Shown here: positions 1 through 64,000 of the stretch, piece by piece
Layout of the letters: each line of letters begins with the position of its first letter
Numbering within the stretch: position 1 is the stretch's first letter
Assembly (NCBI RefSeq): GCF_009296185.1
Contig: NZ_WBJR01000001.1
Span: forward strand, 372,001-436,000
Reading direction: 5' to 3'
Origin: Hydrogenovibrio sp. JE_KL2
GTDB lineage: Bacteria; Pseudomonadota; Gammaproteobacteria; Thiomicrospirales; Thiomicrospiraceae
DNA length: 64,000 bases
Translations under genes and position numbers: made by a program
Notes under the pieces: generated by a model
Seen by the model: the letters and a program-made list of their open reading frames with translations, nothing else
What the model was told of the DNA's origin: nothing
Databases searched by the model: none

Positions 1-971
1 TGGTCTTGATTCTGTTTTAGCGTCCCAAAGTGTTCTGCCATTAAATATCTTGGAACTGCAAGGCGACGTTTTACGTCATAGCTTCTATTGAAAGCCTGCC
101 ATGCGAAATAGTTGGTTTCTAGAGGAAAGTCACATGCTAGACGGCGAGCCCGCTCTTTCATCAACTCATGCATCCCCAGTTTCATTTGCTTGGATTCCTT
201 GTCCATCTCATCAAATTGAGCGGGCGGAATCCCCAAGCTGTACATGACAATCGAACGGCTACACAGGAATTTCAATAGACGTGTTTCAAATACTGGTGCG
301 ACGTGTTCGTTGAATAGCGCTTGCTGTTCTTCAGCAGTGTGTGCCAGCATCACTTTGCTGATGTCATAACCATAGAGTTTGCACACCCAGTGAATCAAAC
401 CGATAAAACGCCCCAACAAGCCGTGGCGGTAAAAGCCGTCAGTAAAATAGTGAATGCGCGGTTTTGACCAGAAGTTTTCCTTGGTTTCCCAATATTGGCG
501 AGTCTTTTCATCCAAATGTTGGGAAAGTTTGCCGTAGTAGGTATCTAGGTTTTTGGTAAGGTCGGCTTTACCGAAGAAGTCAAAAAATGCTTCCTGTTCC
601 AAATGTTGGATTGCAGCCAGCTTTAGTTTGATTAACGCGATATGTGCTTCGTTCAGGTCAACCACTGTAATGGATTCTGGTTTTACCGTCAGGTAGTTCA
701 ATGCATTACAACCACCGGAAGAAATGGTGAAAACGTGAGAGTGTTCGTCTAGCCCGAGTGCTTGAATATCGACTTCAGGGTCTTCCCAGATTTGAGGGTA
801 AACCAAACGATCGAACCATTTGGTAAACAGTCTGTCCAACAAGCCTTTGCGGCTGAAAATGGAGGTGTTGTTGACAGCGGACTTGAGTAATTCTTTGGTC
901 GCTTTGGTTGGTTGTTCATTTTCAGGGTTGGTTTCTAAGCCGGTTTCAACGGTTGGGCTGGATAAGCTCAT
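1..971 (-). CDS. btaA: BtaA-like S-adenosylmethionine:diacylglycerol 3-amino-3-carboxypropyltransferase, 3' end outside window
   Basis: The reading frame is open from an ATG at 971 to the window edge, giving about 323 residues without the C-terminus. The protein resembles the BtaA/DUF3419 family, which moves the aminocarboxypropyl group of SAM to diacylglycerol, the first step to betaine lipids. Visible family-like stretches are the N-terminal WFDRLVYPQIWEDP and the SAM-site-like ISSGGCNALNYL followed by VVDLNEAH. It is the first gene downstream of a Pho-box-like array at 1051-1083 and lies beside glycosyltransferase and PlcP-like genes, which suggests a role in replacing phospholipids under phosphate shortage. 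A btaB partner, if present, would be to the left and cannot be seen. Confidence 0.8.
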   Translation of the reverse strand, partial: MSLSSPTVETGLETNPENEQPTKATKELLKSAVNNTSIFSRKGLLDRLFTKWFDRLVYPQIWEDPEVDIQALGLDEHSHVFTISSGGCNALNYLTVKPESITVVDLNEAHIALIKLKLAAIQHLEQEAFFDFFGKADLTKNLDTYYGKLSQHLDEKTRQYWETKENFWSKPRIHYFTDGFYRHGLLGRFIGLIHWVCKLYGYDISKVMLAHTAEEQQALFNEHVAPVFETRLLKFLCSRSIVMYSLGIPPAQFDEMDKESKQMKLGMHELMKERARRLACDFPLETNYFAWQAFNRSYDVKRRLAVPRYLMAEHFGTLKQNQD

Positions 972-1050
972 GGTTCTCACTTTCATCTAAATTGCATTAG
1001 ACAATAACTTAACCGTCAAATATGAAGAAACCATGACCAAAACAAAGAAG

Positions 1051-1083
1051 TTATGTGACGAATTTGTGATGGGATTATGACAG
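1051..1083 (-). promoter_or_regulatory. Pho-box-like triple 11-bp repeat upstream of btaA
   Basis: On the minus strand three consecutive 11-mers read CTGTCATAATC, CCATCACAAAT and TCGTCACATAA. The spacing and the TGTCAT/GTCAC cores match PhoB boxes, which are 11-bp direct repeats of CTGTCATAAAT type. The array ends about 80 bp before the btaA start. PhoB control is inferred from the sequence and from the lipid-remodelling genes around it. Confidence 0.6.
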
Positions 1084-1123
1084 TAAAACCGAAGAAACAT
1101 CTTCGGCTTGCACTAATAAAAAC

Positions 1124-2152
1124 TCAGTCTTCGTTCCAATCAATATAGCTCAGGTTACCGAGGAACTGGTCTGCCGCTTCATCCCAAGTTAAACCACCGA
1201 TAGAGTCCGCAACCAGGCTACGATCCAACGTTAAACATTGCTCAACGGCGACTTTGAGGTCGTCGTCCATCCAGCCGTTCAGTCCTTGGGTGATGATGTC
1301 TTTTGGGCCAGTCACAGGGAAGGCGGCAACCGGTAAACCACAGGCAATGGCTTCAATGTTTACCACCCCATAAGTGTCGGTTAGGGAAGGGAAGACAAAG
1401 ACATCTGCACTGGCGTAGTAGGTCGCCAATTCTTCTCCGAATTTAGCGCCGACAAAAACCGCATCAGGATAGCGTTCTTGCAGTTCTTCCAGTAGTGGTC
1501 CACGACCAACAACCACCTTGGTGCCGGGTAAGTCTAAGTCTAAAAAGGTTTCCAGATTTTTTTCCGGTGCAACGCGTCCAACCGATAGATAGATGGGTTT
1601 CGGAAAGTCCATTTCAATACGGCGGTTTGGGTTAAAGGTGTCGGTATCGACGCCACGGGTGACAACCGTCAAAGACTTGAAGCCATGTTCTTTCAGCTCT
1701 TTAAGCGTCGACTCCGAAGGCACATAAGTCATCTGCCCTTTGTTGTGGAAGCGTCTTAATAAGGAGTAAATCCAACTCGCAGGCACGGGAAAACGCTGAT
1801 GAATGTACTCAGGATATTTGGTGTGGTAACCCGTGGTGAACGGCAGTTTGTGTTTCAAGCAAATGTTGCGAGCACGCCATCCCAAACCACCTTCAGTAGC
1901 GATATGAATGGCATCAGGAAGAAAATCCAATAGGCGTCTTTCAAGGTTCTCTGCTGACCAGACGACTGGGATTTCAGGGTAGGTCGGCATGGGGAAGAAT
2001 TTGTAATCGTTGGGTTGAAACACCTCGACGGTAATGTCCTTTTGCTCCAGTTCTCTGACCATCTGAGTCAGGGTGGTCACAACGCCGTTTACTTGCGGTG
2101 TCCAGGCATCAGTGATTAAAGCAAATTTACGAATAGGGGATTCAACATGCAT
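1124..2152 (-). CDS. Glycosyltransferase family 4, Agt-like glycolipid synthase
   Basis: The GT-B-fold glycosyltransferase starts at the ATG at 2152 (MHVESPIRKFALITDAW); a TTG start at 2212 is possible but has no better ribosome site. N-terminal ITDAWTPQVNGVV is the usual acceptor-side motif, and C-terminal PSLTDTYGVVNIEAIACGLPVAAFPVTGP is the EX7E nucleotide-sugar region. The family includes mannosyl- and glucosyltransferases, among them Agt of marine bacteria, which glycosylates diacylglycerol released by PlcP. The gene is divergent from the plcP-like gene and precedes btaA, so a glycolipid role is the best inference. The sugar donor cannot be told from the sequence. Confidence 0.75.
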   Translation of the reverse strand: MHVESPIRKFALITDAWTPQVNGVVTTLTQMVRELEQKDITVEVFQPNDYKFFPMPTYPEIPVVWSAENLERRLLDFLPDAIHIATEGGLGWRARNICLKHKLPFTTGYHTKYPEYIHQRFPVPASWIYSLLRRFHNKGQMTYVPSESTLKELKEHGFKSLTVVTRGVDTDTFNPNRRIEMDFPKPIYLSVGRVAPEKNLETFLDLDLPGTKVVVGRGPLLEELQERYPDAVFVGAKFGEELATYYASADVFVFPSLTDTYGVVNIEAIACGLPVAAFPVTGPKDIITQGLNGWMDDDLKVAVEQCLTLDRSLVADSIGGLTWDEAADQFLGNLSYIDWNED

Positions 2153-2253
2153 CTTATTATTCTTTTCTCGAGTTCGCGTTAGGTGGGTAAGGTAATCGAA
2201 AAAATGTGCCAAGAAATGAAAGATTTATGAAACCGATTTAGCCAAAGTTGTTG

Positions 2254-2286
2254 TTGTCATCTAACCGACATTTAACTGTGATGAAA
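2254..2286 (+). promoter_or_regulatory. Pho-box-like triple 11-bp repeat between agt-like and plcP-like genes
   Basis: Three consecutive 11-mers read TTGTCATCTAA, CCGACATTTAA and CTGTGATGAAA. The periodicity and TGTCAT-type cores are those of a PhoB box. The array sits 52 bp upstream of the plcP-like ATG and about 100 bp upstream of the divergent glycosyltransferase start, so it could serve either gene. Confidence 0.55.
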
Positions 2287-2337
2287 ATGCAACTTTTGAT
2301 GGTTAGACTGACGCAAATAATTGAGGAAGTGTGGATA

Positions 2338-3258
2338 ATGCAAGACCGACAAAAACTCGATAATATGCCAGACTGGATGGCTTCCATTGCTAAAGATGAT
2401 TTGATTGTTGCGGAAAACACGCATCATCATCAGCATTATAAAACCATATTTATTTCGGATGTCCATCTGGGTTCCAAAGGGGCGAAAGCCGAGTTTTTGG
2501 CCGATTTCCTCAAGTATAACCATTGCGAGACACTCTACCTTGTTGGTGACATCATCGACGGTTGGCGTTTGAAAAAACGCATCTTCTGGCCTCAAGAACA
2601 CACCAACGTAATCCGACGTATATTGACGAAAGCCAAGCGTGGCACAAAAGTGATTTTCGTCACAGGAAACCATGATGAGTTTTTGCGCCGTTATTCCGGA
2701 ATCGACTTCGGAAATATTCTACTGACCGATCAGGCAGAACACCGTTGTGTGAACGGTGATCGTCTGCTGGTGGTGCACGGCGATAAATACGACAGTGTGG
2801 TGCAAACCCGTAAATGGTTGGCGGCGCTGGGGGATTGGGGCTATGAAACCTTGGTGCGCTTCAATACCCACTTTAACAAGATTCGTCAGTTGTTCGGTAT
2901 GCGCTATTGGTCTTTGTCTTCTTATGTGAAGCAAAAGGTAAAATCTGCAGTAGCGTTCATCACCGCTTATGAAGAAGCTGTCGTGAAAGATTGTCAGTTG
3001 CACGGCTACCAAGGGGTGGTTTGTGGTCATATCCACCATCCCGAGATTCGTGATATCGAGGGTATTGATTACTACAACTGTGGTGATTGGGTGGAAAGCT
3101 GCACGGCGATTGTCGAAACCACCGAAGGCAAGATGAAACTGCTGCGCTGGGTGGATATCGACCACAATACCAAGGCGGCGTTTTCAAACGAGCCGACAAG
3201 CGAGTCTCAAGAAGGTGTAAACACCAAAGCGGACGATAAAGAGAGCGTTGCGGTTTAA
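2338..3258 (+). CDS. plcP: PlcP-like metallophosphoesterase (phospholipid-degrading)
   Basis: The calcineurin-like phosphoesterase has about 306 residues from the ATG at 2338, which follows a GAGGAAG ribosome site; an upstream TTG at 2248 would run through the Pho box and is rejected. Metal-site motifs are DVHLG (41-45), GDIIDGW (70-76), GNHDE (110-114) and a later GHIHHPE. The family includes LpxH and PlcP, the phospholipase C-type enzyme that removes phosphate headgroups from phospholipids during phosphate starvation. A separate, genuine lpxH lies at 3746-4495. That, with the Pho box and the Agt- and BtaA-like neighbours, favours PlcP. The C-terminal 30 residues are polar and low in complexity. 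Confidence 0.78.
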   Translation: MQDRQKLDNMPDWMASIAKDDLIVAENTHHHQHYKTIFISDVHLGSKGAKAEFLADFLKYNHCETLYLVGDIIDGWRLKKRIFWPQEHTNVIRRILTKAKRGTKVIFVTGNHDEFLRRYSGIDFGNILLTDQAEHRCVNGDRLLVVHGDKYDSVVQTRKWLAALGDWGYETLVRFNTHFNKIRQLFGMRYWSLSSYVKQKVKSAVAFITAYEEAVVKDCQLHGYQGVVCGHIHHPEIRDIEGIDYYNCGDWVESCTAIVETTEGKMKLLRWVDIDHNTKAAFSNEPTSESQEGVNTKADDKESVAV

Positions 3259-3357
3259 CCACAGGCATTTCCAAGCATTGCTTTTCAATAAGCTTTTCCT
3301 GTAATTAGGCGTTATTTTCAGTATCATGCACTCAGTATTATTAGTGAGTGCATTTCT

Positions 3358-3744
3358 ATGAAACTTCATTGCATGCAATTGGTCAGTGAGACGGATGTCT
3401 TGTCGACTTCATATGAACAAGCCGAGTACATTGCGTCATTAGTCGCAAGGTTGAAGGTGTGTATTGCCAAACAATTAGCGGATATGGAGCAAAGCAAACT
3501 CGAAGCAGAAATGGTTCAGGATATGTCACATATTAGCCAAGCAGCGGTCTATGCCGGCAATCTGACAGTAGATGACGTGGTTTATGTGAAAGACAATCTT
3601 TTTCGTTGTGACTATTCCTACGACTGGCAAATCGGCTGGACGTGCTCCGGCACGCAGGAAGAAGGGCGGGTGAAAGAAAAAGTACGTTTTTCACTAGAGC
3701 CTGATGGGGCTTTGACGTTCAAGTTTTTGAAGCTGGAGCTTTAG
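3358..3744 (+). CDS. Hypothetical protein, 128 aa
   Basis: A short soluble protein that I do not recognise. The first 60 residues are likely helical and rich in Ala, Glu and Gln; the second half (VYAGNLTVDDVVYVKDNLFRCDYSYDWQIGWTC) looks like beta strands with two cysteines. There is no signal peptide or membrane segment. It lies between the plcP-like gene and convergent lpxH, whose stop is only 2 bp away. Confidence 0.6.
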   Translation: MKLHCMQLVSETDVLSTSYEQAEYIASLVARLKVCIAKQLADMEQSKLEAEMVQDMSHISQAAVYAGNLTVDDVVYVKDNLFRCDYSYDWQIGWTCSGTQEEGRVKEKVRFSLEPDGALTFKFLKLEL

Positions 3745-3745
3745 C

Positions 3746-4495
3746 TTAATTTCCGTTTAGAAATAGCCACTCGATATCTGGCGACTGTCCCGGGCGTTCC
3801 GTGATCTTAAGCAACTGGGTTTCCGGGCGCCAGTCTCCCAGTGTCCATCGGTGTTTTTCTGCACCTTCAACCATAAAAGTTTGTTCGCCAGGGCGGTGCG
3901 TGTGACCGTGAATCAAATGATTACATTCCGGGTAGCGAGCCATGAGGCTTTCTACCGCGCCCTGATTCACATCCATAATGTTTTCCGCTTTATTCTGATT
4001 GTACTGCTGAGATTTCTTGCGCATATTTTCGCCGATTGCCAAACGCTTGGCTTTCGGCAATCGCAAAAACAACCATTGAATGATCGGGTTACGGAACCAG
4101 CGGCGCATCTTTTGATATTCCTTATCATCAATGCACAAGCTATCGCCATGGCTCAGCAGGATTTTTTCACCATAAAAATCTACCAGGTTGGGGTCGCTGA
4201 GCGATTGAATGCCAGTGGCTTTCCAGAAGGCGGATTTCATCAAAAAATCCCGGTTGCCGAATATCAAATAAACCCGAGTACCTTTTTTCACCAAGTCAGA
4301 AAGCTGTTGAATCGCTTTGGGAAAGGTTTCCAAGCCAACATCGTCACCCACCCACATTTCAAAAATATCACCAATCAGATACAAGGCTTCCGCTTGCGGC
4401 GCATCTTCTTGCAAAAAACGATAAAACGTCTTGTTAATCGGGTGGGTTTCATCCGGTTGTAAATGAATATCGGCGGTAATTAGAGAAAAGGGCAT
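3746..4495 (-). CDS. lpxH: UDP-2,3-diacylglucosamine diphosphatase
   Basis: LpxH cleaves UDP-2,3-diacylglucosamine to lipid X and UMP in lipid A synthesis at the inner membrane face. The 249-residue length is typical. Phosphoesterase motifs appear in order: N-terminal ADIHL, GDIFEMWVGDD, FGNRDF, LLSHGD and HGHTHRPG. A copy of the 19-bp dispersed motif is embedded in the coding sequence at 4175-4193, where it encodes DPNLVDF. The gene is followed convergently by the 128-residue unknown gene. Confidence 0.9.
   Translation of the reverse strand: MPFSLITADIHLQPDETHPINKTFYRFLQEDAPQAEALYLIGDIFEMWVGDDVGLETFPKAIQQLSDLVKKGTRVYLIFGNRDFLMKSAFWKATGIQSLSDPNLVDFYGEKILLSHGDSLCIDDKEYQKMRRWFRNPIIQWLFLRLPKAKRLAIGENMRKKSQQYNQNKAENIMDVNQGAVESLMARYPECNHLIHGHTHRPGEQTFMVEGAEKHRWTLGDWRPETQLLKITERPGQSPDIEWLFLNGN
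4175..4193 (+). repeat. Putative DNA uptake sequence copy inside lpxH
   Basis: AAAATCTACCAGGTTGGGG, an exact match to the A variant of the dispersed consensus. Read along lpxH it encodes PNLVDF. Confidence 0.7.
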
Positions 4496-4762
4496 GGAGT
4501 GAAATTGTCTTTAGCTGGAATTCTAAGCATTCTAGCCGAGAAGCGTGAAAAGTTAAGGAATAAAGTGTAGGCTGTATGATTTTTTAGTATAGCACAATTG
4601 CCTATTCAGTAAGTTGAAGATGAACACAAAACCATATTTATCTGATAAGTGACTAAGAATTTTTTTACCAGAGTTGAAATTCTTGTACTAATCTTTATAT
4701 TTTAAATGGAGTTCTGCAAAAAAGTTCTCATTAATTTTAATTAAAAAAAGGATATTCTTAAT

Positions 4763-5104
4763 ATGTCAAAAGCAAAAGATAGTATTGCTCACGGGATTGC
4801 TGATAGTTTGAGTGACTTGATTGAAAAAGTTTCAAGCCCGGCTTCAAGATCAGGGTCAGTTGTTGAACGTGTTGGAAGAATGGTTGAGGAAGATGTTGAT
4901 TTAGACGTTATAGCACTTCAAATGACAAAAAATAGTCCCAATTCTCAAAAATACACAAGGAATGATGTTGAAGCCTATTCACGTCTCTACAAAGATTCAA
5001 AAACAAAAGTGACTATTACAGCAAAGCAATCACGAGCCTTGATTAACGATCAGCTTAAAACTAACTCTGTCAACAATGATGTAAGCTTTCAGTTACTAGT
5101 TTAA
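4763..5104 (+). CDS. Hypothetical protein, 113 aa
   Basis: A small soluble protein without recognised family. The ATG follows an AAAGGA ribosome site. The text is rich in Ser, Lys and Asp, and includes a segment (MVEEDVDLDVIALQMTKNS) that could be an amphipathic helix. The gene and the surrounding 4.5-5.9 kb are more AT-rich than neighbouring housekeeping genes, which suggests an accessory insertion. The 267 bp before it (4496-4762) hold no gene that I can support. Confidence 0.55.
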   Translation: MSKAKDSIAHGIADSLSDLIEKVSSPASRSGSVVERVGRMVEEDVDLDVIALQMTKNSPNSQKYTRNDVEAYSRLYKDSKTKVTITAKQSRALINDQLKTNSVNNDVSFQLLV

Positions 5105-5165
5105 AGGCTAATTTAAGCGCATCTACTTAAGAGTGGTGGTTATGTATGTCTAACGACCAAGATAA

Positions 5166-5191
5166 GCGTACCGCAATTTAGTGTGGTACGC
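5166..5191. terminator. Hairpin between convergent orphan genes
   Basis: GCGTACCGCA and TGTGGTACGC can pair over 10 bp (one G-U pair) around a 6-base loop. The hairpin lies between the stop codons of two convergent genes. There is no strong U-tract, so a terminator function is only likely. Confidence 0.45.
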
Positions 5192-5210
5192 CTGCTTGAA
5201 TAGTTTGTTA

Positions 5211-5774
5211 TTATTTAACTCCGAACCCCAATCCTTTCATGACCCATTTGGTCGTTCGGCGATCAAGTGGACTAGAGCGTCCTTTAAACCCCCGCATATC
5301 TCCAAAGGGATAAAAGCCGGCATCACTTTTTACTCCATTATTCAATAATTGAGAATATTCCAGCACATCAACGATAGCTTCGCGAATTTCTGAATCGGAT
5401 ACATTTTTACCATGAATCACTTTATCTCTAATTTTTTCAGCGGTCTTAATCCGCTCTAGAATTTCGGTGTCTAGGGGTTTGCCAAAGATATTTTTATATA
5501 GAATTAAAAAACCATCTCTAGTTACATGATGTTTATTAACTATTCTTTGTGCGATTTCCCTGCTGCCCCTATGAATTTTAACTACGCCTCCATATAAAAT
5601 TCTATTCATTGCTTGCTCAACTTTTTAAAAGCAATACGCAATACATATTTGATATGAATAGTTGTCATTTAAAAGGTCGGGTAGGTCTGAATAATATTTT
5701 TGAATTCTTGCATCGCTTTCATCAAATACTTTATTGATAGCAATATAACTAGGTACTTTTTTAGGTTGCGCCAA
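5211..5774 (-). pseudogene. HEPN-like protein gene interrupted by an in-frame stop
   Basis: The frame begins at a TTG at 5774 behind an AAGGA site and reads 49 codons (AQPKKVPSYIAINKVFDES...) to a TAA at 5625-5627. It then continues in the same frame through KVEQAMNRILYGGVVKIHRG to 5211, about 187 residues if joined. The text on both sides of the stop reads as one natural protein. RDKVIHG near the middle fits the R-x4-H motif of HEPN domains, which in active members form an RNase site. HEPN function is an inference from this short motif. The downstream part could also start at the ATG at 5609 as a 132-residue protein. Confidence 0.55.
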
Positions 5775-5901
5775 TGTGTTTCCTTATAAAAAATAATGGC
5801 CTAAGCGCGCTGCGCGAAAGCCTAGTCCGTCGGACGCTAATTAAAGTAGAAAGGCGAAAGATGATTTCGTCTTTTGACCTGTAAAGCGAGTCGTTAATAG
5901 A

Positions 5902-6408
5902 TCAATCGTCTTCTTTAACGATGGTTTTTTCCACAATAATATCTTCTACAGGCACGTCCTGATGACCACGGCGGTTAGTTGTTTCAACTTTTGCCATTGC
6001 ATCTAGCACATCCATCCCTTCAACGATTTTACCGAATACGGCATAACCCCAACCATGAACATCTTTTGATGTGTGGTCTAGGAAAGCGTTATCAACCAAG
6101 TTCATGAAGAACTGCGTGGTTGCTGAATGAGGTTCCATGGTACGTGCATAAGAGACAGAGCCGCGTACGTTTTTCAAACCATTGTCTGCTTCGTTTTCAA
6201 TAGGGTCACCAGAAGACTTTTCTTCCATGCCAGGAAGCATGCCGCCACCTTGCACCATGAAGTTAGGAATGATTCGGTGGAAAATGGTGCCGTTATAGAA
6301 TCCTTCCATTGCATAGTGAACAAAGTTTTCTGCACCGACGGGTGCATTTTCGTGATCCACTTCGATAGTGATGTCGCCCATATTGGTTTTGAAGGTGACT
6401 TGAGTCAT
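5902..6408 (-). CDS. ppiB: Peptidyl-prolyl cis-trans isomerase B (cyclophilin, cytoplasmic)
   Basis: A cyclophilin of 168 residues, the usual length of PpiB, which catalyses cis-trans isomerisation of X-Pro bonds. Typical stretches are FHRIIPNFMVQGG, SYARTMEPHSATTQFFMN and GYAVFGKIVEGMDVLD. There is no signal peptide, so it should act in the cytoplasm. The start is set by an AAGGAAA ribosome site. A second, exported cyclophilin gene lies just upstream on the same strand, separated by a hairpin carrying the dispersed 19-bp motif. Confidence 0.93.
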   Translation of the reverse strand: MTQVTFKTNMGDITIEVDHENAPVGAENFVHYAMEGFYNGTIFHRIIPNFMVQGGGMLPGMEEKSSGDPIENEADNGLKNVRGSVSYARTMEPHSATTQFFMNLVDNAFLDHTSKDVHGWGYAVFGKIVEGMDVLDAMAKVETTNRRGHQDVPVEDIIVEKTIVKEDD

Positions 6409-6466
6409 TCTGTTTCCTTTCTTTTTTTCTAAGTTGTCTTTTTAAAGTTGTCGAATAGTTAGTAGT

Positions 6467-6497
6467 GGCAGATTTTCATTTTTCAATAAAATCTGCC
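6467..6497. terminator. Hairpin built on a half uptake-like motif
   Basis: GGCAGATTTT (6467-6476) and AAAATCTGCC (6488-6497) pair perfectly over 10 bp around 11 bases. The right arm is the first half of a full 19-bp motif copy. It lies just after the stop of the exported cyclophilin gene and is followed by T-rich sequence on the minus strand, so it probably ends that transcript. Confidence 0.55.
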
Positions 6498-6506
6498 AGG
6501 TTGGGG
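6488..6506 (+). repeat. Putative DNA uptake sequence copy, intergenic
   Basis: AAAATCTGCCAGGTTGGGG, an exact match to the G variant of the consensus. It lies 10 bp past the end of the exported cyclophilin gene. Confidence 0.72.
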
Positions 6507-6516
6507 GTGTCAGCTA

Positions 6517-7173
6517 TTATTGAATTTGTGTTGCTTTGATAATAACCACTGGGTTATTCGGTACATCCCCCATACCGTTTTTGAAGCCGGTTTTGACCAT
6601 GCGAATATGGTTGACGACTTTCATGCCTTTGATCACGCGACCAAACACGGCATAGCCCCAAGCGCGGTCAGTTTTTTCACGGAAATCCAAAAAGGTGTTT
6701 TGTGCCACATTGATGAAGAACTGTGCTGTTGCCGAGTTAGGGTCATTGGTTCTTGCCATGGCAAGGGTGCCGATACGGTTGCGCAAGCCATTGTCCGCTT
6801 CGTTTGGAATCGGTTCATGGGTTGGTTTTTTCTGTAGGTCAGTTGTAAACCCGCCACCTTGAATCATGAAATTGGGAATGACACGGTGAAAAATGGTGCC
6901 ATCATAAAAATGTTCGTTCACGTAACGCAGGAAGTTGGCGACCGTTTTAGGTGCTTTTTTTGGAAACAGCTCAACGGTGATGTCACCCATATTGGTTTGA
7001 ATCAGCACACGAGGATTGGTTTTGACGTTGTCGTAAGCGCTACCATCGGCATTGGCCTTTGAAAAGGGCGAGAACATCAAGCCAAGTGTTGCTAAAGCAA
7101 AGAATGTCGAGAAGAGTCCGGTAAACAGTACGCGTCTGTTTAGCAAAGAGTGTTGTTTCACTGGTTGTGTCAT
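6517..7173 (-). CDS. ppiA: Peptidyl-prolyl cis-trans isomerase A-type (exported cyclophilin)
   Basis: A cyclophilin with an N-terminal hydrophobic segment (VLFTGLFSTFFALATLGLMF) that should be a signal peptide or membrane anchor. The ATG at 7173 is preferred because GAGGA precedes it; an upstream ATG at 7197 is possible. Catalytic-core text FHRVIPNFMIQGGGF, AMARTNDPNSATAQFFIN and GYAVFGRVIKGMKVV closely parallels the neighbouring ppiB. The likely role is folding of periplasmic proteins. The two genes may be an old tandem duplication with one copy having gained an export signal. Confidence 0.88.
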   Translation of the reverse strand: MTQPVKQHSLLNRRVLFTGLFSTFFALATLGLMFSPFSKANADGSAYDNVKTNPRVLIQTNMGDITVELFPKKAPKTVANFLRYVNEHFYDGTIFHRVIPNFMIQGGGFTTDLQKKPTHEPIPNEADNGLRNRIGTLAMARTNDPNSATAQFFINVAQNTFLDFREKTDRAWGYAVFGRVIKGMKVVNHIRMVKTGFKNGMGDVPNNPVVIIKATQIQ

Positions 7174-7353
7174 AAGCGTTCCTCGTAGCGGTCGCATTCG
7201 GTTTGAGTGCCGAAATTCGTTGAGAAAATTGTCATGCGAGAATCGACGAGTTGAGAAGTCTTATGGAAGTTTTCTGGAAGACTTCGCTCTGCCGTCGAGG
7301 CATAAAATTGGTGTGATTCTAACATGAATTACCCGCTTTGCCGCGGCTGATAA

Positions 7354-7362
7354 TGCTATAAT
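7354..7362 (+). promoter_or_regulatory. Extended -10 promoter of glnS
   Basis: TGCTATAAT is an extended -10 element with no good -35 box. It is the best promoter seen upstream of glnS and would start RNA near 7369, leaving a leader of about 218 bases. Confidence 0.5.
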
Positions 7363-7368
7363 TTTTCG

Positions 7369-7586
7369 ATTATTAATTAAGGTGAGTGTTTTGCATGAGG
7401 TGGCTGCACGGATAAAAATGATTAAAATTTTCCATATTTTCGTTGAACAACTTGCCAATAACTCGTTATTGGCTACGTTTTCCGTCTTAATCTGAAAAAT
7501 TTTTCTGCATTTTTCTCTCGAGCCCCACTCATGCAAAGCTCTCTGCATCGACATTCAAAAGGATTGGAGTAAAGGGTTTTTGCATA
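7369..7586 (+). ncRNA. Structured 5' leader of glnS (7198-7586 otherwise without a gene)
   Basis: TTTGCATGAG at 7390-7399 pairs with CTCATGCAAA at 7528-7537, and GGCT at 7402-7405 pairs with AGCC at 7521-7524. These close a domain of about 150 bases. Inside, GCCAATAA and TTATTGGC (7454-7473) form a strong hairpin around CTCG. No intrinsic terminator precedes glnS. It could be a regulatory leader, but no known riboswitch class was recognised. Confidence 0.45.
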
Positions 7587-9260
7587 ATGAGTCAAAACGA
7601 AGCAATCGATAAACCGACCAATTTCATCCGTCATATCATTGACGAAGACTTAGCCTCACACAAGCACGATCACATTCATACGCGCTTTCCCCCTGAACCG
7701 AACGGTTACTTACACATCGGCCACGCAAAGTCGATTTGTTTGAACTTCGGCTTGGCGGAAGACTATAACGGCGCTTGTAACTTGCGCTTTGATGACACCA
7801 ACCCTGCAAAAGAAGATATCGAATATGTCGAGTCCATCATGCATGATGTCGCTTGGCTAGGATTCAAGTGGGAAGGAAAACCTCGCTATTCCTCGAATTA
7901 TTTTCAGCAGTTCCATGATTATGCCGTCGAGTTGATTAAAAAAGGGTTGGCGTATGTCGACTTCTCTTCTCCGGAAGAGATGCGTGAAGCGCGTGGTACT
8001 TTGAAAGAGCCAGGTAAGAACAGCCCTTATCGTGATACCTCTGTGGACGAGAACCTAGCGTTGTTCGCGAAGATGCGCCAAGGTGAGTTCAAAGAAGGCG
8101 AGTGTGTGTTGCGTGCCAAAATCGATATGGCTTCCAGCTTTATGTGTATGCGTGATCCGACACTTTATCGTATCCGTTTTGCAACGCACCACCAAACAGG
8201 CGATGAATGGTGTATTTACCCTATGTATGACTTTGCGCATTCGGTTTCGGATGCGATTGAAGGCATTACTCACTCGCTTTGTACTTTGGAGTTCCAAGAC
8301 AACCGTCGTTTGTATGATTGGGTTCAGGAGAATTTGGATGACTTCAACAAACCGGATCGTCCGCACCAATATGAGTTCTCAAGACTGAACTTGGCTTATA
8401 CCGTGATGTCTAAGCGTAAGCTGCATCAGTTGGTGGAAGACAAGTTGGTTTCCGGTTGGGATGACCCTCGCATGCCGACTATTTCAGGTATGCGTCGTCG
8501 TGGTTATACGCCGGCGGCTTTGCGTGACTTTGCAGAGCGTATCGGTATTTCAAAAGTCGACAGCATGACTGAGATGAGCATTCTTGAAGCGTCTATTCGT
8601 GATGATTTGAACGTGGTCGCACCAAGAACAATGGGGGTAATCGACCCAATCAAAGTGATTATCGAAAACTATCCTGAAGGTCAGGTTGAGTCGATTCAAG
8701 CGCCAGTTCATCCGCAGAATGAAGAGATGGGCAAACGTGAGATTTTCTTTAGCCGTGAGCTTTACATCGACAGAGCGGATTTCATTGAAGAAGCGCCGAA
8801 TAAGAAATGGCAACGTTTGGCGATAGACAAAGAAGTACGTCTGCGTAACGCTTATATCGTTAAAGCCGAAAGATTTGAGACAGATGCCGACGGTAACTTT
8901 ACGACAATTTATTGTTCTTATGACCCGGAAACCCTAGGTAAGAATCCGGCAGATGGACGTAAGGTGAAAGGGGTTATTCACTTTGTGGAAGCGACTAAAG
9001 CGGTTGCGGCAGAGTTCCGTCTGTATGATCGTTTATTTACCGTTGAAAACCCAGGCAAAGCAGAAGACTTTGAGTCGGTACTGAACCCGAACTCTTTGAA
9101 AATCATGCAAGGGTTTGTTGAACCCAACCTGGCAGATTCTGTACCGGAAGTCGCTTACCAGTTTGAACGCGAAGGCTACTTCTGCCGTGACAACAAGTCT
9201 GAAGGGTTGGTCTTCAATAAAACGGTTGGTTTGCGCGATACTTGGACGCAAGCTCAATAA
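7587..9260 (+). CDS. glnS: Glutaminyl-tRNA synthetase
   Basis: The enzyme charges tRNA-Gln with glutamine. At 557 residues it has the normal length of bacterial GlnRS. The class I HIGH motif is in [16 protein letters not shown] near residue 35, and the KMSKS equivalent is VMSKRKL near 270. The C-terminal half holds the two anticodon-binding beta barrels. The direct ORF start ATG at 7587 fits the family N-terminus. The leader upstream is long and structured. A degenerate copy of the dispersed motif lies at 9122-9140. Confidence 0.97.
9122..9140 (-). repeat. Degenerate putative uptake sequence copy inside glnS
   Basis: The plus strand reads ACCCAACCTGGCAGATTCT, two mismatches from the reverse complement of the consensus. 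It encodes PNLADS in glnS. Confidence 0.5.
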
Positions 9261-9327
9261 GTCTATGATTCACTTGAAGGCGTGTTTTCTGCACGCCTGA
9301 CAACTTTTCTGAAATACAGGAAACAGC

Positions 9328-10704
9328 ATGTCCTTACAGATTTACAACACGGAAACCCGTCAAAAAGAAACCTTTAAACCGATACACGACAATGAAGTAG
9401 GTATCTATGTTTGCGGAGTGACGGTTTATGATTATTGTCACATCGGCCACGCACGTGTCATGGTGGTGTTTGATACGGTTGTGCGTCATTTGAGAGCCTT
9501 GGGCTATAACGTGACCTATGTGCGAAATATTACCGATATCGACGATAAGATCATCAAACGCGCATTGGAGAATGGTGAAAGTATTCAATCTTTGACGGGC
9601 CGTTTTATTGATGCCATGCACGAAGACGAAGCGGCGATGAATGTTTTGCGCCCGGATATTGAGCCACTTGCTACCGAGCACATGCAGGATATTGAGAGCA
9701 TGATTTCGACCTTGATTGAAAAAGGGCATGCTTATCCGGCGGAAAATGGTGATGTTTATTTCAATGTGAAGTCCGATAAAGATTATGGTCGTTTGTCGGG
9801 CAAAAACATCGATGACTTAGAGTCGGGTGCTCGCGTTGAAGTAAATGAAGTTAAAAAAGATCCTTTGGACTTTGTGTTGTGGAAGGCTTCAAAAGAAAAT
9901 GAACCGGCTTGGTCTTCACCGTGGGGAGAAGGGCGTCCGGGTTGGCATATCGAATGTTCGGCCATGTCTACCAAATGTCTAGGCAACCACTTCGACATTC
10001 ATGGTGGTGGTATGGACTTGAGTTTTCCGCATCATGAAAACGAAATCGCTCAGTCGGAATGTGCAACTGGTGAGCATTATGTGAATACCTGGATGCATTG
10101 TGGTTTCGTGCGCGTGGACGACGAGAAGATGTCTAAGTCTTTGGGCAACTTCTTTACCATTCGTGAAGTGTTGAAGTTGTATCACCCGGAAGTGATTCGT
10201 TATTTCCTATTGGCGAGTCATTACCGCAGCCCGGTGAATTACTCGGAAGACAATCTGGAAGTTGCAAAATCCAGCGTGTCGCGTTTGTACTCGGCATTGG
10301 AAAGCTTTACACCAGACCAGTTGAGCGCCGCAGAAGCAGGTACAAACTACGAAGTTGAATTCAACGATGCGATGAACGATGACTTTAATACCCCTCAGGC
10401 GATGGCAGTGTTGTTTGAGTTGGCGAAAGAAGTGAACAAGACCAAGTCTGAAACCTTGGGCGGCTTGTTGAAAAAACTGGCAAATCAAATCGGTTTGTTG
10501 GAGCAGGATGCGAATGTATTCTTCAAATCTCAGCCTTCGCAATCAGATTTGACGGATGATGCGATTCAGTCTTTGATTGATGAGCGCGCGGAAGTGAGAA
10601 AGAATAAAGACTTTGCTCGTTCGGATCAAATTCGTGACGAACTGTTGGCGCAAGGAATTGAGTTGTTGGATTCTCCTCAAGGCACTACTTGGAGAAAAGT
10701 GTAG
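9328..10704 (+). CDS. cysS: Cysteinyl-tRNA synthetase
   Basis: The class I synthetase charges tRNA-Cys. Its 458 residues are typical. CGVTVYDYCHIGHARVMVVFD holds the HIGH motif and a zinc cysteine, GWHIECSAM and the HHENEIAQSE stretch contribute further zinc ligands, and KMSKSLGN is the second ATP motif. It lies 67 bp after glnS on the same strand and has an AGGAAA ribosome site, so the two may be co-transcribed. Confidence 0.97.
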   Translation: MSLQIYNTETRQKETFKPIHDNEVGIYVCGVTVYDYCHIGHARVMVVFDTVVRHLRALGYNVTYVRNITDIDDKIIKRALENGESIQSLTGRFIDAMHEDEAAMNVLRPDIEPLATEHMQDIESMISTLIEKGHAYPAENGDVYFNVKSDKDYGRLSGKNIDDLESGARVEVNEVKKDPLDFVLWKASKENEPAWSSPWGEGRPGWHIECSAMSTKCLGNHFDIHGGGMDLSFPHHENEIAQSECATGEHYVNTWMHCGFVRVDDEKMSKSLGNFFTIREVLKLYHPEVIRYFLLASHYRSPVNYSEDNLEVAKSSVSRLYSALESFTPDQLSAAEAGTNYEVEFNDAMNDDFNTPQAMAVLFELAKEVNKTKSETLGGLLKKLANQIGLLEQDANVFFKSQPSQSDLTDDAIQSLIDERAEVRKNKDFARSDQIRDELLAQGIELLDSPQGTTWRKV

Positions 10705-10857
10705 TTAAATTTTTTTGAAAGAAGTCATAAAAATTTAACAATTGTCCGGCTTTCTAAGCCGCTCTGCATAAGCATTTTATAGTAAAAACCTTTTTAAAAA
10801 TATGGTTTTATATTAAGTAAGTTTATAATTTTTAATAACTTTTTTACATATTAATGT

Positions 10858-10886
10858 TTGACAATATAAGGGAAAACTCATATACT
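10858..10886 (+). promoter_or_regulatory. Consensus sigma-70 promoter of candidate sRNA
   Basis: TTGACA (10858-10863) and TATACT (10881-10886) are separated by exactly 17 bases. The -35 is perfect and the -10 has one mismatch. No open reading frame follows; a terminator is found about 100 bases downstream. Confidence 0.75.
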
Positions 10887-10892
10887 TTAGCT

Positions 10893-10990
10893 ATTCATGT
10901 TTCTTCATGAGTATCCTCCTCTGATTATTTCTTAAATAATTCAAGAAATAATTTTATTTAAACCCTAGTTTGTCCCTAGGGTTTTTTTTT
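10893..10990 (+). ncRNA. Candidate trans-acting small RNA with an exposed anti-Shine-Dalgarno stretch
   Basis: The predicted transcript is about 98 bases. A small hairpin (TCATG/CATGA, 10895-10910) is followed by an unpaired stretch TATCCTCCTCTG (10912-10923). Next come a 10-bp stem ATTATTTCTT/AAGAAATAAT (10924-10952) and a terminator. CCUCC is complementary to ribosome binding sites, a layout seen in many sRNAs that block translation. There is no coding potential. It occupies the 304-bp gap between cysS and slt, where no gene is seen. Confidence 0.6.
10960..10990 (+). terminator. Rho-independent terminator of the candidate sRNA
   Basis: AAACCCTAG and CTAGGGTTT form a 9-bp stem around a 7-base loop, followed by a run of T to 10990. 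It may also end readthrough from cysS. Confidence 0.85.
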
Positions 10991-11008
10991 ATCTAAAACT
11001 TCCTGCCC

Positions 11009-13042
11009 TCAATTTTTATCGTTGGTTGCGACCAATTTATTATTGGCGTTGTTATTGTCGGAACCAATAGGTTTCATAAAATTTTGCAGTCGATCATAGT
11101 GTTTACTTAACACTGATTTGAAAATAGTGGTGTATTCCATAACGGCTTTGACGTAATCTCGTGTTTCGCTGAACGGAATGGTATCAATCCATTGATCCGC
11201 CGAAATTTGCATATCTTTTGGAATCCAGCTATCTACTCTATCAGGTCCTGCGTTGTAGGCCGCCGTCGCTAAAATGCGATTACCATCATACTTATCTTCC
11301 AGATAGCTCAAGTAAGCACTGCCAAGCTGGATGTTTGACTCTGCATTGGTCAGGTGCGTGTATTGTTTACGTTTAAATCCGATTTTCTTACCAATATAGC
11401 GAGCGGTGTTAGGCAAAAGTTGCATGAGGCCTGTAGCACCGGCGTGCGAGCTAATAGTGGGGGAGAAGGCACTTTCTCGTCGCATAACGCCATATACCCA
11501 AGCAGGATCGACGGTGTGCTTTTTAGCGGCATTTAAAACGGGCTGTTTATAAGGGGTTGGGAAGCGTAACGCCAGGTCGTCCCACATTTTTGCTTTGGCA
11601 ATGGTCTGGATGGCGAGGTGATGTTGTTGTGAGTCTGACATATAGTTTGCGACGGCTTCGATATCGTTCGGCTCGACATGCTGTAACAAGTGATACCACT
11701 CGCGTCTCAAACTGTGCGTCCAATGAATGGCAATCAGCTCTTTAATGGCCTTGAGTTGAGGGTATTTTTGAGTCAGCTTGCCCATATCAAACGACTTCTC
11801 AGGCGCAGGATTGAAACGGTACGGTTGGTTGAGTTTGTCGGCAGACATAAAGCCATAGAAATTACGTTCTTTCGCTAGGCTTTGAAATATCGGTTTAGCC
11901 TGTCTGAATTCGTTAAGGGATTCATAAGCGCGTGCTCTCCAATAACGCCAGCGATTTTGTTGCTGCATATCATCCGGCAGCAAATCGTATAGATCAAGGT
12001 AGTTAATCCAGTTGGAATGACGGATGGCAAGTTGCAATCGCCAGTTCATGACTTTTTCGCTTTGAACGGCTTGGTCCAAATCCTTCAGGTAGCCCTGGGC
12101 CTCTGGCATATATTGGTAAGCAAAGCGCAAGGAAATCTGACGGGAAAGCTTTTGTTCTTCCAGACGGCTAAGACCGTATTGTTCCGAACGCTGTTTGAGC
12201 ATGCGCATAGCCAGTTTCGGGTTGGAATAGGATAAACGCGTAACGCCCTGTTTGAAGATGGGTTTGCGGATGACCGCAGGCACATAGTCTGGCATGTTTT
12301 CAGTGACTTTTTTCGGAGAGCGATAAACGGCTATCCAGTACTTGAGCGTTTTTTTACCTTGTGGGGAAAGGTGTCTTGCCAATCTTGTGGATTGGATTAA
12401 GTGACCCTTTTGCATATTGAGTTGGATGCGTTCCCACACCATAGAGCCGGTAATACGATTGGCTTTGTGAAGTGCCTTCTCAAGTAGATGACAGGTGTGG
12501 GGGAGTTTTTCTTGGTTACGCCAGAAGCGTGCGCCAGGCTCCAAAATATCATCGGTCTGATTCAGCCGAATGCGGGCATCAAAGTAATAGCATTGTAGCT
12601 TGGTGGCACTTTGCGGTCTCAGTTTGTAATATTTAAGGTAGCGTTCGGAGTAATGGTTTTTTCCGAGGTATTCAAGGTAGTGCTTAATCAAGAAAGGGGT
12701 GAGAGTGCTGTTTGGGTAGCGCTCTAGAAAATGGTCGATCTGCGATTCCGGTGTGGATTTGAAGTGATATTTAATATCCAAGTAAGACAAGTAGGGGTAG
12801 AGCACATAGTCTTGTAGTTCTTTTTTGTAGAAAGCAATCAGAGGGCGATCATTTGCTTTGATGGCTTCGTAGCCATTCAGGAAGTCTCTTTGATCTTTGG
12901 TGAGTTTGCTTCTATCTAGGTTACCGGTAGAGCTGAAGGTGTTTGTCGAGAAAAAGGCGGAAAAAAAGGCAATCGTTAGCAGTAGGGAGAGTGAAGCAGC
13001 ATTTCTTTTGAGAGTACTTTCGATAATCTGCTTAACAATCAC
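11009..13042 (-). CDS. slt: Soluble lytic murein transglycosylase
   Basis: The periplasmic enzyme cleaves MurNAc-GlcNAc bonds to 1,6-anhydro products. Its 677 residues match Slt70-type proteins: a signal peptide (SLSLLLTIAFFSAFFSTNTFS), a long alpha-superhelical domain, and a C-terminal catalytic domain with GVMRRESAFSPTISSHAGATGLMQLLPNTA, where the Glu of RRESAF is the acid. The start is a GTG 1 bp after the mltD stop, so the two transglycosylases are surely co-transcribed. Confidence 0.92.
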   Translation of the reverse strand: MIVKQIIESTLKRNAASLSLLLTIAFFSAFFSTNTFSSTGNLDRSKLTKDQRDFLNGYEAIKANDRPLIAFYKKELQDYVLYPYLSYLDIKYHFKSTPESQIDHFLERYPNSTLTPFLIKHYLEYLGKNHYSERYLKYYKLRPQSATKLQCYYFDARIRLNQTDDILEPGARFWRNQEKLPHTCHLLEKALHKANRITGSMVWERIQLNMQKGHLIQSTRLARHLSPQGKKTLKYWIAVYRSPKKVTENMPDYVPAVIRKPIFKQGVTRLSYSNPKLAMRMLKQRSEQYGLSRLEEQKLSRQISLRFAYQYMPEAQGYLKDLDQAVQSEKVMNWRLQLAIRHSNWINYLDLYDLLPDDMQQQNRWRYWRARAYESLNEFRQAKPIFQSLAKERNFYGFMSADKLNQPYRFNPAPEKSFDMGKLTQKYPQLKAIKELIAIHWTHSLRREWYHLLQHVEPNDIEAVANYMSDSQQHHLAIQTIAKAKMWDDLALRFPTPYKQPVLNAAKKHTVDPAWVYGVMRRESAFSPTISSHAGATGLMQLLPNTARYIGKKIGFKRKQYTHLTNAESNIQLGSAYLSYLEDKYDGNRILATAAYNAGPDRVDSWIPKDMQISADQWIDTIPFSETRDYVKAVMEYTTIFKSVLSKHYDRLQNFMKPIGSDNNNANNKLVATNDKN

Positions 13043-13043
13043 G

Positions 13044-14717
13044 CTAACTTTTAACCCAGACGTCTAGCTTCGTTCCAGGTTGAACAACCTGTGACTTCCG
13101 GAGTCCGTTCCAGTTGCATAATTCAGTTGTGGTGACAGAGTATTTCTGCGCGACGATCCACAAACTCTCACCCTTTTTCAGAGTATAAGTAAACTTTTTA
13201 CCATATTTGCTGGAACGGATTTCGAGCTTCTGTCCCTTACGAAGTGGTGTGCGGATACTAATGCGATTCCATTCGCACAGTGTTCTTGTTGAAACATTGT
13301 AGTAACGGGCAATCGTCCATAAGCTTTCACCAGGGCGGACGGTATGGTAATACTTGTTGCCTCTATAGGGCTTTTTCTTGTTTTCGGCTAGACGAACGGC
13401 ATTAATTTGATTTTTAGGAATCGGAATCAATAAGGTGTGACCCGCTCGAATCAAGTTGTTGTGCAAACCGTTCAGCTTTTTGATCTCACTCGCTGAGGTG
13501 TGGTATTTGTGTGCAATGACCAGCAAACTCTCGCCTGGCTTGATGATATGTCGTGCCCAGTTGACTTTGAATTTTTCAGGATTGTCTTCGTATTGCTTTC
13601 TGAAATCATTGGCGATGTCAGCCGGCAATAGCAAACGGTGCTTGGCATTCGGTGGCGTTGCCACTCGAAGGAAACCAGGGTTTAGAACTTTGAGTAGTTG
13701 TAAATCCGTTTGCGTTGCTTTGGCAACGTTTCTTAGGTTGATTTGCTGCGTTAGCTTCAAGTCATCGAAGTAAGGGGCGTTCTCAATTGGTACCAAGTGA
13801 ATGTTGTATTCGGATTGGTGATCAATTAGGTAGGCAATGGCCAGTAGTTGAGGAACGTAGCGTTTGGTTTCTTGCGGTAAATAACGGCGAATGTTCCAGA
13901 AGTTAGGGGTGCCGTTAGGGTGTCTTTTCAAATATTTTCTTTGAGCTTTCAGTACATTGCCCAATCCGGCATTGTACGAGGCAAGGGCTAAAAGCCAATC
14001 ATAGTCGTTCATCACGTAAAGCTGTTGCAGGTAATCCAAGGCAGCCTGTGTGCTCTTATAGATGTCCTGACGACCGTCATACCACCAGTTATGCTGTAGA
14101 CCGTAAAGATGACCGGTAGAGGGCATAAACTGCCAAAGACCAGAGGCACTTACGTAAGAACGGGCAAATGGATAGTAGCCACTTTCGATAACTGGCAATA
14201 ACGCGATTTCATACGGCATTTTGCGTTTTTTGATTTCTTGCAAAATGTAGTAGAGATAGGGTTTGGCACGAATCGAAACGCGTTTTAGGTATTTGCGACG
14301 TTTTAGATAGTATTCGATATAGGATTTATATTCTTCGGCATGCGCGGGTGCTAAGAAGAAGTTATGGCTAAGCACTTCCCAAAGGTTATCGTTTTCTTCA
14401 GTGTTTGGGGCGTGTACGAAATTCTTTAGACGCTGCGTGTCAGTTTCGGCAAGGTCGTATTTTTCCAGCGTGGCTTTTTGAATGGTTTGCTCGAAGCTGA
14501 GGCTTTCGGCATCATCCATTTCAGAGGGCATGGCGATAGGCAGTTTTGGGTCGGTGTCGTCGTCATTTTCGGCAGTCGTCGCGTCACCATCACCAGAGTT
14601 AGATGACTGCTCGCTGGTGTTTTGTTCTGATTTTAGCGGTGTTAAAGCACATCCATTCATAACGAATGGTAGAACCATACAACCTAACAGAAAAAGATAT
14701 TTTTGAACAAAGCTCAT
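13044..14717 (-). CDS. mltD: Membrane-bound lytic murein transglycosylase D with three LysM domains
   Basis: The 557-residue lipoprotein starts with a signal ending in MNGC, a lipobox-like site. The lytic transglycosylase domain carries LLPVIESGYYPFARSYVSASGLWQFMPSTG, with the catalytic Glu in IESGY. Three LysM repeats follow in the C-terminal third, each with a (K/R)(P/K)GESLxxIA core, and bind peptidoglycan. A region rich in Asp, Glu and Ser follows the lipobox. mltD sits directly downstream of gloB, as in E. coli, and upstream of slt. Confidence 0.93.
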   Translation of the reverse strand: MSFVQKYLFLLGCMVLPFVMNGCALTPLKSEQNTSEQSSNSGDGDATTAENDDDTDPKLPIAMPSEMDDAESLSFEQTIQKATLEKYDLAETDTQRLKNFVHAPNTEENDNLWEVLSHNFFLAPAHAEEYKSYIEYYLKRRKYLKRVSIRAKPYLYYILQEIKKRKMPYEIALLPVIESGYYPFARSYVSASGLWQFMPSTGHLYGLQHNWWYDGRQDIYKSTQAALDYLQQLYVMNDYDWLLALASYNAGLGNVLKAQRKYLKRHPNGTPNFWNIRRYLPQETKRYVPQLLAIAYLIDHQSEYNIHLVPIENAPYFDDLKLTQQINLRNVAKATQTDLQLLKVLNPGFLRVATPPNAKHRLLLPADIANDFRKQYEDNPEKFKVNWARHIIKPGESLLVIAHKYHTSASEIKKLNGLHNNLIRAGHTLLIPIPKNQINAVRLAENKKKPYRGNKYYHTVRPGESLWTIARYYNVSTRTLCEWNRISIRTPLRKGQKLEIRSSKYGKKFTYTLKKGESLWIVAQKYSVTTTELCNWNGLRKSQVVQPGTKLDVWVKS

Positions 14718-14728
14718 AGTTTTAAAAA

Positions 14729-15544
14729 TCAGTCCAATCCAGACTCTAAAATGCCGGTCTTATCGAGCGAATCCTTCCACGAACGCAGAGTTGCATAAAG
14801 ATTAGCATTCGAATCCAACTTGAAATTATAAAAGGATTGGTGTCGTTTGATAAGGGTTTCTTTCAAATTTTCTGTATCAAAGCGTAAAAACGGATTGGTC
14901 TGTTTCTCTACGCCCAATCTTTCAGGTACACAGGGGATACCGACTTTGGTTTTTTGCCTGACTTCTTGCTGGCGTTTTTGAACCGCTTCATTGTCTGGTT
15001 CGGCGATGGCTGCAAAGTTGATGTTGGCAAAGGTGTACTCATGCCCGCAGTAAATCAAACAGTCATCGTTCAGGTCTCTTAAACGCAGTAAAGACTCAGC
15101 CATTGGTTTTGGTGACTGTGTCCAGGTTTTGCCGCAACCAGCAGTAAAGAGAACGTCACCGCAGAACAAAGCTTCCGGGTGGTAAAACGCGACATGCTCA
15201 TGAGTGTGGCCGGGGATTTCCAAGACTTCAAATGTTTTGCCGAGCACTTGAACCTTGTCACCTTCCAAAACCGGGTAGGTCACATGTTTGTACGGCCCTC
15301 TCGGGTTGCTGACCACAGGCGCATCGCCAAGAGCCTTCAAAACATCTTGGATGCCATCAGTATGGTCGTAATGGTGGTGGGTCAACAGAATGCCGGCAAG
15401 CGAAAGCTGATTTTCTTGAAAGTAGGGAATGACACGGTGGCTTTCGCCTGGGTCGACAATCCAAGCCTCTCGAATATTGGCGTCGTCTGAGCGAATCACC
15501 CAGATGTAATTGTCGTAATCAGTAGGCAAGCCAATGATGTTCAT
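14729..15544 (-). CDS. gloB: Hydroxyacylglutathione hydrolase (glyoxalase II)
   Basis: A metallo-beta-lactamase fold hydrolase that frees D-lactate and glutathione from S-lactoylglutathione. The metal motif LTHHHYDHTDG and later GHTHEHVAFY, FCGDVLFTAGCG and YCGHEYT are those of GloB. Its 271 residues are a little longer than the usual 250. It is divergent from a yafS-like methyltransferase gene, the classical gloB-yafS-rnhA-dnaQ neighbourhood. Confidence 0.93.
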   Translation of the reverse strand: MNIIGLPTDYDNYIWVIRSDDANIREAWIVDPGESHRVIPYFQENQLSLAGILLTHHHYDHTDGIQDVLKALGDAPVVSNPRGPYKHVTYPVLEGDKVQVLGKTFEVLEIPGHTHEHVAFYHPEALFCGDVLFTAGCGKTWTQSPKPMAESLLRLRDLNDDCLIYCGHEYTFANINFAAIAEPDNEAVQKRQQEVRQKTKVGIPCVPERLGVEKQTNPFLRFDTENLKETLIKRHQSFYNFKLDSNANLYATLRSWKDSLDKTGILESGLD

Positions 15545-15603
15545 TCCAGACCTTTATAGCTGTTATAATCAGTGAATTCTAACAAATCTGATGACAGTTG
15601 TTC

Positions 15604-16407
15604 ATGCAGAATCTAACGTTCCAGACATTTTTGTCACGTTTTTATAAGACTCCGAAGGGACTTTCTCTTCTAAATGACGAGAAGCTGTTGCTTGAGCGTA
15701 GTTTAGAAAAGGTATTCGGTTACTATCTATTGCAGCTGGGTATCAGTTGTGAGGATGATCTTGTACAAAACAGTCGTGTGAGTCGCAAGGTATTTGCCGA
15801 TGCGATTCGGCCGGCGCATCTATCGTCAGAGAAAATCCAGGCATTTGTACTTACGGATTTAAATTATCTGCCGTTCAAGGACGATTCGATTGACGCTGTG
15901 CTGTTACCGCATACGTTGGAATCCGTTTCCGACCCCTACCACCTGCTAAGACAAGTGGATAAAATGCTTGTTCCCGAAGGCCATGTTTTGATTACCGGGT
16001 TTAATCCGTTTGGTTGTCATGTCATTCGTCAAAAGTTTGGAGAAAACAGCCAAATATTCAAACGAGCTAACCTGGTAAAAGAAAGCCGGGTTGTCGATTG
16101 GCTCAATGTACTTGGCTATGAAATTCAGAAAATTTCCTATAGCTCATTGAGCTGCGTCACCAAAGATATCGAAAGCTACCAGCCGAGTGGCTTTTTGTTG
16201 ATGCTGGAGCACTGGATGGATAAGGTTGGCTTGGATTTGGGAAATGTTTACTGTATTGTCGCCAAGAAAAAAGTTGGCTCGCCGACGCCGGTAGGGTTGA
16301 ACTGGCGCTTTGCACCTTGGCAAACGGTGAAGAAAGGGCGGGTCATCGCCAATTCTGAGGCGCATCAACGTTCCGCCGGTTTGAATGATAAGAAAACAAG
16401 TCAATAA
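15604..16407 (+). CDS. YafS-like class I SAM-dependent methyltransferase
   Basis: A methyltransferase-fold protein of about 267 residues, starting from the ATG at 15604. LTDLNYLPFKDDSIDAVLLPHTLESVSDPYHLLRQ is a methyltransf_11-like core, and MLVPEGHVLITGFNPFG matches motifs of the YafS group. The glycine-rich motif I is poorly kept. The place between gloB and rnhA is the YafS place in gammaproteobacteria. The substrate is unknown. Confidence 0.8.
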   Translation: MQNLTFQTFLSRFYKTPKGLSLLNDEKLLLERSLEKVFGYYLLQLGISCEDDLVQNSRVSRKVFADAIRPAHLSSEKIQAFVLTDLNYLPFKDDSIDAVLLPHTLESVSDPYHLLRQVDKMLVPEGHVLITGFNPFGCHVIRQKFGENSQIFKRANLVKESRVVDWLNVLGYEIQKISYSSLSCVTKDIESYQPSGFLLMLEHWMDKVGLDLGNVYCIVAKKKVGSPTPVGLNWRFAPWQTVKKGRVIANSEAHQRSAGLNDKKTSQ

Positions 16408-16427
16408 TCAAAGTTAAGAGATAGAAA

Positions 16428-16868
16428 ATGCAACAAGTCGAAATTTTTACCGATGGCGGATGTCGAGGTAATCCCGGAATTGGTGGCTGGGGAGCGCTGC
16501 TGAGAATGGGCGGACACGAAAAAGAATTGAAAGGCGCGGCAGAGGACACCACCAATAACCGCATGGAGCTGACGGCAGCGATTGAAGCTTTGAAGGCATT
16601 GAAACGCCCATGCAAAGTCTTACTGACAACCGACTCCCAATATGTTAAAAATGGCATTACACAATGGCTTCCAAATTGGAAAAAGAACCAATGGCGGACT
16701 GCGGCGAAAAAGCCTGTAAAAAATCAGGATTTATGGCAACAACTTGATGAAGTCATTCAACAGCATCAAGTCGAATGGGCATGGGTGAAAGGACATGCTG
16801 GGCATGCCGAAAATGAGCGCGTGGATGAGTTGGCCAATCTAGCAATGGATGAATTAGCAAATGCATAA
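16428..16868 (+). CDS. rnhA: Ribonuclease HI
   Basis: RNase HI cuts the RNA strand of RNA-DNA hybrids, for instance in Okazaki primers and R-loops. The 146-residue protein has all acidic residues: [12 protein letters not shown] (first Asp), [12 protein letters not shown] (Glu), TTDSQYV (Asp), and [15 protein letters not shown] (His loop and last Asp). It lies 20 bp after the yafS-like gene and overlaps or abuts the following peptidase gene. Confidence 0.97.
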
Positions 16869-16887
16869 CAACGGATTTTTGTCTTAT

Positions 16888-17775
16888 ATGAAGAAAACGA
16901 TTTTTGTCGCGGGATTGATGTTGTCTCAAGCGGTTTTTGCGAAAACACCCAGCGTTGAGGTTGAAAAAGGAACCTTGGAACAGGGCGGATTTGTCATTCT
17001 TAAAGTCTCTCCGGGCTATGAAGTGAGTTACAAGCATCACTTGCTGAAGCCGGATGCAGAAGGTCGCGTACTGATCGGGTTTTCGCGAAACGATGGGGTT
17101 AAGCAAACACTGACGTTGATTGAGTCGGATGGCAAAAAGCAACAACAAACACTGAAAATTGCCAAGCGCAGTTATACCGTTCAGCGCATCAATGGCTTGC
17201 CGAAAAACAAGGTGTCGCCTGATAAAGCGACTTTGAAGTTAATTTATCGAGACATTGCCGAGGCAAAAGCGGCGAGAAAAATCAATCTACCAACCCCTTA
17301 TTTTGACAGCGGGTTTGACTGGCCGACGAAAGGGATTATCAGCGGAATTTACGGCAGCCAACGTATTTTGAACGGCAAGCCTCGCGCACCTCACATGGGG
17401 GTCGATATTGCTGCTCCACAAGGGACGCCGCTGCATGCGCCAGCAGATGGAAAAATCACTTTGAGTGCAGATATGGTGTTGAGTGGTCATACGGTGATGA
17501 TCGATCACGGGTATGGATTACGCTCGACAGTGATGCATTTACACAAAGTGTTCGTCAAACAAGGCGACTTTGTGAAAAAAGGGCAGGTCATTGGTGAAGT
17601 GGGGCAAACAGGTCGAGCAACCGGACCGCATGTTCATTGGGGAATGAGCTGGTTTAATGTCAGACTGGATCCGTCATTGGTGATGACTTCAGACTTGAAA
17701 CCGGGGGATAAGGTATCACCTTCTGCCTTGGTACTGAAAGAAAAAGAGCCTGCAATGCAGGCGAGTTCTAAATAG
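16888..17775 (+). CDS. Exported M23-family metallopeptidase
   Basis: A LytM/M23 zinc peptidase of about 295 residues. The ATG at 16888 starts a clean signal peptide (KKTIFVAGLMLSQAVFA); the ATG at 16861 would overlap rnhA. Catalytic motifs are APHMGVDIAAPQGTP (H-x3-D), VMIDHGYGL, and GPHVHWGMSW (HxH). The family cuts peptide crosslinks in peptidoglycan or activates amidases. The third lysine-rich segment before the domain may be a linker. Together with slt and mltD it makes a murein-remodelling neighbourhood. Confidence 0.88.
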   Translation: MKKTIFVAGLMLSQAVFAKTPSVEVEKGTLEQGGFVILKVSPGYEVSYKHHLLKPDAEGRVLIGFSRNDGVKQTLTLIESDGKKQQQTLKIAKRSYTVQRINGLPKNKVSPDKATLKLIYRDIAEAKAARKINLPTPYFDSGFDWPTKGIISGIYGSQRILNGKPRAPHMGVDIAAPQGTPLHAPADGKITLSADMVLSGHTVMIDHGYGLRSTVMHLHKVFVKQGDFVKKGQVIGEVGQTGRATGPHVHWGMSWFNVRLDPSLVMTSDLKPGDKVSPSALVLKEKEPAMQASSK

Positions 17776-17851
17776 TTACCAATTAACCTCTAGCGGCATG
17801 GCAACTTAGGTTGTCAGCCACTCATGACGAGTCATTTCCTACCTGTCATTT

Positions 17852-18568
17852 CTACCAGCTAATCGTTTCACCAAATTTTTTACTGATCGCTTCCAGCTTT
17901 TGTTGGTGACGCATCAGTTCATCATCTGTTGCTTTCAGCACTTTCAACTTAGGCCGATTGACATCCAGTTGAACAACGTTACCGGATGCATTCCCTTCAT
18001 ATTCTTCGTGGAGCGATAGGGCGGTTTGTCCCCCCGTCATCGCCAAGTAGACGTCAGCTAGGATTTCGGAGTCGAGTAAAGCGCCATGGAGCGTTCGGTT
18101 GGAGTTGTCGATACCGAAGCGTTTACACAAGGCATCCAGCGTGTTGCGCTGCCCGGGGAAGGACTTTCGCGCCATTTTCAAACTGTCAGTGATGGTACAG
18201 TGATCTTCGATTTTGCCCCAACGGTTGTTCTTCAGTAGCGACAGCTCATGGTTGATAAACCCGACGTCGAAGGGGGCATTGTGGATAATCAATTCAGCAC
18301 CGGCGACAAACGCCATGAAGTCATCAACGACATCGGAAAAAATCGGTTTATCTTCGAGGAATTCGTTGGTGATACCGTGGACGGCAATCGCATCTTCCGG
18401 GACATCACGTTCAGGTTGGATATATTGATGATAATTTTTGTGGGTCAGCTTTCTTTCGATGAGTTCCACGGCACCGATTTCGATGATTTTGTCACCGCTT
18501 TTTGGGTCAAGACCCGTGGTCTCTGTATCCATTATGATTTGACGCATTTCTAATAGACTCACAGTCAC
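17852..18568 (-). CDS. dnaQ: DNA polymerase III epsilon subunit (proofreading exonuclease)
   Basis: DnaQ removes mispaired bases during replication. ExoI motif IIMDTETTGLDP, ExoII HNAPFDVGFINHEL and ExoIII with LHGALLDSEILADVYL carry the DEDDh catalytic set. At 239 codons it has the normal length. The start is uncertain: GTG at 18568, GTG at 18562 or ATG at 18547 all fit; the last gives MRQIIMDTETTG. The C-terminal part should contact the polymerase alpha subunit. Convergent with the M23 peptidase gene. Confidence 0.94.
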   Translation of the reverse strand: MTVSLLEMRQIIMDTETTGLDPKSGDKIIEIGAVELIERKLTHKNYHQYIQPERDVPEDAIAVHGITNEFLEDKPIFSDVVDDFMAFVAGAELIIHNAPFDVGFINHELSLLKNNRWGKIEDHCTITDSLKMARKSFPGQRNTLDALCKRFGIDNSNRTLHGALLDSEILADVYLAMTGGQTALSLHEEYEGNASGNVVQLDVNRPKLKVLKATDDELMRHQQKLEAISKKFGETISW

Positions 18569-18680
18569 TTTCGGTTAGAATATGCGCTATTGTAACCCAA
18601 CATCCTTTTGATGAAGGAAATATAAAGAAGACGTTCATCTGACATTTCGGATATGACGTTGGAGAATAAAGGACAGATTC

Positions 18681-19106
18681 ATGAGAATTAAAAACGGTAG
18701 TGAAGTTACTTTTCATTATGAGCTACGCAATGAGTCAGGTGAACTGCTGGATTCGACTTTTGGTGGTGAACCAGTTCATTATGTACATGGCGAAGGTGAG
18801 ATTATCGAAGGGTTGGAAGAGTTGTTAGAAGGTGAAGAACCTGGATTTGAAGCCAAGGTCACCATTCCGCCTGAGAAAGGGTATGGCGTAACGCGTCAGG
18901 ACTTGATCGTTTATGCTTCTCCTGAAAACTTTGATGACAATGTTGAGATTAAAGTGGGTGAAGTGGTTGAAACGGAAGACCCAGATGGTGAAATTATCGC
19001 TTTCCGTATTGTAGAAATCGACGAAGACAAAGTTTTCCTAGATGGTAATCACCCATTGGCGAACCAAACATTGAACTACAAAGTAGAAGTTTTGGAAGTG
19101 GCATAA
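18681..19106 (+). CDS. SlyD-like FKBP-type peptidyl-prolyl isomerase
   Basis: A 141-residue FKBP with the inserted-in-flap domain of SlyD/SlpA type. VTFHYELRNESGELLDSTFGGEPVHYVHGEGEIIEGLEE is the family N-terminus, and GNHPLANQTLNYKVEVLEV the C-terminal strand. It lacks the His/Cys-rich metal-binding tail of E. coli SlyD. The protein is acidic and has no signal peptide, so it should act as a cytoplasmic folding helper. Confidence 0.88.
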   Translation: MRIKNGSEVTFHYELRNESGELLDSTFGGEPVHYVHGEGEIIEGLEELLEGEEPGFEAKVTIPPEKGYGVTRQDLIVYASPENFDDNVEIKVGEVVETEDPDGEIIAFRIVEIDEDKVFLDGNHPLANQTLNYKVEVLEVA

Positions 19107-19126
19107 GCATTTCAAAACATAGCGAC

Positions 19127-19156
19127 AAAAAAGCCCCGCAGTGCGGGGCTTTTTTT
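19127..19156. terminator. Bidirectional rho-independent terminator
   Basis: AGCCCCGC and GCGGGGCT pair around AGT, flanked by A-run on the left and T-run on the right. It serves the FKBP gene and possibly the convergent persulfide dioxygenase gene. Confidence 0.9.
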
Positions 19157-19173
19157 ATGATGCTTTTGTAAGC

Positions 19174-19191
19174 AAAATCTGCCAGGTTGGG
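19174..19191 (+). repeat. Putative DNA uptake sequence copy, intergenic
   Basis: AAAATCTGCCAGGTTGGG, exact over 18 bases. It lies between the terminator and the convergent stop. CCAGGT/ACCTGG give it a further short palindrome. Confidence 0.7.
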
Positions 19192-19215
19192 TACCTGGAC
19201 CTGAGTTGTTGCGAG

Positions 19216-19905
19216 TTAAGCGACATTACCGCACTGCATGTTACCAGGCACTGAGATGTCGATTTTTCTTGGGTTGGGTAGGTTCAGGTTATCCATAATC
19301 ACAGCGAAGTCCTCATAAGACGTACCTTTGCCCACTCTTGTGTTGTACTCAATTTCTTCACCGATAGTGGACTGAGAAAACCCTTTGTAATCGTGAGCAG
19401 GGAAAACCAAAGTGTCAGGAGACAGTTTGAAAAGCTTTTCTGTCAAAGATTCATACATGGCTTCATTGCTACCCAACTGGAAGTCGGTACGACCACAGTC
19501 TCTTACCAACAGAGTGTCACCCGTGAAGACGGCACCGTCGATTTGGTAAGTGATGTCATTATCTGTGTGGCCAGGCGTGTGCAATACACGGATAGACTGC
19601 TGTCCCAACATGAAGCTGTCGCCTTCTTCGGCAAGAATGTCAGCACACTCTGAACCAGAGTTTTTATGTACAACGATTTTTGCACCTGTGTGCTTGCGAA
19701 TAGGGCCAGCGCCGGTAATGTGATCGGCATGGATATGGGTTTCAAGCAAATACTTAACGTTTAATCCCAATTCTTCGATGTGTTGGATATCACGCTCGAC
19801 CTGTTCAGCAACCGAGTCAATGACGGCAGCTTCTTTTGTGTCTTCGTCCCACAGTAAGTAGGTGTAAGTCCAGGTTTCGTAATCAAACAGTTGACGAATT
19901 TTCAT
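19216..19905 (-). CDS. ETHE1-like persulfide dioxygenase (MBL fold)
   Basis: The protein resembles ETHE1/SDO enzymes, which oxidise glutathione persulfide to sulfite. Motifs are ETHIHADHITGA, HTPGHTDNDITY, FTGDTLLVRDCGRTDF and FPAHDYKGF, which supply the mononuclear iron site (two His and one Asp). The CGRTDFQ stretch is typical of the family. The ATG at 19905 has a GGAGGA site and gives 229 residues; an upstream start at 19932 is weaker. The role fits a sulfur-oxidising cell. A rhodanese domain is not fused. Confidence 0.85.
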   Translation of the reverse strand: MKIRQLFDYETWTYTYLLWDEDTKEAAVIDSVAEQVERDIQHIEELGLNVKYLLETHIHADHITGAGPIRKHTGAKIVVHKNSGSECADILAEEGDSFMLGQQSIRVLHTPGHTDNDITYQIDGAVFTGDTLLVRDCGRTDFQLGSNEAMYESLTEKLFKLSPDTLVFPAHDYKGFSQSTIGEEIEYNTRVGKGTSYEDFAVIMDNLNLPNPRKIDISVPGNMQCGNVA

Positions 19906-20125
19906 CTTGTCCTCCATTGGCACGAGAGTCAATTTTTCCTATAAAGATTCTTATTATTGCATTAATTGCATGTATAAGTAAACGCTAATAAGGTGCCAAA
20001 GAGTAAATGTCTAATAAAAACAATCGCTTTTCTGCTTTTTAAGGAAGGGAATGTATAGCAATGTCAAAGAAAATCGTTGCGGAATGTTATGAAATGTTGT
20101 CTTTGGTCAACACTTTGCAACAATA

Positions 20126-20437
20126 TTATTTTCGGTTTGTTATCCAAATAAGATGATAGCCAAATTGGGTTTTAATAGGGCCTTGTACTTCGTTTAATGG
20201 CGCCGAAAATACCACTTCGTCAAACTCGGGAACCATTACGCCTCTGCCGAATATTCCCAAGTCACCGCCAACTTTTGCAGAAGGGCAAGTGGAGCTTTCT
20301 CTTGCTAACCGATCAAAATCTTCGAAATGGTTGATTTGTGCTTTCAGCTCGTTACACAGGGTTTCATCCGCCACAAGAATATGGCGTGCTTTGACTTTAC
20401 TGAAGGTTGGCGAAGTGTCGTTCATATAGTCTTCCAT
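20126..20437 (-). CDS. ppiC: Parvulin-type peptidyl-prolyl isomerase
   Basis: A single-domain parvulin of about 100 residues. KARHILVADE, CPSAKVGGDLGIFGRGVMVPEFDEVVFSAP and GPIKTQFGYHLIWI form the complete rotamase domain. No signal peptide, hence cytoplasmic, as in E. coli PpiC. It starts at 20437 or at the in-frame ATG at 20425. It is the fourth prolyl isomerase gene in the window. Confidence 0.92.
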   Translation of the reverse strand: MEDYMNDTSPTFSKVKARHILVADETLCNELKAQINHFEDFDRLARESSTCPSAKVGGDLGIFGRGVMVPEFDEVVFSAPLNEVQGPIKTQFGYHLIWITNRK

Positions 20438-20645
20438 AGGTCTTCCAGAATCTTGCTTAATGGCTGAATTCTACCGAAATTTGGTCGAGAAGGGGGTGTT
20501 TAGGAATTGCTCTGGCAGAATCACGGTGCAAAATTGGTCTTCGTGGCCTATCTAGCGTAAAATGCGCGCTAAGATTATTCGCTATGCCATTTGTTTTCTG
20601 GCTTTGTTTTTCTGGGTTTAACGTCACTTTACCACCGCCATATTT

Positions 20646-23600
20646 ATGTCTGATAGTTCAGCGCTTCTTAAAATGTCGAATCATGATTTTATCGATTCCT
20701 TAACTGAGGTATTGTCGAGGGATCGCTTTGCTCTGCAAAAACAGTGGGAAAGACTCAAGCTCAACACCCTGGACGACGCGCAAAAAGAAACGCTGCAGGC
20801 GACCCCAACCTGGCAGAAATTTGTCAGTAAATGGCAGCGTTCCCGTGAGTTGGTGGCGGCCAATCGTCAGGCTGTGCCCAAGATTGAATTTGATGAAAAC
20901 CTGCCCGTTGCCAAACGTCGCGAAGCGCTGAGAAAATTGATTGAGCAACATCAGGTCGTGGTGATTGCAGGGGAAACAGGTTCCGGTAAAACCACGCAAA
21001 TTCCAAAAATCTGTTTGGAAGCGGGAAGAGGCATTCTCGGGCGCATCGGTTGTACGCAACCGAGACGTTTGGCGGCGCGCAGTGTTGCTGAGCGTATTGC
21101 AGAAGAGTTGGGGTCATCCATTGGGCAGTTGGTCGGGTATCAGGTTCGATTTCATGATCAGGTGCATCAACAAAGCCTGATTAAAGTGATGACGGACGGG
21201 ATTCTATTGGCGGAAGTCCAAAACGATCCCTTTCTTAACCAGTATGACACCATCATTATTGATGAGGCACATGAGCGCTCGATTAATATCGATTTCCTAC
21301 TGGGGATATTGAAGAAACTCCTGCCGAAACGTCCTGATTTGAAAGTGGTGATTACTTCTGCAACCATTGATACCCAGCGTTTTGCGGATTATTTCAAAGG
21401 CGCGCCGGTTGTCGAGGTTAGCGGGCGAACTTACCCTGTGGAAATTCGTTATCGTCCTTTAATCAAGCTTGAAGACGATGATGGCAATGAGTATGAACAG
21501 GACATTCCATTGGCGATTTCTCATGCGCTGGATGAGTTGGCGTTGGAAGACCCGTTTGGTGATGTGTTGGTGTTTCAAGTCGGTGAGCGGGACATCAAAG
21601 AAACCGCTGAAGTCCTGCGCAAGCAAAACCTGAAAAATACTGAAATCATTCCGCTTTATGCCCGCCTATCGATGGCGGAGCAGAACAAGGTGTTTCAAAC
21701 CTCGCAAAAACGCCGAGTGATTTTATCGACCAACGTTGCGGAAACCTCTTTAACCGTGCCGGGCATCAAGTTTGTCATTGACCCGGGGCAAGTGCGTATC
21801 AGTCGTTACAGCGTGCGCTCAAAAGTACAACGTTTGCCGATTGAAAAGATTTCCCAAGCGTCCGCTAACCAAAGAGCGGGGCGTTGTGGTCGTGTATCTT
21901 CCGGTGTTTGTATTCGTTTGTATGATGAGGAAGACTTTCAGGCAAGACCGGCCTTCACGCCGCCGGAAATTCACCGTACGTCTTTGGCATCGGTCATTTT
22001 GCAGATGGAGACATTGCGTTTGGGTGCGGTCAAACATTTTCCGTTTATCGAACCACCGGAAGACAAAGCGGTCAATGATGGTTTCCGTCAGTTGCAGGAA
22101 ATCGGTGCGTTGGATGAGCAAAGGCAACTGACCGAGTCCGGTAAGCAGTTGGCGACCTTACCGCTTGATCCTCGCATGGCGAAAATGGTGCTGGAAGGTC
22201 AGAAAAACAATGTATTGGCGGAGGTGCTGATTATTGCGTCGGCACTCAGTATTCAAGACCCGCGGGATATGAACGAGTCCAACCGTCAAGCAGCGAATCA
22301 AGCGCATAAACGCTTTGAAGATGAACGTTCGGACTTTTTGTTTTACCTCAATCTTTGGCGCTTTTATGAAGAGCAACGCCGCCACCTGAGCCAAAACAAA
22401 CTACGAAAGTTATGTAAAACCAACTATCTGTCCTATCTGCGAATGAAAGAATGGCATGATTTGTTTTACCAGTTAGAAGTCAGCTTGAAACGCATCGGCA
22501 CCAAGGTTGGTGACTTGCATTTGTATGAAGAAGTATCGCAGCACGGCAAAGTCGTTGGTGAGCGTTTATCTGACTTGCATTCTATTGCCGTACATCGTGC
22601 GCTAATGACCGGTTTGCTCGGTAATATCGCCATGCGGGATGATGAAAACACTTATCTCGGTGCGCGTAATACCAAGCTGTTTATCCATCCGAGTTCGGTG
22701 TTATTTAAACGTAAGCCCAAATGGATGCTGTCTGGCGAACTGGTGGAAACCACCAAGCTTTACGCCAGAAATAACGCAACCATTGATATTCGCTGGGTGG
22801 AAAGTCTTGCCAAGCACTTGATTAAGCACAGCTATGCCGATCCGCATTGGCAGAAAAAAGCGGGGCAGGTGGGCGCTTATGAATCCATTACGCTTTATGG
22901 TCTACCGATAGTGAATCGTCGTCCATGCAACTACGGGCCTATCAATCCAAAAGAAGCTCACAAGATTTTTCTGCGCCACGGTTTGGTGGAAGGAGACATG
23001 CATTGTCGTGTGGATTTCTTTGTCCATAACCAAAAGCTCATTGCCGAAATTCAGCAGATAGAGTCCAAGCTTCGACGCCTGGATTTCCTAGTAGATGACA
23101 ATGTACTGTACGATTTTTATGCAGACAAAATCCCTGAGCACATTTACAGCCAACCCGCATTTGAAAAATGGGCGAAAACTACCAAACAAAAACAGCCGGA
23201 ATTGATTGAATCGTTATTTTTAACGCGGGAGTTTTTGCTGAAGCAATCCATCGACAGTAGTTTGAATGTGGAATTTCCTGACCAGATTGGCTTGCAGAAC
23301 AACATTCAGTTGGATGTCGATTACCGCTTTGAACCCGGCAAAACGCAAGACGGTATGGTGGTGCATATTCCACTATCAAACTTGAATCTGGTTCAATCGG
23401 AAGATTTTGAATGGTTAACGCCGGGTTTAATCAAAGAGAAGATCGCGTGCTACATCAAAGCCCTGCCGAAAGGGCTACGTAAACAGTTTATCCCCGCGCC
23501 GAACTATGCTGAGCTGGCGTTAAAGGAAATGTCGCCCGATAAGCGCCATAAGGGTAGTGTTGCTGCGGAACCTTTCTTGACTCAACTGGTGTGGGTGCTC

Positions 23601-24665
23601 AATCGCCGCGCTACGGATAAAGTCTCAGTGAACGATTTTCAAGCCGTTGAGTTGCCGGATTATTTGAAGCCCTACTATCTATTGGAAGATGAGAAAGGCA
23701 AGCTACTGGCGGAAGGTTCTGATCTGGAAAAAATCAAAGCCGAATACCTACACTTGGTCGACAAGTTGATTGAAAAACATCAGGGCAAGGTGGGTAAAAC
23801 CGCTCACACCGAAAATCAAAAAGTCGAAACTTGGGATTTTGGCGATCTGGCAGAAACGCAAACCTTGGCAACCGGGAAATCGGGCGCGGAAATGGTGGTT
23901 TATCCTGCATTGCAAATGACGATGGACGGTTTTGAAATCGCATTGATTGGCGATGAGTCCACAGCGCAACAAACACATGGTGACGCCGTGCTGGCTTTGG
24001 TCAAGCAACTGTTGGCGGATAAACAAAAATACCTGTTCAAACAGTTGCCGCTTCAAAAAGCCTGTTTGTGCTATGCGCCTTATGGCACCTGTCAGGATTT
24101 GACGCAGCAGATTATTGACCGTGCTTTAGAGCAGCTGGTGCCAGAGCCACAAGCCATACGTAAGCAAGCAGAGTTTGAGCAGACGCTGGAACGGGTGCGT
24201 AGCCAATGGGTGGAGAAAGGGCAAAAAGTCGCCAAACAAGTCAGTGAAATTTTGACAGCTCACCAGAAAATCGCCAAGCAGGTCAAAGGTAAGGTCAATC
24301 CACGTTGGTTGGCATCTATCGCTGACATTCAACATCAGTTGGATGGTCTGATTTCGAAAGACTTTGTCAGAACCACGCCCGAAACTTGGCTGGCACAACT
24401 GCCGAGATATTTGCAAGGTTTGGAAAAGCGCTTGGAAAAACTCGATTTAGACCCGGCGAAGGATCAGGTGGCGATTCGCCAGATACAACCTTTGTTGGAT
24501 GCCTATGAAGAGCTGGCTCAGGAACCTGCTTATGCCAATGCCCCCAACCTGGTAGATTTTCGTTGGATGCTGGAAGAGTTGCGACTTTCATTATTCGCGC
24601 AGCCGATGAAAACCCTAAAGCCGGTTTCTATTCAGCGCTTGGAAAAACAACTCAAAGAATTCTAA
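20646..24665 (+). CDS. hrpA: ATP-dependent RNA helicase HrpA
   Basis: A DEAH-box RNA helicase of 1339 residues, the usual size of HrpA, which rescues stalled ribosomes. Motif I GETGSGKTTQIPK is near residue 114; DEAHERS, SATID and QRAGRCGR follow; the HA2 and OB-type domains and the long DUF3418 C-terminal part come after. Two copies of the dispersed 19-bp motif lie in it, one near each end (20803-20821, 24542-24560). The start could be the in-frame ATG at 20646 behind weak SD text. The gene stands alone with a terminator after it. Confidence 0.95.
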   Translation: MSDSSALLKMSNHDFIDSLTEVLSRDRFALQKQWERLKLNTLDDAQKETLQATPTWQKFVSKWQRSRELVAANRQAVPKIEFDENLPVAKRREALRKLIEQHQVVVIAGETGSGKTTQIPKICLEAGRGILGRIGCTQPRRLAARSVAERIAEELGSSIGQLVGYQVRFHDQVHQQSLIKVMTDGILLAEVQNDPFLNQYDTIIIDEAHERSINIDFLLGILKKLLPKRPDLKVVITSATIDTQRFADYFKGAPVVEVSGRTYPVEIRYRPLIKLEDDDGNEYEQDIPLAISHALDELALEDPFGDVLVFQVGERDIKETAEVLRKQNLKNTEIIPLYARLSMAEQNKVFQTSQKRRVILSTNVAETSLTVPGIKFVIDPGQVRISRYSVRSKVQRLPIEKISQASANQRAGRCGRVSSGVCIRLYDEEDFQARPAFTPPEIHRTSLASVILQMETLRLGAVKHFPFIEPPEDKAVNDGFRQLQEIGALDEQRQLTESGKQLATLPLDPRMAKMVLEGQKNNVLAEVLIIASALSIQDPRDMNESNRQAANQAHKRFEDERSDFLFYLNLWRFYEEQRRHLSQNKLRKLCKTNYLSYLRMKEWHDLFYQLEVSLKRIGTKVGDLHLYEEVSQHGKVVGERLSDLHSIAVHRALMTGLLGNIAMRDDENTYLGARNTKLFIHPSSVLFKRKPKWMLSGELVETTKLYARNNATIDIRWVESLAKHLIKHSYADPHWQKKAGQVGAYESITLYGLPIVNRRPCNYGPINPKEAHKIFLRHGLVEGDMHCRVDFFVHNQKLIAEIQQIESKLRRLDFLVDDNVLYDFYADKIPEHIYSQPAFEKWAKTTKQKQPELIESLFLTREFLLKQSIDSSLNVEFPDQIGLQNNIQLDVDYRFEPGKTQDGMVVHIPLSNLNLVQSEDFEWLTPGLIKEKIACYIKALPKGLRKQFIPAPNYAELALKEMSPDKRHKGSVAAEPFLTQLVWVLNRRATDKVSVNDFQAVELPDYLKPYYLLEDEKGKLLAEGSDLEKIKAEYLHLVDKLIEKHQGKVGKTAHTENQKVETWDFGDLAETQTLATGKSGAEMVVYPALQMTMDGFEIALIGDESTAQQTHGDAVLALVKQLLADKQKYLFKQLPLQKACLCYAPYGTCQDLTQQIIDRALEQLVPEPQAIRKQAEFEQTLERVRSQWVEKGQKVAKQVSEILTAHQKIAKQVKGKVNPRWLASIADIQHQLDGLISKDFVRTTPETWLAQLPRYLQGLEKRLEKLDLDPAKDQVAIRQIQPLLDAYEELAQEPAYANAPNLVDFRWMLEELRLSLFAQPMKTLKPVSIQRLEKQLKEF
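20803..20821 (-). repeat. Degenerate putative uptake sequence copy inside hrpA
   Basis: The plus strand reads CCCCAACCTGGCAGAAATT, matching the reverse complement of the consensus except two bases near the end. Encodes PTWQKF. Confidence 0.55.
24542..24560 (-). repeat. Putative DNA uptake sequence copy inside hrpA
   Basis: The plus strand reads CCCCAACCTGGTAGATTTT, the exact reverse complement of the A variant. Encodes PNLVDF, the same peptide as in lpxH. Confidence 0.7.
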
Positions 24666-24677
24666 TGGAAACGTGAC

Positions 24678-24696
24678 AAAATCTGCCAGGTTGGGG
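24678..24696 (+). repeat. Putative DNA uptake sequence copy after hrpA
   Basis: AAAATCTGCCAGGTTGGGG, an exact match, 13 bp past the hrpA stop. It lies 118 bp from the inverted copy inside hrpA. Confidence 0.72.
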
Positions 24697-24720
24697 GTGG
24701 AAGTGTTTTTAGTAGATACA

Positions 24721-24758
24721 AAAAAGCGAGCACTTGGAAACCAAGGCTCGCTTTTTTT
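24721..24758. terminator. Bidirectional terminator between hrpA and cspA-like gene
   Basis: AAAAAGCGAGC pairs with GCTCGCTTTTT, and an inner CTTGG/CCAAG extends the stem to a loop of AAA. A and T runs flank it, so it should work for both convergent genes. Confidence 0.9.
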
Positions 24759-24781
24759 ATAAGCTAAAACGTCGGGCTAGA

Positions 24782-24991
24782 TTATAGCGCTACGATGTTT
24801 TCTGCTTGAGGACCTTTTTGGCCTTGACCAACAGTGAACTCAACTTTTTGACCTTCAGCCAAAGTTTTAAATCCTGAACCAGAGATTGCGCTGAAATGAG
24901 CGAAAAGGTCTGGACCATTTTCTTGTTGAATGAAGCCAAAGCCTTTAGATTCGTTGAACCACTTAACGGTTCCAGTTTGTGTATTAGACAT
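24782..24991 (-). CDS. Cold-shock protein, CspA family
   Basis: A single cold-shock domain of 69 residues that binds single-stranded nucleic acids and melts RNA structure. [21 protein letters not shown] holds RNP1 (KGFGFI), DLFAHFSAI is RNP2-like, and [21 protein letters not shown] ends the fold. The ATG has an AGGAAAAG site. A promoter about 170 bases upstream gives the long leader common to cold-shock mRNAs. Confidence 0.95.
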
Positions 24992-25169
24992 AATGCTTTT
25001 CCTAATGAAAAATAAATATTGTTGAACTTGCCCTGAGATTTTCTAAGGACATAAGGAAAAAATTTTTTTGGTACTGATTTTCTATTTCGGGACGGAGAAT
25101 TATGACTAAAACAACGAAAACGAGTGGTAGAACTAGGTAAACAAAGGCAATTTCTTCCTGTGAGTTGAC

Positions 25170-25197
25170 AGTATAAGTCTTAATCTTTGAAAGTCAA
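25170..25197 (-). promoter_or_regulatory. Sigma-70 promoter of the cold-shock gene with long 5' leader
   Basis: On the minus strand TTGACT (25197-25192) and TATACT (25175-25170) are spaced by 16 bases. RNA would start near 25163, leaving a leader of about 172 bases before the ATG, similar to cold-shock leaders that control stability. The rest of 24992-25258 holds no gene. Confidence 0.6.
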
Positions 25198-25258
25198 TTT
25201 AAATCAATCGTTTATTCAATAATATTTCAATTAGCCCACCAGAACGCTGAAATCAGGC

Positions 25259-25531
25259 CTATCCTTGCACCTGTACGGCAATGTTGAGGGATTTTAGACG
25301 TTTGGATGTCCAATAAACCATTTCTTTGGCAGAAGAACTACAGCCGCTGTTACAGTTACCTGTTGAGCAGCTTCCACCGTCGGAAGACACCATTTGAACA
25401 TGACCTTGCTCAATCAATGGCGTAAGCAAGCCTTGTAACGCATTATCATCCAGGTCGAACCGATTTTTTAAGTCATCGGTACTGACCTGTTGATTTTCGC
25501 GAATGTAACGCTTCATTTCTAAAAGAATCAT
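25259..25531 (-). CDS. feoC: FeoC-like winged-helix protein
   Basis: A 90-residue protein with a winged-helix N-terminus (MILLEMKRYIRENQQVSTDDLKNRF) and a cysteine cluster SCSTGNCNSGCSSS, four cysteines in the wing, as in FeoC proteins that bind iron or an Fe-S cluster. It protects or regulates FeoB in some bacteria. AGGAGT precedes the ATG, and the gene follows feoB by 37 bp. Confidence 0.85.
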   Translation of the reverse strand: MILLEMKRYIRENQQVSTDDLKNRFDLDDNALQGLLTPLIEQGHVQMVSSDGGSCSTGNCNSGCSSSAKEMVYWTSKRLKSLNIAVQVQG

Positions 25532-25568
25532 AGTTACACTCCTTTGGTTTGATGGCAGCGCGAGCGAG

Positions 25569-27893
25569 TTAGTGCGGCACCACTTTGTTTATGGGCGCGG
25601 TTTTTTGCATCCCTATGCGCTTCAATGTTAAGTATAAAACAATGAACGCCAGCGCGATAGCGGACAGCCAGGCAAGAGAGTATTCCGGGTGCTGAGAGAA
25701 TGTCATGATTTGATAGAAACTCACCGCTACGGTATAGCCAAGGAACAAACTCCAGCTTCCGCTCATAATCGCCCATTTCCAACCTAGCTCTTTCTTGATG
25801 GCACCTACGGTCGCCACGCAAGGGAAGTAAAGCAGAATTAACAGCAAGTAGGCATAGGCCGCAACCTCTCCACCAAAATGCTGGTGCATTTTCTGTAGTG
25901 TGCTGACATTGACATCCAGTTCTTGAGCTGCTTCTTGCGTGTTTCCTACGTGCTTGAGAGCTTCCAGACCAAGCGGGTCGTCAAGGTTGGTGAAGATGCC
26001 GGTGATATTGGCGGGGATCGTCGCAACAGCGCCTTTCATCGCCCCAATAAAGTCATAGCTGTCTTCCGAAGCAGTGTTTTCTTCTTTACTCTGGTAAAGC
26101 GCATCCAAAGATCCGACTACTACTTCTTTTGCCAAGATACCGGTAATCAATCCGACCGTTGCCGGCCAGTTGTCTTCCGTGACCCCAAGTGGTTCGAACA
26201 CCGGGGTGGTGACTTTTGCAACTTCACTCAAAACGGAGTTGTTTTGGTTTTGATGGCCGAAAGTACCATCGGTTCCCAAGCTGTTGAAAAAGTTAATCAA
26301 AAGGACAACGATGACAATGACTTTACCGGCATCGGTAATGAAGCCTCTGAGCTTGTTTCGAGAATTCAGCAACACGTTGATGAACGCAGGTTTGTGGTAA
26401 ATAGGAAGCTCCATCAATAGGCTAGGCGCTTCACCGGGTAGCAAGGTTTTTTTCAAGACCAGTGCGGTTAGCACCGCTGCGACAATTCCAACCAAATAGA
26501 GTGAGAAAACCAATAGGGTTGCATGGTTTGAGAAAAAGGCAGTCGCAAAGAGCACATAAACCGTCAAACGGGCGCTACAGGACATAAATGGTGTCATCAT
26601 GACGGTCATGATGCGGTCACGTTCATCAGGTAGGACGCGGCTTGCCATGACGCCCGGAATGTTACAGCCAAAGCCGATGACCAGCGGGATAAAAGCCTGA
26701 CCGGATAACCCAACTCGGCGCATGGAACGATCCATAATCAATGCCGCACGTTGCATATAACCTGTCTCTTCTAGAATCGATAGTAATAGGAACAAGGCAC
26801 CAATAACCGGAATGAATGTAGCAACCACTTGAATACCGCCGCCAATACCGGTTGCCAGTAGGGTAATTAGCCATTCAGGCGCGGAGATGGCTTGCAATAA
26901 GTGCGAGGGACCATCGACAAAAATCGCTTGAGCGCCTTGGTCGAAAAAGTCCAAAAACGCATTGCCAAGCGTGATGGATAGCGCGAACACCAAGTACATG
27001 ATGGTGAGGAAAATAGGCATTCCCCAAACTGGGTGTAGGGCCCATTTGTCTAAAATATCCGTGGTGTTACGGGTAAATTGATCGGTGTGGGTTAAGCTCG
27101 CATGGGTAGCATCATGTGCAAATTGGAAGTACAGATCAGTTGCGACTATCGCCAAATCTTCTTCGTAATGTTCTTCCAGCTTCTTTTTCGACGCGATGGC
27201 GTAGCTGCGTAACGCTAAAGGCGCTTTCTCTGGCTTTAATAGCGTTTGCAAGGTTTTCCAGCAGGATTCCTTGGTTTGCGACTGCAAGTTACGGATTTCA
27301 TGCACGCATTCATGCAGCATGTCCGGTAGGTCGAAATGCAAGTTGGAGCGTTTGTTTAGTAGTTCTGGAATTTGTTCTTTAAGTTCATCAATGCCTTGAT
27401 TGAAATAAGCGGAAATGGGAATGACCGGGCAACCCAATTTTTCCGAAAGGGTGTCGATGTCAATAGACAAATGACGTTCGTGCAGCATGTCCATACGGTT
27501 GAGTACGACCACGACCGGCAAGCCCATGTGCAGTAATTGTGCTGTTAAAAATAGCTGACGCTCGATACTGGTGGCATCGACAATATTCAAAATCAATTCC
27601 GCCGGTTGACACTGAAGAAAATCGCGTGCGATTTTTTCATCCAAACCAGAACGGGAAGAATTTTCCAGACTATACACGCCCGGCAAGTCGATAAGCTTGT
27701 ATTTTTCTGAGCCCAGTACAAACTGCCCGGTTTTTTGCTCAACGGTGACGCCAGGCCAGTTCCCCGTGGTTTGTTGTGAGCCTGTCAAACGGTTGAATAG
27801 GGTGGTTTTACCGCAGTTCGGGTTCCCAATCAGGGCGATTTGGTGTTGATAAGGCTTTGCAATATTGGCAGTAGGTAAATCAGTAACGGTCAT
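25569..27893 (-). CDS. feoB: Ferrous iron transporter FeoB
   Basis: The 774-residue inner-membrane Fe(II) importer. The N-terminal G domain carries G1 GNPNCGKTT (23-31), G3 DLPG and G4 NRMD. The membrane part holds two Gate-type regions, with GFGCNIPGVMASR and CSARLTVY, and the second with ELGWKWAIMSG. The ATG overlaps the feoA stop by 4 bp, so translation is coupled. Function depends on FeoA and FeoC encoded at each side. Confidence 0.96.
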   Translation of the reverse strand: MTVTDLPTANIAKPYQHQIALIGNPNCGKTTLFNRLTGSQQTTGNWPGVTVEQKTGQFVLGSEKYKLIDLPGVYSLENSSRSGLDEKIARDFLQCQPAELILNIVDATSIERQLFLTAQLLHMGLPVVVVLNRMDMLHERHLSIDIDTLSEKLGCPVIPISAYFNQGIDELKEQIPELLNKRSNLHFDLPDMLHECVHEIRNLQSQTKESCWKTLQTLLKPEKAPLALRSYAIASKKKLEEHYEEDLAIVATDLYFQFAHDATHASLTHTDQFTRNTTDILDKWALHPVWGMPIFLTIMYLVFALSITLGNAFLDFFDQGAQAIFVDGPSHLLQAISAPEWLITLLATGIGGGIQVVATFIPVIGALFLLLSILEETGYMQRAALIMDRSMRRVGLSGQAFIPLVIGFGCNIPGVMASRVLPDERDRIMTVMMTPFMSCSARLTVYVLFATAFFSNHATLLVFSLYLVGIVAAVLTALVLKKTLLPGEAPSLLMELPIYHKPAFINVLLNSRNKLRGFITDAGKVIVIVVLLINFFNSLGTDGTFGHQNQNNSVLSEVAKVTTPVFEPLGVTEDNWPATVGLITGILAKEVVVGSLDALYQSKEENTASEDSYDFIGAMKGAVATIPANITGIFTNLDDPLGLEALKHVGNTQEAAQELDVNVSTLQKMHQHFGGEVAAYAYLLLILLYFPCVATVGAIKKELGWKWAIMSGSWSLFLGYTVAVSFYQIMTFSQHPEYSLAWLSAIALAFIVLYLTLKRIGMQKTAPINKVVPH

Positions 27894-28129
27894 GACAGAG
27901 GGTGAACCTTAATAAAATGAGCGATTTTCTTATCGACGGCGAAGCGGCTACCATCCACAGTCAAAATGTAGCTGTCTCCACGCACCAATAAAACCTTTAT
28001 ATGGCTGTTGGTATGAAACCCAAGGTTGACCAAGTGAAGTTTTGTCTCCAAGTCGCCAGTGAGGGCAACGATAGTACAAGTCTGGTCTTGGTGACATTCG
28101 TCTAGCCGAATGGCGTTTTTGTCTGGCAT
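27890..28129 (-). CDS. feoA: FeoA SH3-like partner of FeoB
   Basis: A 79-residue cytoplasmic SH3-like protein needed for FeoB function. LVNLGFHTNSHIKVLLVRGDSYILTVDGSRFAVDKKIA is the typical FeoA beta barrel. It is the first gene of feoABC and follows an AT-rich region with a Fur-like palindrome. Confidence 0.9.
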   Translation of the reverse strand: MPDKNAIRLDECHQDQTCTIVALTGDLETKLHLVNLGFHTNSHIKVLLVRGDSYILTVDGSRFAVDKKIAHFIKVHPLS

Positions 28130-28181
28130 AAAAGTACTATTCCAAACCGGACATCAAGTCGGTGTTAAATAAGGTTAAGGT

Positions 28182-28204
28182 AAATAAAAATAATTATTAT
28201 TTAT
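28182..28204 (-). promoter_or_regulatory. Possible Fur box upstream of feoA
   Basis: AAATAAAAATAATTATTATTT contains the perfect 10-bp palindrome AATAATTATT (28189-28198) and resembles the AT-rich half sites of Fur boxes. It is about 60 bp before feoA. The base composition alone could produce it. The remainder of the 28130-28503 gap shows no gene. Confidence 0.4.
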
Positions 28205-28503
28205 AGTAGCACAAAAGTGAATTTTGTCAATTGACTCCCCGGAATAAAATGGGGTAAATCCGGCCAAAAGGTGGTTGGAGAAGTTCAAAGTAAAGCCGGT
28301 GATTAATCGCTTGCAAATTCAATGGCTTCGTGACTTAATGTAGGCAAAATTCGGCTGAATGTTGAATGAATCCAAGTCTTGAAACACCATGAAAGGTCTC
28401 ATTGCTTGCGTTCTATGTCAATGGAAGTTCCGGTATTTTGTGTAATTTATTCCAGAAGATACGGAATTGATTCAATATCGGGTTAAAAAACAAGGAAATT
28501 CAA

Positions 28504-29037
28504 ATGAAGTTAAAAGCACTTTTTCTTACTTCCTTACTGTGTGGTTCAAGTGTGGCATTGGTTGGTTGCGGGCATTCTGATAACCAAACGGCATCCTCTC
28601 AGAATGCGGCTAAGCAAGCTGAGCCTTTAACATCTTCAACGGCAGATAAGAACTTGATGCCGCCAAATGGTGAACAAACCTCCACGATGGATGTTAAAAC
28701 CCAGAATCTGACGAAGGGTGAACCCGAAACCACTGCGCCTGCCGAAGATCTTGAGAAAGCGGAGCCTGAGAAAACCGCTATTGATAACGAACCGCATCCA
28801 CCCGTGAAAACCGGAGAAGAGATTTTTGCGACCTGTTCAGCTTGTCATGGCGATCACGGTCAAGGCGGGGTAGGTCCTAAACTGCAAGGACTGAAAAAAG
28901 CCGATATTATCGCCAAACTTCAAGCTTATAAAGCAGGTAAGTCATTCGGACCAATGAGCTCGATGATGATTCCCAATGCTCAGCAATTAAGTGAAGCAGA
29001 TATTAAGTCTGTCGCGGCCTATATAGCCAAGTTCTAA
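28504..29037 (+). CDS. Lipoprotein class I cytochrome c
   Basis: A 177-residue protein whose signal peptide ends in LVGC (Cys 22), a lipobox. A Ser/Glu/Pro-rich linker of about 80 residues leads to a small cytochrome c domain: TCSACHGDHGQGG (CxxCH heme site), GPKLQGL, and a Met in SMMIPNA as likely axial ligand, ending in AAYIAKF. It should be a membrane-tethered electron carrier in the periplasm. AAGGAA precedes the ATG. The redox partners cannot be told. Confidence 0.88.
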   Translation: MKLKALFLTSLLCGSSVALVGCGHSDNQTASSQNAAKQAEPLTSSTADKNLMPPNGEQTSTMDVKTQNLTKGEPETTAPAEDLEKAEPEKTAIDNEPHPPVKTGEEIFATCSACHGDHGQGGVGPKLQGLKKADIIAKLQAYKAGKSFGPMSSMMIPNAQQLSEADIKSVAAYIAKF

Positions 29038-29084
29038 AAGACTTGGGGGCGATTTGCATCACCATTATCAGATGATGGCGGTGG

Positions 29085-29930
29085 TTAAAAACTACCAGGT
29101 TGGGGGAAGAGGTAATCAAAGGCTTCGCTGATGTCTTCTTCCTCGATCATTAATTCCTGATTGGCATTTTGGCGCATCAAAGCCACCTCTTCGGTGAAAT
29201 AGTTCGGCATTTCATGTTCGATAATACAGGCTTCGCTGAGTTGAACCAGTGCGACTAGGGTGCGGATGCTGTCGTTTTCTATTTCCGATAAATTTATCTT
29301 GTGAGCTTGGTAGATGATGTGTCCCATTGATTTGCCCAACTGCCATTTCTTTGCCAAAAGCAATCCGGCGACATTTCGGCTTGAAGTATAACGTTCGTGC
29401 TCAATGAGTTTGGTGTGATAGGGTGCGGACAGGCACTCCATGAAGACTTCATCATAGTCTTTAAACTTAGTCGCCATCATAATGCAGCCGGAGTTGTAGA
29501 ACAAACCGCCAAGGTAAGCTTGGTCTGACTTTATATGCATCACTCGTTCACTTAAAAGACCGCAAAGCGATGCGGTATTCAAACTGAGTTGGTTGATTTC
29601 GGCTCGAGCGCGACCGAGGTATTCCATGCTGTAGTAAATCCCCATCACCAAGTTTTTCAGGCTTTTAACACCGATAACGTCAACCGCATCGCGGATGCTG
29701 GTAACGTCAGTAGCTCTGTGTTTCGAAAATAGGGGATAGTTGGCAGTTTTGATGACTTCAGCCGTTAAGTTCATGTTCTGAGAAATCAGTTTGATGACTT
29801 CATTGGTTTCGGGCAGTTGCAGTCCAGACAGGATCTCGTTTAATTTGAGTATTTCCTTAGGAAGAGCGGGAATCTTATCAATCTCAAAAAGCCTTTTTGC
29901 ATATTCTATTTGTTCTTTTATGGTGAGCAT
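29085..29930 (-). CDS. HDOD-domain protein
   Basis: A 281-residue protein with an HDOD domain, a catalytically modified HD fold found in signalling proteins. IDKIPALPKEILKLNEIL and the stretch MNLTAEVIKTANYPLFSKHRATDVTSIRDAVDVIGVKSLKNLVMGIYYS are typical. There is no fused receiver or GGDEF domain. The last six codons (QPGSF and stop) overlap a copy of the dispersed 19-bp motif, so the motif forms the C-terminus. Role unknown, possibly in signalling or motility. Confidence 0.82.
   Translation of the reverse strand: MLTIKEQIEYAKRLFEIDKIPALPKEILKLNEILSGLQLPETNEVIKLISQNMNLTAEVIKTANYPLFSKHRATDVTSIRDAVDVIGVKSLKNLVMGIYYSMEYLGRARAEINQLSLNTASLCGLLSERVMHIKSDQAYLGGLFYNSGCIMMATKFKDYDEVFMECLSAPYHTKLIEHERYTSSRNVAGLLLAKKWQLGKSMGHIIYQAHKINLSEIENDSIRTLVALVQLSEACIIEHEMPNYFTEEVALMRQNANQELMIEEEDISEAFDYLFPQPGSF
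29087..29105 (+). repeat. Putative DNA uptake sequence copy at the 3' end of the HDOD gene
   Basis: AAAAACTACCAGGTTGGGG, one mismatch from consensus (T to A). It spans the final codons and the stop of the HDOD gene. Confidence 0.65.
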
Positions 29931-30079
29931 GTGCGTCCTGCGATACCTAAAACTGTGACCAAATAAGTTTGATGAAACTTCCTATGTGTAAGCATTCTAT
30001 TCGGTTTTAATTAGAAATGTCTTATATTTTTATGGTCGAAATATAACCTTTATTTCAATCAAATTCAAAATAGAAGGTT

Positions 30080-31012
30080 TTATAGGATTGTGGACTGAGC
30101 AATGTCTTGTTTTTTTCTGCCTTGCAGTCCACCGGAATGATACAAGATAATTTTTGATCCCGAAGGAATGTGATTGTTCTCCAACTCGGTAAGAAAGGCA
30201 AAAACCAGCTTTTGGGTATAAACCGGATCAAGCGGGATACCAAAGCTTTCTTCAAACCAAACTTGGGTATCTTCCATTTCTTGAGAGGACTTGGCATAGC
30301 CATTGCCATGATAATTTTGTAAAAGTCTCCATGAATTCGTCTGGTGATTGGAAGCCTTCGTAACCCAATTTGAAATATCTTCAATCAGATAGTCGGAATC
30401 CTTCAATGTCGATACGCCAAGTAATTGCCGCTTAGGTTGATAGCGAGCGTTGGCAATAAAGCCTGCTAGGGTTCCACCTGTGCCGACAGCGGTATAGAGG
30501 TGTGTCCAATCGGGGCATTGATTTTCCAAGTCTTCGCAAACTTCTTTGAATCCAAGAATGGCATATTCGTTGGTACCGCCTTCCGGCAGGATGTAGGCAT
30601 TCGGGTGAAGCCTATTGAGGGTCGACAAAAACTCAAAAGATTGTTTTAACCGGTAATCGCTACGGGAAATAAAGTGCAGCTGCATGCCGTTATCGACAGC
30701 TTCAATGAGCGTGTGACTCCATGTGTTCGGTGAATCACGCAATTCTTCGCCACGAATATATCCATGGGTTTCAAACCCCAAGTCTTTTCCGGCGGCGGCT
30801 ACCGCTGCAATGTGGTTTGAGTAGGCGCCGCCAAATGTGACCAGTGTTGTTTTATTTTCAAGTTGGGCCTGCTGAAGATTTAATTTCAGCTTGTGCCACT
30901 TATTGCCTTGAATGGTGGGGTGGTTCAAATCATCACGCTTCATCCAAACCTCAATTCCCTTGTTGGAAAAACATGGGTGACTGAGTTTTGATAAAACGGT
31001 TTGATGATGCAT
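30080..31012 (-). CDS. D-cysteine desulfhydrase / ACC deaminase-like PLP enzyme
   Basis: A fold-type II PLP enzyme of about 310 residues. IQGNKWHKLKLNL holds the presumed PLP lysine, FGGAYSNHIAAVAAAG the substrate and phosphate loop, and AVGTGGTLAGFIA the PLP phosphate site. Family members deaminate 1-aminocyclopropane carboxylate or desulfurate D-cysteine; the sequence does not settle which, but many gammaproteobacterial members are D-cysteine desulfhydrases. The ATG at 31012 is used; a TTG six codons upstream is possible. It is divergent from amt. Confidence 0.78.
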   Translation of the reverse strand: MHHQTVLSKLSHPCFSNKGIEVWMKRDDLNHPTIQGNKWHKLKLNLQQAQLENKTTLVTFGGAYSNHIAAVAAAGKDLGFETHGYIRGEELRDSPNTWSHTLIEAVDNGMQLHFISRSDYRLKQSFEFLSTLNRLHPNAYILPEGGTNEYAILGFKEVCEDLENQCPDWTHLYTAVGTGGTLAGFIANARYQPKRQLLGVSTLKDSDYLIEDISNWVTKASNHQTNSWRLLQNYHGNGYAKSSQEMEDTQVWFEESFGIPLDPVYTQKLVFAFLTELENNHIPSGSKIILYHSGGLQGRKKQDIAQSTIL

Positions 31013-31107
31013 TAGTTTTTTCTGAGACAAATTTGAACCCTTAACGCGACAGAGTTGGTAAAATTCACGTTTTGATAAAATTCTATTCGATTCAACGAGG
31101 AGTTCGC

Positions 31108-32325
31108 GTGGAACATTTAACCACCAGCTTAGATGTCTTATTTATCCTTTTAGGGGCTATTTTAGTCCTGTTCATGCATGCCGGTTTTGCTTTTTTGGAA
31201 GTGGGAACGGTACAACACAAGAATCAAGTTAATGCTCTGGTCAAAATCATGTCGGATTTAGGTGTGTCGACCGTAGCTTACTTTTTTATCGGTTATGGTG
31301 TTGCTTATGGGGTTTTCTTAGGCTTCAACTTGGATGGACAACTTGCCAAGGCGATGACGGAAAAGTCCGGTTATGAATTGGTTAAATTCTTTTTCTTGAT
31401 GACGTTTGCTGCGGCGATTCCGGCGATCGTTTCCGGTGGTATTGCCGAGCGTGCGAAGTTTTACCCGATTCTACTGTCTACCTTCTTTATCGTTGCGTTT
31501 GTTTACCCGTTTTTTGAAGGGATTGCTTGGAACGGTAACTTCGGTATTCAGGATTGGCTAAAAACCAACTATGGCGCGCCTTTCCATGATTTTGCAGGTT
31601 CAATTGTTGTTCACGCCGTGGGCGGTTGGATCGCATTGACTGCCATTATGGTTCTAGGGGCGAGACGTGGTCGCTATGGCAAAGATGGCAACATCAAGCA
31701 GGTGTATCCACCATCAAGCATTCCGTTTCTAGCGTTGGGTGCATGGATTCTGACCGTTGGTTGGTTTGGCTTTAACGTCATGTCTGCACAGCAAATCACT
31801 GGCATTCAAGGTTTGGTTGCCATGAACTCATTGATGGCGATGGTCGGGGGAATTTTGGCTGCAACTTTCATTAGCGACAAAGACCCAGGTTTCGTGCATA
31901 ACGGACCTCTTGCCGGTTTGGTGGCGATTTGTGCGGGTTCTGATGTGGTGAGTCCATTAGGCGCATTGGTTATTGGTTTGGTTGCCGGGGCTTTGTTCGT
32001 TAAGGCATTTGTCTGGACGCAAAAAACGTTGAAAGTCGACGATGTACTTGGGGTTTGGCCGCTGCACGGTTTATGTGGTGTTTGGGGCGCGATTGCCGCA
32101 GGTATCTTCGGTGGCTCGGCGCTTGGTGGCCTAGGTGGTGTCTCCTTTATGTCTCAGCTGATCGGAACCTTGATGGGGATTGCCGTTGCTTTGATTGGCG
32201 GATATATCGTTTACAAACTGATTGATATGTTCTTCGGCATTCGTCTGTCTGAGGAAGAAGAACATCAGGGCGCGGATTTGACGATTCACAAAATTCATGC
32301 AAATCCACCGCGAGATGAATATTGA
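31108..32325 (+). CDS. amt: Ammonium transporter
   Basis: An inner-membrane Amt/MEP channel of about 405 residues from the GTG at 31108, behind a GAGGAG site; the longer ATG form adds 12 odd residues. Eleven hydrophobic helices are visible. Signature regions are HAGFAFLEVGTVQHKN, DFAGSIVVHAVGGWIAL and a late LHGLCGVWG carrying the twin-His filter. No glnK lies beside it. It imports ammonium for nitrogen assimilation. Confidence 0.93.
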   Translation: MEHLTTSLDVLFILLGAILVLFMHAGFAFLEVGTVQHKNQVNALVKIMSDLGVSTVAYFFIGYGVAYGVFLGFNLDGQLAKAMTEKSGYELVKFFFLMTFAAAIPAIVSGGIAERAKFYPILLSTFFIVAFVYPFFEGIAWNGNFGIQDWLKTNYGAPFHDFAGSIVVHAVGGWIALTAIMVLGARRGRYGKDGNIKQVYPPSSIPFLALGAWILTVGWFGFNVMSAQQITGIQGLVAMNSLMAMVGGILAATFISDKDPGFVHNGPLAGLVAICAGSDVVSPLGALVIGLVAGALFVKAFVWTQKTLKVDDVLGVWPLHGLCGVWGAIAAGIFGGSALGGLGGVSFMSQLIGTLMGIAVALIGGYIVYKLIDMFFGIRLSEEEEHQGADLTIHKIHANPPRDEY

Positions 32326-32414
32326 TTTAGTAACTTATTGATTTTATTTGAATCGTTTTGCCGGTTTATTCATCGGTTGAAACAAACACAATCTAAGTGA
32401 CTTTAATTAAAAAC

Positions 32415-32442
32415 AACCCGCTTTCTCCAAGCGGGTTTTTTT
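32415..32442 (+). terminator. Terminator after amt
   Basis: AACCCGCTT and AAGCGGGTT pair around TCTCC, followed by seven T. Confidence 0.92.
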
Positions 32443-32501
32443 GTGCTATTCTTGTATCCGGCTTGGATATTTATAAAATATAAACAGACTCATCGACGAC
32501 T

Positions 32502-34892
32502 ATGCGCAAACTTTCTGCTGATCAACTCTACCGCTTTACCACTATCAACCCTGAAAAATTTGAAGAACAAGAGACGAATGTCAATGCGTTCATGAAACGC
32601 TTTCATCCTCGTGCCTATCAATCTCTGAATTTTGGGTTGCATCTCAAACGAAATCAGAACCATATTTTTATTATGGGGGAACCGGGGGTTGGCCGTATTG
32701 GCATGACCAAATCCGTGTTACGTGATGCCGCTGCACGAAGAGATATTCCGCAGGATGTCGTTTTGGTGTCGGATTTCAGTGAATCTAACAAGACCCAGTA
32801 TCTTTATTTCAAAGCTGGACATGGGCATGCTTTTAAAGCGGCCATGGAAGAGTTTATTACGCAGTTGAAAACGCAGCTGCCGGTCGTGTTTGACGGGCAT
32901 GCTTACCAGTTGAAAAATCAGCAGTTGGAAAATGACCTTGCACAAAAGCAAGAAGCCGCTTTGACACCGGCATTCGAGTTGGCGGAATCATTGAGTATTG
33001 AGATTCAGCAAACTGAAAACAATTTTGTGCTGTTGGCGGTAGTCGATGGCGAGCGCTTGCGTATGTCCGAATTGAAGAATTTGGAAGAACCGCTACAAAA
33101 ACATTTCCTTGAAGCCTTGGATCAAGTTGAAGAAGAGTTGAACAAAGGGCTGACCCGTTTCCCGTTCTTGCAGCACGAGTATTTGGATGCCGGTAAGAAG
33201 CTGAATACCCGTTTCGCCAACGATCATCTGTCACCATTGATTGATGCTCTGAAAATGGAGTTTGGAGAAAATGACTCTGTTAAACAGTACTTGGAGTCTT
33301 TGAAAGATGCGGTGATTTCCAAGCTACATTTGTTTTGGGATCAGTCCGGTGAAAGCGTCACCAGCACCACACAGAATTCCATGGAAGACCTGTTGGCTGA
33401 ACAGCACGGTTTTTCGATTTTTGAAGTGAATCTTTTGGTCGACCATAGTGGTCTGAAGCATGCGCCAATTATTTACGAACAAAATGCCAGTATGCCGAAA
33501 TTATTCGGTTACACCATCAACTCAGCCAGTGCCAATGCTACTGATACCCTGACGTTGGCAATGAACCATCAGGCCGGTTTGCTACAAAAAGCGAATGGCG
33601 GTTTCTTGTTGCTGAATGTTGAATCTCTGCTGAAAGACCCTGAAATCTGGTCGAATTTGAAAGCAGCGTTATTGAGCAAGAAACTGACGTTTGAAATTCC
33701 CTCTTCAAGCAGTGTGGTACCTTACCATTTGCCGGATTATCCGTTAAATGTCACGTTGGTTCTGCTTGGGCGCGCCATTCATTTCTATGCCTTACAGGAA
33801 ATTGACAGTCAATTCAGTCGTTTGTTTAAGGTGCAGGTCGAGTTTGAAGTTGAGCTGGAACGTACAGAAGAACATGAATTGGTGCTGGCGAAACAGTTAG
33901 AAAACGAAATCAAGGATTGGGATGACTTACCTGTCTCCGTTTCTGCTTATGAAAGATTGATTGAATACGCTTCACGTTTGGCAGAGTCGGAAAGCCGTCT
34001 TTACACCAACAAGGCGATTTTGCGTGATGTACTTGCCGAAGCGAATGCTTTTGCCAGAGCAAACGATGAAACTGAAATCACCAGAAGTACAATCGAAGCG
34101 ACGATTTTGCAACGGGATTTCCATACGGGCTTGATGGAAGATTATTTCCACCGCGCGATTATCGAAGAACAGGTATTGATTTCGGTTACCGGCTCGCATA
34201 TCGGGCAGGTCAATGGTTTGACGGTATTGACAGTCGGACGCCAATCATTCGGTCAGCCAGTTCGTATTACCGCTCAGGCTTCATCCGGCGATGAAGGGGT
34301 GGTTGATATTGAACGTGAAGTTGAAATGGCAGGTCCTATCCATTCCAAAGGGATGTTGATTTTGTCCGGCTATTTACGTGGCCGCTATATGAAGTTCAAA
34401 GCGTGGGGCTTTAGTGCATCTATCGTTATGGAACAAACTTATGATGGCGTTGAAGGAGACAGTGCTTCCTCGGCGGAATTGTTAGCGTTGATTTCATCGA
34501 TTTCTCAAATCCCATTGCGCCAGGATTTGGCGATTACCGGGTCGGTAAACCAGTTTGGTGAAATACAACCTATCGGTGGTGTGAACGAGAAAATCGAAGG
34601 CTTCTTCAAGGTCTGTAAAGCACGCGGTTTGACCGGCACGCAAGGCGCGGTTGTTCCTGAAGCAAATACCAAACATTTGATGTTGAATGCAGAGGTGCGA
34701 GAAGCGGTAGAGTCTGGTCAATTTCATATTTACGCGATGAGTCATATTGACGATGCTCTTGGCTTGTTTACTGATATGCCAGTTGGCAAAGTGAACGAGA
34801 AGGGTGAATTCCCTGAAGGCAGCGTCAACGATAGAGTGATTAAAGCACTGGAAAAAATGAACGAAAAGCATGACGAAAGTCATGATGATTAA
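32502..34892 (+). CDS. Lon-like AAA+ protease (S16 family, LonB/AAA_32 type)
   Basis: A 796-residue ATP-dependent protease. The P-loop is unusual, GEPGVGRIGMTKS, as in the AAA_32 group where the loop is degenerate. The C-terminal S16 domain has the Ser-Lys dyad: Ser in GVEGDSASSAEL and Lys in GGVNEKIEGFF. The long middle segment (residues about 150-330) is helical and likely a substrate or coiled-coil domain. It is not housekeeping Lon, which has a LAN domain and a GPPGVGKTS loop. Substrates are unknown. It stands alone between two terminators. Confidence 0.85.
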   Translation: MRKLSADQLYRFTTINPEKFEEQETNVNAFMKRFHPRAYQSLNFGLHLKRNQNHIFIMGEPGVGRIGMTKSVLRDAAARRDIPQDVVLVSDFSESNKTQYLYFKAGHGHAFKAAMEEFITQLKTQLPVVFDGHAYQLKNQQLENDLAQKQEAALTPAFELAESLSIEIQQTENNFVLLAVVDGERLRMSELKNLEEPLQKHFLEALDQVEEELNKGLTRFPFLQHEYLDAGKKLNTRFANDHLSPLIDALKMEFGENDSVKQYLESLKDAVISKLHLFWDQSGESVTSTTQNSMEDLLAEQHGFSIFEVNLLVDHSGLKHAPIIYEQNASMPKLFGYTINSASANATDTLTLAMNHQAGLLQKANGGFLLLNVESLLKDPEIWSNLKAALLSKKLTFEIPSSSSVVPYHLPDYPLNVTLVLLGRAIHFYALQEIDSQFSRLFKVQVEFEVELERTEEHELVLAKQLENEIKDWDDLPVSVSAYERLIEYASRLAESESRLYTNKAILRDVLAEANAFARANDETEITRSTIEATILQRDFHTGLMEDYFHRAIIEEQVLISVTGSHIGQVNGLTVLTVGRQSFGQPVRITAQASSGDEGVVDIEREVEMAGPIHSKGMLILSGYLRGRYMKFKAWGFSASIVMEQTYDGVEGDSASSAELLALISSISQIPLRQDLAITGSVNQFGEIQPIGGVNEKIEGFFKVCKARGLTGTQGAVVPEANTKHLMLNAEVREAVESGQFHIYAMSHIDDALGLFTDMPVGKVNEKGEFPEGSVNDRVIKALEKMNEKHDESHDD

Positions 34893-34924
34893 GCGTTCGC
34901 TTAAAGCGGACACAAAACACGTCT

Positions 34925-34949
34925 AAAACCCGTCAATAAAACGGGTTTT
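34925..34949. terminator. Bidirectional terminator between Lon-like gene and DUF2062 gene
   Basis: AAAACCCGT and ACGGGTTTT pair around CAATAAA, with T-rich sequence on both sides. Confidence 0.85.
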
Positions 34950-34957
34950 GATTGTTC

Positions 34958-35491
34958 TTATTGTTCGTGGTTTTGACGCCGTTCCTGATGACGGCCTTTC
35001 CATGACTTGGCGACATGCCAGCGCCAGAAAATGTGGATGCCGAAATAACTGACAACCGCCAATACAACACCGACGACCGTACTGCCCAAGTACAGCGGTA
35101 ACCAAATCTGATCCAAGGTATGCAATATACCGTCAAGCGACAAATCAAAAGCTTCTGAAGACTGTGCTTTATCTCCTAGAATCCATGTTCCCACCAAATA
35201 GTTGAAATAGAAAATCGGCGGCATGGTCAAAGGATTGCTGATCCACACCAAGGCAACACTAATCGGCAGATTTGCTCTGAAAATAATCGCGGTGATGGCG
35301 GAGGTCAGCATTTGAGAGGGAATTGGAATCGACATCCAAAATAAGCCACTTGCAAAGGCTTTTGCCGTATTATGACGATGAACGTGCCATAAATTCGGGT
35401 TTGCTATCCATTTGGCGAGAAAACCAATGCCTTTTATTTGGCGAATTTTTTCAGGGTTGGGCGCGTATTTTTTGATGAGTTTTTTCGGCAT
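34958..35491 (-). CDS. DUF2062 membrane protein
   Basis: A 177-residue protein of the DUF2062 family, with text typical for it: NPNLWHVHRHNTAKAFASGLFWMSIPIPSQMLTSAITAI, ISNPLTMPPIFYFNYLVGTWIL and a C-terminal transmembrane helix (LYLGSTVVGVVLAVVSYFGIH). Three membrane segments are likely. Function is unknown; the gene is often found near comEC and lpxK as here. Confidence 0.85.
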   Translation of the reverse strand: MPKKLIKKYAPNPEKIRQIKGIGFLAKWIANPNLWHVHRHNTAKAFASGLFWMSIPIPSQMLTSAITAIIFRANLPISVALVWISNPLTMPPIFYFNYLVGTWILGDKAQSSEAFDLSLDGILHTLDQIWLPLYLGSTVVGVVLAVVSYFGIHIFWRWHVAKSWKGRHQERRQNHEQ

Positions 35492-35515
35492 AGCGGTCGA
35501 GTTACTAAAATTTTT

Positions 35516-38059
35516 ATGTTTCGTTATTTTGTTTTAGGGTTTATCAGCGCATTAGTCGGCATTTATCATCTGTCTCAACCGCCATGGACAAGCGGTACCG
35601 TGGGCTTGTTTTCGCTTTCCCTTTTGTTGTTTGTTGGCGCATTGCGTTTTTCAATGCCTCGGTATTCTTTCTTTACCAAGCTCAACCAAATTATTATACA
35701 GCTTATTTTCGGCGCACTTATTGCATTTTTGTTGAGCTTTTATGTCGAAAATACCGCCATAAAAATCCCTGAAACGGCGTTTAACCAGAAGGTTTGGGTG
35801 GAAGGCGAGATTGTCGGTTTGTCCACTGAAAAACAAACCGACTTCGGTCAGAAAAAAGTCCAATTCACCTTAAAACTGTCTCGCATTAATCAGCAGGCAT
35901 TCCCCCCAACCTGGCAGATTTTTTCACCCAGAATCCGATTGTCTTGGTATTTTGATAAAACCGCCACCAGCCCGACATCATTGCCGAAAGCCGGCGAAAA
36001 GTGGCGCTTTTATATCAAGCTCAAGCCAAATCATTTCAGTTTGAACCCCGGTGCGTTTGATTACGAAACCTACTTGTTTCAACAGCATGTTCAAGCGGTT
36101 GGCTATGTGTTGAATGCGAAAACCTATGCTACTGCACAGCGGTTGGCGGCGCCATCTCAAGTTAGCTTGCAGCAGTGGATTTGGCAAAGGCTAAACCCTT
36201 GGTTTCAACAAAGCGCGTTTGGCGGTGTTTTCGGGGCGTTGCTCTATGGCGACAAATCTCAGATTACCGCACCGCAATGGCAGGTTTTCAGGCAAACCGG
36301 TACCGTCCATCTTATGGCGATTTCCGGTTTGCATATCGGCATCATGGCGGCCATTGGCTTTTGGTTGTTTGCATCAATTTGGAAAGGGCTTGTGTTGTAT
36401 TTGCCGTTGCCTGCTTTGCGACAAAGAATCTCCCGTACTCCCAGCGTGATTTGGGGAAGTCTCGGCGCCAGCGGCTTTGCATTTATGTATATGGCGTTAG
36501 CAGGGTTTGCCATTCCTACGGTGAGAGCGGGGTTGATGGTGTTGATCCTGTTGATTTTTATCGTGTTTCGCCGTCGTTTTCAAGTATGGACGGCATTGGC
36601 ACTGGCGGCATTTTTTATCACGTTACCGGATTCAAGAGCCGTGCTCAGCCAAGGATTTTGGCTGTCTTTTATTGCGGTTGCCATCATCTATGCGGTTATC
36701 GCATCTCCCGGTTTTCAGGGGCGTAGAACATGGCAGCAGTTTTTACTGCTACAACTCGCACTGACTTTGGGAATGGCGCCCATCTTGACGTTATTCTATG
36801 GTCAAGTGCCGACCATTGGTATTCTTGCTAACTTAATCGCCGTTCCGGTAGTTACACTGGCGGCGCTTCCTTTACTGATGTTGTCGGCGGTTTTTATCCT
36901 ATTGTTTGGCTCATGGTTGCCGGGCGTTGCCGAGTTTGTCATGGGAGTCAATAACGAACTATGGCAATGGCTTTGGTGGGGGTTGAACGAGATATTGAAA
37001 CTGGGTGAACACACTGCGGTTTATTGGATGCCGGGCATTGTCTCACCGGTTGCGCTGATTGGCCTTTATGCAGGATTGGTCATTTGGGTTTCCGCTAAAT
37101 GGCCCACTGAGTTCAGTTTTAAAGGGAAGACATACCCTTGGAGAGAAGCTTATCGGTGGCTTGGTGCAGTCTTGATGATTGCGCTGTTCTTTCTACTGTC
37201 TTTCGGTTACAGCCAGTTCAAAAACGGCTTGTCGCCGGGAGAAGTCAAGGTGACTTTGTTGGATGTGGGTCAAGGCCAAGCCATGGTATTTGAAACTCGC
37301 GACCATACTTTGGTTTACGATACGGGACCCAAATTCAGTGATGCGTTGGATGGTGCCAGTATGGCGTTGCTGCCTTATCTTGCGCATGAAAAACGTAACA
37401 AAGTTGATTTGCTGGTGGTGAGTCACTCGGACATGGATCACGCAGGAGGAACCCAAACGCTGTTACAAAATATAGAAGTCGATCATGCCATTTCCGGGCA
37501 GCCGAAAAAATTGAATAGCAGGCTACAACAGACGTCTATCAAAACGCAATTCATGCCATGTTTTGCCGGGCAATCCTGGATATTCGATCAAGTTCATTTT
37601 GACGTCTTATCCCCACAAAAGGGCGTAGTCGCATCGGATGATAATGATGCGTCCTGTGTGTTACGGATTTCAACCGGCAAGACGGCGATGATGCTGATGG
37701 GAGACGCTTCAAAGGCGATAGAACATACTGTGATTGAGCAGTCTCGAAAGCCGGGGAATATGGCATTGAAATCCGAAGTGCTGATAGCCGGTCATCATGG
37801 TAGCCATACTGCAACCTCCTTGGCTTGGCTGGAAGCCATACAACCCAAGTTGGTGCTGTTTTCAGCTGGCTACTTGAATCGTTATCATTTTCCAAATAAG
37901 CCGGTTGTCGAGCGCATAAATAAGCTCGGCATCTCCATGCTCAATACCGCATGCAATGGTGCCATAACCTTAAAAATGACACCAAATGAATTTCAAGTCG
38001 AAAATCGTCAACGCATCGACCATAAAACTTGGTATCATCATCAATGTAAAGCGCCATAA
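35516..38059 (+). CDS. comEC: DNA internalisation protein ComEC/Rec2
   Basis: The inner-membrane channel that brings single-stranded DNA into the cytoplasm during natural transformation. From the ATG at 35516 it has about 847 residues; an upstream start would overlap DUF2062. An N-terminal membrane region and OB-like domain are followed by the Competence domain (HLMAISGLHIGIMAAIGFWL, GFAIPTVRAGLMVLI) and a C-terminal metallo-beta-lactamase domain with LLDVGQGQAMVFETRDHT, VSHSDMDHAGG and AGHHGSHTA. It carries one copy of the dispersed motif at 35904-35922, encoding PPTWQIF. Confidence 0.93.
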   Translation: MFRYFVLGFISALVGIYHLSQPPWTSGTVGLFSLSLLLFVGALRFSMPRYSFFTKLNQIIIQLIFGALIAFLLSFYVENTAIKIPETAFNQKVWVEGEIVGLSTEKQTDFGQKKVQFTLKLSRINQQAFPPTWQIFSPRIRLSWYFDKTATSPTSLPKAGEKWRFYIKLKPNHFSLNPGAFDYETYLFQQHVQAVGYVLNAKTYATAQRLAAPSQVSLQQWIWQRLNPWFQQSAFGGVFGALLYGDKSQITAPQWQVFRQTGTVHLMAISGLHIGIMAAIGFWLFASIWKGLVLYLPLPALRQRISRTPSVIWGSLGASGFAFMYMALAGFAIPTVRAGLMVLILLIFIVFRRRFQVWTALALAAFFITLPDSRAVLSQGFWLSFIAVAIIYAVIASPGFQGRRTWQQFLLLQLALTLGMAPILTLFYGQVPTIGILANLIAVPVVTLAALPLLMLSAVFILLFGSWLPGVAEFVMGVNNELWQWLWWGLNEILKLGEHTAVYWMPGIVSPVALIGLYAGLVIWVSAKWPTEFSFKGKTYPWREAYRWLGAVLMIALFFLLSFGYSQFKNGLSPGEVKVTLLDVGQGQAMVFETRDHTLVYDTGPKFSDALDGASMALLPYLAHEKRNKVDLLVVSHSDMDHAGGTQTLLQNIEVDHAISGQPKKLNSRLQQTSIKTQFMPCFAGQSWIFDQVHFDVLSPQKGVVASDDNDASCVLRISTGKTAMMLMGDASKAIEHTVIEQSRKPGNMALKSEVLIAGHHGSHTATSLAWLEAIQPKLVLFSAGYLNRYHFPNKPVVERINKLGISMLNTACNGAITLKMTPNEFQVENRQRIDHKTWYHHQCKAP
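35904..35922 (-). repeat. Putative DNA uptake sequence copy inside comEC
   Basis: The plus strand reads CCCCAACCTGGCAGATTTT, the exact reverse complement of the G variant. Confidence 0.72.
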
Positions 38060-38125
38060 TCGCCAACCGATTAACCTTTACCATCTTTTCGTTTTCCCTT
38101 ATGAATACATACCGCCGAGGATTCT

Positions 38126-39154
38126 ATGAGTTGGCCGAGTTTCTGGCTGAGAGCCGATCACAATTACATTGCTTGGCAAAGCCGCTTGCTGTTGCCGATT
38201 TCCCGATTGGTTTGCCGCGTGGCACGTCGCCGTCTTCAAGCATTTGAAACACAACCTCCGCGCAAAGCCACGGATGCGAAAATCATTGTCGTCGGCAACA
38301 TTGTTGTCGGTGGTTCCGGTAAAACGCCTTTTATCATGTGGTTAGTGGAGCAGTTGCAACAACAAGGTTTCAGTTGTGGAATCGTGAGTCGAGGCTATGG
38401 CGGCAAAGCCAAAACCTGGCCGCAAATGGTCACGCCGGATTCCGACCCGAAATGGGTGGGGGACGAACCAGTGATGCTCGTCAGACAGGCGAAAGTACCG
38501 ATGGCGGTGTCACCAAACAGAGTGGACGCTATTCGGTATCTGGAGCAAAACGTCAAGGCGCAAGGCGGTCATCTCGATGTGATTATTTCGGATGACGGCC
38601 TACAGCATTATGCCATGGCACGTGACATGGAAATTGTGATGGTGGATGGCGAAAGAGGGCTGGGGAACCGCATGTGTTTGCCATCAGGGCCTTTGCGCGA
38701 GTCTAAACGTCGCCTTAAGACAGTAGATTTTATCGTTAGTAATGGCACCTTGCGCTATCCGTTGGCGATTGCCGATACCATTGAAATCATGCGTTTGACG
38801 CCGGTTTGTTTTCGCAATGTGAAGCACCCGGAAAAAACCTTACCGCTTGACGCATTCAAAAACCAAGCGGTGAATGCCATTGCCGGCATTGGTAATCCGG
38901 CACGTTTTTATCGTGCGTTGCATCGCTTAGGGGCGATAGTAACATCGCGTGATTTTGCCGATCATCAGGCGTATCAGCCGAAAGATTTTTCGTGGTTAAA
39001 ACAGCAAAAGGAAGCAATTCCGTTACTGATGACCGAGAAAGATGCGGTAAAATGTGTGGCATTTTCTGAAGATGATTGGTGGTACTTGGAAATTAAACCT
39101 CAGTGCAGCCAACCTTTTGCCGAGCAAATCATCAAGAAATTACGTCGTCTTTGA
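38126..39154 (+). CDS. lpxK: Tetraacyldisaccharide 4'-kinase
   Basis: LpxK phosphorylates the 4' position of lipid A precursor at the inner membrane. At 342 residues it has normal length. The P-loop is VVGNIVVGGSGKTPFIMW, then ISDDGLQHYAMARDMEIVMVDGERGLGNRMCLPSGPLRES, with the family D-Q-H and metal motifs. An N-terminal amphipathic segment (LRADHNYIAWQSRLLLPISRLV) should touch the membrane. GAGGA precedes the ATG. It heads lpxK-ycaR-kdsB. Confidence 0.95.
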   Translation: MSWPSFWLRADHNYIAWQSRLLLPISRLVCRVARRRLQAFETQPPRKATDAKIIVVGNIVVGGSGKTPFIMWLVEQLQQQGFSCGIVSRGYGGKAKTWPQMVTPDSDPKWVGDEPVMLVRQAKVPMAVSPNRVDAIRYLEQNVKAQGGHLDVIISDDGLQHYAMARDMEIVMVDGERGLGNRMCLPSGPLRESKRRLKTVDFIVSNGTLRYPLAIADTIEIMRLTPVCFRNVKHPEKTLPLDAFKNQAVNAIAGIGNPARFYRALHRLGAIVTSRDFADHQAYQPKDFSWLKQQKEAIPLLMTEKDAVKCVAFSEDDWWYLEIKPQCSQPFAEQIIKKLRRL

Positions 39155-39226
39155 ACTGGCTTCAAGACGGACAAAAACGCAAAGAACACAAAACGAATAT
39201 AAGCGAACTAAGGAAGAGTTGATTTC

Positions 39227-39436
39227 ATGGATCCAAAACTTTTGGACATTCTGGTCTGTCCGGTCACCAAAACCTCTCTATTGTTTGATAAAGACAAGCA
39301 AGAGCTGATTTCCACTGCGGCTAACCTGGCTTATCCTGTTCGCGACGGTATTCCGATTATGCTTGAAAACGAAGCCCGCGAACTGGCGCCGGAAGAAGAG
39401 GAAGCCTATCGTAAACAAAAAGGGCAGCACGCATAA
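39227..39436 (+). CDS. ycaR: Trm112 family protein (YcaR-like)
   Basis: A 69-residue zinc-finger-like Trm112 domain protein with [46 protein letters not shown]. Only one of the zinc cysteines is obvious (VCPVTK). Such proteins may activate methyltransferases in eukaryotes, but their bacterial role is unclear. It keeps the fixed place between lpxK and kdsB. Confidence 0.9.
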
Positions 39437-39438
39437 GT

Positions 39439-40203
39439 ATGGAGTTTATTGTCGTTATTCCCGCCCGCTATGAGTCCAGTCGCCTTCATGGCAAACCTTT
39501 GATGGATATTCTAGGTAAACCGATGATTCAATGGACTTGGCAGCAAGCCAAATTATCTGGTGCAGACCGCATAGTCATCGCCACAGAATCTGAAGCCGTT
39601 AAACAAGCGTGTGAAGCTTTTGGCGCCGAAGTTTGCTTAACAGCGGCAACGCATCAATCTGGTACGGAACGTATCGCTGAAGTGGTCGAAAAGCTAGGCT
39701 TTTCTGATGATGACATTATCGTCAATGTTCAGGGCGATGAACCCATGTTACCGCCTGAATTAATCGTTCAGGTTGCTGATGGGTTGTCTACCCATGAAAG
39801 CGTACAGATGGCGACACTCTGTGAGCCGATTGATGATGTTGAAACCGTTTTCGACCCTCATGCGGTGAAAGTGATTCGTAACCAAAAGAACTTCGCATTG
39901 AACTTCACTCGTGCGCCAATGCCTTGGTCGCGAGATACCTTCTCCAACGAGCCACCAACCTTACCCGATAACTGGGGCTATAAGCGTCATATTGGTTTGT
40001 ATGCTTATCGTGCGGGTTTCGTTAAACGTTATGTTGCGTGGCCGGAGTGTGCTTTGGAGCATGTAGAACGTTTGGAGCAGTTGCGTGTTTTATGGCACGG
40101 CGAAGCGATTTTGGTGTTGGACGCCTTGGGTGATGCCGGTATTGGTGTCGACACCCAAAAAGACCTGGATAAGGTCCGTCGCTTAATGTCGGAAAAGGCA
40201 TAG
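39439..40203 (+). CDS. kdsB: CMP-3-deoxy-manno-octulosonate cytidylyltransferase
   Basis: KdsB makes CMP-Kdo for lipopolysaccharide core synthesis. Its 254 residues match the family. N-terminal IPARYESSRLHGKPL binds CTP; IVNVQGDEPMLPPE and HIGLYAYRAGFVKRYV are the Mg and Kdo sites. The ATG lies 2 bp after the ycaR stop, so the two are coupled. A copy of the dispersed motif follows it at 40229-40247. Confidence 0.96.
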   Translation: MEFIVVIPARYESSRLHGKPLMDILGKPMIQWTWQQAKLSGADRIVIATESEAVKQACEAFGAEVCLTAATHQSGTERIAEVVEKLGFSDDDIIVNVQGDEPMLPPELIVQVADGLSTHESVQMATLCEPIDDVETVFDPHAVKVIRNQKNFALNFTRAPMPWSRDTFSNEPPTLPDNWGYKRHIGLYAYRAGFVKRYVAWPECALEHVERLEQLRVLWHGEAILVLDALGDAGIGVDTQKDLDKVRRLMSEKA

Positions 40204-40228
40204 CTTCTAAATTCAAATAACTGAAATG

Positions 40229-40247
40229 CCCCAACCTGGCAGATTTT
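40229..40247 (-). repeat. Putative DNA uptake sequence copy after kdsB
   Basis: The plus strand reads CCCCAACCTGGCAGATTTT, exact. It lies 26 bp after the kdsB stop and ahead of a small membrane protein gene. Confidence 0.72.
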
Positions 40248-40263
40248 AAACACAAAATACTTC

Positions 40264-40470
40264 ATGTCTAAACTTTTAAATTTCTTAACATTAGTCGGTT
40301 TGATCGCATTTGGTTATTGGATGATCAAACGTTATTTCCATCAAAGAAAATTGCGACAGGAAGGCATTGTCATCGAACAAAAAGGGCTAAGACCGATTAC
40401 GGTTTTCAGTATTGTTTTATTGTCGATTTATGCCCTGTATCTCATTGTCCACTTCTGGAATATGTCTTAA
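40264..40470 (+). CDS. Small membrane protein, 68 aa
   Basis: A hypothetical protein with two hydrophobic stretches: residues 4-18 (LLNFLTLVGLIAFGYWMI) and 45-66 (PITVFSIVLLSIYALYLIVHF), split by a basic loop. It likely spans the membrane twice. No family recognised. It follows kdsB by 60 bp and may be part of that transcript. Confidence 0.6.
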   Translation: MSKLLNFLTLVGLIAFGYWMIKRYFHQRKLRQEGIVIEQKGLRPITVFSIVLLSIYALYLIVHFWNMS

Positions 40471-40492
40471 AACAAGAGTTACTGACAAGCGT

Positions 40493-41341
40493 CTATTTTT
40501 TCGAATAAACCTTTCTCGCAGCCTCTATTTGATGGCACAACGCTGGTAAAGCTTCAATAAAGCGTTGTGTCGGGCGTTGGTATAAATCGCTATTGACCCC
40601 AATGATTTGACGGTTCTGAACAGCTTGTAGCATTGGGAAAGCTTGCCAATTACGGCGCCATGAAGTCTGTTTGTCTTTGGCGCCACCCATTAGAATCACC
40701 TGAGGGTTCTTCATCAACACGCTCTCCCTGCTGATCTGTGGCGCTAAGGGGGTTAGGTCCGCAAACACATTTTGTGCCCCGCATAGTGACAGCCCTTGGC
40801 TGATGAACTGTTGACCATTGATGGTGGTAAGCGGTTGGTTCCACACTTCGTAGAACACGGAAACAGGCGCCTTGGAGGCGTATTGCAGTCTTAAAAACGT
40901 CAAGCGATGCTTCAATTCTTCAGCCGTCGAAAAAGCATGGCGTTGTGTACCCGCTCTGCGGCCGATTTCCTCGATTTCATTGGGGATGTCATTAAGTGTC
41001 TGGATATTGGATACAAAAACACGTAATCCCAAGTCTTGTAGTCGTTGCAAATCTTGTGGTTTGATTGAGGCTTGCCATACCAGAATCAAGTCAGGTTTCA
41101 AGGCGACGATCTGCTCAAAATTTAAGTGAAACGCATCGCCGACCTTGGGGAGTTTAGTCGTTGAAGCCGGATAGTTTGAATAGCGGTCAACCCCAACCAG
41201 ATCTTTGCCCGCGCCAGCGGAAAAAACCATTTCCGTCAGGTGGGGTGACAGTGAAATAATCCTAAAGTTTCCTGCTTGAGATAAGGTTGGTAACGACAAC
41301 AACAGGCAAAACAATAAGATGGGCAGGCGAGACAGAAGCAT
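40493..41341 (-). CDS. btuF: Cobalamin-type ABC transporter substrate-binding protein
   Basis: A periplasmic binding protein of about 282 residues with a signal peptide (LPILLFCLLLSLPTLSQA). The clamshell domain has IISLSPHLTEMVFSAGAGKDLVGVDRYSNYP, the BtuF-family start, and DLILVWQASI. The start is the ATG at 41341, after cobO; the longer frame would overlap cobO. It ends the btuB-cobQ-cobO-btuF operon. No btuC or btuD is in the window, so the membrane partners must lie elsewhere. Confidence 0.88.
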   Translation of the reverse strand: MLLSRLPILLFCLLLSLPTLSQAGNFRIISLSPHLTEMVFSAGAGKDLVGVDRYSNYPASTTKLPKVGDAFHLNFEQIVALKPDLILVWQASIKPQDLQRLQDLGLRVFVSNIQTLNDIPNEIEEIGRRAGTQRHAFSTAEELKHRLTFLRLQYASKAPVSVFYEVWNQPLTTINGQQFISQGLSLCGAQNVFADLTPLAPQISRESVLMKNPQVILMGGAKDKQTSWRRNWQAFPMLQAVQNRQIIGVNSDLYQRPTQRFIEALPALCHQIEAARKVYSKK

Positions 41342-41351
41342 TGGGTTTTTC

Positions 41352-41954
41352 TCAGTAGTCCACGCCGATTTGCGCTTTGACACCGCTTTTATAGGCGTGT
41401 TTGACTTCCTGTATTTCCGAAACCGTATCGGCAATCTCTTTTAGCTCTGCAGCAGCTGAACGCCCGGTAACCACCACATGTTGCATCTCAGGGCGGGCCT
41501 GCAGTGCGCTGAGTACCCGTTGCCTGTCAATATAATCATAGCTCAGTAGATAAGTCAGCTCATCAAGCACCACCAAGTCATAGCTAGGGTCAGACAACAT
41601 TGTTTCGGCAATTTGCCAGCCACGTTCCGAGGTGGCGATATCCTGTTCGCGGTTTTGAGTGTCCCAAGTAAAGCCATCGCCTAGCACATGCCATTCACAG
41701 TTTGGTTGGGCGCTGAAAAAAGCTTCTTCACCCGTATCGGTACGACTTTTGATGAATTGACAAACACCGACTTTCAGGCCATGCCCCAGTGCTCTGGCGA
41801 CCATGCCGAATGCAGACGTCGACTTACCTTTGCCATTACCGGTAATCACCAGCAAAATTCCTTTTTCGATGTTGGCTTTGGCGATGGAAGCATCAATCTG
41901 GGTCTTCTTTCGTTCCATGCGGACTTTGTGATAGGTATTTTTCTTATCAGTCAT
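41352..41954 (-). CDS. cobO: Cob(I)yrinic acid a,c-diamide adenosyltransferase
   Basis: A CobA/CobO-type corrinoid adenosyltransferase of 200 residues, which attaches the 5'-deoxyadenosyl group to cobalt. The P-loop is [15 protein letters not shown] near residue 32, and [16 protein letters not shown] and [17 protein letters not shown] follow. The start overlaps the cobQ 3' end by 8 bp. It is part of a B12 uptake and salvage operon behind a riboswitch. Confidence 0.93.
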
Positions 41955-43467
41955 TTTGTGCTCCCAGCAGGTTTAATAGCTTGTCCATATCCAAACAGCT
42001 CTCCAAGGTATTTGCCAATAGGTCTAATTGTGCGTGGCGTTGTTGGTCGGCGTCAAGCTCAGGTTGTGTTGCCATAGGATTGTTGTCTTTTCCCAACGTC
42101 CAGTTCATCAAATACTGGATGGCGGAAGGTTGGTCGAACACCCCGTGTAGATAGGTGACGAAAATCTGGTTGTCTTCACTGAACCCCCCTTCAACACTAC
42201 CGTCTTCCAAGATGATTGCCGGAGTGAGGTCGGATAAATTGGTTTGACCACAATGGATTTCATAGCCGACAACGTTCGTTGTTTCATCCGAGATGAAGCG
42301 TCCTGTTCTATTTTGCAGGGCTTTTTCCGGCATGAGTGTGGTTTCATAGTTTAATAGTCCAAGCCCGTGTTGGCTGTCGCCACTTTCAGACTCCATGCCA
42401 TGCGGATCATGAATGGCTTGTCCCAGCATTTGTAGACCACCGCAAATGCCGATCAGCTTACCGCCATAACGTAGGTGATGGTTCAAATGGGTTTCCCACC
42501 CTTGAGTTTTCAACCATTGCAGATCGAATGCGACATTCTTGCTTCCCGGCAAGATGATTAAATCCGCGGGTGGAATGGCTTCATTATGCTTAACCCATTG
42601 AAATTCAATGTCAGGGTGCTGCTGTAAAGGCGCAAAGTCGGTGTGATTGCTGATATGAGGAAACAGCGGGGCGATGACCTTGAGAGAGGTGTCGGACTTC
42701 TCGGTTTGTTGGAAGTCAACGGCATCTTCCGCGTCCAAAAACAAACCGTGAAGGTAGGGCACCACGCCTAGAACCGGTTTGCCTGTTTTGGCTTCCAGCC
42801 AATCCAAACCATCTTTCAGTAGCGCCAAGTCGCCGCGGAATTTGTTGATAACAAATCCTTTGATACGGTTTTGCTCAGAATCCGACAGGCAGGCGAGTGT
42901 ACCGACGATATGGGCAAATACGCCGCCTTTGTCGATGTCTGCAACCAGAATGACCGGGCAATCGACGGACTCGGCAAATCCCATATTGGCAATGTCGCCT
43001 TCGCGTAAATTCACTTCGGCAGGGCTGCCGGCACCTTCGGTAATAATGTAATTGAACCGATGGCGTAAAGTGACAAAGGAGTCCAATACGGCATTGGCCG
43101 CAGTGGGTTTATATTCGTGATAATTCAGTGCGTTATAGTTGCCGATGCTCTTGCCTTGAATAATGACCTGAGCACCGACATCGGAATTGGGTTTAAGAAG
43201 AACGGGGTTCATATGCACGCTGGTTGGCACACCGGCAGCAAAAGCCTGCAATGCCTGCGCACGACCGATTTCCCCGCCGTCTTCGGTAACGGCGCTGTTC
43301 AAAGCCATATTTTGAGGCTTGAAAGGCGCGATTGACAAACCTTGCCGCGCCAAAACGCGGCAAAGTCCGGCGACTAACGTACTTTTCCCCGCATCAGACG
43401 TACAACCCTGCACCATTAAGCAATGAGAAGGGTTGTGGCTTTTGGAGGAAGTGTTTGTCGCTATCAT
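41947..43467 (-). CDS. cobQ: Cobyric acid synthase
   Basis: The 506-residue CobQ amidates four carboxyl groups of adenosylcobyrinic acid a,c-diamide using glutamine and ATP. The N-terminal P-loop-like [18 protein letters not shown], the [19 protein letters not shown] stretch and the class I glutamine amidotransferase domain with [11 protein letters not shown] (catalytic Cys) are visible, with later YLHGVFD. It fits salvage of imported corrinoids. It starts 13 bp after the btuB stop. Confidence 0.95.
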
Positions 43468-43479
43468 ATCTTCGGTGAT

Positions 43480-45321
43480 TTACAGTTTGCCTCGCACGCC
43501 GACGAACAAAAGCGTACCGCCGTTGTTGTAGACATACTTTGGTGTGACGCCATCGCTTTCGTAGCTAGCAACTGCAGGCGTGTAATCTTCATTAAATAGA
43601 TTCTGTACTTTACCGTAAATGGAAACATGCGGGTTAAATTGGTAGTCTGCAACCAAATCTGTGGTGCTGTAGTTTCCAATATTCGCGCCTTTCTTATCCG
43701 CCTTGTCATACAGGTTGCCAACATATTTTGTTTGGATACCGACATGGGTACGAGCCAAACCATAGTAATCAAACCCTAAGCCACCTTGTTGTTCAGGTCG
43801 GCGTGCCAGCCATTTCCCGTCCTTATCTTTTGCAGTCTGTTGCGTGAAGTTCAGCGTCAGATCACTGTCAATCGCATCCAATGTGCGCTTGTAGTTGGCT
43901 TCAATGCCTTCGTATTTAGAAGTGCCTTTTTGGTTGTAGTATTTGTAGCTGGCATCCGTTACCAATTCATCTTTGATTTCGTTGTTGAAATAGGTCAGCT
44001 CCAAGCCGTAAACACCCAAGGTCGCATCATAACCTGTCGAGGTTTCAGGTGTCAGTTGTGTGGTTTGTGTCGACAAATTGGTCAACTGATAGAGTGATGG
44101 TGCATTGTAGCCCGTGCCGTAGTTGGCGCTGATGAAGACTTCCGGGATGACATGGTATTTTGTACCGATTTTGCCCGTTGTTTTATTGTCGAAACGGTTG
44201 TACTCGTCATAACGAACCGCTTCGGTAATGACCCATTTTTCGCCAAACAATTGGTTGGTATTGTTCGCAGCGGCGGAACGGTTGTAATAGCTGTTTTTGT
44301 TTTTAATATCTTCAAGTTGTTTTGAAGCTACCGCAAAACTTGCTTGCTGTTTGTCGGCATAATGCCAATCTGCCTGCGCGCCGAACTGATTCACTTTACC
44401 TTCGTAAACAGAAGAGTAGGCTGGGTACTCTCTACGGATGTGAGAGTCCTGCGCATAGAGTTGCGTGTCGACCTTACCGAAGGTTGCCAGATAGCGTAGC
44501 TGTCTCAACGTGCTTTCAAAAGTGCTGTGTGAAGCCGTATTTGGCGTGCTGTAATCCGACTCGGAATCCCCACTACTATGCTTGATAAAGGTTTCCAAAC
44601 GTTGTTGTTTTTCAAAGTTAATGCCTAAACGGAAAGAGGCTTCCTGCTGTGCAAAAGGGTCTTTTTCATCACCTTTACCGGAAGTTTTGTATTTTTTGAT
44701 TGAGGTAAAACCGTCACTCGATAAGTCGCTGAAGTTTAATGCGAAATCGACTTTCTCATTACCTGCACCCAAGCTGGCAGCCAGTTTTTTCTGGTTGTTG
44801 CTACCAAACTCCAGGTTTGCATTGGCGCGCTTGCCGCCTTTTTTTGTGATGATGTTGATGACACCAGCGGAGGCGTTTGCACCCCAAACACCGGATTGAG
44901 GGCCCTTGATAATCTCAATGCGCTCAACGTCATCCAACATGATATTCGCGAAGTTGGTAGTACCGTCCGTGAGTGTCGGGTCGTTCAACTGCATGCCGTT
45001 TTGTAGAACGAGAATATTTTTACCGCCCATGCCGCGCATGAAAAGGCTGGTAGCCGTCCCTAAACCGCCATTTGAATAGGTGGTTAAGCCCGGAACTTGT
45101 CGCATGGCATCCTGTAGCGTTTGGTACTGGTGGTTTGCAATGTCTTCGGCGGTAATCACCGTGACATTTGAGGTGACGCTTCCAATATTTTGAGGCGTGT
45201 TATTGGCAGTCACAACGACTGAATTCAGGTTCTGGTCATCGGCAGCAAAGCTGGCAGAACAAATCGAAAAGATAGCCAATGCAATCGGCGTTTTGGCTAA
45301 ACGCATTTTGTTAGGGTTCAT
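43480..45321 (-). CDS. btuB: TonB-dependent cobalamin receptor
   Basis: A 613-residue outer-membrane receptor with a signal peptide ending in CSASFAA. The plug domain begins with VVVTANNTPQNIGSVTSNVTVITAEDI, the TonB-box and plug signature, and has DVERIEIIKGPQSGVWGANASAGVINIITKKGG. The rest is a beta barrel. The cobalamin riboswitch upstream and the cob genes downstream point to B12 as substrate. The ATG follows an AAGGAA site. Confidence 0.92.
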   Translation of the reverse strand: MNPNKMRLAKTPIALAIFSICSASFAADDQNLNSVVVTANNTPQNIGSVTSNVTVITAEDIANHQYQTLQDAMRQVPGLTTYSNGGLGTATSLFMRGMGGKNILVLQNGMQLNDPTLTDGTTNFANIMLDDVERIEIIKGPQSGVWGANASAGVINIITKKGGKRANANLEFGSNNQKKLAASLGAGNEKVDFALNFSDLSSDGFTSIKKYKTSGKGDEKDPFAQQEASFRLGINFEKQQRLETFIKHSSGDSESDYSTPNTASHSTFESTLRQLRYLATFGKVDTQLYAQDSHIRREYPAYSSVYEGKVNQFGAQADWHYADKQQASFAVASKQLEDIKNKNSYYNRSAAANNTNQLFGEKWVITEAVRYDEYNRFDNKTTGKIGTKYHVIPEVFISANYGTGYNAPSLYQLTNLSTQTTQLTPETSTGYDATLGVYGLELTYFNNEIKDELVTDASYKYYNQKGTSKYEGIEANYKRTLDAIDSDLTLNFTQQTAKDKDGKWLARRPEQQGGLGFDYYGLARTHVGIQTKYVGNLYDKADKKGANIGNYSTTDLVADYQFNPHVSIYGKVQNLFNEDYTPAVASYESDGVTPKYVYNNGGTLLFVGVRGKL

Positions 45322-45480
45322 AGAATTCCTTCGTAATGTTTATACGAAGGCAACAACGGATCGGGACAAGTGCCCGAACAAAAAAAGAGGTGGTAATGCC
45401 TGACGACACAAAAAAATCTCTTTTTCCGTATTGCCCACCGCAATCGGTTCAAAAGTTCGGCTCTACACAAGTGTGAGCCG

Positions 45481-45677
45481 GTTTTTCTGGCCGGTATCCG
45501 GGCTGAAGAACAATTTCCTAACGCCTTCTCGGAAGCTCTTGAGAGCAACTCCAATGGGTTGTTGTCAGGTCTTTTCTATCACCGTTGCGGGGGCAGCACT
45601 CGATTTGATGCGGTTTTGCGTTATCGCACGAGTTTCCCGTTTAACTGCATGTCATAAGACAGCAAGCACCAGAAAAC
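45481..45677 (-). promoter_or_regulatory. Cobalamin riboswitch upstream of btuB
   Basis: On the minus strand the aptamer has the AAACGGGAAAC region, GTGCTGCCCCCGCAACGG core and the B12 box CCCGGATACCGGCC (45487-45501). Closing stem P1 forms between GTTTTCTGG (45677-45669) and CCAGAAAAAC (45490-45481). AdoCbl or related corrinoids should switch off the operon btuB-cobQ-cobO-btuF. It is the main content of the 588-bp gap 45322-45909. Confidence 0.93.
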
Positions 45678-45752
45678 GTGTATTCTACCGAAGAATTGAG
45701 TGGGGTAAAGAGGCAAATCGGCAAATTAGAGCTTTTGAGGGGGGAGATGCAT

Positions 45753-45771
45753 AAAATCTACCAGGTTGGGG
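45753..45771 (+). repeat. Putative DNA uptake sequence copy, left arm of the inverted pair
   Basis: AAAATCTACCAGGTTGGGG, exact A variant. Confidence 0.75.
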
Positions 45772-45785
45772 AGATAACTTTGATA

Positions 45786-45803
45786 CCCAACCTGGTAGAT
45801 TTT
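45786..45803 (-). repeat. Putative DNA uptake sequence copy, right arm of the inverted pair
   Basis: The plus strand reads CCCAACCTGGTAGATTTT, exact over 18 bases. Its last bases are part of the 8-bp target duplication of the ISL3 element. Confidence 0.75.
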
Positions 45804-45805
45804 AA
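45798..45805. repeat. Target site duplication, left copy
   Basis: GATTTTAA directly abuts the left end of the element at 45806. The same 8 bases follow the right end. ISL3-family elements make 8-bp duplications. Confidence 0.75.
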
Positions 45806-45828
45806 GGGTTTGCGGAATAGTGCGTGGA
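45806..45828 (+). repeat. Left terminal inverted repeat of the ISL3 element
   Basis: Begins GGGTTTGC and ends with the 15-bp core GGAATAGTGCGTGGA, which is repeated exactly in inverse at the right end. Confidence 0.85.
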
Positions 45829-45865
45829 GTCTAGTTTTTTAATCTTTTATCAAAAACTCAAAAAC

Positions 45866-45880
45866 GGAATAGTCAGTGGA
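45866..45880 (+). repeat. Subterminal copy of the inverted-repeat core
   Basis: GGAATAGTCAGTGGA matches 13 of 15 bases of the terminal core, in the same orientation, 52 bp inside the left end. It may be an extra transposase binding site or regulatory site near the passenger gene promoter. Confidence 0.5.
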
Positions 45881-45927
45881 AAGCTTTGTGCTAAACTTTA
45901 CTCCATAAAATGGAATGGAGTGTGGAA

Positions 45928-48366
45928 ATGGCAAAAAAGGAAGCAAAAACAGATTTATGGGTTCATGGTTTACTAAAAGAAGCAGGCATTGACCTTGAAC
46001 CCCAAGGTAGCACTATTCTTGAAATTGATAATGCCTTAAAAACAGCTTCTAAAAGCGGCTCTGGCAAAGTAGGTTTTCCTGAATTTGTTGGCGTTGTGAA
46101 AGATTTTATTCTTGTTATAGAGAATAAAGCTGATGTTGCTAAACACGTAAAGCTTGATTCAAAAGGCTTGATTAGCGGAACGGTTAAGGACGTTAAGGAT
46201 TTTGCTGTTAACGGCGCTCTTTTTTATGGCCAGCATTTAGCTCAAAACACGTCTTACAAGAAAGTTATCGCCTTTGGTATTTCTGGCGATGAAAAGAAAC
46301 ACAAAATTAGCCCATACTTTATTGATGAAACAGAGTATTACCGTGAGCTACCAGAGGTAGAGTCTTTCATCTCATTCAATGAAAATAACATTATTGAATA
46401 CTATACAAGAGAAGTTCTGCAAGAGGATACCGACCAAGAAAAAGAACTCGCTGAAATCTTACGTGATGCTTCAGAACTGCACGAAGATTTAAGGAATTAC
46501 GGAAATCTAAAAGATATTGATAAACCACTAATTGTTTCGGGTATTTTATTAGCCCTTAGAGAGGCTGAATTCGGTGGTTTTGATGTCAATCACTTAACTG
46601 GAGATGAGATTGATACAGATGGCGACAAAATATATAGCGCTATCGAAAAAAACCTTAAGCGTTCAAAAGTAGCTCCAGATGTCAAAAGGGATAAGATTCT
46701 TAGCCAGTTCTCGATTATTAAAGATACACAAATCTTAAATGAGATAAACACCACGCTGAACAAAACCCCTCTTAAGCATTTCACTGAATTTTTACATGAC
46801 AAAATTTACAAAAGCATCAAATACACAAGCTCTTCTGAGGACTATTTAGGGCGCTTTTATGGCGAATTTATGTCCTATTCTGGCGGTGATGGACAGACCC
46901 TTGGAATTGTATTAACCCCTAAGCATATTACCGACCTATTCTGTGATTTAGTTGACATCAAATCGGATGACACCGTGCTTGACCCTTGTGCGGGAACAGC
47001 AGGCTTTTTAATCGCTGCTATGCATCACATGATTGCACGAACAGACAATGAAAATAACAAGAAAAACATCCGTCAGAAACAATTACATGGTTTTGAATTA
47101 CAGCCCTATATGTTCACCATTGCCACAACCAATATGATTTTGCGAGGCGATGGAAAAAGCAATCTAATTAATCATAACTTTCTAAACGAAGACCCAAATA
47201 AGCTCCAATTAAAAGGTGCAACCGTTGGGATGATGAATCCGCCATATTCACAAGGCTCAAAGAAAAATCCAGATTTATATGAGATTGCCTTTACAGAGCA
47301 CTTGCTAGATTCATTATTAGAAGGCGGTCGGGCAATTGTGATTATTCCGCAATCCTCTTTAACAGGGAAATCTAAGGAAGAAAAAGCAATAAAGGCGAAC
47401 ATCCTTAAAAACCATACGCTAGAAGGCGTTATCTCGCTCAATAAAGACACGTTTTATGGTGTGGGAACCATTCCATGTATTGCCATTTTTACGGCTGGCG
47501 AACCTCATCCAGAAGACAAGGAGTGTAAGTTTATCGACTTTAGAGAGGATGGGTTTAAAGTTAGTCCTCATGTTGGATTGATTGAAACAGAACAAGCTAA
47601 AGACAAGAAGCAACACCTTTTAGATGTTTGGTTTGACCGCATTGAAGCAGAAAGTAAATTCTGCGTTAAAACAACTGTTGAAGCGGATGATGAGTGGCTT
47701 CATAGCTTCTATTACTTCAATGATGAGCTACCAAGTGATGCTGACTTTGAAAAAACTATCGTGGATTATCTGACGTTTGAATCGTCGATGATTATGCAGG
47801 GTCGGGAATATCTTTTTAATTCAATAGGCTCCAAGAAGGTTTTTGTAGACATTGAAAGCCTTGATGATAAGGGATGGCATGAATTCTTCCTAAAGGACAT
47901 TTTTCAAGTTGTTCAGCGTGGTAAGCGTCTCACTAAAGCAAACCAAACAGAAGGAAATCACCCTTATGTTTCATCAACCGCAATGAATAATGGGGTGGAT
48001 AACTTTATTGGAAATGAAGAGGGTGTTCGCATATTCTCAAGTTGTTTGACTATCGCAAACAGTGGAAGCGTTGGCTCAAGCTTTTATCACCCGTACAAAT
48101 TTGTCGCAAGTGACCATGTGACTCATTTACAAAATGATAAGTTCGACCGCCATATCTACCTGTTCATAGCGACTTTAACAAACAGGCTGTCGGATAAATA
48201 CAACTTCAATAGAGAGATTAACGACAAACGCATTTCAAGAGATAAAATCATGCTTCCCACCCAAGATGACGGAAGCCCTGATTTTGAATATATGAGGCAA
48301 TATATGATGAATCTGGAATATCAGAAACGGAATCAATATCTTGACTACATTCAAAGTCAAAGTTGA
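45928..48366 (+). CDS. Type IIG-like restriction-modification enzyme (nuclease-methylase-specificity fusion) carried by the IS
   Basis: The polypeptide has about 812 residues from the ATG at 45928 (GGAG site); the frame opens at 45910. Counting from 45910, the N-terminal part has a PD-(D/E)xK-like site, Asp 65 then ENK (71-73) in DFILVIENKAD. A helical domain precedes an N6-adenine methylase with DPCAGTAG (358-365) and NPPY (443-446). The C-terminal part, from about residue 660, resembles one type I HsdS target-recognition domain (HEFFLKDIFQVVQRGKRL). One chain thus holds cutting, methylating and DNA-recognising parts, as BcgI-like type IIG enzymes do. Activity is inferred. No separate R, M or S gene is present. 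Confidence 0.8.
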   Translation: MAKKEAKTDLWVHGLLKEAGIDLEPQGSTILEIDNALKTASKSGSGKVGFPEFVGVVKDFILVIENKADVAKHVKLDSKGLISGTVKDVKDFAVNGALFYGQHLAQNTSYKKVIAFGISGDEKKHKISPYFIDETEYYRELPEVESFISFNENNIIEYYTREVLQEDTDQEKELAEILRDASELHEDLRNYGNLKDIDKPLIVSGILLALREAEFGGFDVNHLTGDEIDTDGDKIYSAIEKNLKRSKVAPDVKRDKILSQFSIIKDTQILNEINTTLNKTPLKHFTEFLHDKIYKSIKYTSSSEDYLGRFYGEFMSYSGGDGQTLGIVLTPKHITDLFCDLVDIKSDDTVLDPCAGTAGFLIAAMHHMIARTDNENNKKNIRQKQLHGFELQPYMFTIATTNMILRGDGKSNLINHNFLNEDPNKLQLKGATVGMMNPPYSQGSKKNPDLYEIAFTEHLLDSLLEGGRAIVIIPQSSLTGKSKEEKAIKANILKNHTLEGVISLNKDTFYGVGTIPCIAIFTAGEPHPEDKECKFIDFREDGFKVSPHVGLIETEQAKDKKQHLLDVWFDRIEAESKFCVKTTVEADDEWLHSFYYFNDELPSDADFEKTIVDYLTFESSMIMQGREYLFNSIGSKKVFVDIESLDDKGWHEFFLKDIFQVVQRGKRLTKANQTEGNHPYVSSTAMNNGVDNFIGNEEGVRIFSSCLTIANSGSVGSSFYHPYKFVASDHVTHLQNDKFDRHIYLFIATLTNRLSDKYNFNREINDKRISRDKIMLPTQDDGSPDFEYMRQYMMNLEYQKRNQYLDYIQSQS

Positions 48367-48379
48367 GTAACGCTTATTT

Positions 48380-49744
48380 ATGAGCTTGCTCAATCTGCAA
48401 AGCTTTCATGTTCTCTCTCAACAAGAGCATGAAAGCCATTTAGAAATCACCGTAGAAAACCTGTTTAAGCCACAAGCCTGTCCGCATTGCGGCTTTACAC
48501 AACTCTACTCCCACGACAAAACAGAGCAGATTTTCTTTGACATGCCGATGCAGGGAAAACCTCTTGTCCTAAAAACGCAACGTGTCCGCTACAAATGCCG
48601 TTCATGTGGTAAAACTTTTCGGGAGCCTTTAGCTGATATTGATGGTAAGCGTTTAATGACAACTCGACTCAAAGAGTACATTCAAAAGCGTTCCATGAGC
48701 GATACCTTTGCAGTGGTTGCCAGAGAAACAGGTCTGGATGAGAAAACGATTCGTCATGTTTTTGATGATTACGTTGCGGAAAAATCTAAAGAAATGCCAT
48801 TCGAAACGCCTAGAGTGCTTGGCATTGATGAATTAAAGTTAGTCGGTAGCTATCGTTGCATCTTAACCAATATTGAGAAGTGTAGCGTTTTTGATATGTT
48901 GCCCTCTCGAAAGAAAGCCGATGTTATGAAACACTTAAAATCTCTTAAAAATCCTGAGAAGGTTGAAATAGTGACAATGGATATGTGGTTGCCTTATAGA
49001 GATACGGTCAAGCAGATTTTACCTGATGCTGTGATAGTAATTGATAAATTCCACATTGTCGCCACTGCCTCAAAATGTCTTGAAAAAGCTTGTAAAGGCA
49101 TTCGCAGCCAGCTCGAAAAAAAAGAGCGTATCAAAAAGAATGACCGTTTTGTTCTGTTAAAGCGTCGCCATTCATTGACCGATAAAGAGGTTATAAAACT
49201 ACAACAATGGTCAGCAAGGTTTCCAGATTTAGGGTTGGCCTATGATGCAAAAGAAGCGTTTTATTGTCTGTTTGACCAAGGCTTAGATTCCAAAGCCGCA
49301 GAGCAAGCTTTAATTGATTGGCAAAGAGGCTTATCACCTCAAATTGCACATTACTTTGAAGCTTTAACAACTGCATTATCGAACTGGATGCCAGAAATTT
49401 TGAATGGCTTTGTTTTTGATTACGAAATAACAAATGCCTATACTGAGAGCATTAATCGCTATGCAAAGGATGTTCAGCGTATGGGTAGAGGATACAGTTT
49501 TAATGTGGTAAGGGCTAAAATGCTCTACAACGCAGAGGCAAATAAACCAACAACCAGTACGATTCGCAAGAAGAAGCGAAAACCTATTGAAGAAGCACCT
49601 GTCTTTTATTTAATGTTGGATAACCTTACTGGTTCAGCTTCACAAAAACAGAAATACAGAACAGAAATTATTGAAGAAAAACGCTATTACGGTGCTCACA
49701 TTCCCACTCTTTGCGAATTACTCGAAAAAGGTGAATTTGACTAA
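48380..49744 (+). CDS. ISL3-family transposase
   Basis: A 454-residue DDE transposase. The N-terminal zinc ribbon has CPHCG (34-38) and YKCRSCGKTF (72-81), then a helix-turn-helix region. GIDELKLVGSYRCILTNIEK, VTMDMWLPYRDTVKQILPDAVIVIDKFHIV and TNAYTESINRYAKD carry the DDE residues of the ISL3 group. Full length with no frameshift, so probably active. The start is 13 bp after the restriction gene stop, so both are likely on one transcript. Confidence 0.95.
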   Translation: MSLLNLQSFHVLSQQEHESHLEITVENLFKPQACPHCGFTQLYSHDKTEQIFFDMPMQGKPLVLKTQRVRYKCRSCGKTFREPLADIDGKRLMTTRLKEYIQKRSMSDTFAVVARETGLDEKTIRHVFDDYVAEKSKEMPFETPRVLGIDELKLVGSYRCILTNIEKCSVFDMLPSRKKADVMKHLKSLKNPEKVEIVTMDMWLPYRDTVKQILPDAVIVIDKFHIVATASKCLEKACKGIRSQLEKKERIKKNDRFVLLKRRHSLTDKEVIKLQQWSARFPDLGLAYDAKEAFYCLFDQGLDSKAAEQALIDWQRGLSPQIAHYFEALTTALSNWMPEILNGFVFDYEITNAYTESINRYAKDVQRMGRGYSFNVVRAKMLYNAEANKPTTSTIRKKKRKPIEEAPVFYLMLDNLTGSASQKQKYRTEIIEEKRYYGAHIPTLCELLEKGEFD

Positions 49745-49790
49745 ATTCCCAATTTAGCTGGAACGTGTGTGGAATTCATTTAATAGATTT

Positions 49791-49813
49791 TCCACGCACT
49801 ATTCCAGGTCCCC
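49791..49813 (-). repeat. Right terminal inverted repeat of the ISL3 element
   Basis: The plus strand reads TCCACGCACTATTCC followed by AGGTCCCC to 49813. The core is exactly inverse to the left end. Confidence 0.85.
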
Positions 49814-49821
49814 GATTTTAA
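49814..49821. repeat. Target site duplication, right copy
   Basis: GATTTTAA, identical to 45798-45805, directly after the right end. Confidence 0.75.
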
Positions 49822-49832
49822 AGGACAGTGTA

Positions 49833-50081
49833 TTAGGGTGCTTCGTTAGTGTTGTCTGATTGTCTGCGCTCTTCGGCTTGGCGTTCGGCTTCGTATTTCT
49901 CTCGAATTTGATGGGTGTAGCGATAGGTGATCCACAAAATTGGAAAAACGATAATCAGCGAATAGATCATGGACATAATACTTGCCGCAACTGTCGTGCC
50001 TTGCAGATGAACCGCCAAGCCGACAATGAACATAATCAACAGGCTGTTTCTCAATGCACGTTTAAAAGGGGACTGAAGCAT
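49833..50081 (-). CDS. Small membrane protein, 82 aa
   Basis: A hypothetical protein with two transmembrane segments, residues 12-28 (SLLIMFIVGLAVHLQG) and 33-53 (ASIMSMIYSLIIVFPILWITY), and a charged cytoplasmic tail rich in Glu, Arg and Gln. AAAGGAA precedes the ATG. It follows the DUF1841 gene by 18 bp. The stop is 11 bp from the right target duplication, so the ISL3 element separated the gene from its old terminator. Confidence 0.75.
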   Translation of the reverse strand: MLQSPFKRALRNSLLIMFIVGLAVHLQGTTVAASIMSMIYSLIIVFPILWITYRYTHQIREKYEAERQAEERRQSDNTNEAP

Positions 50082-50099
50082 GGCGTTTCCTTTAAAGAG

Positions 50100-50531
50100 T
50101 TAGTTTTCCAGCAGTGCCTGCAGGCATTTCAAATAAGCCTGCTCATCAGGTTCGGTTTGGTTACGTTGCGCTTGCCACATGGCTTCCGCCAGACATTCCA
50201 TCATGGCATGTTCAGTTTCATGAACATCTCTTAGACGTTCACCCAATTTCTTGTAAACGGCCTGAATGCCTACCGGGCGATCCATGGAGACTTGTTCCTG
50301 CAGTCCCAAGTGCATTCCCATGTGAAGAAAAGGATTGGTTTCGCCCATCTCTGGGAAATAGTTATTGCCAAGATGTTGACTGTTGGTCAGCATGGCATGG
50401 TATTCAGGGTGCATTTCAATGACGCGGGCGACAAGGGTTTCCATCGCATCCAAAGGTTCGTTATTGCGCGCCTTTTGCCAAGTGTCCACGTAGAATTGAC
50501 GCAGGCGGTCTCTTTCGGTTGTGTAAATCAT
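50100..50531 (-). CDS. DUF1841 family protein
   Basis: A 143-residue soluble protein of the DUF1841 family found in gamma- and betaproteobacteria: HPEYHAMLTNSQHLGNNYFPEMGETNPFLHMGMHLGLQEQVSMDRPVGI is typical. The many His, Met and Glu residues hint at metal binding, but function is unknown. First gene of a two-gene operon with the small membrane protein. Confidence 0.88.
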   Translation of the reverse strand: MIYTTERDRLRQFYVDTWQKARNNEPLDAMETLVARVIEMHPEYHAMLTNSQHLGNNYFPEMGETNPFLHMGMHLGLQEQVSMDRPVGIQAVYKKLGERLRDVHETEHAMMECLAEAMWQAQRNQTEPDEQAYLKCLQALLEN

Positions 50532-50659
50532 TTCAATCTTGTAACTCTATGGGTATTAGCACTATTTTAACGAATTACGCTACCGGGTTGGAAAGTAATC
50601 GGCAATGCGGCAGACTGACATTGAACCTGTTAAACTGAGCTGAAACTGCTAAAATCATT

Positions 50660-50752
50660 ATGAGTGATGAAATAACACAAACCATCAATACGCGCAAACT
50701 TGCCTACAAACTGGGAGAAAACTCTTGTTACAAAGACCTAGGTTATCGTTAA
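50660..50752 (+). CDS. Possible 30-aa leader peptide overlapping the next gene
   Basis: An ATG frame MSDEITQTINTRKLAYKLGE... ends at a TAA 28 bp into the next gene in another frame. No clear ribosome site precedes it. It could couple translation to the TTG-started gene at 50725, or be a chance frame. Confidence 0.2.
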   Translation: MSDEITQTINTRKLAYKLGENSCYKDLGYR

Positions 50753-51267
50753 AAATAATTCATACGAGTCTTCGTGTGCGCTATTTCTTGGCGGTTATGG
50801 TCGGTTTGGCGCTGTTTTCTTCACCAACATTCTCGCAGGAAAGTAGCGCGGAAGAAATATTGGAAAGTCATCCTCTTGGGCTGGTCAGTCCTGAGATTCA
50901 AGCAGAATTAAGCAATGAAGCTTTACACACTCAACTGGTCACTGCGGCCATTGAGTACGACACCTTTAACCAACGATGCAGAGGGGTGAGCGCAGCCTAT
51001 AACGAGTCAAAAGTGAACCGTTTGTTTCTGAACAAGTTCGGCATCACCATGAACGACTATATGATGAACTATATGTCGAAGGACGCCAACGACCCCAGAG
51101 ACGTGAAACAGAAAATCGTTAACCGTGTCTATCAGAGCATCGCCAAGATGGGCGGTTGCCAACCAGCCCGATCCAAAGGACTGGAAAAAAACCTGAAAGA
51201 CGAATACCGTAATCTGTACCATCAGGTCGAAAAATCTACTTGGTTCCCAAACGTTCATAACGATTGA
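50725..51267 (+). CDS. Hypothetical exported protein, 180 aa
   Basis: The TTG at 50725 has GGGAG at good spacing; a GTG at 50776 is the alternative. A signal peptide (RYFLAVMVGLALFSSPTFSQ) precedes a mature domain with three cysteines and a helical, charged text (ESKVNRLFLNKFGITMNDYMMNYM). No family recognised. It should be periplasmic and stands apart from its neighbours, 61 bp before the glycerate kinase gene. Confidence 0.65.
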   Translation: MLQRPRLSLKIIHTSLRVRYFLAVMVGLALFSSPTFSQESSAEEILESHPLGLVSPEIQAELSNEALHTQLVTAAIEYDTFNQRCRGVSAAYNESKVNRLFLNKFGITMNDYMMNYMSKDANDPRDVKQKIVNRVYQSIAKMGGCQPARSKGLEKNLKDEYRNLYHQVEKSTWFPNVHND

Positions 51268-51328
51268 TCGTTAATTAACAGGCTGTTTCCTTAAATTTAA
51301 ACGCAGTTTAGAACTGAAGGCATCGTTT

Positions 51329-52468
51329 ATGAAGATTTTAATTGCCCCTGATTCATTTAAAGGCAGTTTGGAAGCGGTTACTTTTTGTGAAGTCGCCACG
51401 CAAGCCATTCACAGTATCTACCCCAATGCCGAAGTCATCAGTCAGCCGATGGCTGATGGCGGCGAAGGGTTGGTTGACACCTTATCCAGCCTTGACGGTG
51501 CCGAACGTATTTCTGTCATAGTGCAAGACCCGGTTGGTAAAGCGATTACCGCCAATTATGCCTATCTTCAAGAATCTCAAACCGCCATTATCGAGATGGC
51601 AGCCGCATCTGGTTTACCCTTGCTGAAACCTGATCAACGTAAGGCGATGAAAACCTCAACCTATGGTACCGGTCAACTCATACAGGACGCGCTTTCCAGA
51701 GGTGCCAAACATTTCATTCTAGGGCTGGGCGGCAGTGCCACTACCGATGCCGGTATCGGGTGTTTGTCGGCAATGGGCTTTCAATTTCTCAACACAAATC
51801 AAGAACATGTCTCTTTGGATGGTGAGGGCTTGTTGGCTTTGGAAACCATTATTCCGCCAACCAATTTGGCTTTAGACAGCATCAGCGTTCAAGTGGCGTG
51901 CGATATTTCCAATCCACTGTATGGCGAAACAGGGGCAGCCTATATGTTTGGTCCACAAAAAGGTGCGTCATCAGAAGAAGTGGCATTATTGGATCAGGGG
52001 TTGCGAAACTTTGCACGTGTGGTCAAGAAGGATTTGCAGTTAGAAGTCGCAGAGCTTGCCGGTGCGGGTGCAGCAGGCGGCATGGGTGCAGGGCTAAGGC
52101 TCATCGGTGGGCGGTTGGAATCCGGTTTTAAAATCGTCTCCGAGTTGCTGCAACTGGAGCAACAGTTTCAAACACATCAATTCGATTTGGTCATCACTGG
52201 AGAAGGACAGTTCAACGAGCAAAGCCAATACGGCAAGGTGCCGGTCGAGGTTGCCAAGCTTGCCAAGAAATATAAGGTATTCGTTGTCGGCATTGTCGGC
52301 GGCATTGATTTTCCGATTGCCGATATCCATAAGCTTGGCATTGATGCCATCTTCAGTATTACCGACAGACCTTTGGCGTTGGAAGATTGTTTTAAAGAAG
52401 CCAGGCCATTACTTTTTAATTTGATTCAGAACATTGTCAGACTAACGTTTAGAGATATTCAGGCGTAA
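51329..52468 (+). CDS. Glycerate kinase (GarK/GlxK family)
   Basis: A 379-residue kinase that phosphorylates D-glycerate, probably to 2-phosphoglycerate, linking glycolate salvage to central metabolism. IAPDSFKGSLEAVTFCEVA, QPMADGGEGLVDTL, LGGSATTDAGIGCLSAMGF and TGEGQFNEQSQYGKVPVEVAKLAK are characteristic. In a CO2-fixing cell it could recover 2-phosphoglycolate carbon; that role is inferred. Confidence 0.93.
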   Translation: MKILIAPDSFKGSLEAVTFCEVATQAIHSIYPNAEVISQPMADGGEGLVDTLSSLDGAERISVIVQDPVGKAITANYAYLQESQTAIIEMAAASGLPLLKPDQRKAMKTSTYGTGQLIQDALSRGAKHFILGLGGSATTDAGIGCLSAMGFQFLNTNQEHVSLDGEGLLALETIIPPTNLALDSISVQVACDISNPLYGETGAAYMFGPQKGASSEEVALLDQGLRNFARVVKKDLQLEVAELAGAGAAGGMGAGLRLIGGRLESGFKIVSELLQLEQQFQTHQFDLVITGEGQFNEQSQYGKVPVEVAKLAKKYKVFVVGIVGGIDFPIADIHKLGIDAIFSITDRPLALEDCFKEARPLLFNLIQNIVRLTFRDIQA

Positions 52469-52545
52469 AATATTAGCTGAGAATGGCTTGAATGCTTTTC
52501 TGCTAGTGGTTTATGACGATATAAAGCTCATTAAGGAGTCGTGTG

Positions 52546-52773
52546 ATGGGTGAAATGTACGATGAATATCAAAAGATGCTGGATCAAGGCATCTATGAGG
52601 ATGAAGAAGACCTGATGAATCAAGAAGGTCTAAGTTATGACGATTTGTATAAAGACGATGATGAATATGACGAAGAGGATGACTTCGTCGAAGATTTCGA
52701 TGATGGTCTGGGTAATAGGTTAGAAGATGATTTGGATAACGATTTGAACGATGAGTTCAATAAAGACTACTAG
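52546..52773 (+). CDS. Very acidic small protein, 75 aa
   Basis: About 33 of 75 residues are Asp or Glu, spread over the whole length, with a few Tyr and Leu and almost no basic residues. The ATG at 52546 follows AAGGAG. No family recognised. Such composition is seen in DNA mimics and in chaperone-like acidic proteins; neither can be claimed here. A 9-bp palindromic hairpin (GCCGTTAAA/TTTAACGGC, 52794-52812) lies after it. Confidence 0.6.
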   Translation: MGEMYDEYQKMLDQGIYEDEEDLMNQEGLSYDDLYKDDDEYDEEDDFVEDFDDGLGNRLEDDLDNDLNDEFNKDY

Positions 52774-52886
52774 GATGGTGGCGTAACTTGATTGCCGTTA
52801 AAATTTAACGGCGTGCATATTCTTGAGCATAGGTAGCAACCACTATTCGTCCTAGGGTTTGCTACACACTTCTGGATTTCATATCA

Positions 52887-52905
52887 AAAATCTACCAGGT
52901 TGGGG
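52887..52905 (+). repeat. Putative DNA uptake sequence copy at the 3' end of the beta-lactamase gene
   Basis: AAAATCTACCAGGTTGGGG, exact. It abuts the stop codon of the beta-lactamase gene. Confidence 0.72.
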
Positions 52906-53817
52906 TTAATGCGGCGAAAACTGATCGCTGATAATTCTCCCCACTTGTTCAAGTACATGGTTTCTGGTTTCAAAAGGTTCTTTGCTGCCAGTGTAATAAA
53001 CCGCCACTAAAATCGGGTCATCGGCATCCGGCCACATGATGGCGATGTCGTTCATCGCACCATTGTTTCCAGAACCGGTTTTATCACCGATAGGCCAGTA
53101 GGTCGGAATGCCGGCACGAAGCTTATTGGCACCAGTTGTGTTATTTAGCATCCATTGTGTGAGTTGGTTTTTTGAAGCTTCTGACAACACATGTCCCAAA
53201 AGGATTTTCTTCATGCTTTTCAACATGGCGTTGGGCGTTGTGGTATCGCGTTCATCACCAGGTATATTGGTGTTGAGATGGGGCTCAATACGATCAACAC
53301 GGGTTTCCCTGTCACCAATGCTTCGCATAAAGGTCGTCAGTCCTTGCGGGCCTCGAACAGGCTCAAACAGCAAGTTGGCGGCAGTATTATCACTATGTTG
53401 AAGCGCGGCCGCCAGTAATTGCGAAACGGTCATTTCGCCCTCGCCATTATGTAGGTTTTTTCGCGTGATGGGGGCATAGTTCAACAGGTCAGAAGTGGAG
53501 TAGGTGACAACACGACTAAGAGACTCTTCTTTGGCATCTACTTTGGCGAGCACTGAAGCCGCTAGCAGGAACTTAAAGGTACTACACAAAGCAAAGCGTT
53601 CATTGCCTCGGTATTGCAGTTGAAAGCCACTACTGGCGTCCCAAACCGCGACGCCAAGACGCCCGCCGAAAGTAGATTCCAGCTCTGAGATTTGCTGTTT
53701 GAAGTTTGCTTGGGCACTTTTCAAGCTATCGGCATAGGCTGGGGCGACAAACAGCCATAATGACAGGGTAAAGAAAGAAGACACTATCGTTGTTTTGACA
53801 GTCTGTAATACTTTCAT
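52906..53817 (-). CDS. bla: Class A beta-lactamase
   Basis: A periplasmic serine hydrolase of 303 residues from the ATG at 53817 (AAAGGA site), with a signal peptide (SSFFTLSLWLFVAPAYA). Motifs by Ambler scheme: CSTFKF (Cys 69, Ser 70, Lys 73), HSDN (130 loop), EPHLN (Glu 166, Asn 170) and DKTGSG (Lys 234, Thr 235, Ser 237, Gly 238). Gly 238 rules out the Cys 69-Cys 238 bridge of KPC-like carbapenemases; Ser 237 recalls CTX-M. It stands alone with no mobile element beside it. Substrate range is unknown. Confidence 0.94.
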   Translation of the reverse strand: MKVLQTVKTTIVSSFFTLSLWLFVAPAYADSLKSAQANFKQQISELESTFGGRLGVAVWDASSGFQLQYRGNERFALCSTFKFLLAASVLAKVDAKEESLSRVVTYSTSDLLNYAPITRKNLHNGEGEMTVSQLLAAALQHSDNTAANLLFEPVRGPQGLTTFMRSIGDRETRVDRIEPHLNTNIPGDERDTTTPNAMLKSMKKILLGHVLSEASKNQLTQWMLNNTTGANKLRAGIPTYWPIGDKTGSGNNGAMNDIAIMWPDADDPILVAVYYTGSKEPFETRNHVLEQVGRIISDQFSPH

Positions 53818-53886
53818 AAAGTTTCCTTTAGCAAGGTTAAGCATGCGGCGTCGTTATTAAACGCCATGTGGGCAAAGAGATGCAAC

Positions 53887-54471
53887 TTATCGTTTGGCAA
53901 TCAGTTGGACGACAGCGCCCAATCCGCTATGAAAAGTGCCTTCGGAGACATCTCTTTCAGTTTCGTGCATCATTAAGCAATCCAGTCCTTGGATTTCGTT
54001 TTCTAAATTCTCTAGGCTGACGGTCATCTCAACCACTTGTGGTCCGCCGGTTTTGTATTCGAGTTGCTTCGGGCAATAGGCTTCCAGCAAAAAGATGCCG
54101 TTAGGTTTTAGTGCATTTGCGATTTGCGCATGAACACCTTGCCGCATGGCAGGAGGCAAATGGCAGAAAATGGAAACGATACCGTCCCATTTGGATTGAC
54201 CTAGGTCGAAATGAGCAAGGTCGGCAACGACAGTCTCGATTGCTACGCCGCGTTGTTGAGCCAGTTTTTGCGCTTTTTCCAATCCGACGGCAGAGTTGTC
54301 TACCGCAGTGACATCATAGCCTTGTTCTGCAAGAAAAACGGCATTGCGACCTTCACCTTCAGCCAAACAAAGTACTTTGCCTTTTGGCAGTTGTTGGTAA
54401 TGTTCGGCAAGAAAAGTGTTAGGTGATGTTCCGTAAACATATTCATCAACGGCGTAGCGATCATCCCACAT
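53887..54471 (-). CDS. TehB/UbiE-like SAM-dependent methyltransferase
   Basis: A small methyltransferase of 194 residues. VLCLAEGEGRNAVFLAEQGYDVTAVDNSAVGLEKAQ is motif I with the next strand; IVSIFCHLPPAMRQ follows. The text WDDRYAVDEYVYGTSPNTFL is seen in a common gammaproteobacterial group related to TehB, thiopurine methyltransferases and others. The substrate is not known. Confidence 0.82.
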   Translation of the reverse strand: MWDDRYAVDEYVYGTSPNTFLAEHYQQLPKGKVLCLAEGEGRNAVFLAEQGYDVTAVDNSAVGLEKAQKLAQQRGVAIETVVADLAHFDLGQSKWDGIVSIFCHLPPAMRQGVHAQIANALKPNGIFLLEAYCPKQLEYKTGGPQVVEMTVSLENLENEIQGLDCLMMHETERDVSEGTFHSGLGAVVQLIAKR

Positions 54472-54483
54472 GTAATGTCCTTG

Positions 54484-55116
54484 TTATTCAGTTTTGTCTT
54501 TGTATTCGCACAGGTCATAAATGCAGCAGGCACCGCATCTTGGTTTGCGCGCAGTGCAGGTATAGCGTCCGTGTAATATCAGAAGGTGGTGCGCGGGGAT
54601 TATGTACTCCTTCGGCACGAACTTCATTAGGTTTTTTTCGACCTCCAGCACATTTTTTCCAGGTGCTATCTTGGTGCGATTTGAAACACGGAAGATATGG
54701 GTATCCACCGCCATGGTGGGTTGCCCGAACGCGGTATTTAAAACGACGTTGGCTGTTTTCCGTCCAACACCTGGGAGCGCTTCAAGTGCCTCTCGCGTCT
54801 GTGGAATTTCGGAGCCGTGAAGGTCTATCAGCATCTTGCAGGTTTTGATGATATTTGCCGCTTTGCTGTTAAACAGGCCAATGGTTTTGATGTATTCTTT
54901 CAAGCCTTCTTCGCCAAGCGCATAGATTGCTTCTGGCGTATTGGCAACAGGGAAGAGTTTGGCTGTGGCGATATTCACGCCCTTGTCGGTCGCTTGCGCC
55001 GACAAAATAACGGCAATCAGCAACTCGAAAGGGTTCGAGTAGTTCAGCTCGGTTTCCGGGTTCGGAATGGCCTCGGCTAGACGTTGAAAAATTTCAAGGC
55101 GTTTTTGTTTATTCAT
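54484..55116 (-). CDS. nth: Endonuclease III
   Basis: A DNA glycosylase/AP lyase for oxidised pyrimidines, 210 residues. The helix-hairpin-helix LEALPGVGRKTANVVLN holds the catalytic Lys, and AVDTHIFRVSNR the catalytic Asp. The C-terminal Fe-S loop is CTARKPRCGACCIYDLC with C-x6-C-x2-C-x5-C spacing. It closes the rnfABCDGE-nth operon, 4 bp from rnfE, as in E. coli rsx-nth. Confidence 0.97.
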   Translation of the reverse strand: MNKQKRLEIFQRLAEAIPNPETELNYSNPFELLIAVILSAQATDKGVNIATAKLFPVANTPEAIYALGEEGLKEYIKTIGLFNSKAANIIKTCKMLIDLHGSEIPQTREALEALPGVGRKTANVVLNTAFGQPTMAVDTHIFRVSNRTKIAPGKNVLEVEKNLMKFVPKEYIIPAHHLLILHGRYTCTARKPRCGACCIYDLCEYKDKTE

Positions 55117-55119
55117 AGA

Positions 55120-55830
55120 TTAGGACTGATTGACTGCTACCTGTATTCCTAAGGCATTGGTTTTTTTCGCATGACGTCTTTGTTCGATGGCATTTTTCAG
55201 TGCCACCAACAAACCCAGGCCGATGAATGCACCCGGAGGCAAAATTGCCAACAGCATCGGGTGGAAGTCGGATGGCATATAAAGGGTTAAACCTTTGGCG
55301 GCATCACCGAACATCAAGTTCATTTGATCGAAAAGGGTGCCATTACCGATAATCTCGCGCATTGCGCCCAGTACGACCAAAACAGCGGTGAATCCTAGCC
55401 CCATGAAAAGACCATCGATAAAAGCTTTGTCGACAGGGTTTTTGGAAGCATAGGCTTCTGCTCGACCGAGAATGGTACAGTTGGTAACAATCAACGGAAT
55501 GAAAATCCCCAGAATACCATGGAGTGTGTGAAGGTAAGCATTCATCATCATGTCGATAATGGTCACTGCCGAAGCGATGATGGCAATGAAAATAGGAATG
55601 CGAATTTCCGGTGAAACGTGGTTTCTAATTAGGGATACCAAAACGTTGGAAATGACCATAACGACCATGGTGGCAAGCCCAAGTCCAAGACCATTGACGG
55701 TGTTATTGGTAACGGCAAGTAAAGGACATAGCCCCAACATGGCAACCAGCGCCTGGTTGTTGTCCCAAAGACCGTTACGGGCGATTTTGGAGTAATCACT
55801 CCAAGAGGTTTTTTGCGTAGTGTCAGTCAT
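55120..55830 (-). CDS. rnfE: Rnf complex subunit E
   Basis: A polytopic membrane subunit of 236 residues, paralogous to Rnf[33 protein letters not shown] and [22 protein letters not shown] are family signatures, with a cysteine in each half that together bind a membrane Fe-S cluster with RnfA. It overlaps rnfG by 8 bp. The Rnf complex couples ferredoxin-NAD redox to ion transport. Confidence 0.95.
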
Positions 55831-56476
55831 AGAGTTTTGCTCCTTGCTGATTGACGAATGTCAGTGCTTTTCTCACGGCTTTGACGACCGCTCTTGGTGT
55901 AATCGTCGCGCCGGTAAACTGGTCGAAAATACCACCATCTTTTTTCACGCGCCACTTGGCCGCGTTGTCATCACGAAGGTTCATGCCATTGAAAGAAAGT
56001 ATCCAGTTGGACTTTCTAAGTTCTATTTTGTCGCCTAGTCCTGGGGTTTCTTTGTGTTTCAAAACACGCACTCCCGAAATGCGGCCATCCGGAAATACGC
56101 CAATCAATATGGTGATTTTACCGCTATAACCGTCAGGCGCTATCGCTTCAAAAATGACGCCGGCAGGTTTGCCGTTTTTGCGCGCGCGATAGAAGGTGAC
56201 CGGGGTTTCTGAACCTAGCAAGGCTTCATTGGTGAAGTTCTTGGTATCTTTCAGTGGGTCATTATCGTAGCTGGAAGCCGGTAGCACTTCGTTAAATGCC
56301 GCCTGTTTGTTTTCTTTTTCCGCGTTGTCGATCAACTCTTGTGTGATGAACTTAACCGCCAATAGTAAACCGACACCGAGCAGCACATAGAGGCTCAACA
56401 CGCGTGCAGACTTAAACATCTGCTGGAAGATAGACGCTTTTTGAGTATTTTGGGGGGTTTCCGTTGTCTCTGTCAT
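55823..56476 (-). CDS. rnfG: Rnf complex subunit G (FMN-bearing)
   Basis: A membrane-anchored flavoprotein of about 217 residues. One transmembrane segment ([18 protein letters not shown]) precedes a periplasmic FMN-binding domain; [11 protein letters not shown] holds the Thr that binds FMN covalently. The ATG at 56476 is preferred: the longer frame starting at 56530 would overlap rnfD by 44 bp. Part of the Rnf electron chain. Confidence 0.93.
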
Positions 56477-56486
56477 AGCAAAAGCT

Positions 56487-57527
56487 CTATTTTTTGTGCC
56501 CAAATACACGCGGTGTGGTGTATTGGTCAATCAAAGGTACGAACATATTCAAAATCAATACGGCAAAAGCGATTCCATCCGGAAAAGCGCCCCAGTTACG
56601 AATGATATACACCATAATACCAATGCCAATTGCATAGACCAAACGCCCTTTTGGCGTGGTGCTTGAAGTGACTGGGTCGGTGATGATAAAGAAGGCAGCC
56701 AGCATAACGCCACCGGAAAGTAAGTGGTAGCTTACAGGTGCATAAGTGCTAGGGTCGATTTGATGAAAAATGAACGCCATGGTCGCCAATGCGCTCAGAA
56801 AGCCAACCGGATATTGCCAGCGAATCGTGCGTTTATACAGCAACCATAAACCGCCCAATAGGAAAGCCAAGTTGACTTCTCCCCAACCAATCGGGAAGGC
56901 ATCTTTTCCGAAAGTGGCACTGTTGAGTGTTGCTCCGACGGGGACGCCTGTTGAAAGCGCTGTTTTTACTTCTCCTAGTGGGGTCGCTCCTGTGATTTGG
57001 TCGATAGCAACATTCGCGTGGCCGAAGAAAATCACCGATGCGGATTCCATGAAACTAAGGTAGTGTCCTGATACTTCAGCCGGCAGTGTCCACTGTGTAA
57101 CTTGCGCCGGAAATGAGATCAATAGGAAGGCATAGCCGAGCATTGCCGGGTTGAATGGGTTATAGCCCAATCCGCCATAGAGATGCTTTCCGAAAATCAG
57201 CGCAAAGGTTACGCCCGATACAATGATCCACCAAGGCGCTTCTGGCGGAATACAAAATACGATACCGGTGATGGTAATCAAGCCACTTAGATCTGCCAGA
57301 TAAGGAATAACAGGGCGTCGACGAAGCTTAAGCATTGCGGTTTCGACAACCAAAAGCGTTAAAACTGCCAGCGCCCATTGGATAGTGATACCAAAGCCAA
57401 AGAAGTAAATATGTGCCATTAACGCAGGGATGGCAGCATATTGCACCTGAATCATGGTTTTACGCACCGAAACGACATCATGCGTAAAAGGAGAGGTTGC
57501 GGTATTAAGTAATGAGTTATCGCTCAT
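56487..57527 (-). CDS. rnfD: Rnf complex subunit D (FMN-bearing)
   Basis: An integral membrane protein of 346 residues, with FMN attached to Thr in ITGATPLGEV. Family text SPFTHDVVSVRKTMIQVQYAAIPALMAHIYFFG and KHLYGGLGYNPFNPAMLGYAFLLISFP is clear. Its ATG overlaps the rnfC stop by 4 bp, so the genes are translationally coupled. Confidence 0.95.
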   Translation of the reverse strand: MSDNSLLNTATSPFTHDVVSVRKTMIQVQYAAIPALMAHIYFFGFGITIQWALAVLTLLVVETAMLKLRRRPVIPYLADLSGLITITGIVFCIPPEAPWWIIVSGVTFALIFGKHLYGGLGYNPFNPAMLGYAFLLISFPAQVTQWTLPAEVSGHYLSFMESASVIFFGHANVAIDQITGATPLGEVKTALSTGVPVGATLNSATFGKDAFPIGWGEVNLAFLLGGLWLLYKRTIRWQYPVGFLSALATMAFIFHQIDPSTYAPVSYHLLSGGVMLAAFFIITDPVTSSTTPKGRLVYAIGIGIMVYIIRNWGAFPDGIAFAVLILNMFVPLIDQYTTPRVFGHKK

Positions 57528-59662
57528 GAATCACTTCCTGATGTTTCAGTATTGTCAGGCAGGGGTTTCTTGCGTGCTGCGGCACGTTTTTTCGCAGCTT
57601 CCATTGCAGCTTGACGCTTATCGACCACTGGTGCTTCTTCCACCTTAGCAGTGTTTTCTTCCTGCGCTGAGATTTCTGTTTGGTCTGCTTGCATTTGACG
57701 TTTTGCAGCCATTTCCTGAGCACGTTTCTGTGCCGCTAAACGTGCGCGGGTCTTGGCATCCAATTCGGGTGAATCCACTTCGGCAGTATGTGATGAGGTG
57801 TCCTTTGCTGTCTCGGATTCTGATTCCGTATTTTCGGATTTTTTCGCCGCCGCCTGAGCACGTTTTTTAGCGGCCGCCATGGCTTTTCCACGTGCCGACA
57901 TAGCAGGGTTGGTTGCCGCTTGTGGTTCAGATTTTTCAGTGGCAGCTTCGGCACGTTTCCTCGCGGCAGCAATCGCTTTTTCGCGCGCGGATAGCGGTGC
58001 ACCTGGCTGTTTTTCGTCCTCAGAAGTTGCTGTACTTTCAGTAGTTGTAGCATCACTTGATTGCGCTGCTTTTTTGCGAGCTGCTGCGGCTCTAGCGGCG
58101 GCTGCGGCAGACGAAGGGGCTTTTTGCTCAGGTGCCGGAGTGGAGGCTTCTTGTTCGGCTTCATTTGCGGCTTTGCGTTTAACCGCTTCTTTTTTGGCTT
58201 TCAGCTTCGCTTCACGTTCCTGTTTGATGCGTTCTTCGCGAGCCAATTTTGCCTCATGGCGTTCTTTCGCGCGTTGAGTGGCTAAGGTTTCTTGTTTGTT
58301 CTTTTTCACTTCGCCTTTGGCAAAGCGGTAGTACTGAACCAATGGGATATGGCTTGGGCACACAAAACTACAGCATCCGCATTCGATACAGTCGAATAGA
58401 TTGAGCTTTTCAGCTTTGTCGAACTCATGGCTGCGAGCATGCCAGTATAGTTGTTGCGGTAATAGGTTAACGGGGCAGGCATCCATACACTCACCACAAC
58501 GAATACAAGGCATGACCATTTCGGCAGGTTTTGGCGGATTCGCCAAGATACAGTTAGTGGTTTTAATGACGGGTACATGATTGTTTGGCATTTCAAAGCC
58601 CATCATCGGACCACCCTGTACAAGCGGATAATTGAGTTTGGTTTTTGGCTCTGCAAGCTCAACCAAATCCTCAAAGGAAGTTCCTATCAATGCTTCAATA
58701 TTGAATGGATGGTTTAGTCCCAAACCGGAAACTGTCACATAACGAGATGTCAAAGGTTTGCCGTGACGTACGGCATGAAAAATAGCAGCAAAGGTGGCAA
58801 CGTTCATCATCAACAGACCAATGTCGACCGCATGAGCGTGTGCAGGCACTTCAATACCTGTCAGTTGCTGAGTCAGTTGTTTTTGTCCCCCCATCGGGTA
58901 AACCGTCGGAACAGGTTGAATTTCTACCAGGTTGGGGTGGTCAAGCTCTGCCACGGCTGCCTGCATAGATTCAATGGCTTCAGGTTTATTGTCTTCGATA
59001 CCACAGATTATGCGTTCACACCCTAAAGCCTCGGCAACAATTATCGCACCGTGAATAATGTCTTTGGGATGCGTTTGCATCAAAATATCATCACAAGTGA
59101 TAAAAGGCTCACACTCAGCGCCGTTGACCAGTAGGGTGTGGATTTTGCCTTTTTCATCCGGTATTTTGGCAAAAGTAGGGAAGCCTGCGCCACCCATGCC
59201 GACGATACCTGCACGATAAACCAGTTCTTTTAATGCCTTGGGATCCGAAGGTGTTTTGCCATCAGTTTTCAAAATATTGTCAATGGCTTCGTCTTTGAAA
59301 TCCGGTTTCAGCACAATGCAAAGCCCAGTCAACCCCGATGGATGCGGCAGGGTACGATTCTCAATGGCGACAATTTCACCGGATGTTGGGGCATGTACCG
59401 GGGCGCTAAGCCCCTTTTTGCTTTCGGCAAGGCACTGATTTTTGAGGACTTTGTCACCCACTTGAACTTTTGGTTCAGTCTCGACGCCGACGTGTTGATG
59501 AAGTGGCAGAATCAACTCGTTCGGGATAAAGCTTTTATGAATAGGGTGCTGTTTCGACAAGCTTTTGTTGTAACGAGGAAAAACGCCGCCGCTGAAGCGA
59601 TACAGTCGACGCTTCGCCATAGGATAGATTTTGGCAAGAAACTTAAAGAAACCGGTTTTCAT
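57524..59662 (-). CDS. rnfC: Rnf complex subunit C with long Ala/Lys-rich tail
   Basis: The NADH-side subunit of 712 residues. [14 protein letters not shown] binds NADH/FMN, and two ferredoxin-like clusters are bound by [12 protein letters not shown] and [12 protein letters not shown]. After about residue 450 the tail of some 250 residues is rich in Ala, Lys, Glu and Arg with repeats such as [13 protein letters not shown] and [15 protein letters not shown]. Such tails are known in enterobacterial RnfC. One dispersed motif copy lies at 58919-58937. Confidence 0.95.
58919..58937 (+). repeat. Putative DNA uptake sequence copy inside rnfC
   Basis: AATTTCTACCAGGTTGGGG, two mismatches in the A-run only. 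Encodes PNLVEI in rnfC. Confidence 0.6.
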
Positions 59663-60228
59663 GAAAACTTCTCAATTAACGGACGGGTGTTGGCAGTGGG
59701 ATCAGGTTCTGCCCAACTCCAGTTTTGCAACGTCGGTTCTACCGGAATCATGGTGATGCAGTCCACAGGGCAAACCGGGACACATTTTTCACAACCGGTA
59801 CACTCGGATTCGATAACGGTATGCATGAGCTTGGTTGCGCCGACAATCGCATCCACAGGGCATGCTTTGATGCAGTGGACGCAGCCAATACAGGTGTCTT
59901 CGTCAATAACGGCGACAATTTTGCCCTCTGCAACTTCCGGGACTTCTTCCATTTCTTTGGGTTCACGGTTGGTGATTTCCGAGATTTGAATCATGACTTC
60001 ATGCCCACCCGGAACGCAAAGATTGACTTCGGAGTCGCCATTTGCCAATGCTTCCGCATAAGGGCGACAGCCTGGAAAACCGCATTGTCCGCATTGCGTT
60101 TGCGGCAGGATGTTGTCAATTTGATCGGCCATCGGATTGCCTTCCACTTTGAAGCGGACAGCGGCATACCCCAGCAATAAGCCGAAAACCAATGCAAGCC
60201 CTAAGAAAATTAGTATGGCGGAAATCAT
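59659..60228 (-). CDS. rnfB: Rnf complex subunit B (iron-sulfur)
   Basis: A 189-residue subunit with an N-terminal membrane helix ([22 protein letters not shown]). The cysteine motif [16 protein letters not shown] binds one cluster, and [12 protein letters not shown] and [12 protein letters not shown] bind two [4Fe-4S] clusters. It takes electrons from ferredoxin. The stop overlaps the rnfC ATG by 4 bp. Confidence 0.97.
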
Positions 60229-60243
60229 TCGATGCGTTTTCCC

Positions 60244-60822
60244 TTACTTGACAAGGCCGCCGAAGCCCATAAAGGCAATGGACATGAGTCCAGCGGTTAT
60301 CAACGCAATTGGAACGCCTTGAAAAGGCTTAGGAACATCTGCATATTCAACGCGTTCGCGAATGGATGCAAATAGCACCATGACCAGTGAGAAGCCAACA
60401 GCCGCCCCAAAACCATAGAGTGCAGATTCCAAGAAGTTGTGGCGTTCGCCCACATTCAACAAAGCAACCCCTAGTACAGCACAGTTAGTGGTAATCAGTG
60501 GAATGTAGATTCCTAAGACCTGATATAAAACCGGACTGGTTTTATGAATAGCCATCTCAGTAAACCCAACCACGGCGGCAATCGCTAGGATAAAACCGAT
60601 GGTCTGTAAAAACTCCAGATGGAAGGGAACCAGTAAATAGGTGTTGATTAGGTAGCTTAAAACGGAAGACAGCGTCATAACAAAGGTGGTCGCCAAGCCC
60701 ATGCCGACTGCGGCATCGGTCTTTTTGGAAACGCCCATGAACGGGCAAAGTCCTAGGAATTTAACCAGCACAAAGTTGTTTACCAAGATGGTACTGATTA
60801 GGATTACAAAATACTCTGTCAT
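60244..60822 (-). CDS. rnfA: Rnf complex subunit A
   Basis: A 192-residue polytopic membrane subunit, first gene of the operon. [38 protein letters not shown] and [17 protein letters not shown] carry the paired cysteines that share a cluster with RnfE. It starts 161 bp from metG, on the same strand and downstream of it. In sulfur oxidisers Rnf may run in reverse to make low-potential electrons; that is inferred. Confidence 0.96.
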
Positions 60823-60982
60823 ATCATTCCGTCGTTATTTGCTTTAAGTTCGTTAAAGCCGTATCGAAGCAAGCTTAAACAACACAGTATAGTCAAAAAA
60901 ATTGCACTGAAACAGCTGAGATTTTAAAGACCAACGCATAAATAAAGATTATTAGCGGGCTTAAGCGAAAGCCCGCAATAGC

Positions 60983-63028
60983 TTATTTTACACGCATTCC
61001 TGGTTGAGCGCCTTCATCAGGATTTAAGATGAATAAGTCTTTGCCACCAGGGCCGGCAGCGAGAACCATTCCTTCGGACATACCAAAACGCATTTTTCTC
61101 GGCGCCAGGTTGGCAACCATCACCGTCAGTTTGCCAACCAACTCTTCAGGCTGGTAGGCTGATTTAATACCGGCAAATACTTGACGTTGTTCTAGACCGA
61201 TATCCAGTGTCAGTTTCAACAGTTTATCGGCTTCTGGTACCGCTTCGGCATTGACGATTTTGGCAATACGGAAGTCCAGTTTAGCAAAGTCGTCAAATGT
61301 AATCTCCGGTGCAATCGGGTCGATATCCGAATTTACGGTTGCAGGTGCTGCTTGAGCTTGAGCTGCGGGCATGTTTTGTTTGGAATCGTCAATCATTTTT
61401 TCAACGGCATCCATTTCAACGCGGGTCATTAGGGGTTGGAACTTTTGAATGGTATGCCCTATCAATGGCGACTCAATCGCATTCCAGTCTAAAGTGTTGA
61501 GTTGCAAGAAACCGAGTGCTTTTTCAGCGGTTTCAGGTAGAACAGGTGCCAAATAAGTCAGCAGTACGCGGAAGAGGTTAATGCCGACACTCACAGATTC
61601 ATGTAGTTCAGCTTCTTTACCTTCTTGCTTTGCCAGTACCCAAGGGGCAGTTTCATCAATGTATTCGTTTGCTCTGTCAGCGAGTGCCATGATTTCGCGC
61701 ATGGCTTGACCATACTCGCGTTTTTCGTAAAGCGAAGCAATCATTTCCGATTCAGCAACGAAAGACTGATAGAGTGTTTTTGCGTTGTCTGATAAGTTGT
61801 CAGCCAATTTGCCGTCAAACTTCTTCACCACAAACCCGGCACAACGGCTCGCAATATTGACAACTTTACCGACAAGATCGGAGTTGACGCGTTGGACGAA
61901 GTCTTCCAAGTTCAAATCCAAGTCGTCTATTCGGCTGTTCAATTTGGCTGCGAAATAGTAGCGCAAGTATTCTGGGTTCAGGTGATCCAAATAGGTTTTC
62001 GCCATGATAAATGTGCCGCGGGACTTCGACATTTTTTGGCCGTCAACCGTCAGGAAGCCATGGGCGAAAATAGCATTTGGTGTTCTGAAATCCGCACCAG
62101 ATAGCATTGCAGGCCAGAATAGAGCGTGGAAGTAGATGATGTCTTTACCGATGAAGTGGTAAAGTTCGGCATCACTGTCTTTTTTCCAGAAGTCATCGAA
62201 GTTGACGCCAGTTTTATCACAAAATGCTTTGAAGCTTGCCATATAACCGACCGGTGCATCCAACCAGACATAGAAGAACTTATCTTTTTCGCCTGGAATT
62301 TCAAAACCGAAGTAAGGCGCATCACGGGAAATATCCCAACCACGAAGGCCTGATTCAAACCACTCGTCAAGTTTGTTGGCGATTTGTGTTTGAAGGTGAC
62401 CTTTGTGAGTCCATTCCTTCAACATGTCGCCAAAGTGATCTAATTCAAAGAACAAATGGTCGGTTTCTTTTTCAACTGGCGTGGCGCCCGATACCGCAGA
62501 TTTTGGATTCAAAAGTTCAGTCGGGCTGTAGGTTGCACCACAAACTTCACAGTTATCGCCGTATTGATCTTCTGCTTTACACTTAGGGCAGGTGCCTTTG
62601 ATAAAGCGATCCGGTAAGAACATTTGTTTTTCCGGGTCATAAAACTGGGTGATCGTTTTACGCGAAATATGACCTTTTGCTTTTAGCTGTTCATAGATGT
62701 AGCTGGCAAAATGACGGTTCTCAGGGGAATGCGTAGAGTGATAATGATCAAAAGCAATGTTGAAGCCGGCAAAGTCACGTTGATGCTCTTCAGAAACGCG
62801 GGCAATAAGCTCTTCTGGCGTAATGCCTTCGGCTTGTGCGCGTAACATGATCGGGGTTCCATGCGCATCGTCGGCACAGACGTAATAACACTCGTTTCCA
62901 CGCATTTTCTGAAAGCGGGACCAAATGTCGGTTTGGATGTATTCAACCAAATGTCCCAAATGAATAGGACCGTTTGCGTATGGAAGCGCGCTGGTAATCA
63001 GGATTTTTCGGCTAGCTGTTTGTGTCAT
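60983..63028 (-). CDS. metG: Methionyl-tRNA synthetase
   Basis: The enzyme charges initiator and elongator tRNA-Met. Its 681 residues include the class I core with [16 protein letters not shown] (HIGH), a zinc knuckle [25 protein letters not shown], and a C-terminal EMAP/Trbp111-like tRNA-binding domain ([16 protein letters not shown]). A partial match to the dispersed motif at 61105 is too short to count. It stands alone, with a 240-bp gap before the divergent STAS gene. Confidence 0.97.
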
Positions 63029-63319
63029 TGTTTTCTGAATCAGTTATCTAAAAAATTGGACAAACATTATATGCTTTTTGAGGACGTTTTTTGCCAAAAG
63101 AAGCAGAAAGTAAGGGTTTTTTCGATATTAAAGTCGCGCATGGCGCAATCAAAAAAACTATTGTTTGAAGGGCGACTTTTGGTGAAGTTTTAATTGCAGT
63201 CGTCATAAGTCTGATTTAATATGACCTGAAGCGGCATTAACCCTGGGTTTATCAGGTGTTTAAATGGATTGTGTCGTTACGCACTAAAAAATGCATTGTG
63301 CTACAGGGGAGGTTTAGTC

Positions 63320-63619
63320 ATGGGTGTAAAAACTCAGGTGAATGATGGTGTGGTGAATATCTACATTAAAGGGAATTTTGATATTAGTTGCTACGATGAT
63401 TTCAACAAGACGTTGAATGAGCACTTAGATTCAGCATCCAAGTTCGTGATAGACCTGTCAGAGACCACTTATATGGACAGTTCGGCACTCGGTATGTTGC
63501 TGTTGCTTCGGGAAAAAACAGGCGGTAATCCTGCGAAAATCGAGTTTACCCATGTGACACCGGAAGTTATGAATATTCTAAAGGTGGCGAAATTTGACCA
63601 ATTGTTCACGATTGTCTAG
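63320..63619 (+). CDS. STAS-domain anti-anti-sigma factor
   Basis: A 99-residue STAS protein from the ATG at 63320, behind GGGGAGG. IKGNFDISCYDDFNKTLNEHL and FVIDLSETTYMDSSALGMLLLL hold the conserved phospho-Ser region (DSSALG), as in SpoIIAA. It likely takes part in a partner-switching circuit with a kinase/anti-sigma protein and a phosphatase. The receiver protein 25 bp downstream is probably the next member. Confidence 0.9.
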   Translation: MGVKTQVNDGVVNIYIKGNFDISCYDDFNKTLNEHLDSASKFVIDLSETTYMDSSALGMLLLLREKTGGNPAKIEFTHVTPEVMNILKVAKFDQLFTIV

Positions 63620-63643
63620 CTGGCAGTAATTGAGAGGGCTGCT

Positions 63644-64000
63644 TTGAGAATTCTCGTAGTTGACCCATCCGAAACAAACCGTTTTTATTTAAAACTTGTA
63701 CTTGAGAAAAACGGTTATGACGTTCTATTTGCATCCAATGGTTTGGATGCCTATCAAATGTTTGAATCAGAGCCAGTTGATTTGGTTATTTCTGAATTAA
63801 CCTTGCCATTTATGAGCGCATACGACTTGGTTGAAAAAATTAAGTCGAACTCGTCAAATCAAATGATTCCTGTTTTTATCGTGACGAACGAGGTGAGTTC
63901 CGAAGCGATACAAAAAGCACTTGAAGTTGGTGCTGACGACTTCCTGCAAAAGCCTTATTCCGAACAGTTGTTTCTAGCCAAGATATTGTCGCTACTACGC
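63644..64000 (+). CDS. Receiver-domain protein with altered phospho-acceptor, 3' end outside window
   Basis: A TTG start at 63644 with a GAGAGGG site opens 119 codons to the window edge. The fold reads as a CheY-like receiver: RILVVDPSETN (acid pocket reduced to one Asp), VISELTLPF where the usual phospho-Asp is replaced by Glu, IVTNE (Thr) and LQKPYS (Lys). With Glu at the acceptor site, normal phosphorylation is not expected. The downstream output domain cannot be seen; a PP2C/SpoIIE phosphatase would fit next to STAS. Confidence 0.75.
   Translation, partial: MRILVVDPSETNRFYLKLVLEKNGYDVLFASNGLDAYQMFESEPVDLVISELTLPFMSAYDLVEKIKSNSSNQMIPVFIVTNEVSSEAIQKALEVGADDFLQKPYSEQLFLAKILSLLR

Follow-up and report, generated by a model that had tools for sequence, protein, structure and literature searches.

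What is the 19-bp motif that recurs 14 times in a 64-kb window (the whole stretch of DNA analysed) of the genome of Hydrogenovibrio sp. JE_KL2 (G000)? The preliminary description of this window had taken it for an undescribed DNA uptake sequence, a reading that gained support from the genome-wide excess, the dialects of relatives, the conservation in place, the concerted differences, the permissive placement, and the terminator-like pairs reported below. Judged from these genomic patterns, we consider it likely, with a probability of about 0.8, that the motif is a putative DNA uptake sequence, which would make this the third bacterial family with such sequences. No description of the motif, of uptake sequences, or of competence in the Hydrogenovibrio family was found in the open-access literature searched, and papers containing the motif string or that of the related palindrome described below were unrelated among the matches listed, as judged by title and the start of the abstract.

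The consensus of the motif in G000 was AAAATCTRCCAGGTTGGGK. All 14 copies first reported proved to be real, and 13 start where they had been placed, while the inverted copy given at 45786 actually spans 45785-45803 (Table 1). They are mostly exact and carry at most two mismatches, as had been noted: eight match AAAATCTRCCAGGTTGGGG exactly, three differ at one position, and three at two. By chance, 0.01 copies would be expected per 64 kb, and none of 100 dinucleotide shuffles reached 14 copies, in agreement with the view that such recurrence is not fortuitous. A whole-genome count, which the preliminary description had proposed, returned 415 matches in 2.44 Mb (about 170 per Mb) when up to three mismatches were allowed, compared to 2 for the reversed-pattern control; the excess spans the whole genome, which rules out a restriction of the copies to this region. 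The motif was also sharply defined. In 464 kb of G000, 48, 30, 5, and 3 sites had 0, 1, 2, and 3 mismatches, respectively, compared to means of 0, 0, 0, and 0.25 for 20 shuffled motifs. The consensus ends in K because T replaced G at position 19 in 20 of the 30 one-mismatch sites, and of the 86 sites, 30 had A and 56 had G at position 8. Summed over positions, the information content exceeded 30 bits. In 400 kb of G000, all seven of the highest-ranking 9-, 10-, and 11-mers listed were parts of the 19-mer, and neither of the Pasteurellaceae uptake cores AAGTGCGGT and ACAAGCGGT was among them.

Table 1. Copies of the 19-bp motif and the comEC gene in the window, with the state of the corresponding sites in related genomes.
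Feature	Position	Strand	Context and counterparts
Motif copy, exact (A at position 8)	4175..4193	+	Within ORF 3746-4495(-), metallophosphatase family; G007 ortholog with C at position 14
Motif copy, exact	6488..6506	+	About 10 bp past the end of ORF 6517-7197(-); G007 ortholog with C at position 14
Motif copy, two mismatches	9122..9140	-	Within Glu/Gln-type tRNA synthetase gene 7587-9260(+); G007 ortholog with C at position 14
Motif copy, final T	19174..19192	+	Between convergent ORFs; G007 ortholog with C at position 14, last base gapped
Motif copy, two mismatches	20803..20821	-	Within helicase gene 20646-24665(+); G007 with the same two mismatches and C at position 14
Motif copy, exact	24542..24560	-	Within helicase gene 20646-24665(+), near its 3' end; G007 with C at position 14; G005 with AATTTCGACCAGGCCTGGG at the same place
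Motif copy, exact	24678..24696	+	Just past the 3' end of helicase gene 20646-24665(+); G007 without the copy
Motif copy, one mismatch	29087..29105	+	Extreme 3' end of HDOD gene 29085-29930(-); G008 identical; lost in G007
Motif copy, exact	35904..35922	-	Within comEC; the sole T in G007 among 31 shared sites; G008 identical
Motif copy, exact	40229..40247	-	About 25 bp past cytidylyltransferase gene 39439-40203(+); G008 identical; G007 with C at position 14
Motif copy, exact, left arm of inverted pair	45753..45771	+	Present in G008 and G007
Motif copy, final T, right arm of inverted pair	45785..45803	-	Stem resembling a terminator, arms separated by 13 bp; G008 and G007 both have the copy
Motif copy, exact	52887..52905	+	Abuts the end of ORF 52906-53844(-); G008 identical
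Motif copy, two mismatches	58919..58937	+	Within RnfC-like gene 57524-59662(-); G008 identical; G007 with the same mismatches and C at position 14
comEC, inner-membrane DNA channel of natural transformation; proposed tag user	35438..38059	+	Pfam Competence PF03772 (E 4.9e-53), with DUF4131 and Lactamase_B

When considering genomic placement in 564 kb of G000, 72 of 105 copies were located outside ORFs of at least 100 aa, where about 11 would be expected, and 40 of these 72 were situated between convergent ORFs; the remaining 33 lay inside ORFs on either strand. The inverted pairs mentioned in the preliminary description extend beyond the window: the same 564 kb contained 16 pairs whose start positions were separated by fewer than 120 bp. 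Every one of the 16 consisted of oppositely oriented copies, and in ten the arrangement was head-to-head, the arms being 9-45 bp apart. Copies were not spaced significantly more evenly than expected at random (P 0.22). Such permissive placement, which is intergenic, between convergent genes, in inverted terminator-like pairs, and at times intragenic, corresponds to that of DNA uptake sequences. It also agrees in part with a family-specific transcription terminator element, given the head-to-head pairs, the enrichment outside and between convergent ORFs, and the folding of the window pair 45753/45785 (-35 kcal/mol, z = -8). This explanation is nevertheless very unlikely, since 73 of the 105 copies have no inverted partner, the two single copies checked did not fold (z -0.09 and 0.84), so that not every copy is a stem, the intragenic copies occur on either strand, and a terminator needs neither a fixed 19-bp sequence nor a concerted one-base change. 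A type I methylase-specificity gene adjoins the pair 45753/45785.

Strand polarity was considered and set aside as weak only: the G-rich strand of the motif coincided somewhat more often with the G-rich genomic strand, presumably the leading one (44 vs. 28). This bias, together with the methylase-specificity gene beside the inverted pair, would be the evidence for a site linked to restriction-modification or for a polarity signal of the Chi or KOPS type. Sites of these kinds are far shorter than a 19-bp motif of more than 30 bits, the 415 genomic copies are balanced between strands (201 and 214), and nothing in the G007 stretches matched the methylase island, whereas the two adjacent motif copies were both found there; we therefore regard such a role as highly improbable.

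The comparison of G000 with the sister genome G007, to which it is 78% identical, showed that 31 of 36 alignable sites persist in place. At 30 of the 31 retained sites, G007 carries C where G000 carries T; the background frequency of T-to-C was 0.08. Across the 16 fixed motif positions, conservation reached 98%, a figure that omits the five lost sites because orthologous partners were found by motif matching, while positions 8 and 19 drift. The flanks of the sites were more divergent than average, with an identity of 0.748 (n = 31) compared to 0.778 (n = 1122; P 0.004), as is likewise reported for Neisseria uptake sequences (excerpts of PMC2397512). Judged from these alignments, the T/C difference is concerted evolution under one reader. 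Short stretches unaligned to G007 had a higher density of copies (7 in 20 kb) than aligned DNA (33 in 226 kb), which speaks against an uptake sequence, though two unaligned blocks longer than 1.5 kb, which form a small sample of 7.4 kb in total, contained none where about one was expected. Three viral contigs had one exact copy each, in a collection that may omit near relatives of the window. Dispersed remnants of mobile elements (REP, MITE, or similar) could account for hundreds of copies lying mostly outside ORFs; this explanation is contradicted by the sites that stay in place at 78% identity, and it is also opposed by near-flat flanks, in which no position outside the 19 bp exceeded 0.19 bit in 464 kb of G000, and by the finding of no longer repeat unit around the copies within the window, so that we give it next to no weight. 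The same flanks bear out the initial remark that the copies are not part of longer repeats. Conservation in place with diverging flanks, combined with dialects that track phylogeny, is again as in DNA uptake sequences.

Comparison with relatives, also proposed at the outset, placed the 19-bp motif within a series of dialects that spans the family. Copies numbered 391 in one sister genome and 375 in the other, where position 14 is C, and the three 19-mer genomes formed a single clade with support of 100/100 in a 9-row ComEC tree. The palindrome CCAGGCCTGG was present in 106-856 copies in 27 of 62 family genomes, variant cores were enriched in eight further genomes, and 24 of the 62 had no clear motif. 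Variant-core counts of 25 against a control of 3 in G002, and of about twice the control in several others, were not counted as enriched. In the other gammaproteobacteria sampled, neither the palindrome nor the variant cores were abundant. All motif-bearing Hydrogenovibrio genomes outside the 19-mer lineage had the palindrome form; it was not found in the Hydrogenovibrio genome G013, and the Hydrogenovibrio-labelled MAGs UBA650 and UBA654 contained none of seven cores in 12 and 22 kb. De novo sampling, which yielded 3.8 kb for G013 and 9.7 kb for G018, gave no clear motif in 20-40 kb each of the motif-free Thiomicrorhabdus genomes G024, G028, G029, G030, G042, G050, and G051, where a low-density dialect could escape. 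In several genomes, the palindrome was arranged as an A-tract, about 4 bp, CCAGGCCTGG, about 4 bp, and a T-tract. Of the 10 palindrome genomes sampled, four (G005, G010, G014, and G061) had clear tracts, as did G046; in the rest of the sampled palindrome genomes they were weak or absent, so that the arrangement is not claimed for the whole family. The left half, A-tract/n4/CCAGG, is common to the 19-mer and to G005, G010, and G014; the 19-mer lineage thus combines the left half of the palindrome with a new right half, YTGGGK. At the sole alignable site (24542..24560 compared to G005), the palindrome and the asymmetric form occupy one locus. In the palindrome, CCAGG is followed by C, so that of the T and C forms the one with C may be older.

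Regarding the machinery for DNA uptake, genes for ComEC, ComEA, and DprA were found in G000, along with those of an MSHA-like pilus machine (MshL-like secretin and assembly ATPase), PilT, and a cluster at C8:194.5-198 kb encoding three prepilins and one prepilin-like neighbour. Among genomes at least 90% complete, ComEA was absent from none of 32 with a motif and from 4 of 18 without one. Co-occurrence, tabulated from 60-genome searches with G041 and G043 left out, gave P values of 0.29 for ComEC, 0.29 for MshL, and 0.013 for ComEA, uncorrected for kinship or for several tests; the association runs in the right direction, is confounded by kinship, and counts as weak. Gene presence separated the two groups weakly because most motif-free genomes also have ComEC, DprA, and the MSHA-like secretin. 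The MshL frame was broken in the motif-rich genomes G020 and G026, and neither ComEC nor MshL was detected in G036, a variant-motif genome (92% complete, 520 contigs). An argument from the absence of PilQ in 19-mer genomes was dropped because none of the 60 genomes passed the PilQ cut-off and the match of about 700 aa in the PilQ search adjoins GspF/G/H/I/J/K-like type II secretion genes in G005, G010, G024, G026, and G031 (by reading, with no model). The secretin of about 530 aa in G000 sits, by eye, in an apparent Tad/Flp locus. Compared to their G000 counterparts, proteins of the prepilin cluster were 79-95% identical in G008 and 51-76% in G007, outpacing most neighbouring genes in divergence; picking a receptor on this basis was rejected, as the identities showed nothing dialect-specific. 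The 184-aa prepilin type occurred in all 11 genomes aligned, including the motif-free G024 and G029, and no prepilin was tied to the motif among the prepilin-cluster comparisons.

We infer competence, an uptake preference, and a receptor, as well as the direction of the dialect changes, under the following model. A sequence-specific receptor outside the cell, for which a minor pilin of the MSHA-like type IV pilus is the most plausible candidate, would bind tagged free DNA, which the pilus with PilT would pull in. In the pathway known in general, ComEA and ComEC would then pass a single strand into the cell, where DprA and RecA would recombine it. If tagged fragments are taken up preferentially, alleles with good tags would replace those with poor tags, and copies would consequently build up and remain close to perfect at any place where the sequence can tolerate them; should the preference of the receptor shift, the copies would follow in place. 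Alternatively, the motif could be a chromosome-wide site of a cytoplasmic DNA-binding protein (a nucleoid organiser or a segregation or repair factor), similar to HIP1, whose specificity changed and whose sites followed by per-site selection. A symmetric dimer would predict the palindromic form of the commonest dialects, the concerted difference needs just one common reader, and many motif-free genomes keep ComEC and DprA. However, about 400 sites, many of them coding (33 of 105 in G000 and 137 of 220 palindromic sites in 11 genomes), would each need strong selection, the bias to spots between convergent genes suits a tolerated tag rather than a locally acting site, and strand is only weakly tied to replication direction; we consider this alternative unlikely. 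Returning to the uptake sequence, we incline, by a narrow degree, to a wider proposal drawn from the genome comparisons, namely that a third, independently evolved self-specific uptake system extends across the Hydrogenovibrio, Thiomicrorhabdus, and Thiomicrospira family. Its tags would be mostly palindromic and would probably be recognised by a minor pilin of the MSHA-like pilus, with an asymmetric 19-mer instead in one lineage; within that lineage, practically every shared site differs by one and the same base between two species.

To our knowledge, tags for the uptake of self-DNA have been described from just two other bacterial families to date; the Hydrogenovibrio family consists of sulfur oxidisers known as free-living. 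A third case, if true, would allow the reasons for tag evolution (mate choice, repair, or selfish drive) to be tested independently. With its palindrome, asymmetric 19-mer, and one-base dialect, the series would provide direct material on how a receptor changes jointly with hundreds of sites, the dialect difference across shared sites would be a snapshot of a genome-wide change of uptake language, and the tag could serve as a practical tool for transforming these bacteria.

When compared to known systems, the motif series resembles HIP1 of cyanobacteria in that a palindrome recurs very often, many times per Mb, and differs in combining the palindrome with an asymmetric form that has a half in common with it and meets it at the same locus at one alignable site; we know of no asymmetric dialect of HIP1. 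The uptake signal sequences (USS) of Pasteurellaceae have the core AAGTGCGGT, A/T-rich flanks, a second core, ACAAGCGGT, and a receptor predicted as PpdA/ComN. A short core and more than one dialect are described in excerpts of PMC12616744 and PMC1939737, and the Hydrogenovibrio motif is similar in its short core with A/T-rich flanks, its gammaproteobacterial host, and its several dialects. In contrast, AAGTGCGGT is unrelated to CCAGG, and in Hydrogenovibrio the A-tract precedes the core, the commonest dialects are palindromic, and several genomes have tracts on both sides. From the DNA uptake sequences (DUS) of Neisseriaceae, the motif differs in its unrelated sequence, its length of 19 bp, its density of about 170 per Mb, and its function, which is putative; no ComP-like protein was identified in Hydrogenovibrio. 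Moreover, all DUS dialects contain a CTG core (excerpts of PMC3630211), whereas the corresponding triplet is unfixed in Hydrogenovibrio (CTA or CTG, according to position 8). Excerpts of PMC3630211 and PMC2397512 describe the DUS, which are read by the minor pilin ComP, as abundant, with terminator-linked inverted pairs, dialects that follow phylogeny, permissive core regions, and highly conserved sites, and the Hydrogenovibrio motif is like them in its many copies, inverted pairs, phylogeny-following dialects, permissive location, and conserved sites.

The window contains 14 copies of a 19-bp motif (consensus AAAATCTRCCAGGTTGGGK) at up to three mismatches (8 exact, 3 with one mismatch, and 3 with two) versus 0.01 expected, and the whole genome of Hydrogenovibrio sp. 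JE_KL2 (G000; 2.44 Mb, 15 contigs) carries 415 copies, split 201/214 between the strands, versus 2 for the reversed pattern. The repeat noticed in the preliminary description was therefore correctly observed, and its excess is genome-wide. Judged from sequence, its interpretation as a DNA uptake sequence is most likely right as well, and the find exceeds that description: dialects that resemble uptake sequences and are related to one another occur across a third bacterial family. In a 464-kb sample of this genome (the window plus 20 stretches), 48, 30, 5, and 3 sites had zero, one, two, and three mismatches, respectively, versus a mean of 0.25 at three mismatches and zero in the lower classes for 20 shuffled motifs. 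The sequence logo was sharp across the 19 positions, with each outside position holding at most 0.19 bit, which agrees with the earlier statement that the copies are not parts of longer repeats. Position 8 was A or G, position 19 was mostly G or T (T in 20 of the 30 one-mismatch sites), and the remaining positions were almost invariant. Solely pieces of the 19-mer topped a k-mer scan of 400 kb. A second, unrelated repeat was also found in the genome sample (Table).

Placement was analyzed over 564 kb (23% of the genome) with a simple caller retaining the longest non-overlapping open reading frames (ORFs) of at least 100 amino acids. Outside ORFs lay 72 of 105 sites, with approximately 11 expected, and 40 of these 72 were flanked by convergent ORFs. 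The other 33 were located within ORFs, on either strand and in every frame, as the copies inside genes reported earlier had indicated. Sixteen pairs of sites had starts at most 120 bp apart, and all 16 were inverted, bearing out the inverted pairs of the preliminary description. On folding, one such pair in the window gave a strong predicted stem, and two single copies gave none.

The dialect survey covered 62 genomes of a single family of the order. The 19-mer was abundant in three of the 11 genomes of the genus, namely JE_KL2 and its sister genomes G008 (391 copies) and G007 (375 copies), the latter with C at position 14. Samples of other family genomes showed a palindrome, CCAGGCCTGG, where the JE_KL2 lineage has the 19-mer; it reached 106 to 856 copies in 27 of the 62 genomes (control in these, 0–2). 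Clear A and T tracts stood about 4 bases from the palindrome core in 4 of 10 palindrome genomes sampled, as in G005 (AAAAAc..CCAGGCCTGG..gTTTTT), and in G046, and were weak or absent in G006, G009, G020, G031, G054, and G056. The left half AAAA-n4-CCAGG is common to the 19-mer and the tract-flanked palindrome. The pattern MCMGGCCKGK was enriched in eight further genomes (G022, G023, G026, G033, G036, G041, G046, and G047), with variant cores ACCGGCCGGT in G026 and ACAGGCCTGT in G046; the core of G022 is asymmetric and may mean that the palindrome broke independently a second time. Searches for the 19-mer, palindrome, and variant pattern left 24 of the 62 genomes without a clear motif, and among 365 sampled gammaproteobacterial genomes of other families the palindrome reached at most 46 copies and the 19-mer at most 3. 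In a viral collection, three contigs held one exact copy apiece. Loci of about 22 kb contained 7 palindromes in H. halophilus, 8 in Thiomicrorhabdus sp. Milos-T2, and 5 each in a Thiomicrospira MAG and a Piscirickettsiaceae MAG; seven cores sought in such loci of T. heinhorstiae, T. marina, and strain 6S3-12, and in loci of two Hydrogenovibrio-labelled MAGs, gave zero. In a nine-row ComEC tree, the three 19-mer genomes formed one fully supported group with G007 outside the other two, and a GlnRS tree placed H. halophilus apart from JE_KL2 and G007. Tandem arrays in G007 and G005 (Table) are perhaps repeat adhesin genes.

Regarding the uptake machinery, comEC is present in the window, and among 60 family genomes searched, DprA was found in all 60, ComEC matches in 55, ComEA matches in 52, and MshL-model matches in 55, of which 36 were above the cut-off and some weaker ones were other secretins. 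Among genomes at least 90% complete, ComEA was missing in 0 of 32 with a motif versus 4 of 18 without; ComEC and MshL presence did not separate the two groups. The MSHA-like assembly cluster of JE_KL2 comprises an MshL-like secretin scoring approximately at the cut-off, an assembly ATPase whose c-di-GMP motif is related to that of MshE, and a GspF/PilC-like protein below its cut-offs; PilT scored above its cut-off. The motif-rich G020 and G026 have a broken MshL-like frame, which could reflect recent loss or sequencing error, and in G036, which bears the variant motif, neither ComEC nor MshL was detected; these three genomes argue against a simple MSHA requirement. A cluster of three prepilins and one prepilin-like neighbour was found in JE_KL2, upstream of a gene read by eye as miaB. 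Each 19-mer genome had three prepilin matches, and the three palindromic Hydrogenovibrio genomes searched had 7 to 9. These findings narrow the receptor search, with prepilins remaining candidates.

Coordinates of motif-associated and neighbouring features
Feature	Location	Observation
Folded inverted pair	window 45753/45785	
Unaligned block	window 45803-49869	4.1 kb; fused type I methylase/specificity gene and ISL3 transposase; begins exactly where the folded inverted motif pair ends; zero motif copies; no match in G007 stretches compared
Beta-lactamase-family protein (PF13354)	window 52906-53844 (-)	gene end abuts motif copy at 52887
comEA and the inverted motif pair following it	G000 C1:52848-53033 and 53941-53994	pair at most ~1 kb after comEA
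Apparent Tad/Flp pilus locus	G000 C12:10000-20400 (L239, L240)	in addition to MSHA-like system; read by eye
Second repeat	G000 L220 14760-15060; L240 ~7513	up to ~250 bp
Tandem array	G007 C1:1-20000 (L067)	long; 11-mer x28, spacing mostly 318 bp
Tandem repeat	G005 C1:100001-120000 (L100), 5662-10864	306-bp unit, 18 copies
Asymmetric variant	G022 C1:1-20000 (L085)	core CCCGGCCTGT, then TGAG and T-run; six copies in 20 kb
Broken MshL-like gene	G020 C1:1755518-1756388	stop or split frame
Broken MshL-like gene	G026 C1:2177308-2178176	stop or split frame

When the same sites were compared between species, JE_KL2 and G008 had 15 of 16 alignable sites in common (ungapped), all with T at position 14 and ten identical across 19 bases. 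The alignment with G007 spanned 252 kb at 78% identity and included 36 JE_KL2 sites, 31 with a partner motif at most 60 bp away and 5 without; conversely, the spans that aligned contained 35 motifs of G007, of which 5 lacked a JE_KL2 partner. At position 14, the G007 partner had C for T at 30 of 31 sites, versus a background T-to-C frequency of 0.08, the sole exception being a site within comEC. The 16 fixed positions were 98% identical, a figure that leaves out lost sites because partners were picked by motif match (position 14 free, at most three mismatches), and positions 8 and 19 differed at 15 and 13 of the 31 sites. At the single site alignable with G005, the palindromic form occupies the position of the 19-mer; another palindrome of G005 within alignments had no JE_KL2 motif opposite. 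Because CCAGG is followed by C in the palindrome, C may be the older base at position 14. These in-place comparisons therefore indicate that the sites are old, are kept to a narrow form, and differ between species in concert. Biased uptake followed by allele replacement would account for this concerted pattern without selection at each site. Site flanks had an identity of 0.748 between JE_KL2 and G007, versus an average of 0.778 (P 0.004). PMC2397512 likewise reports more divergent flanks for Neisseria.
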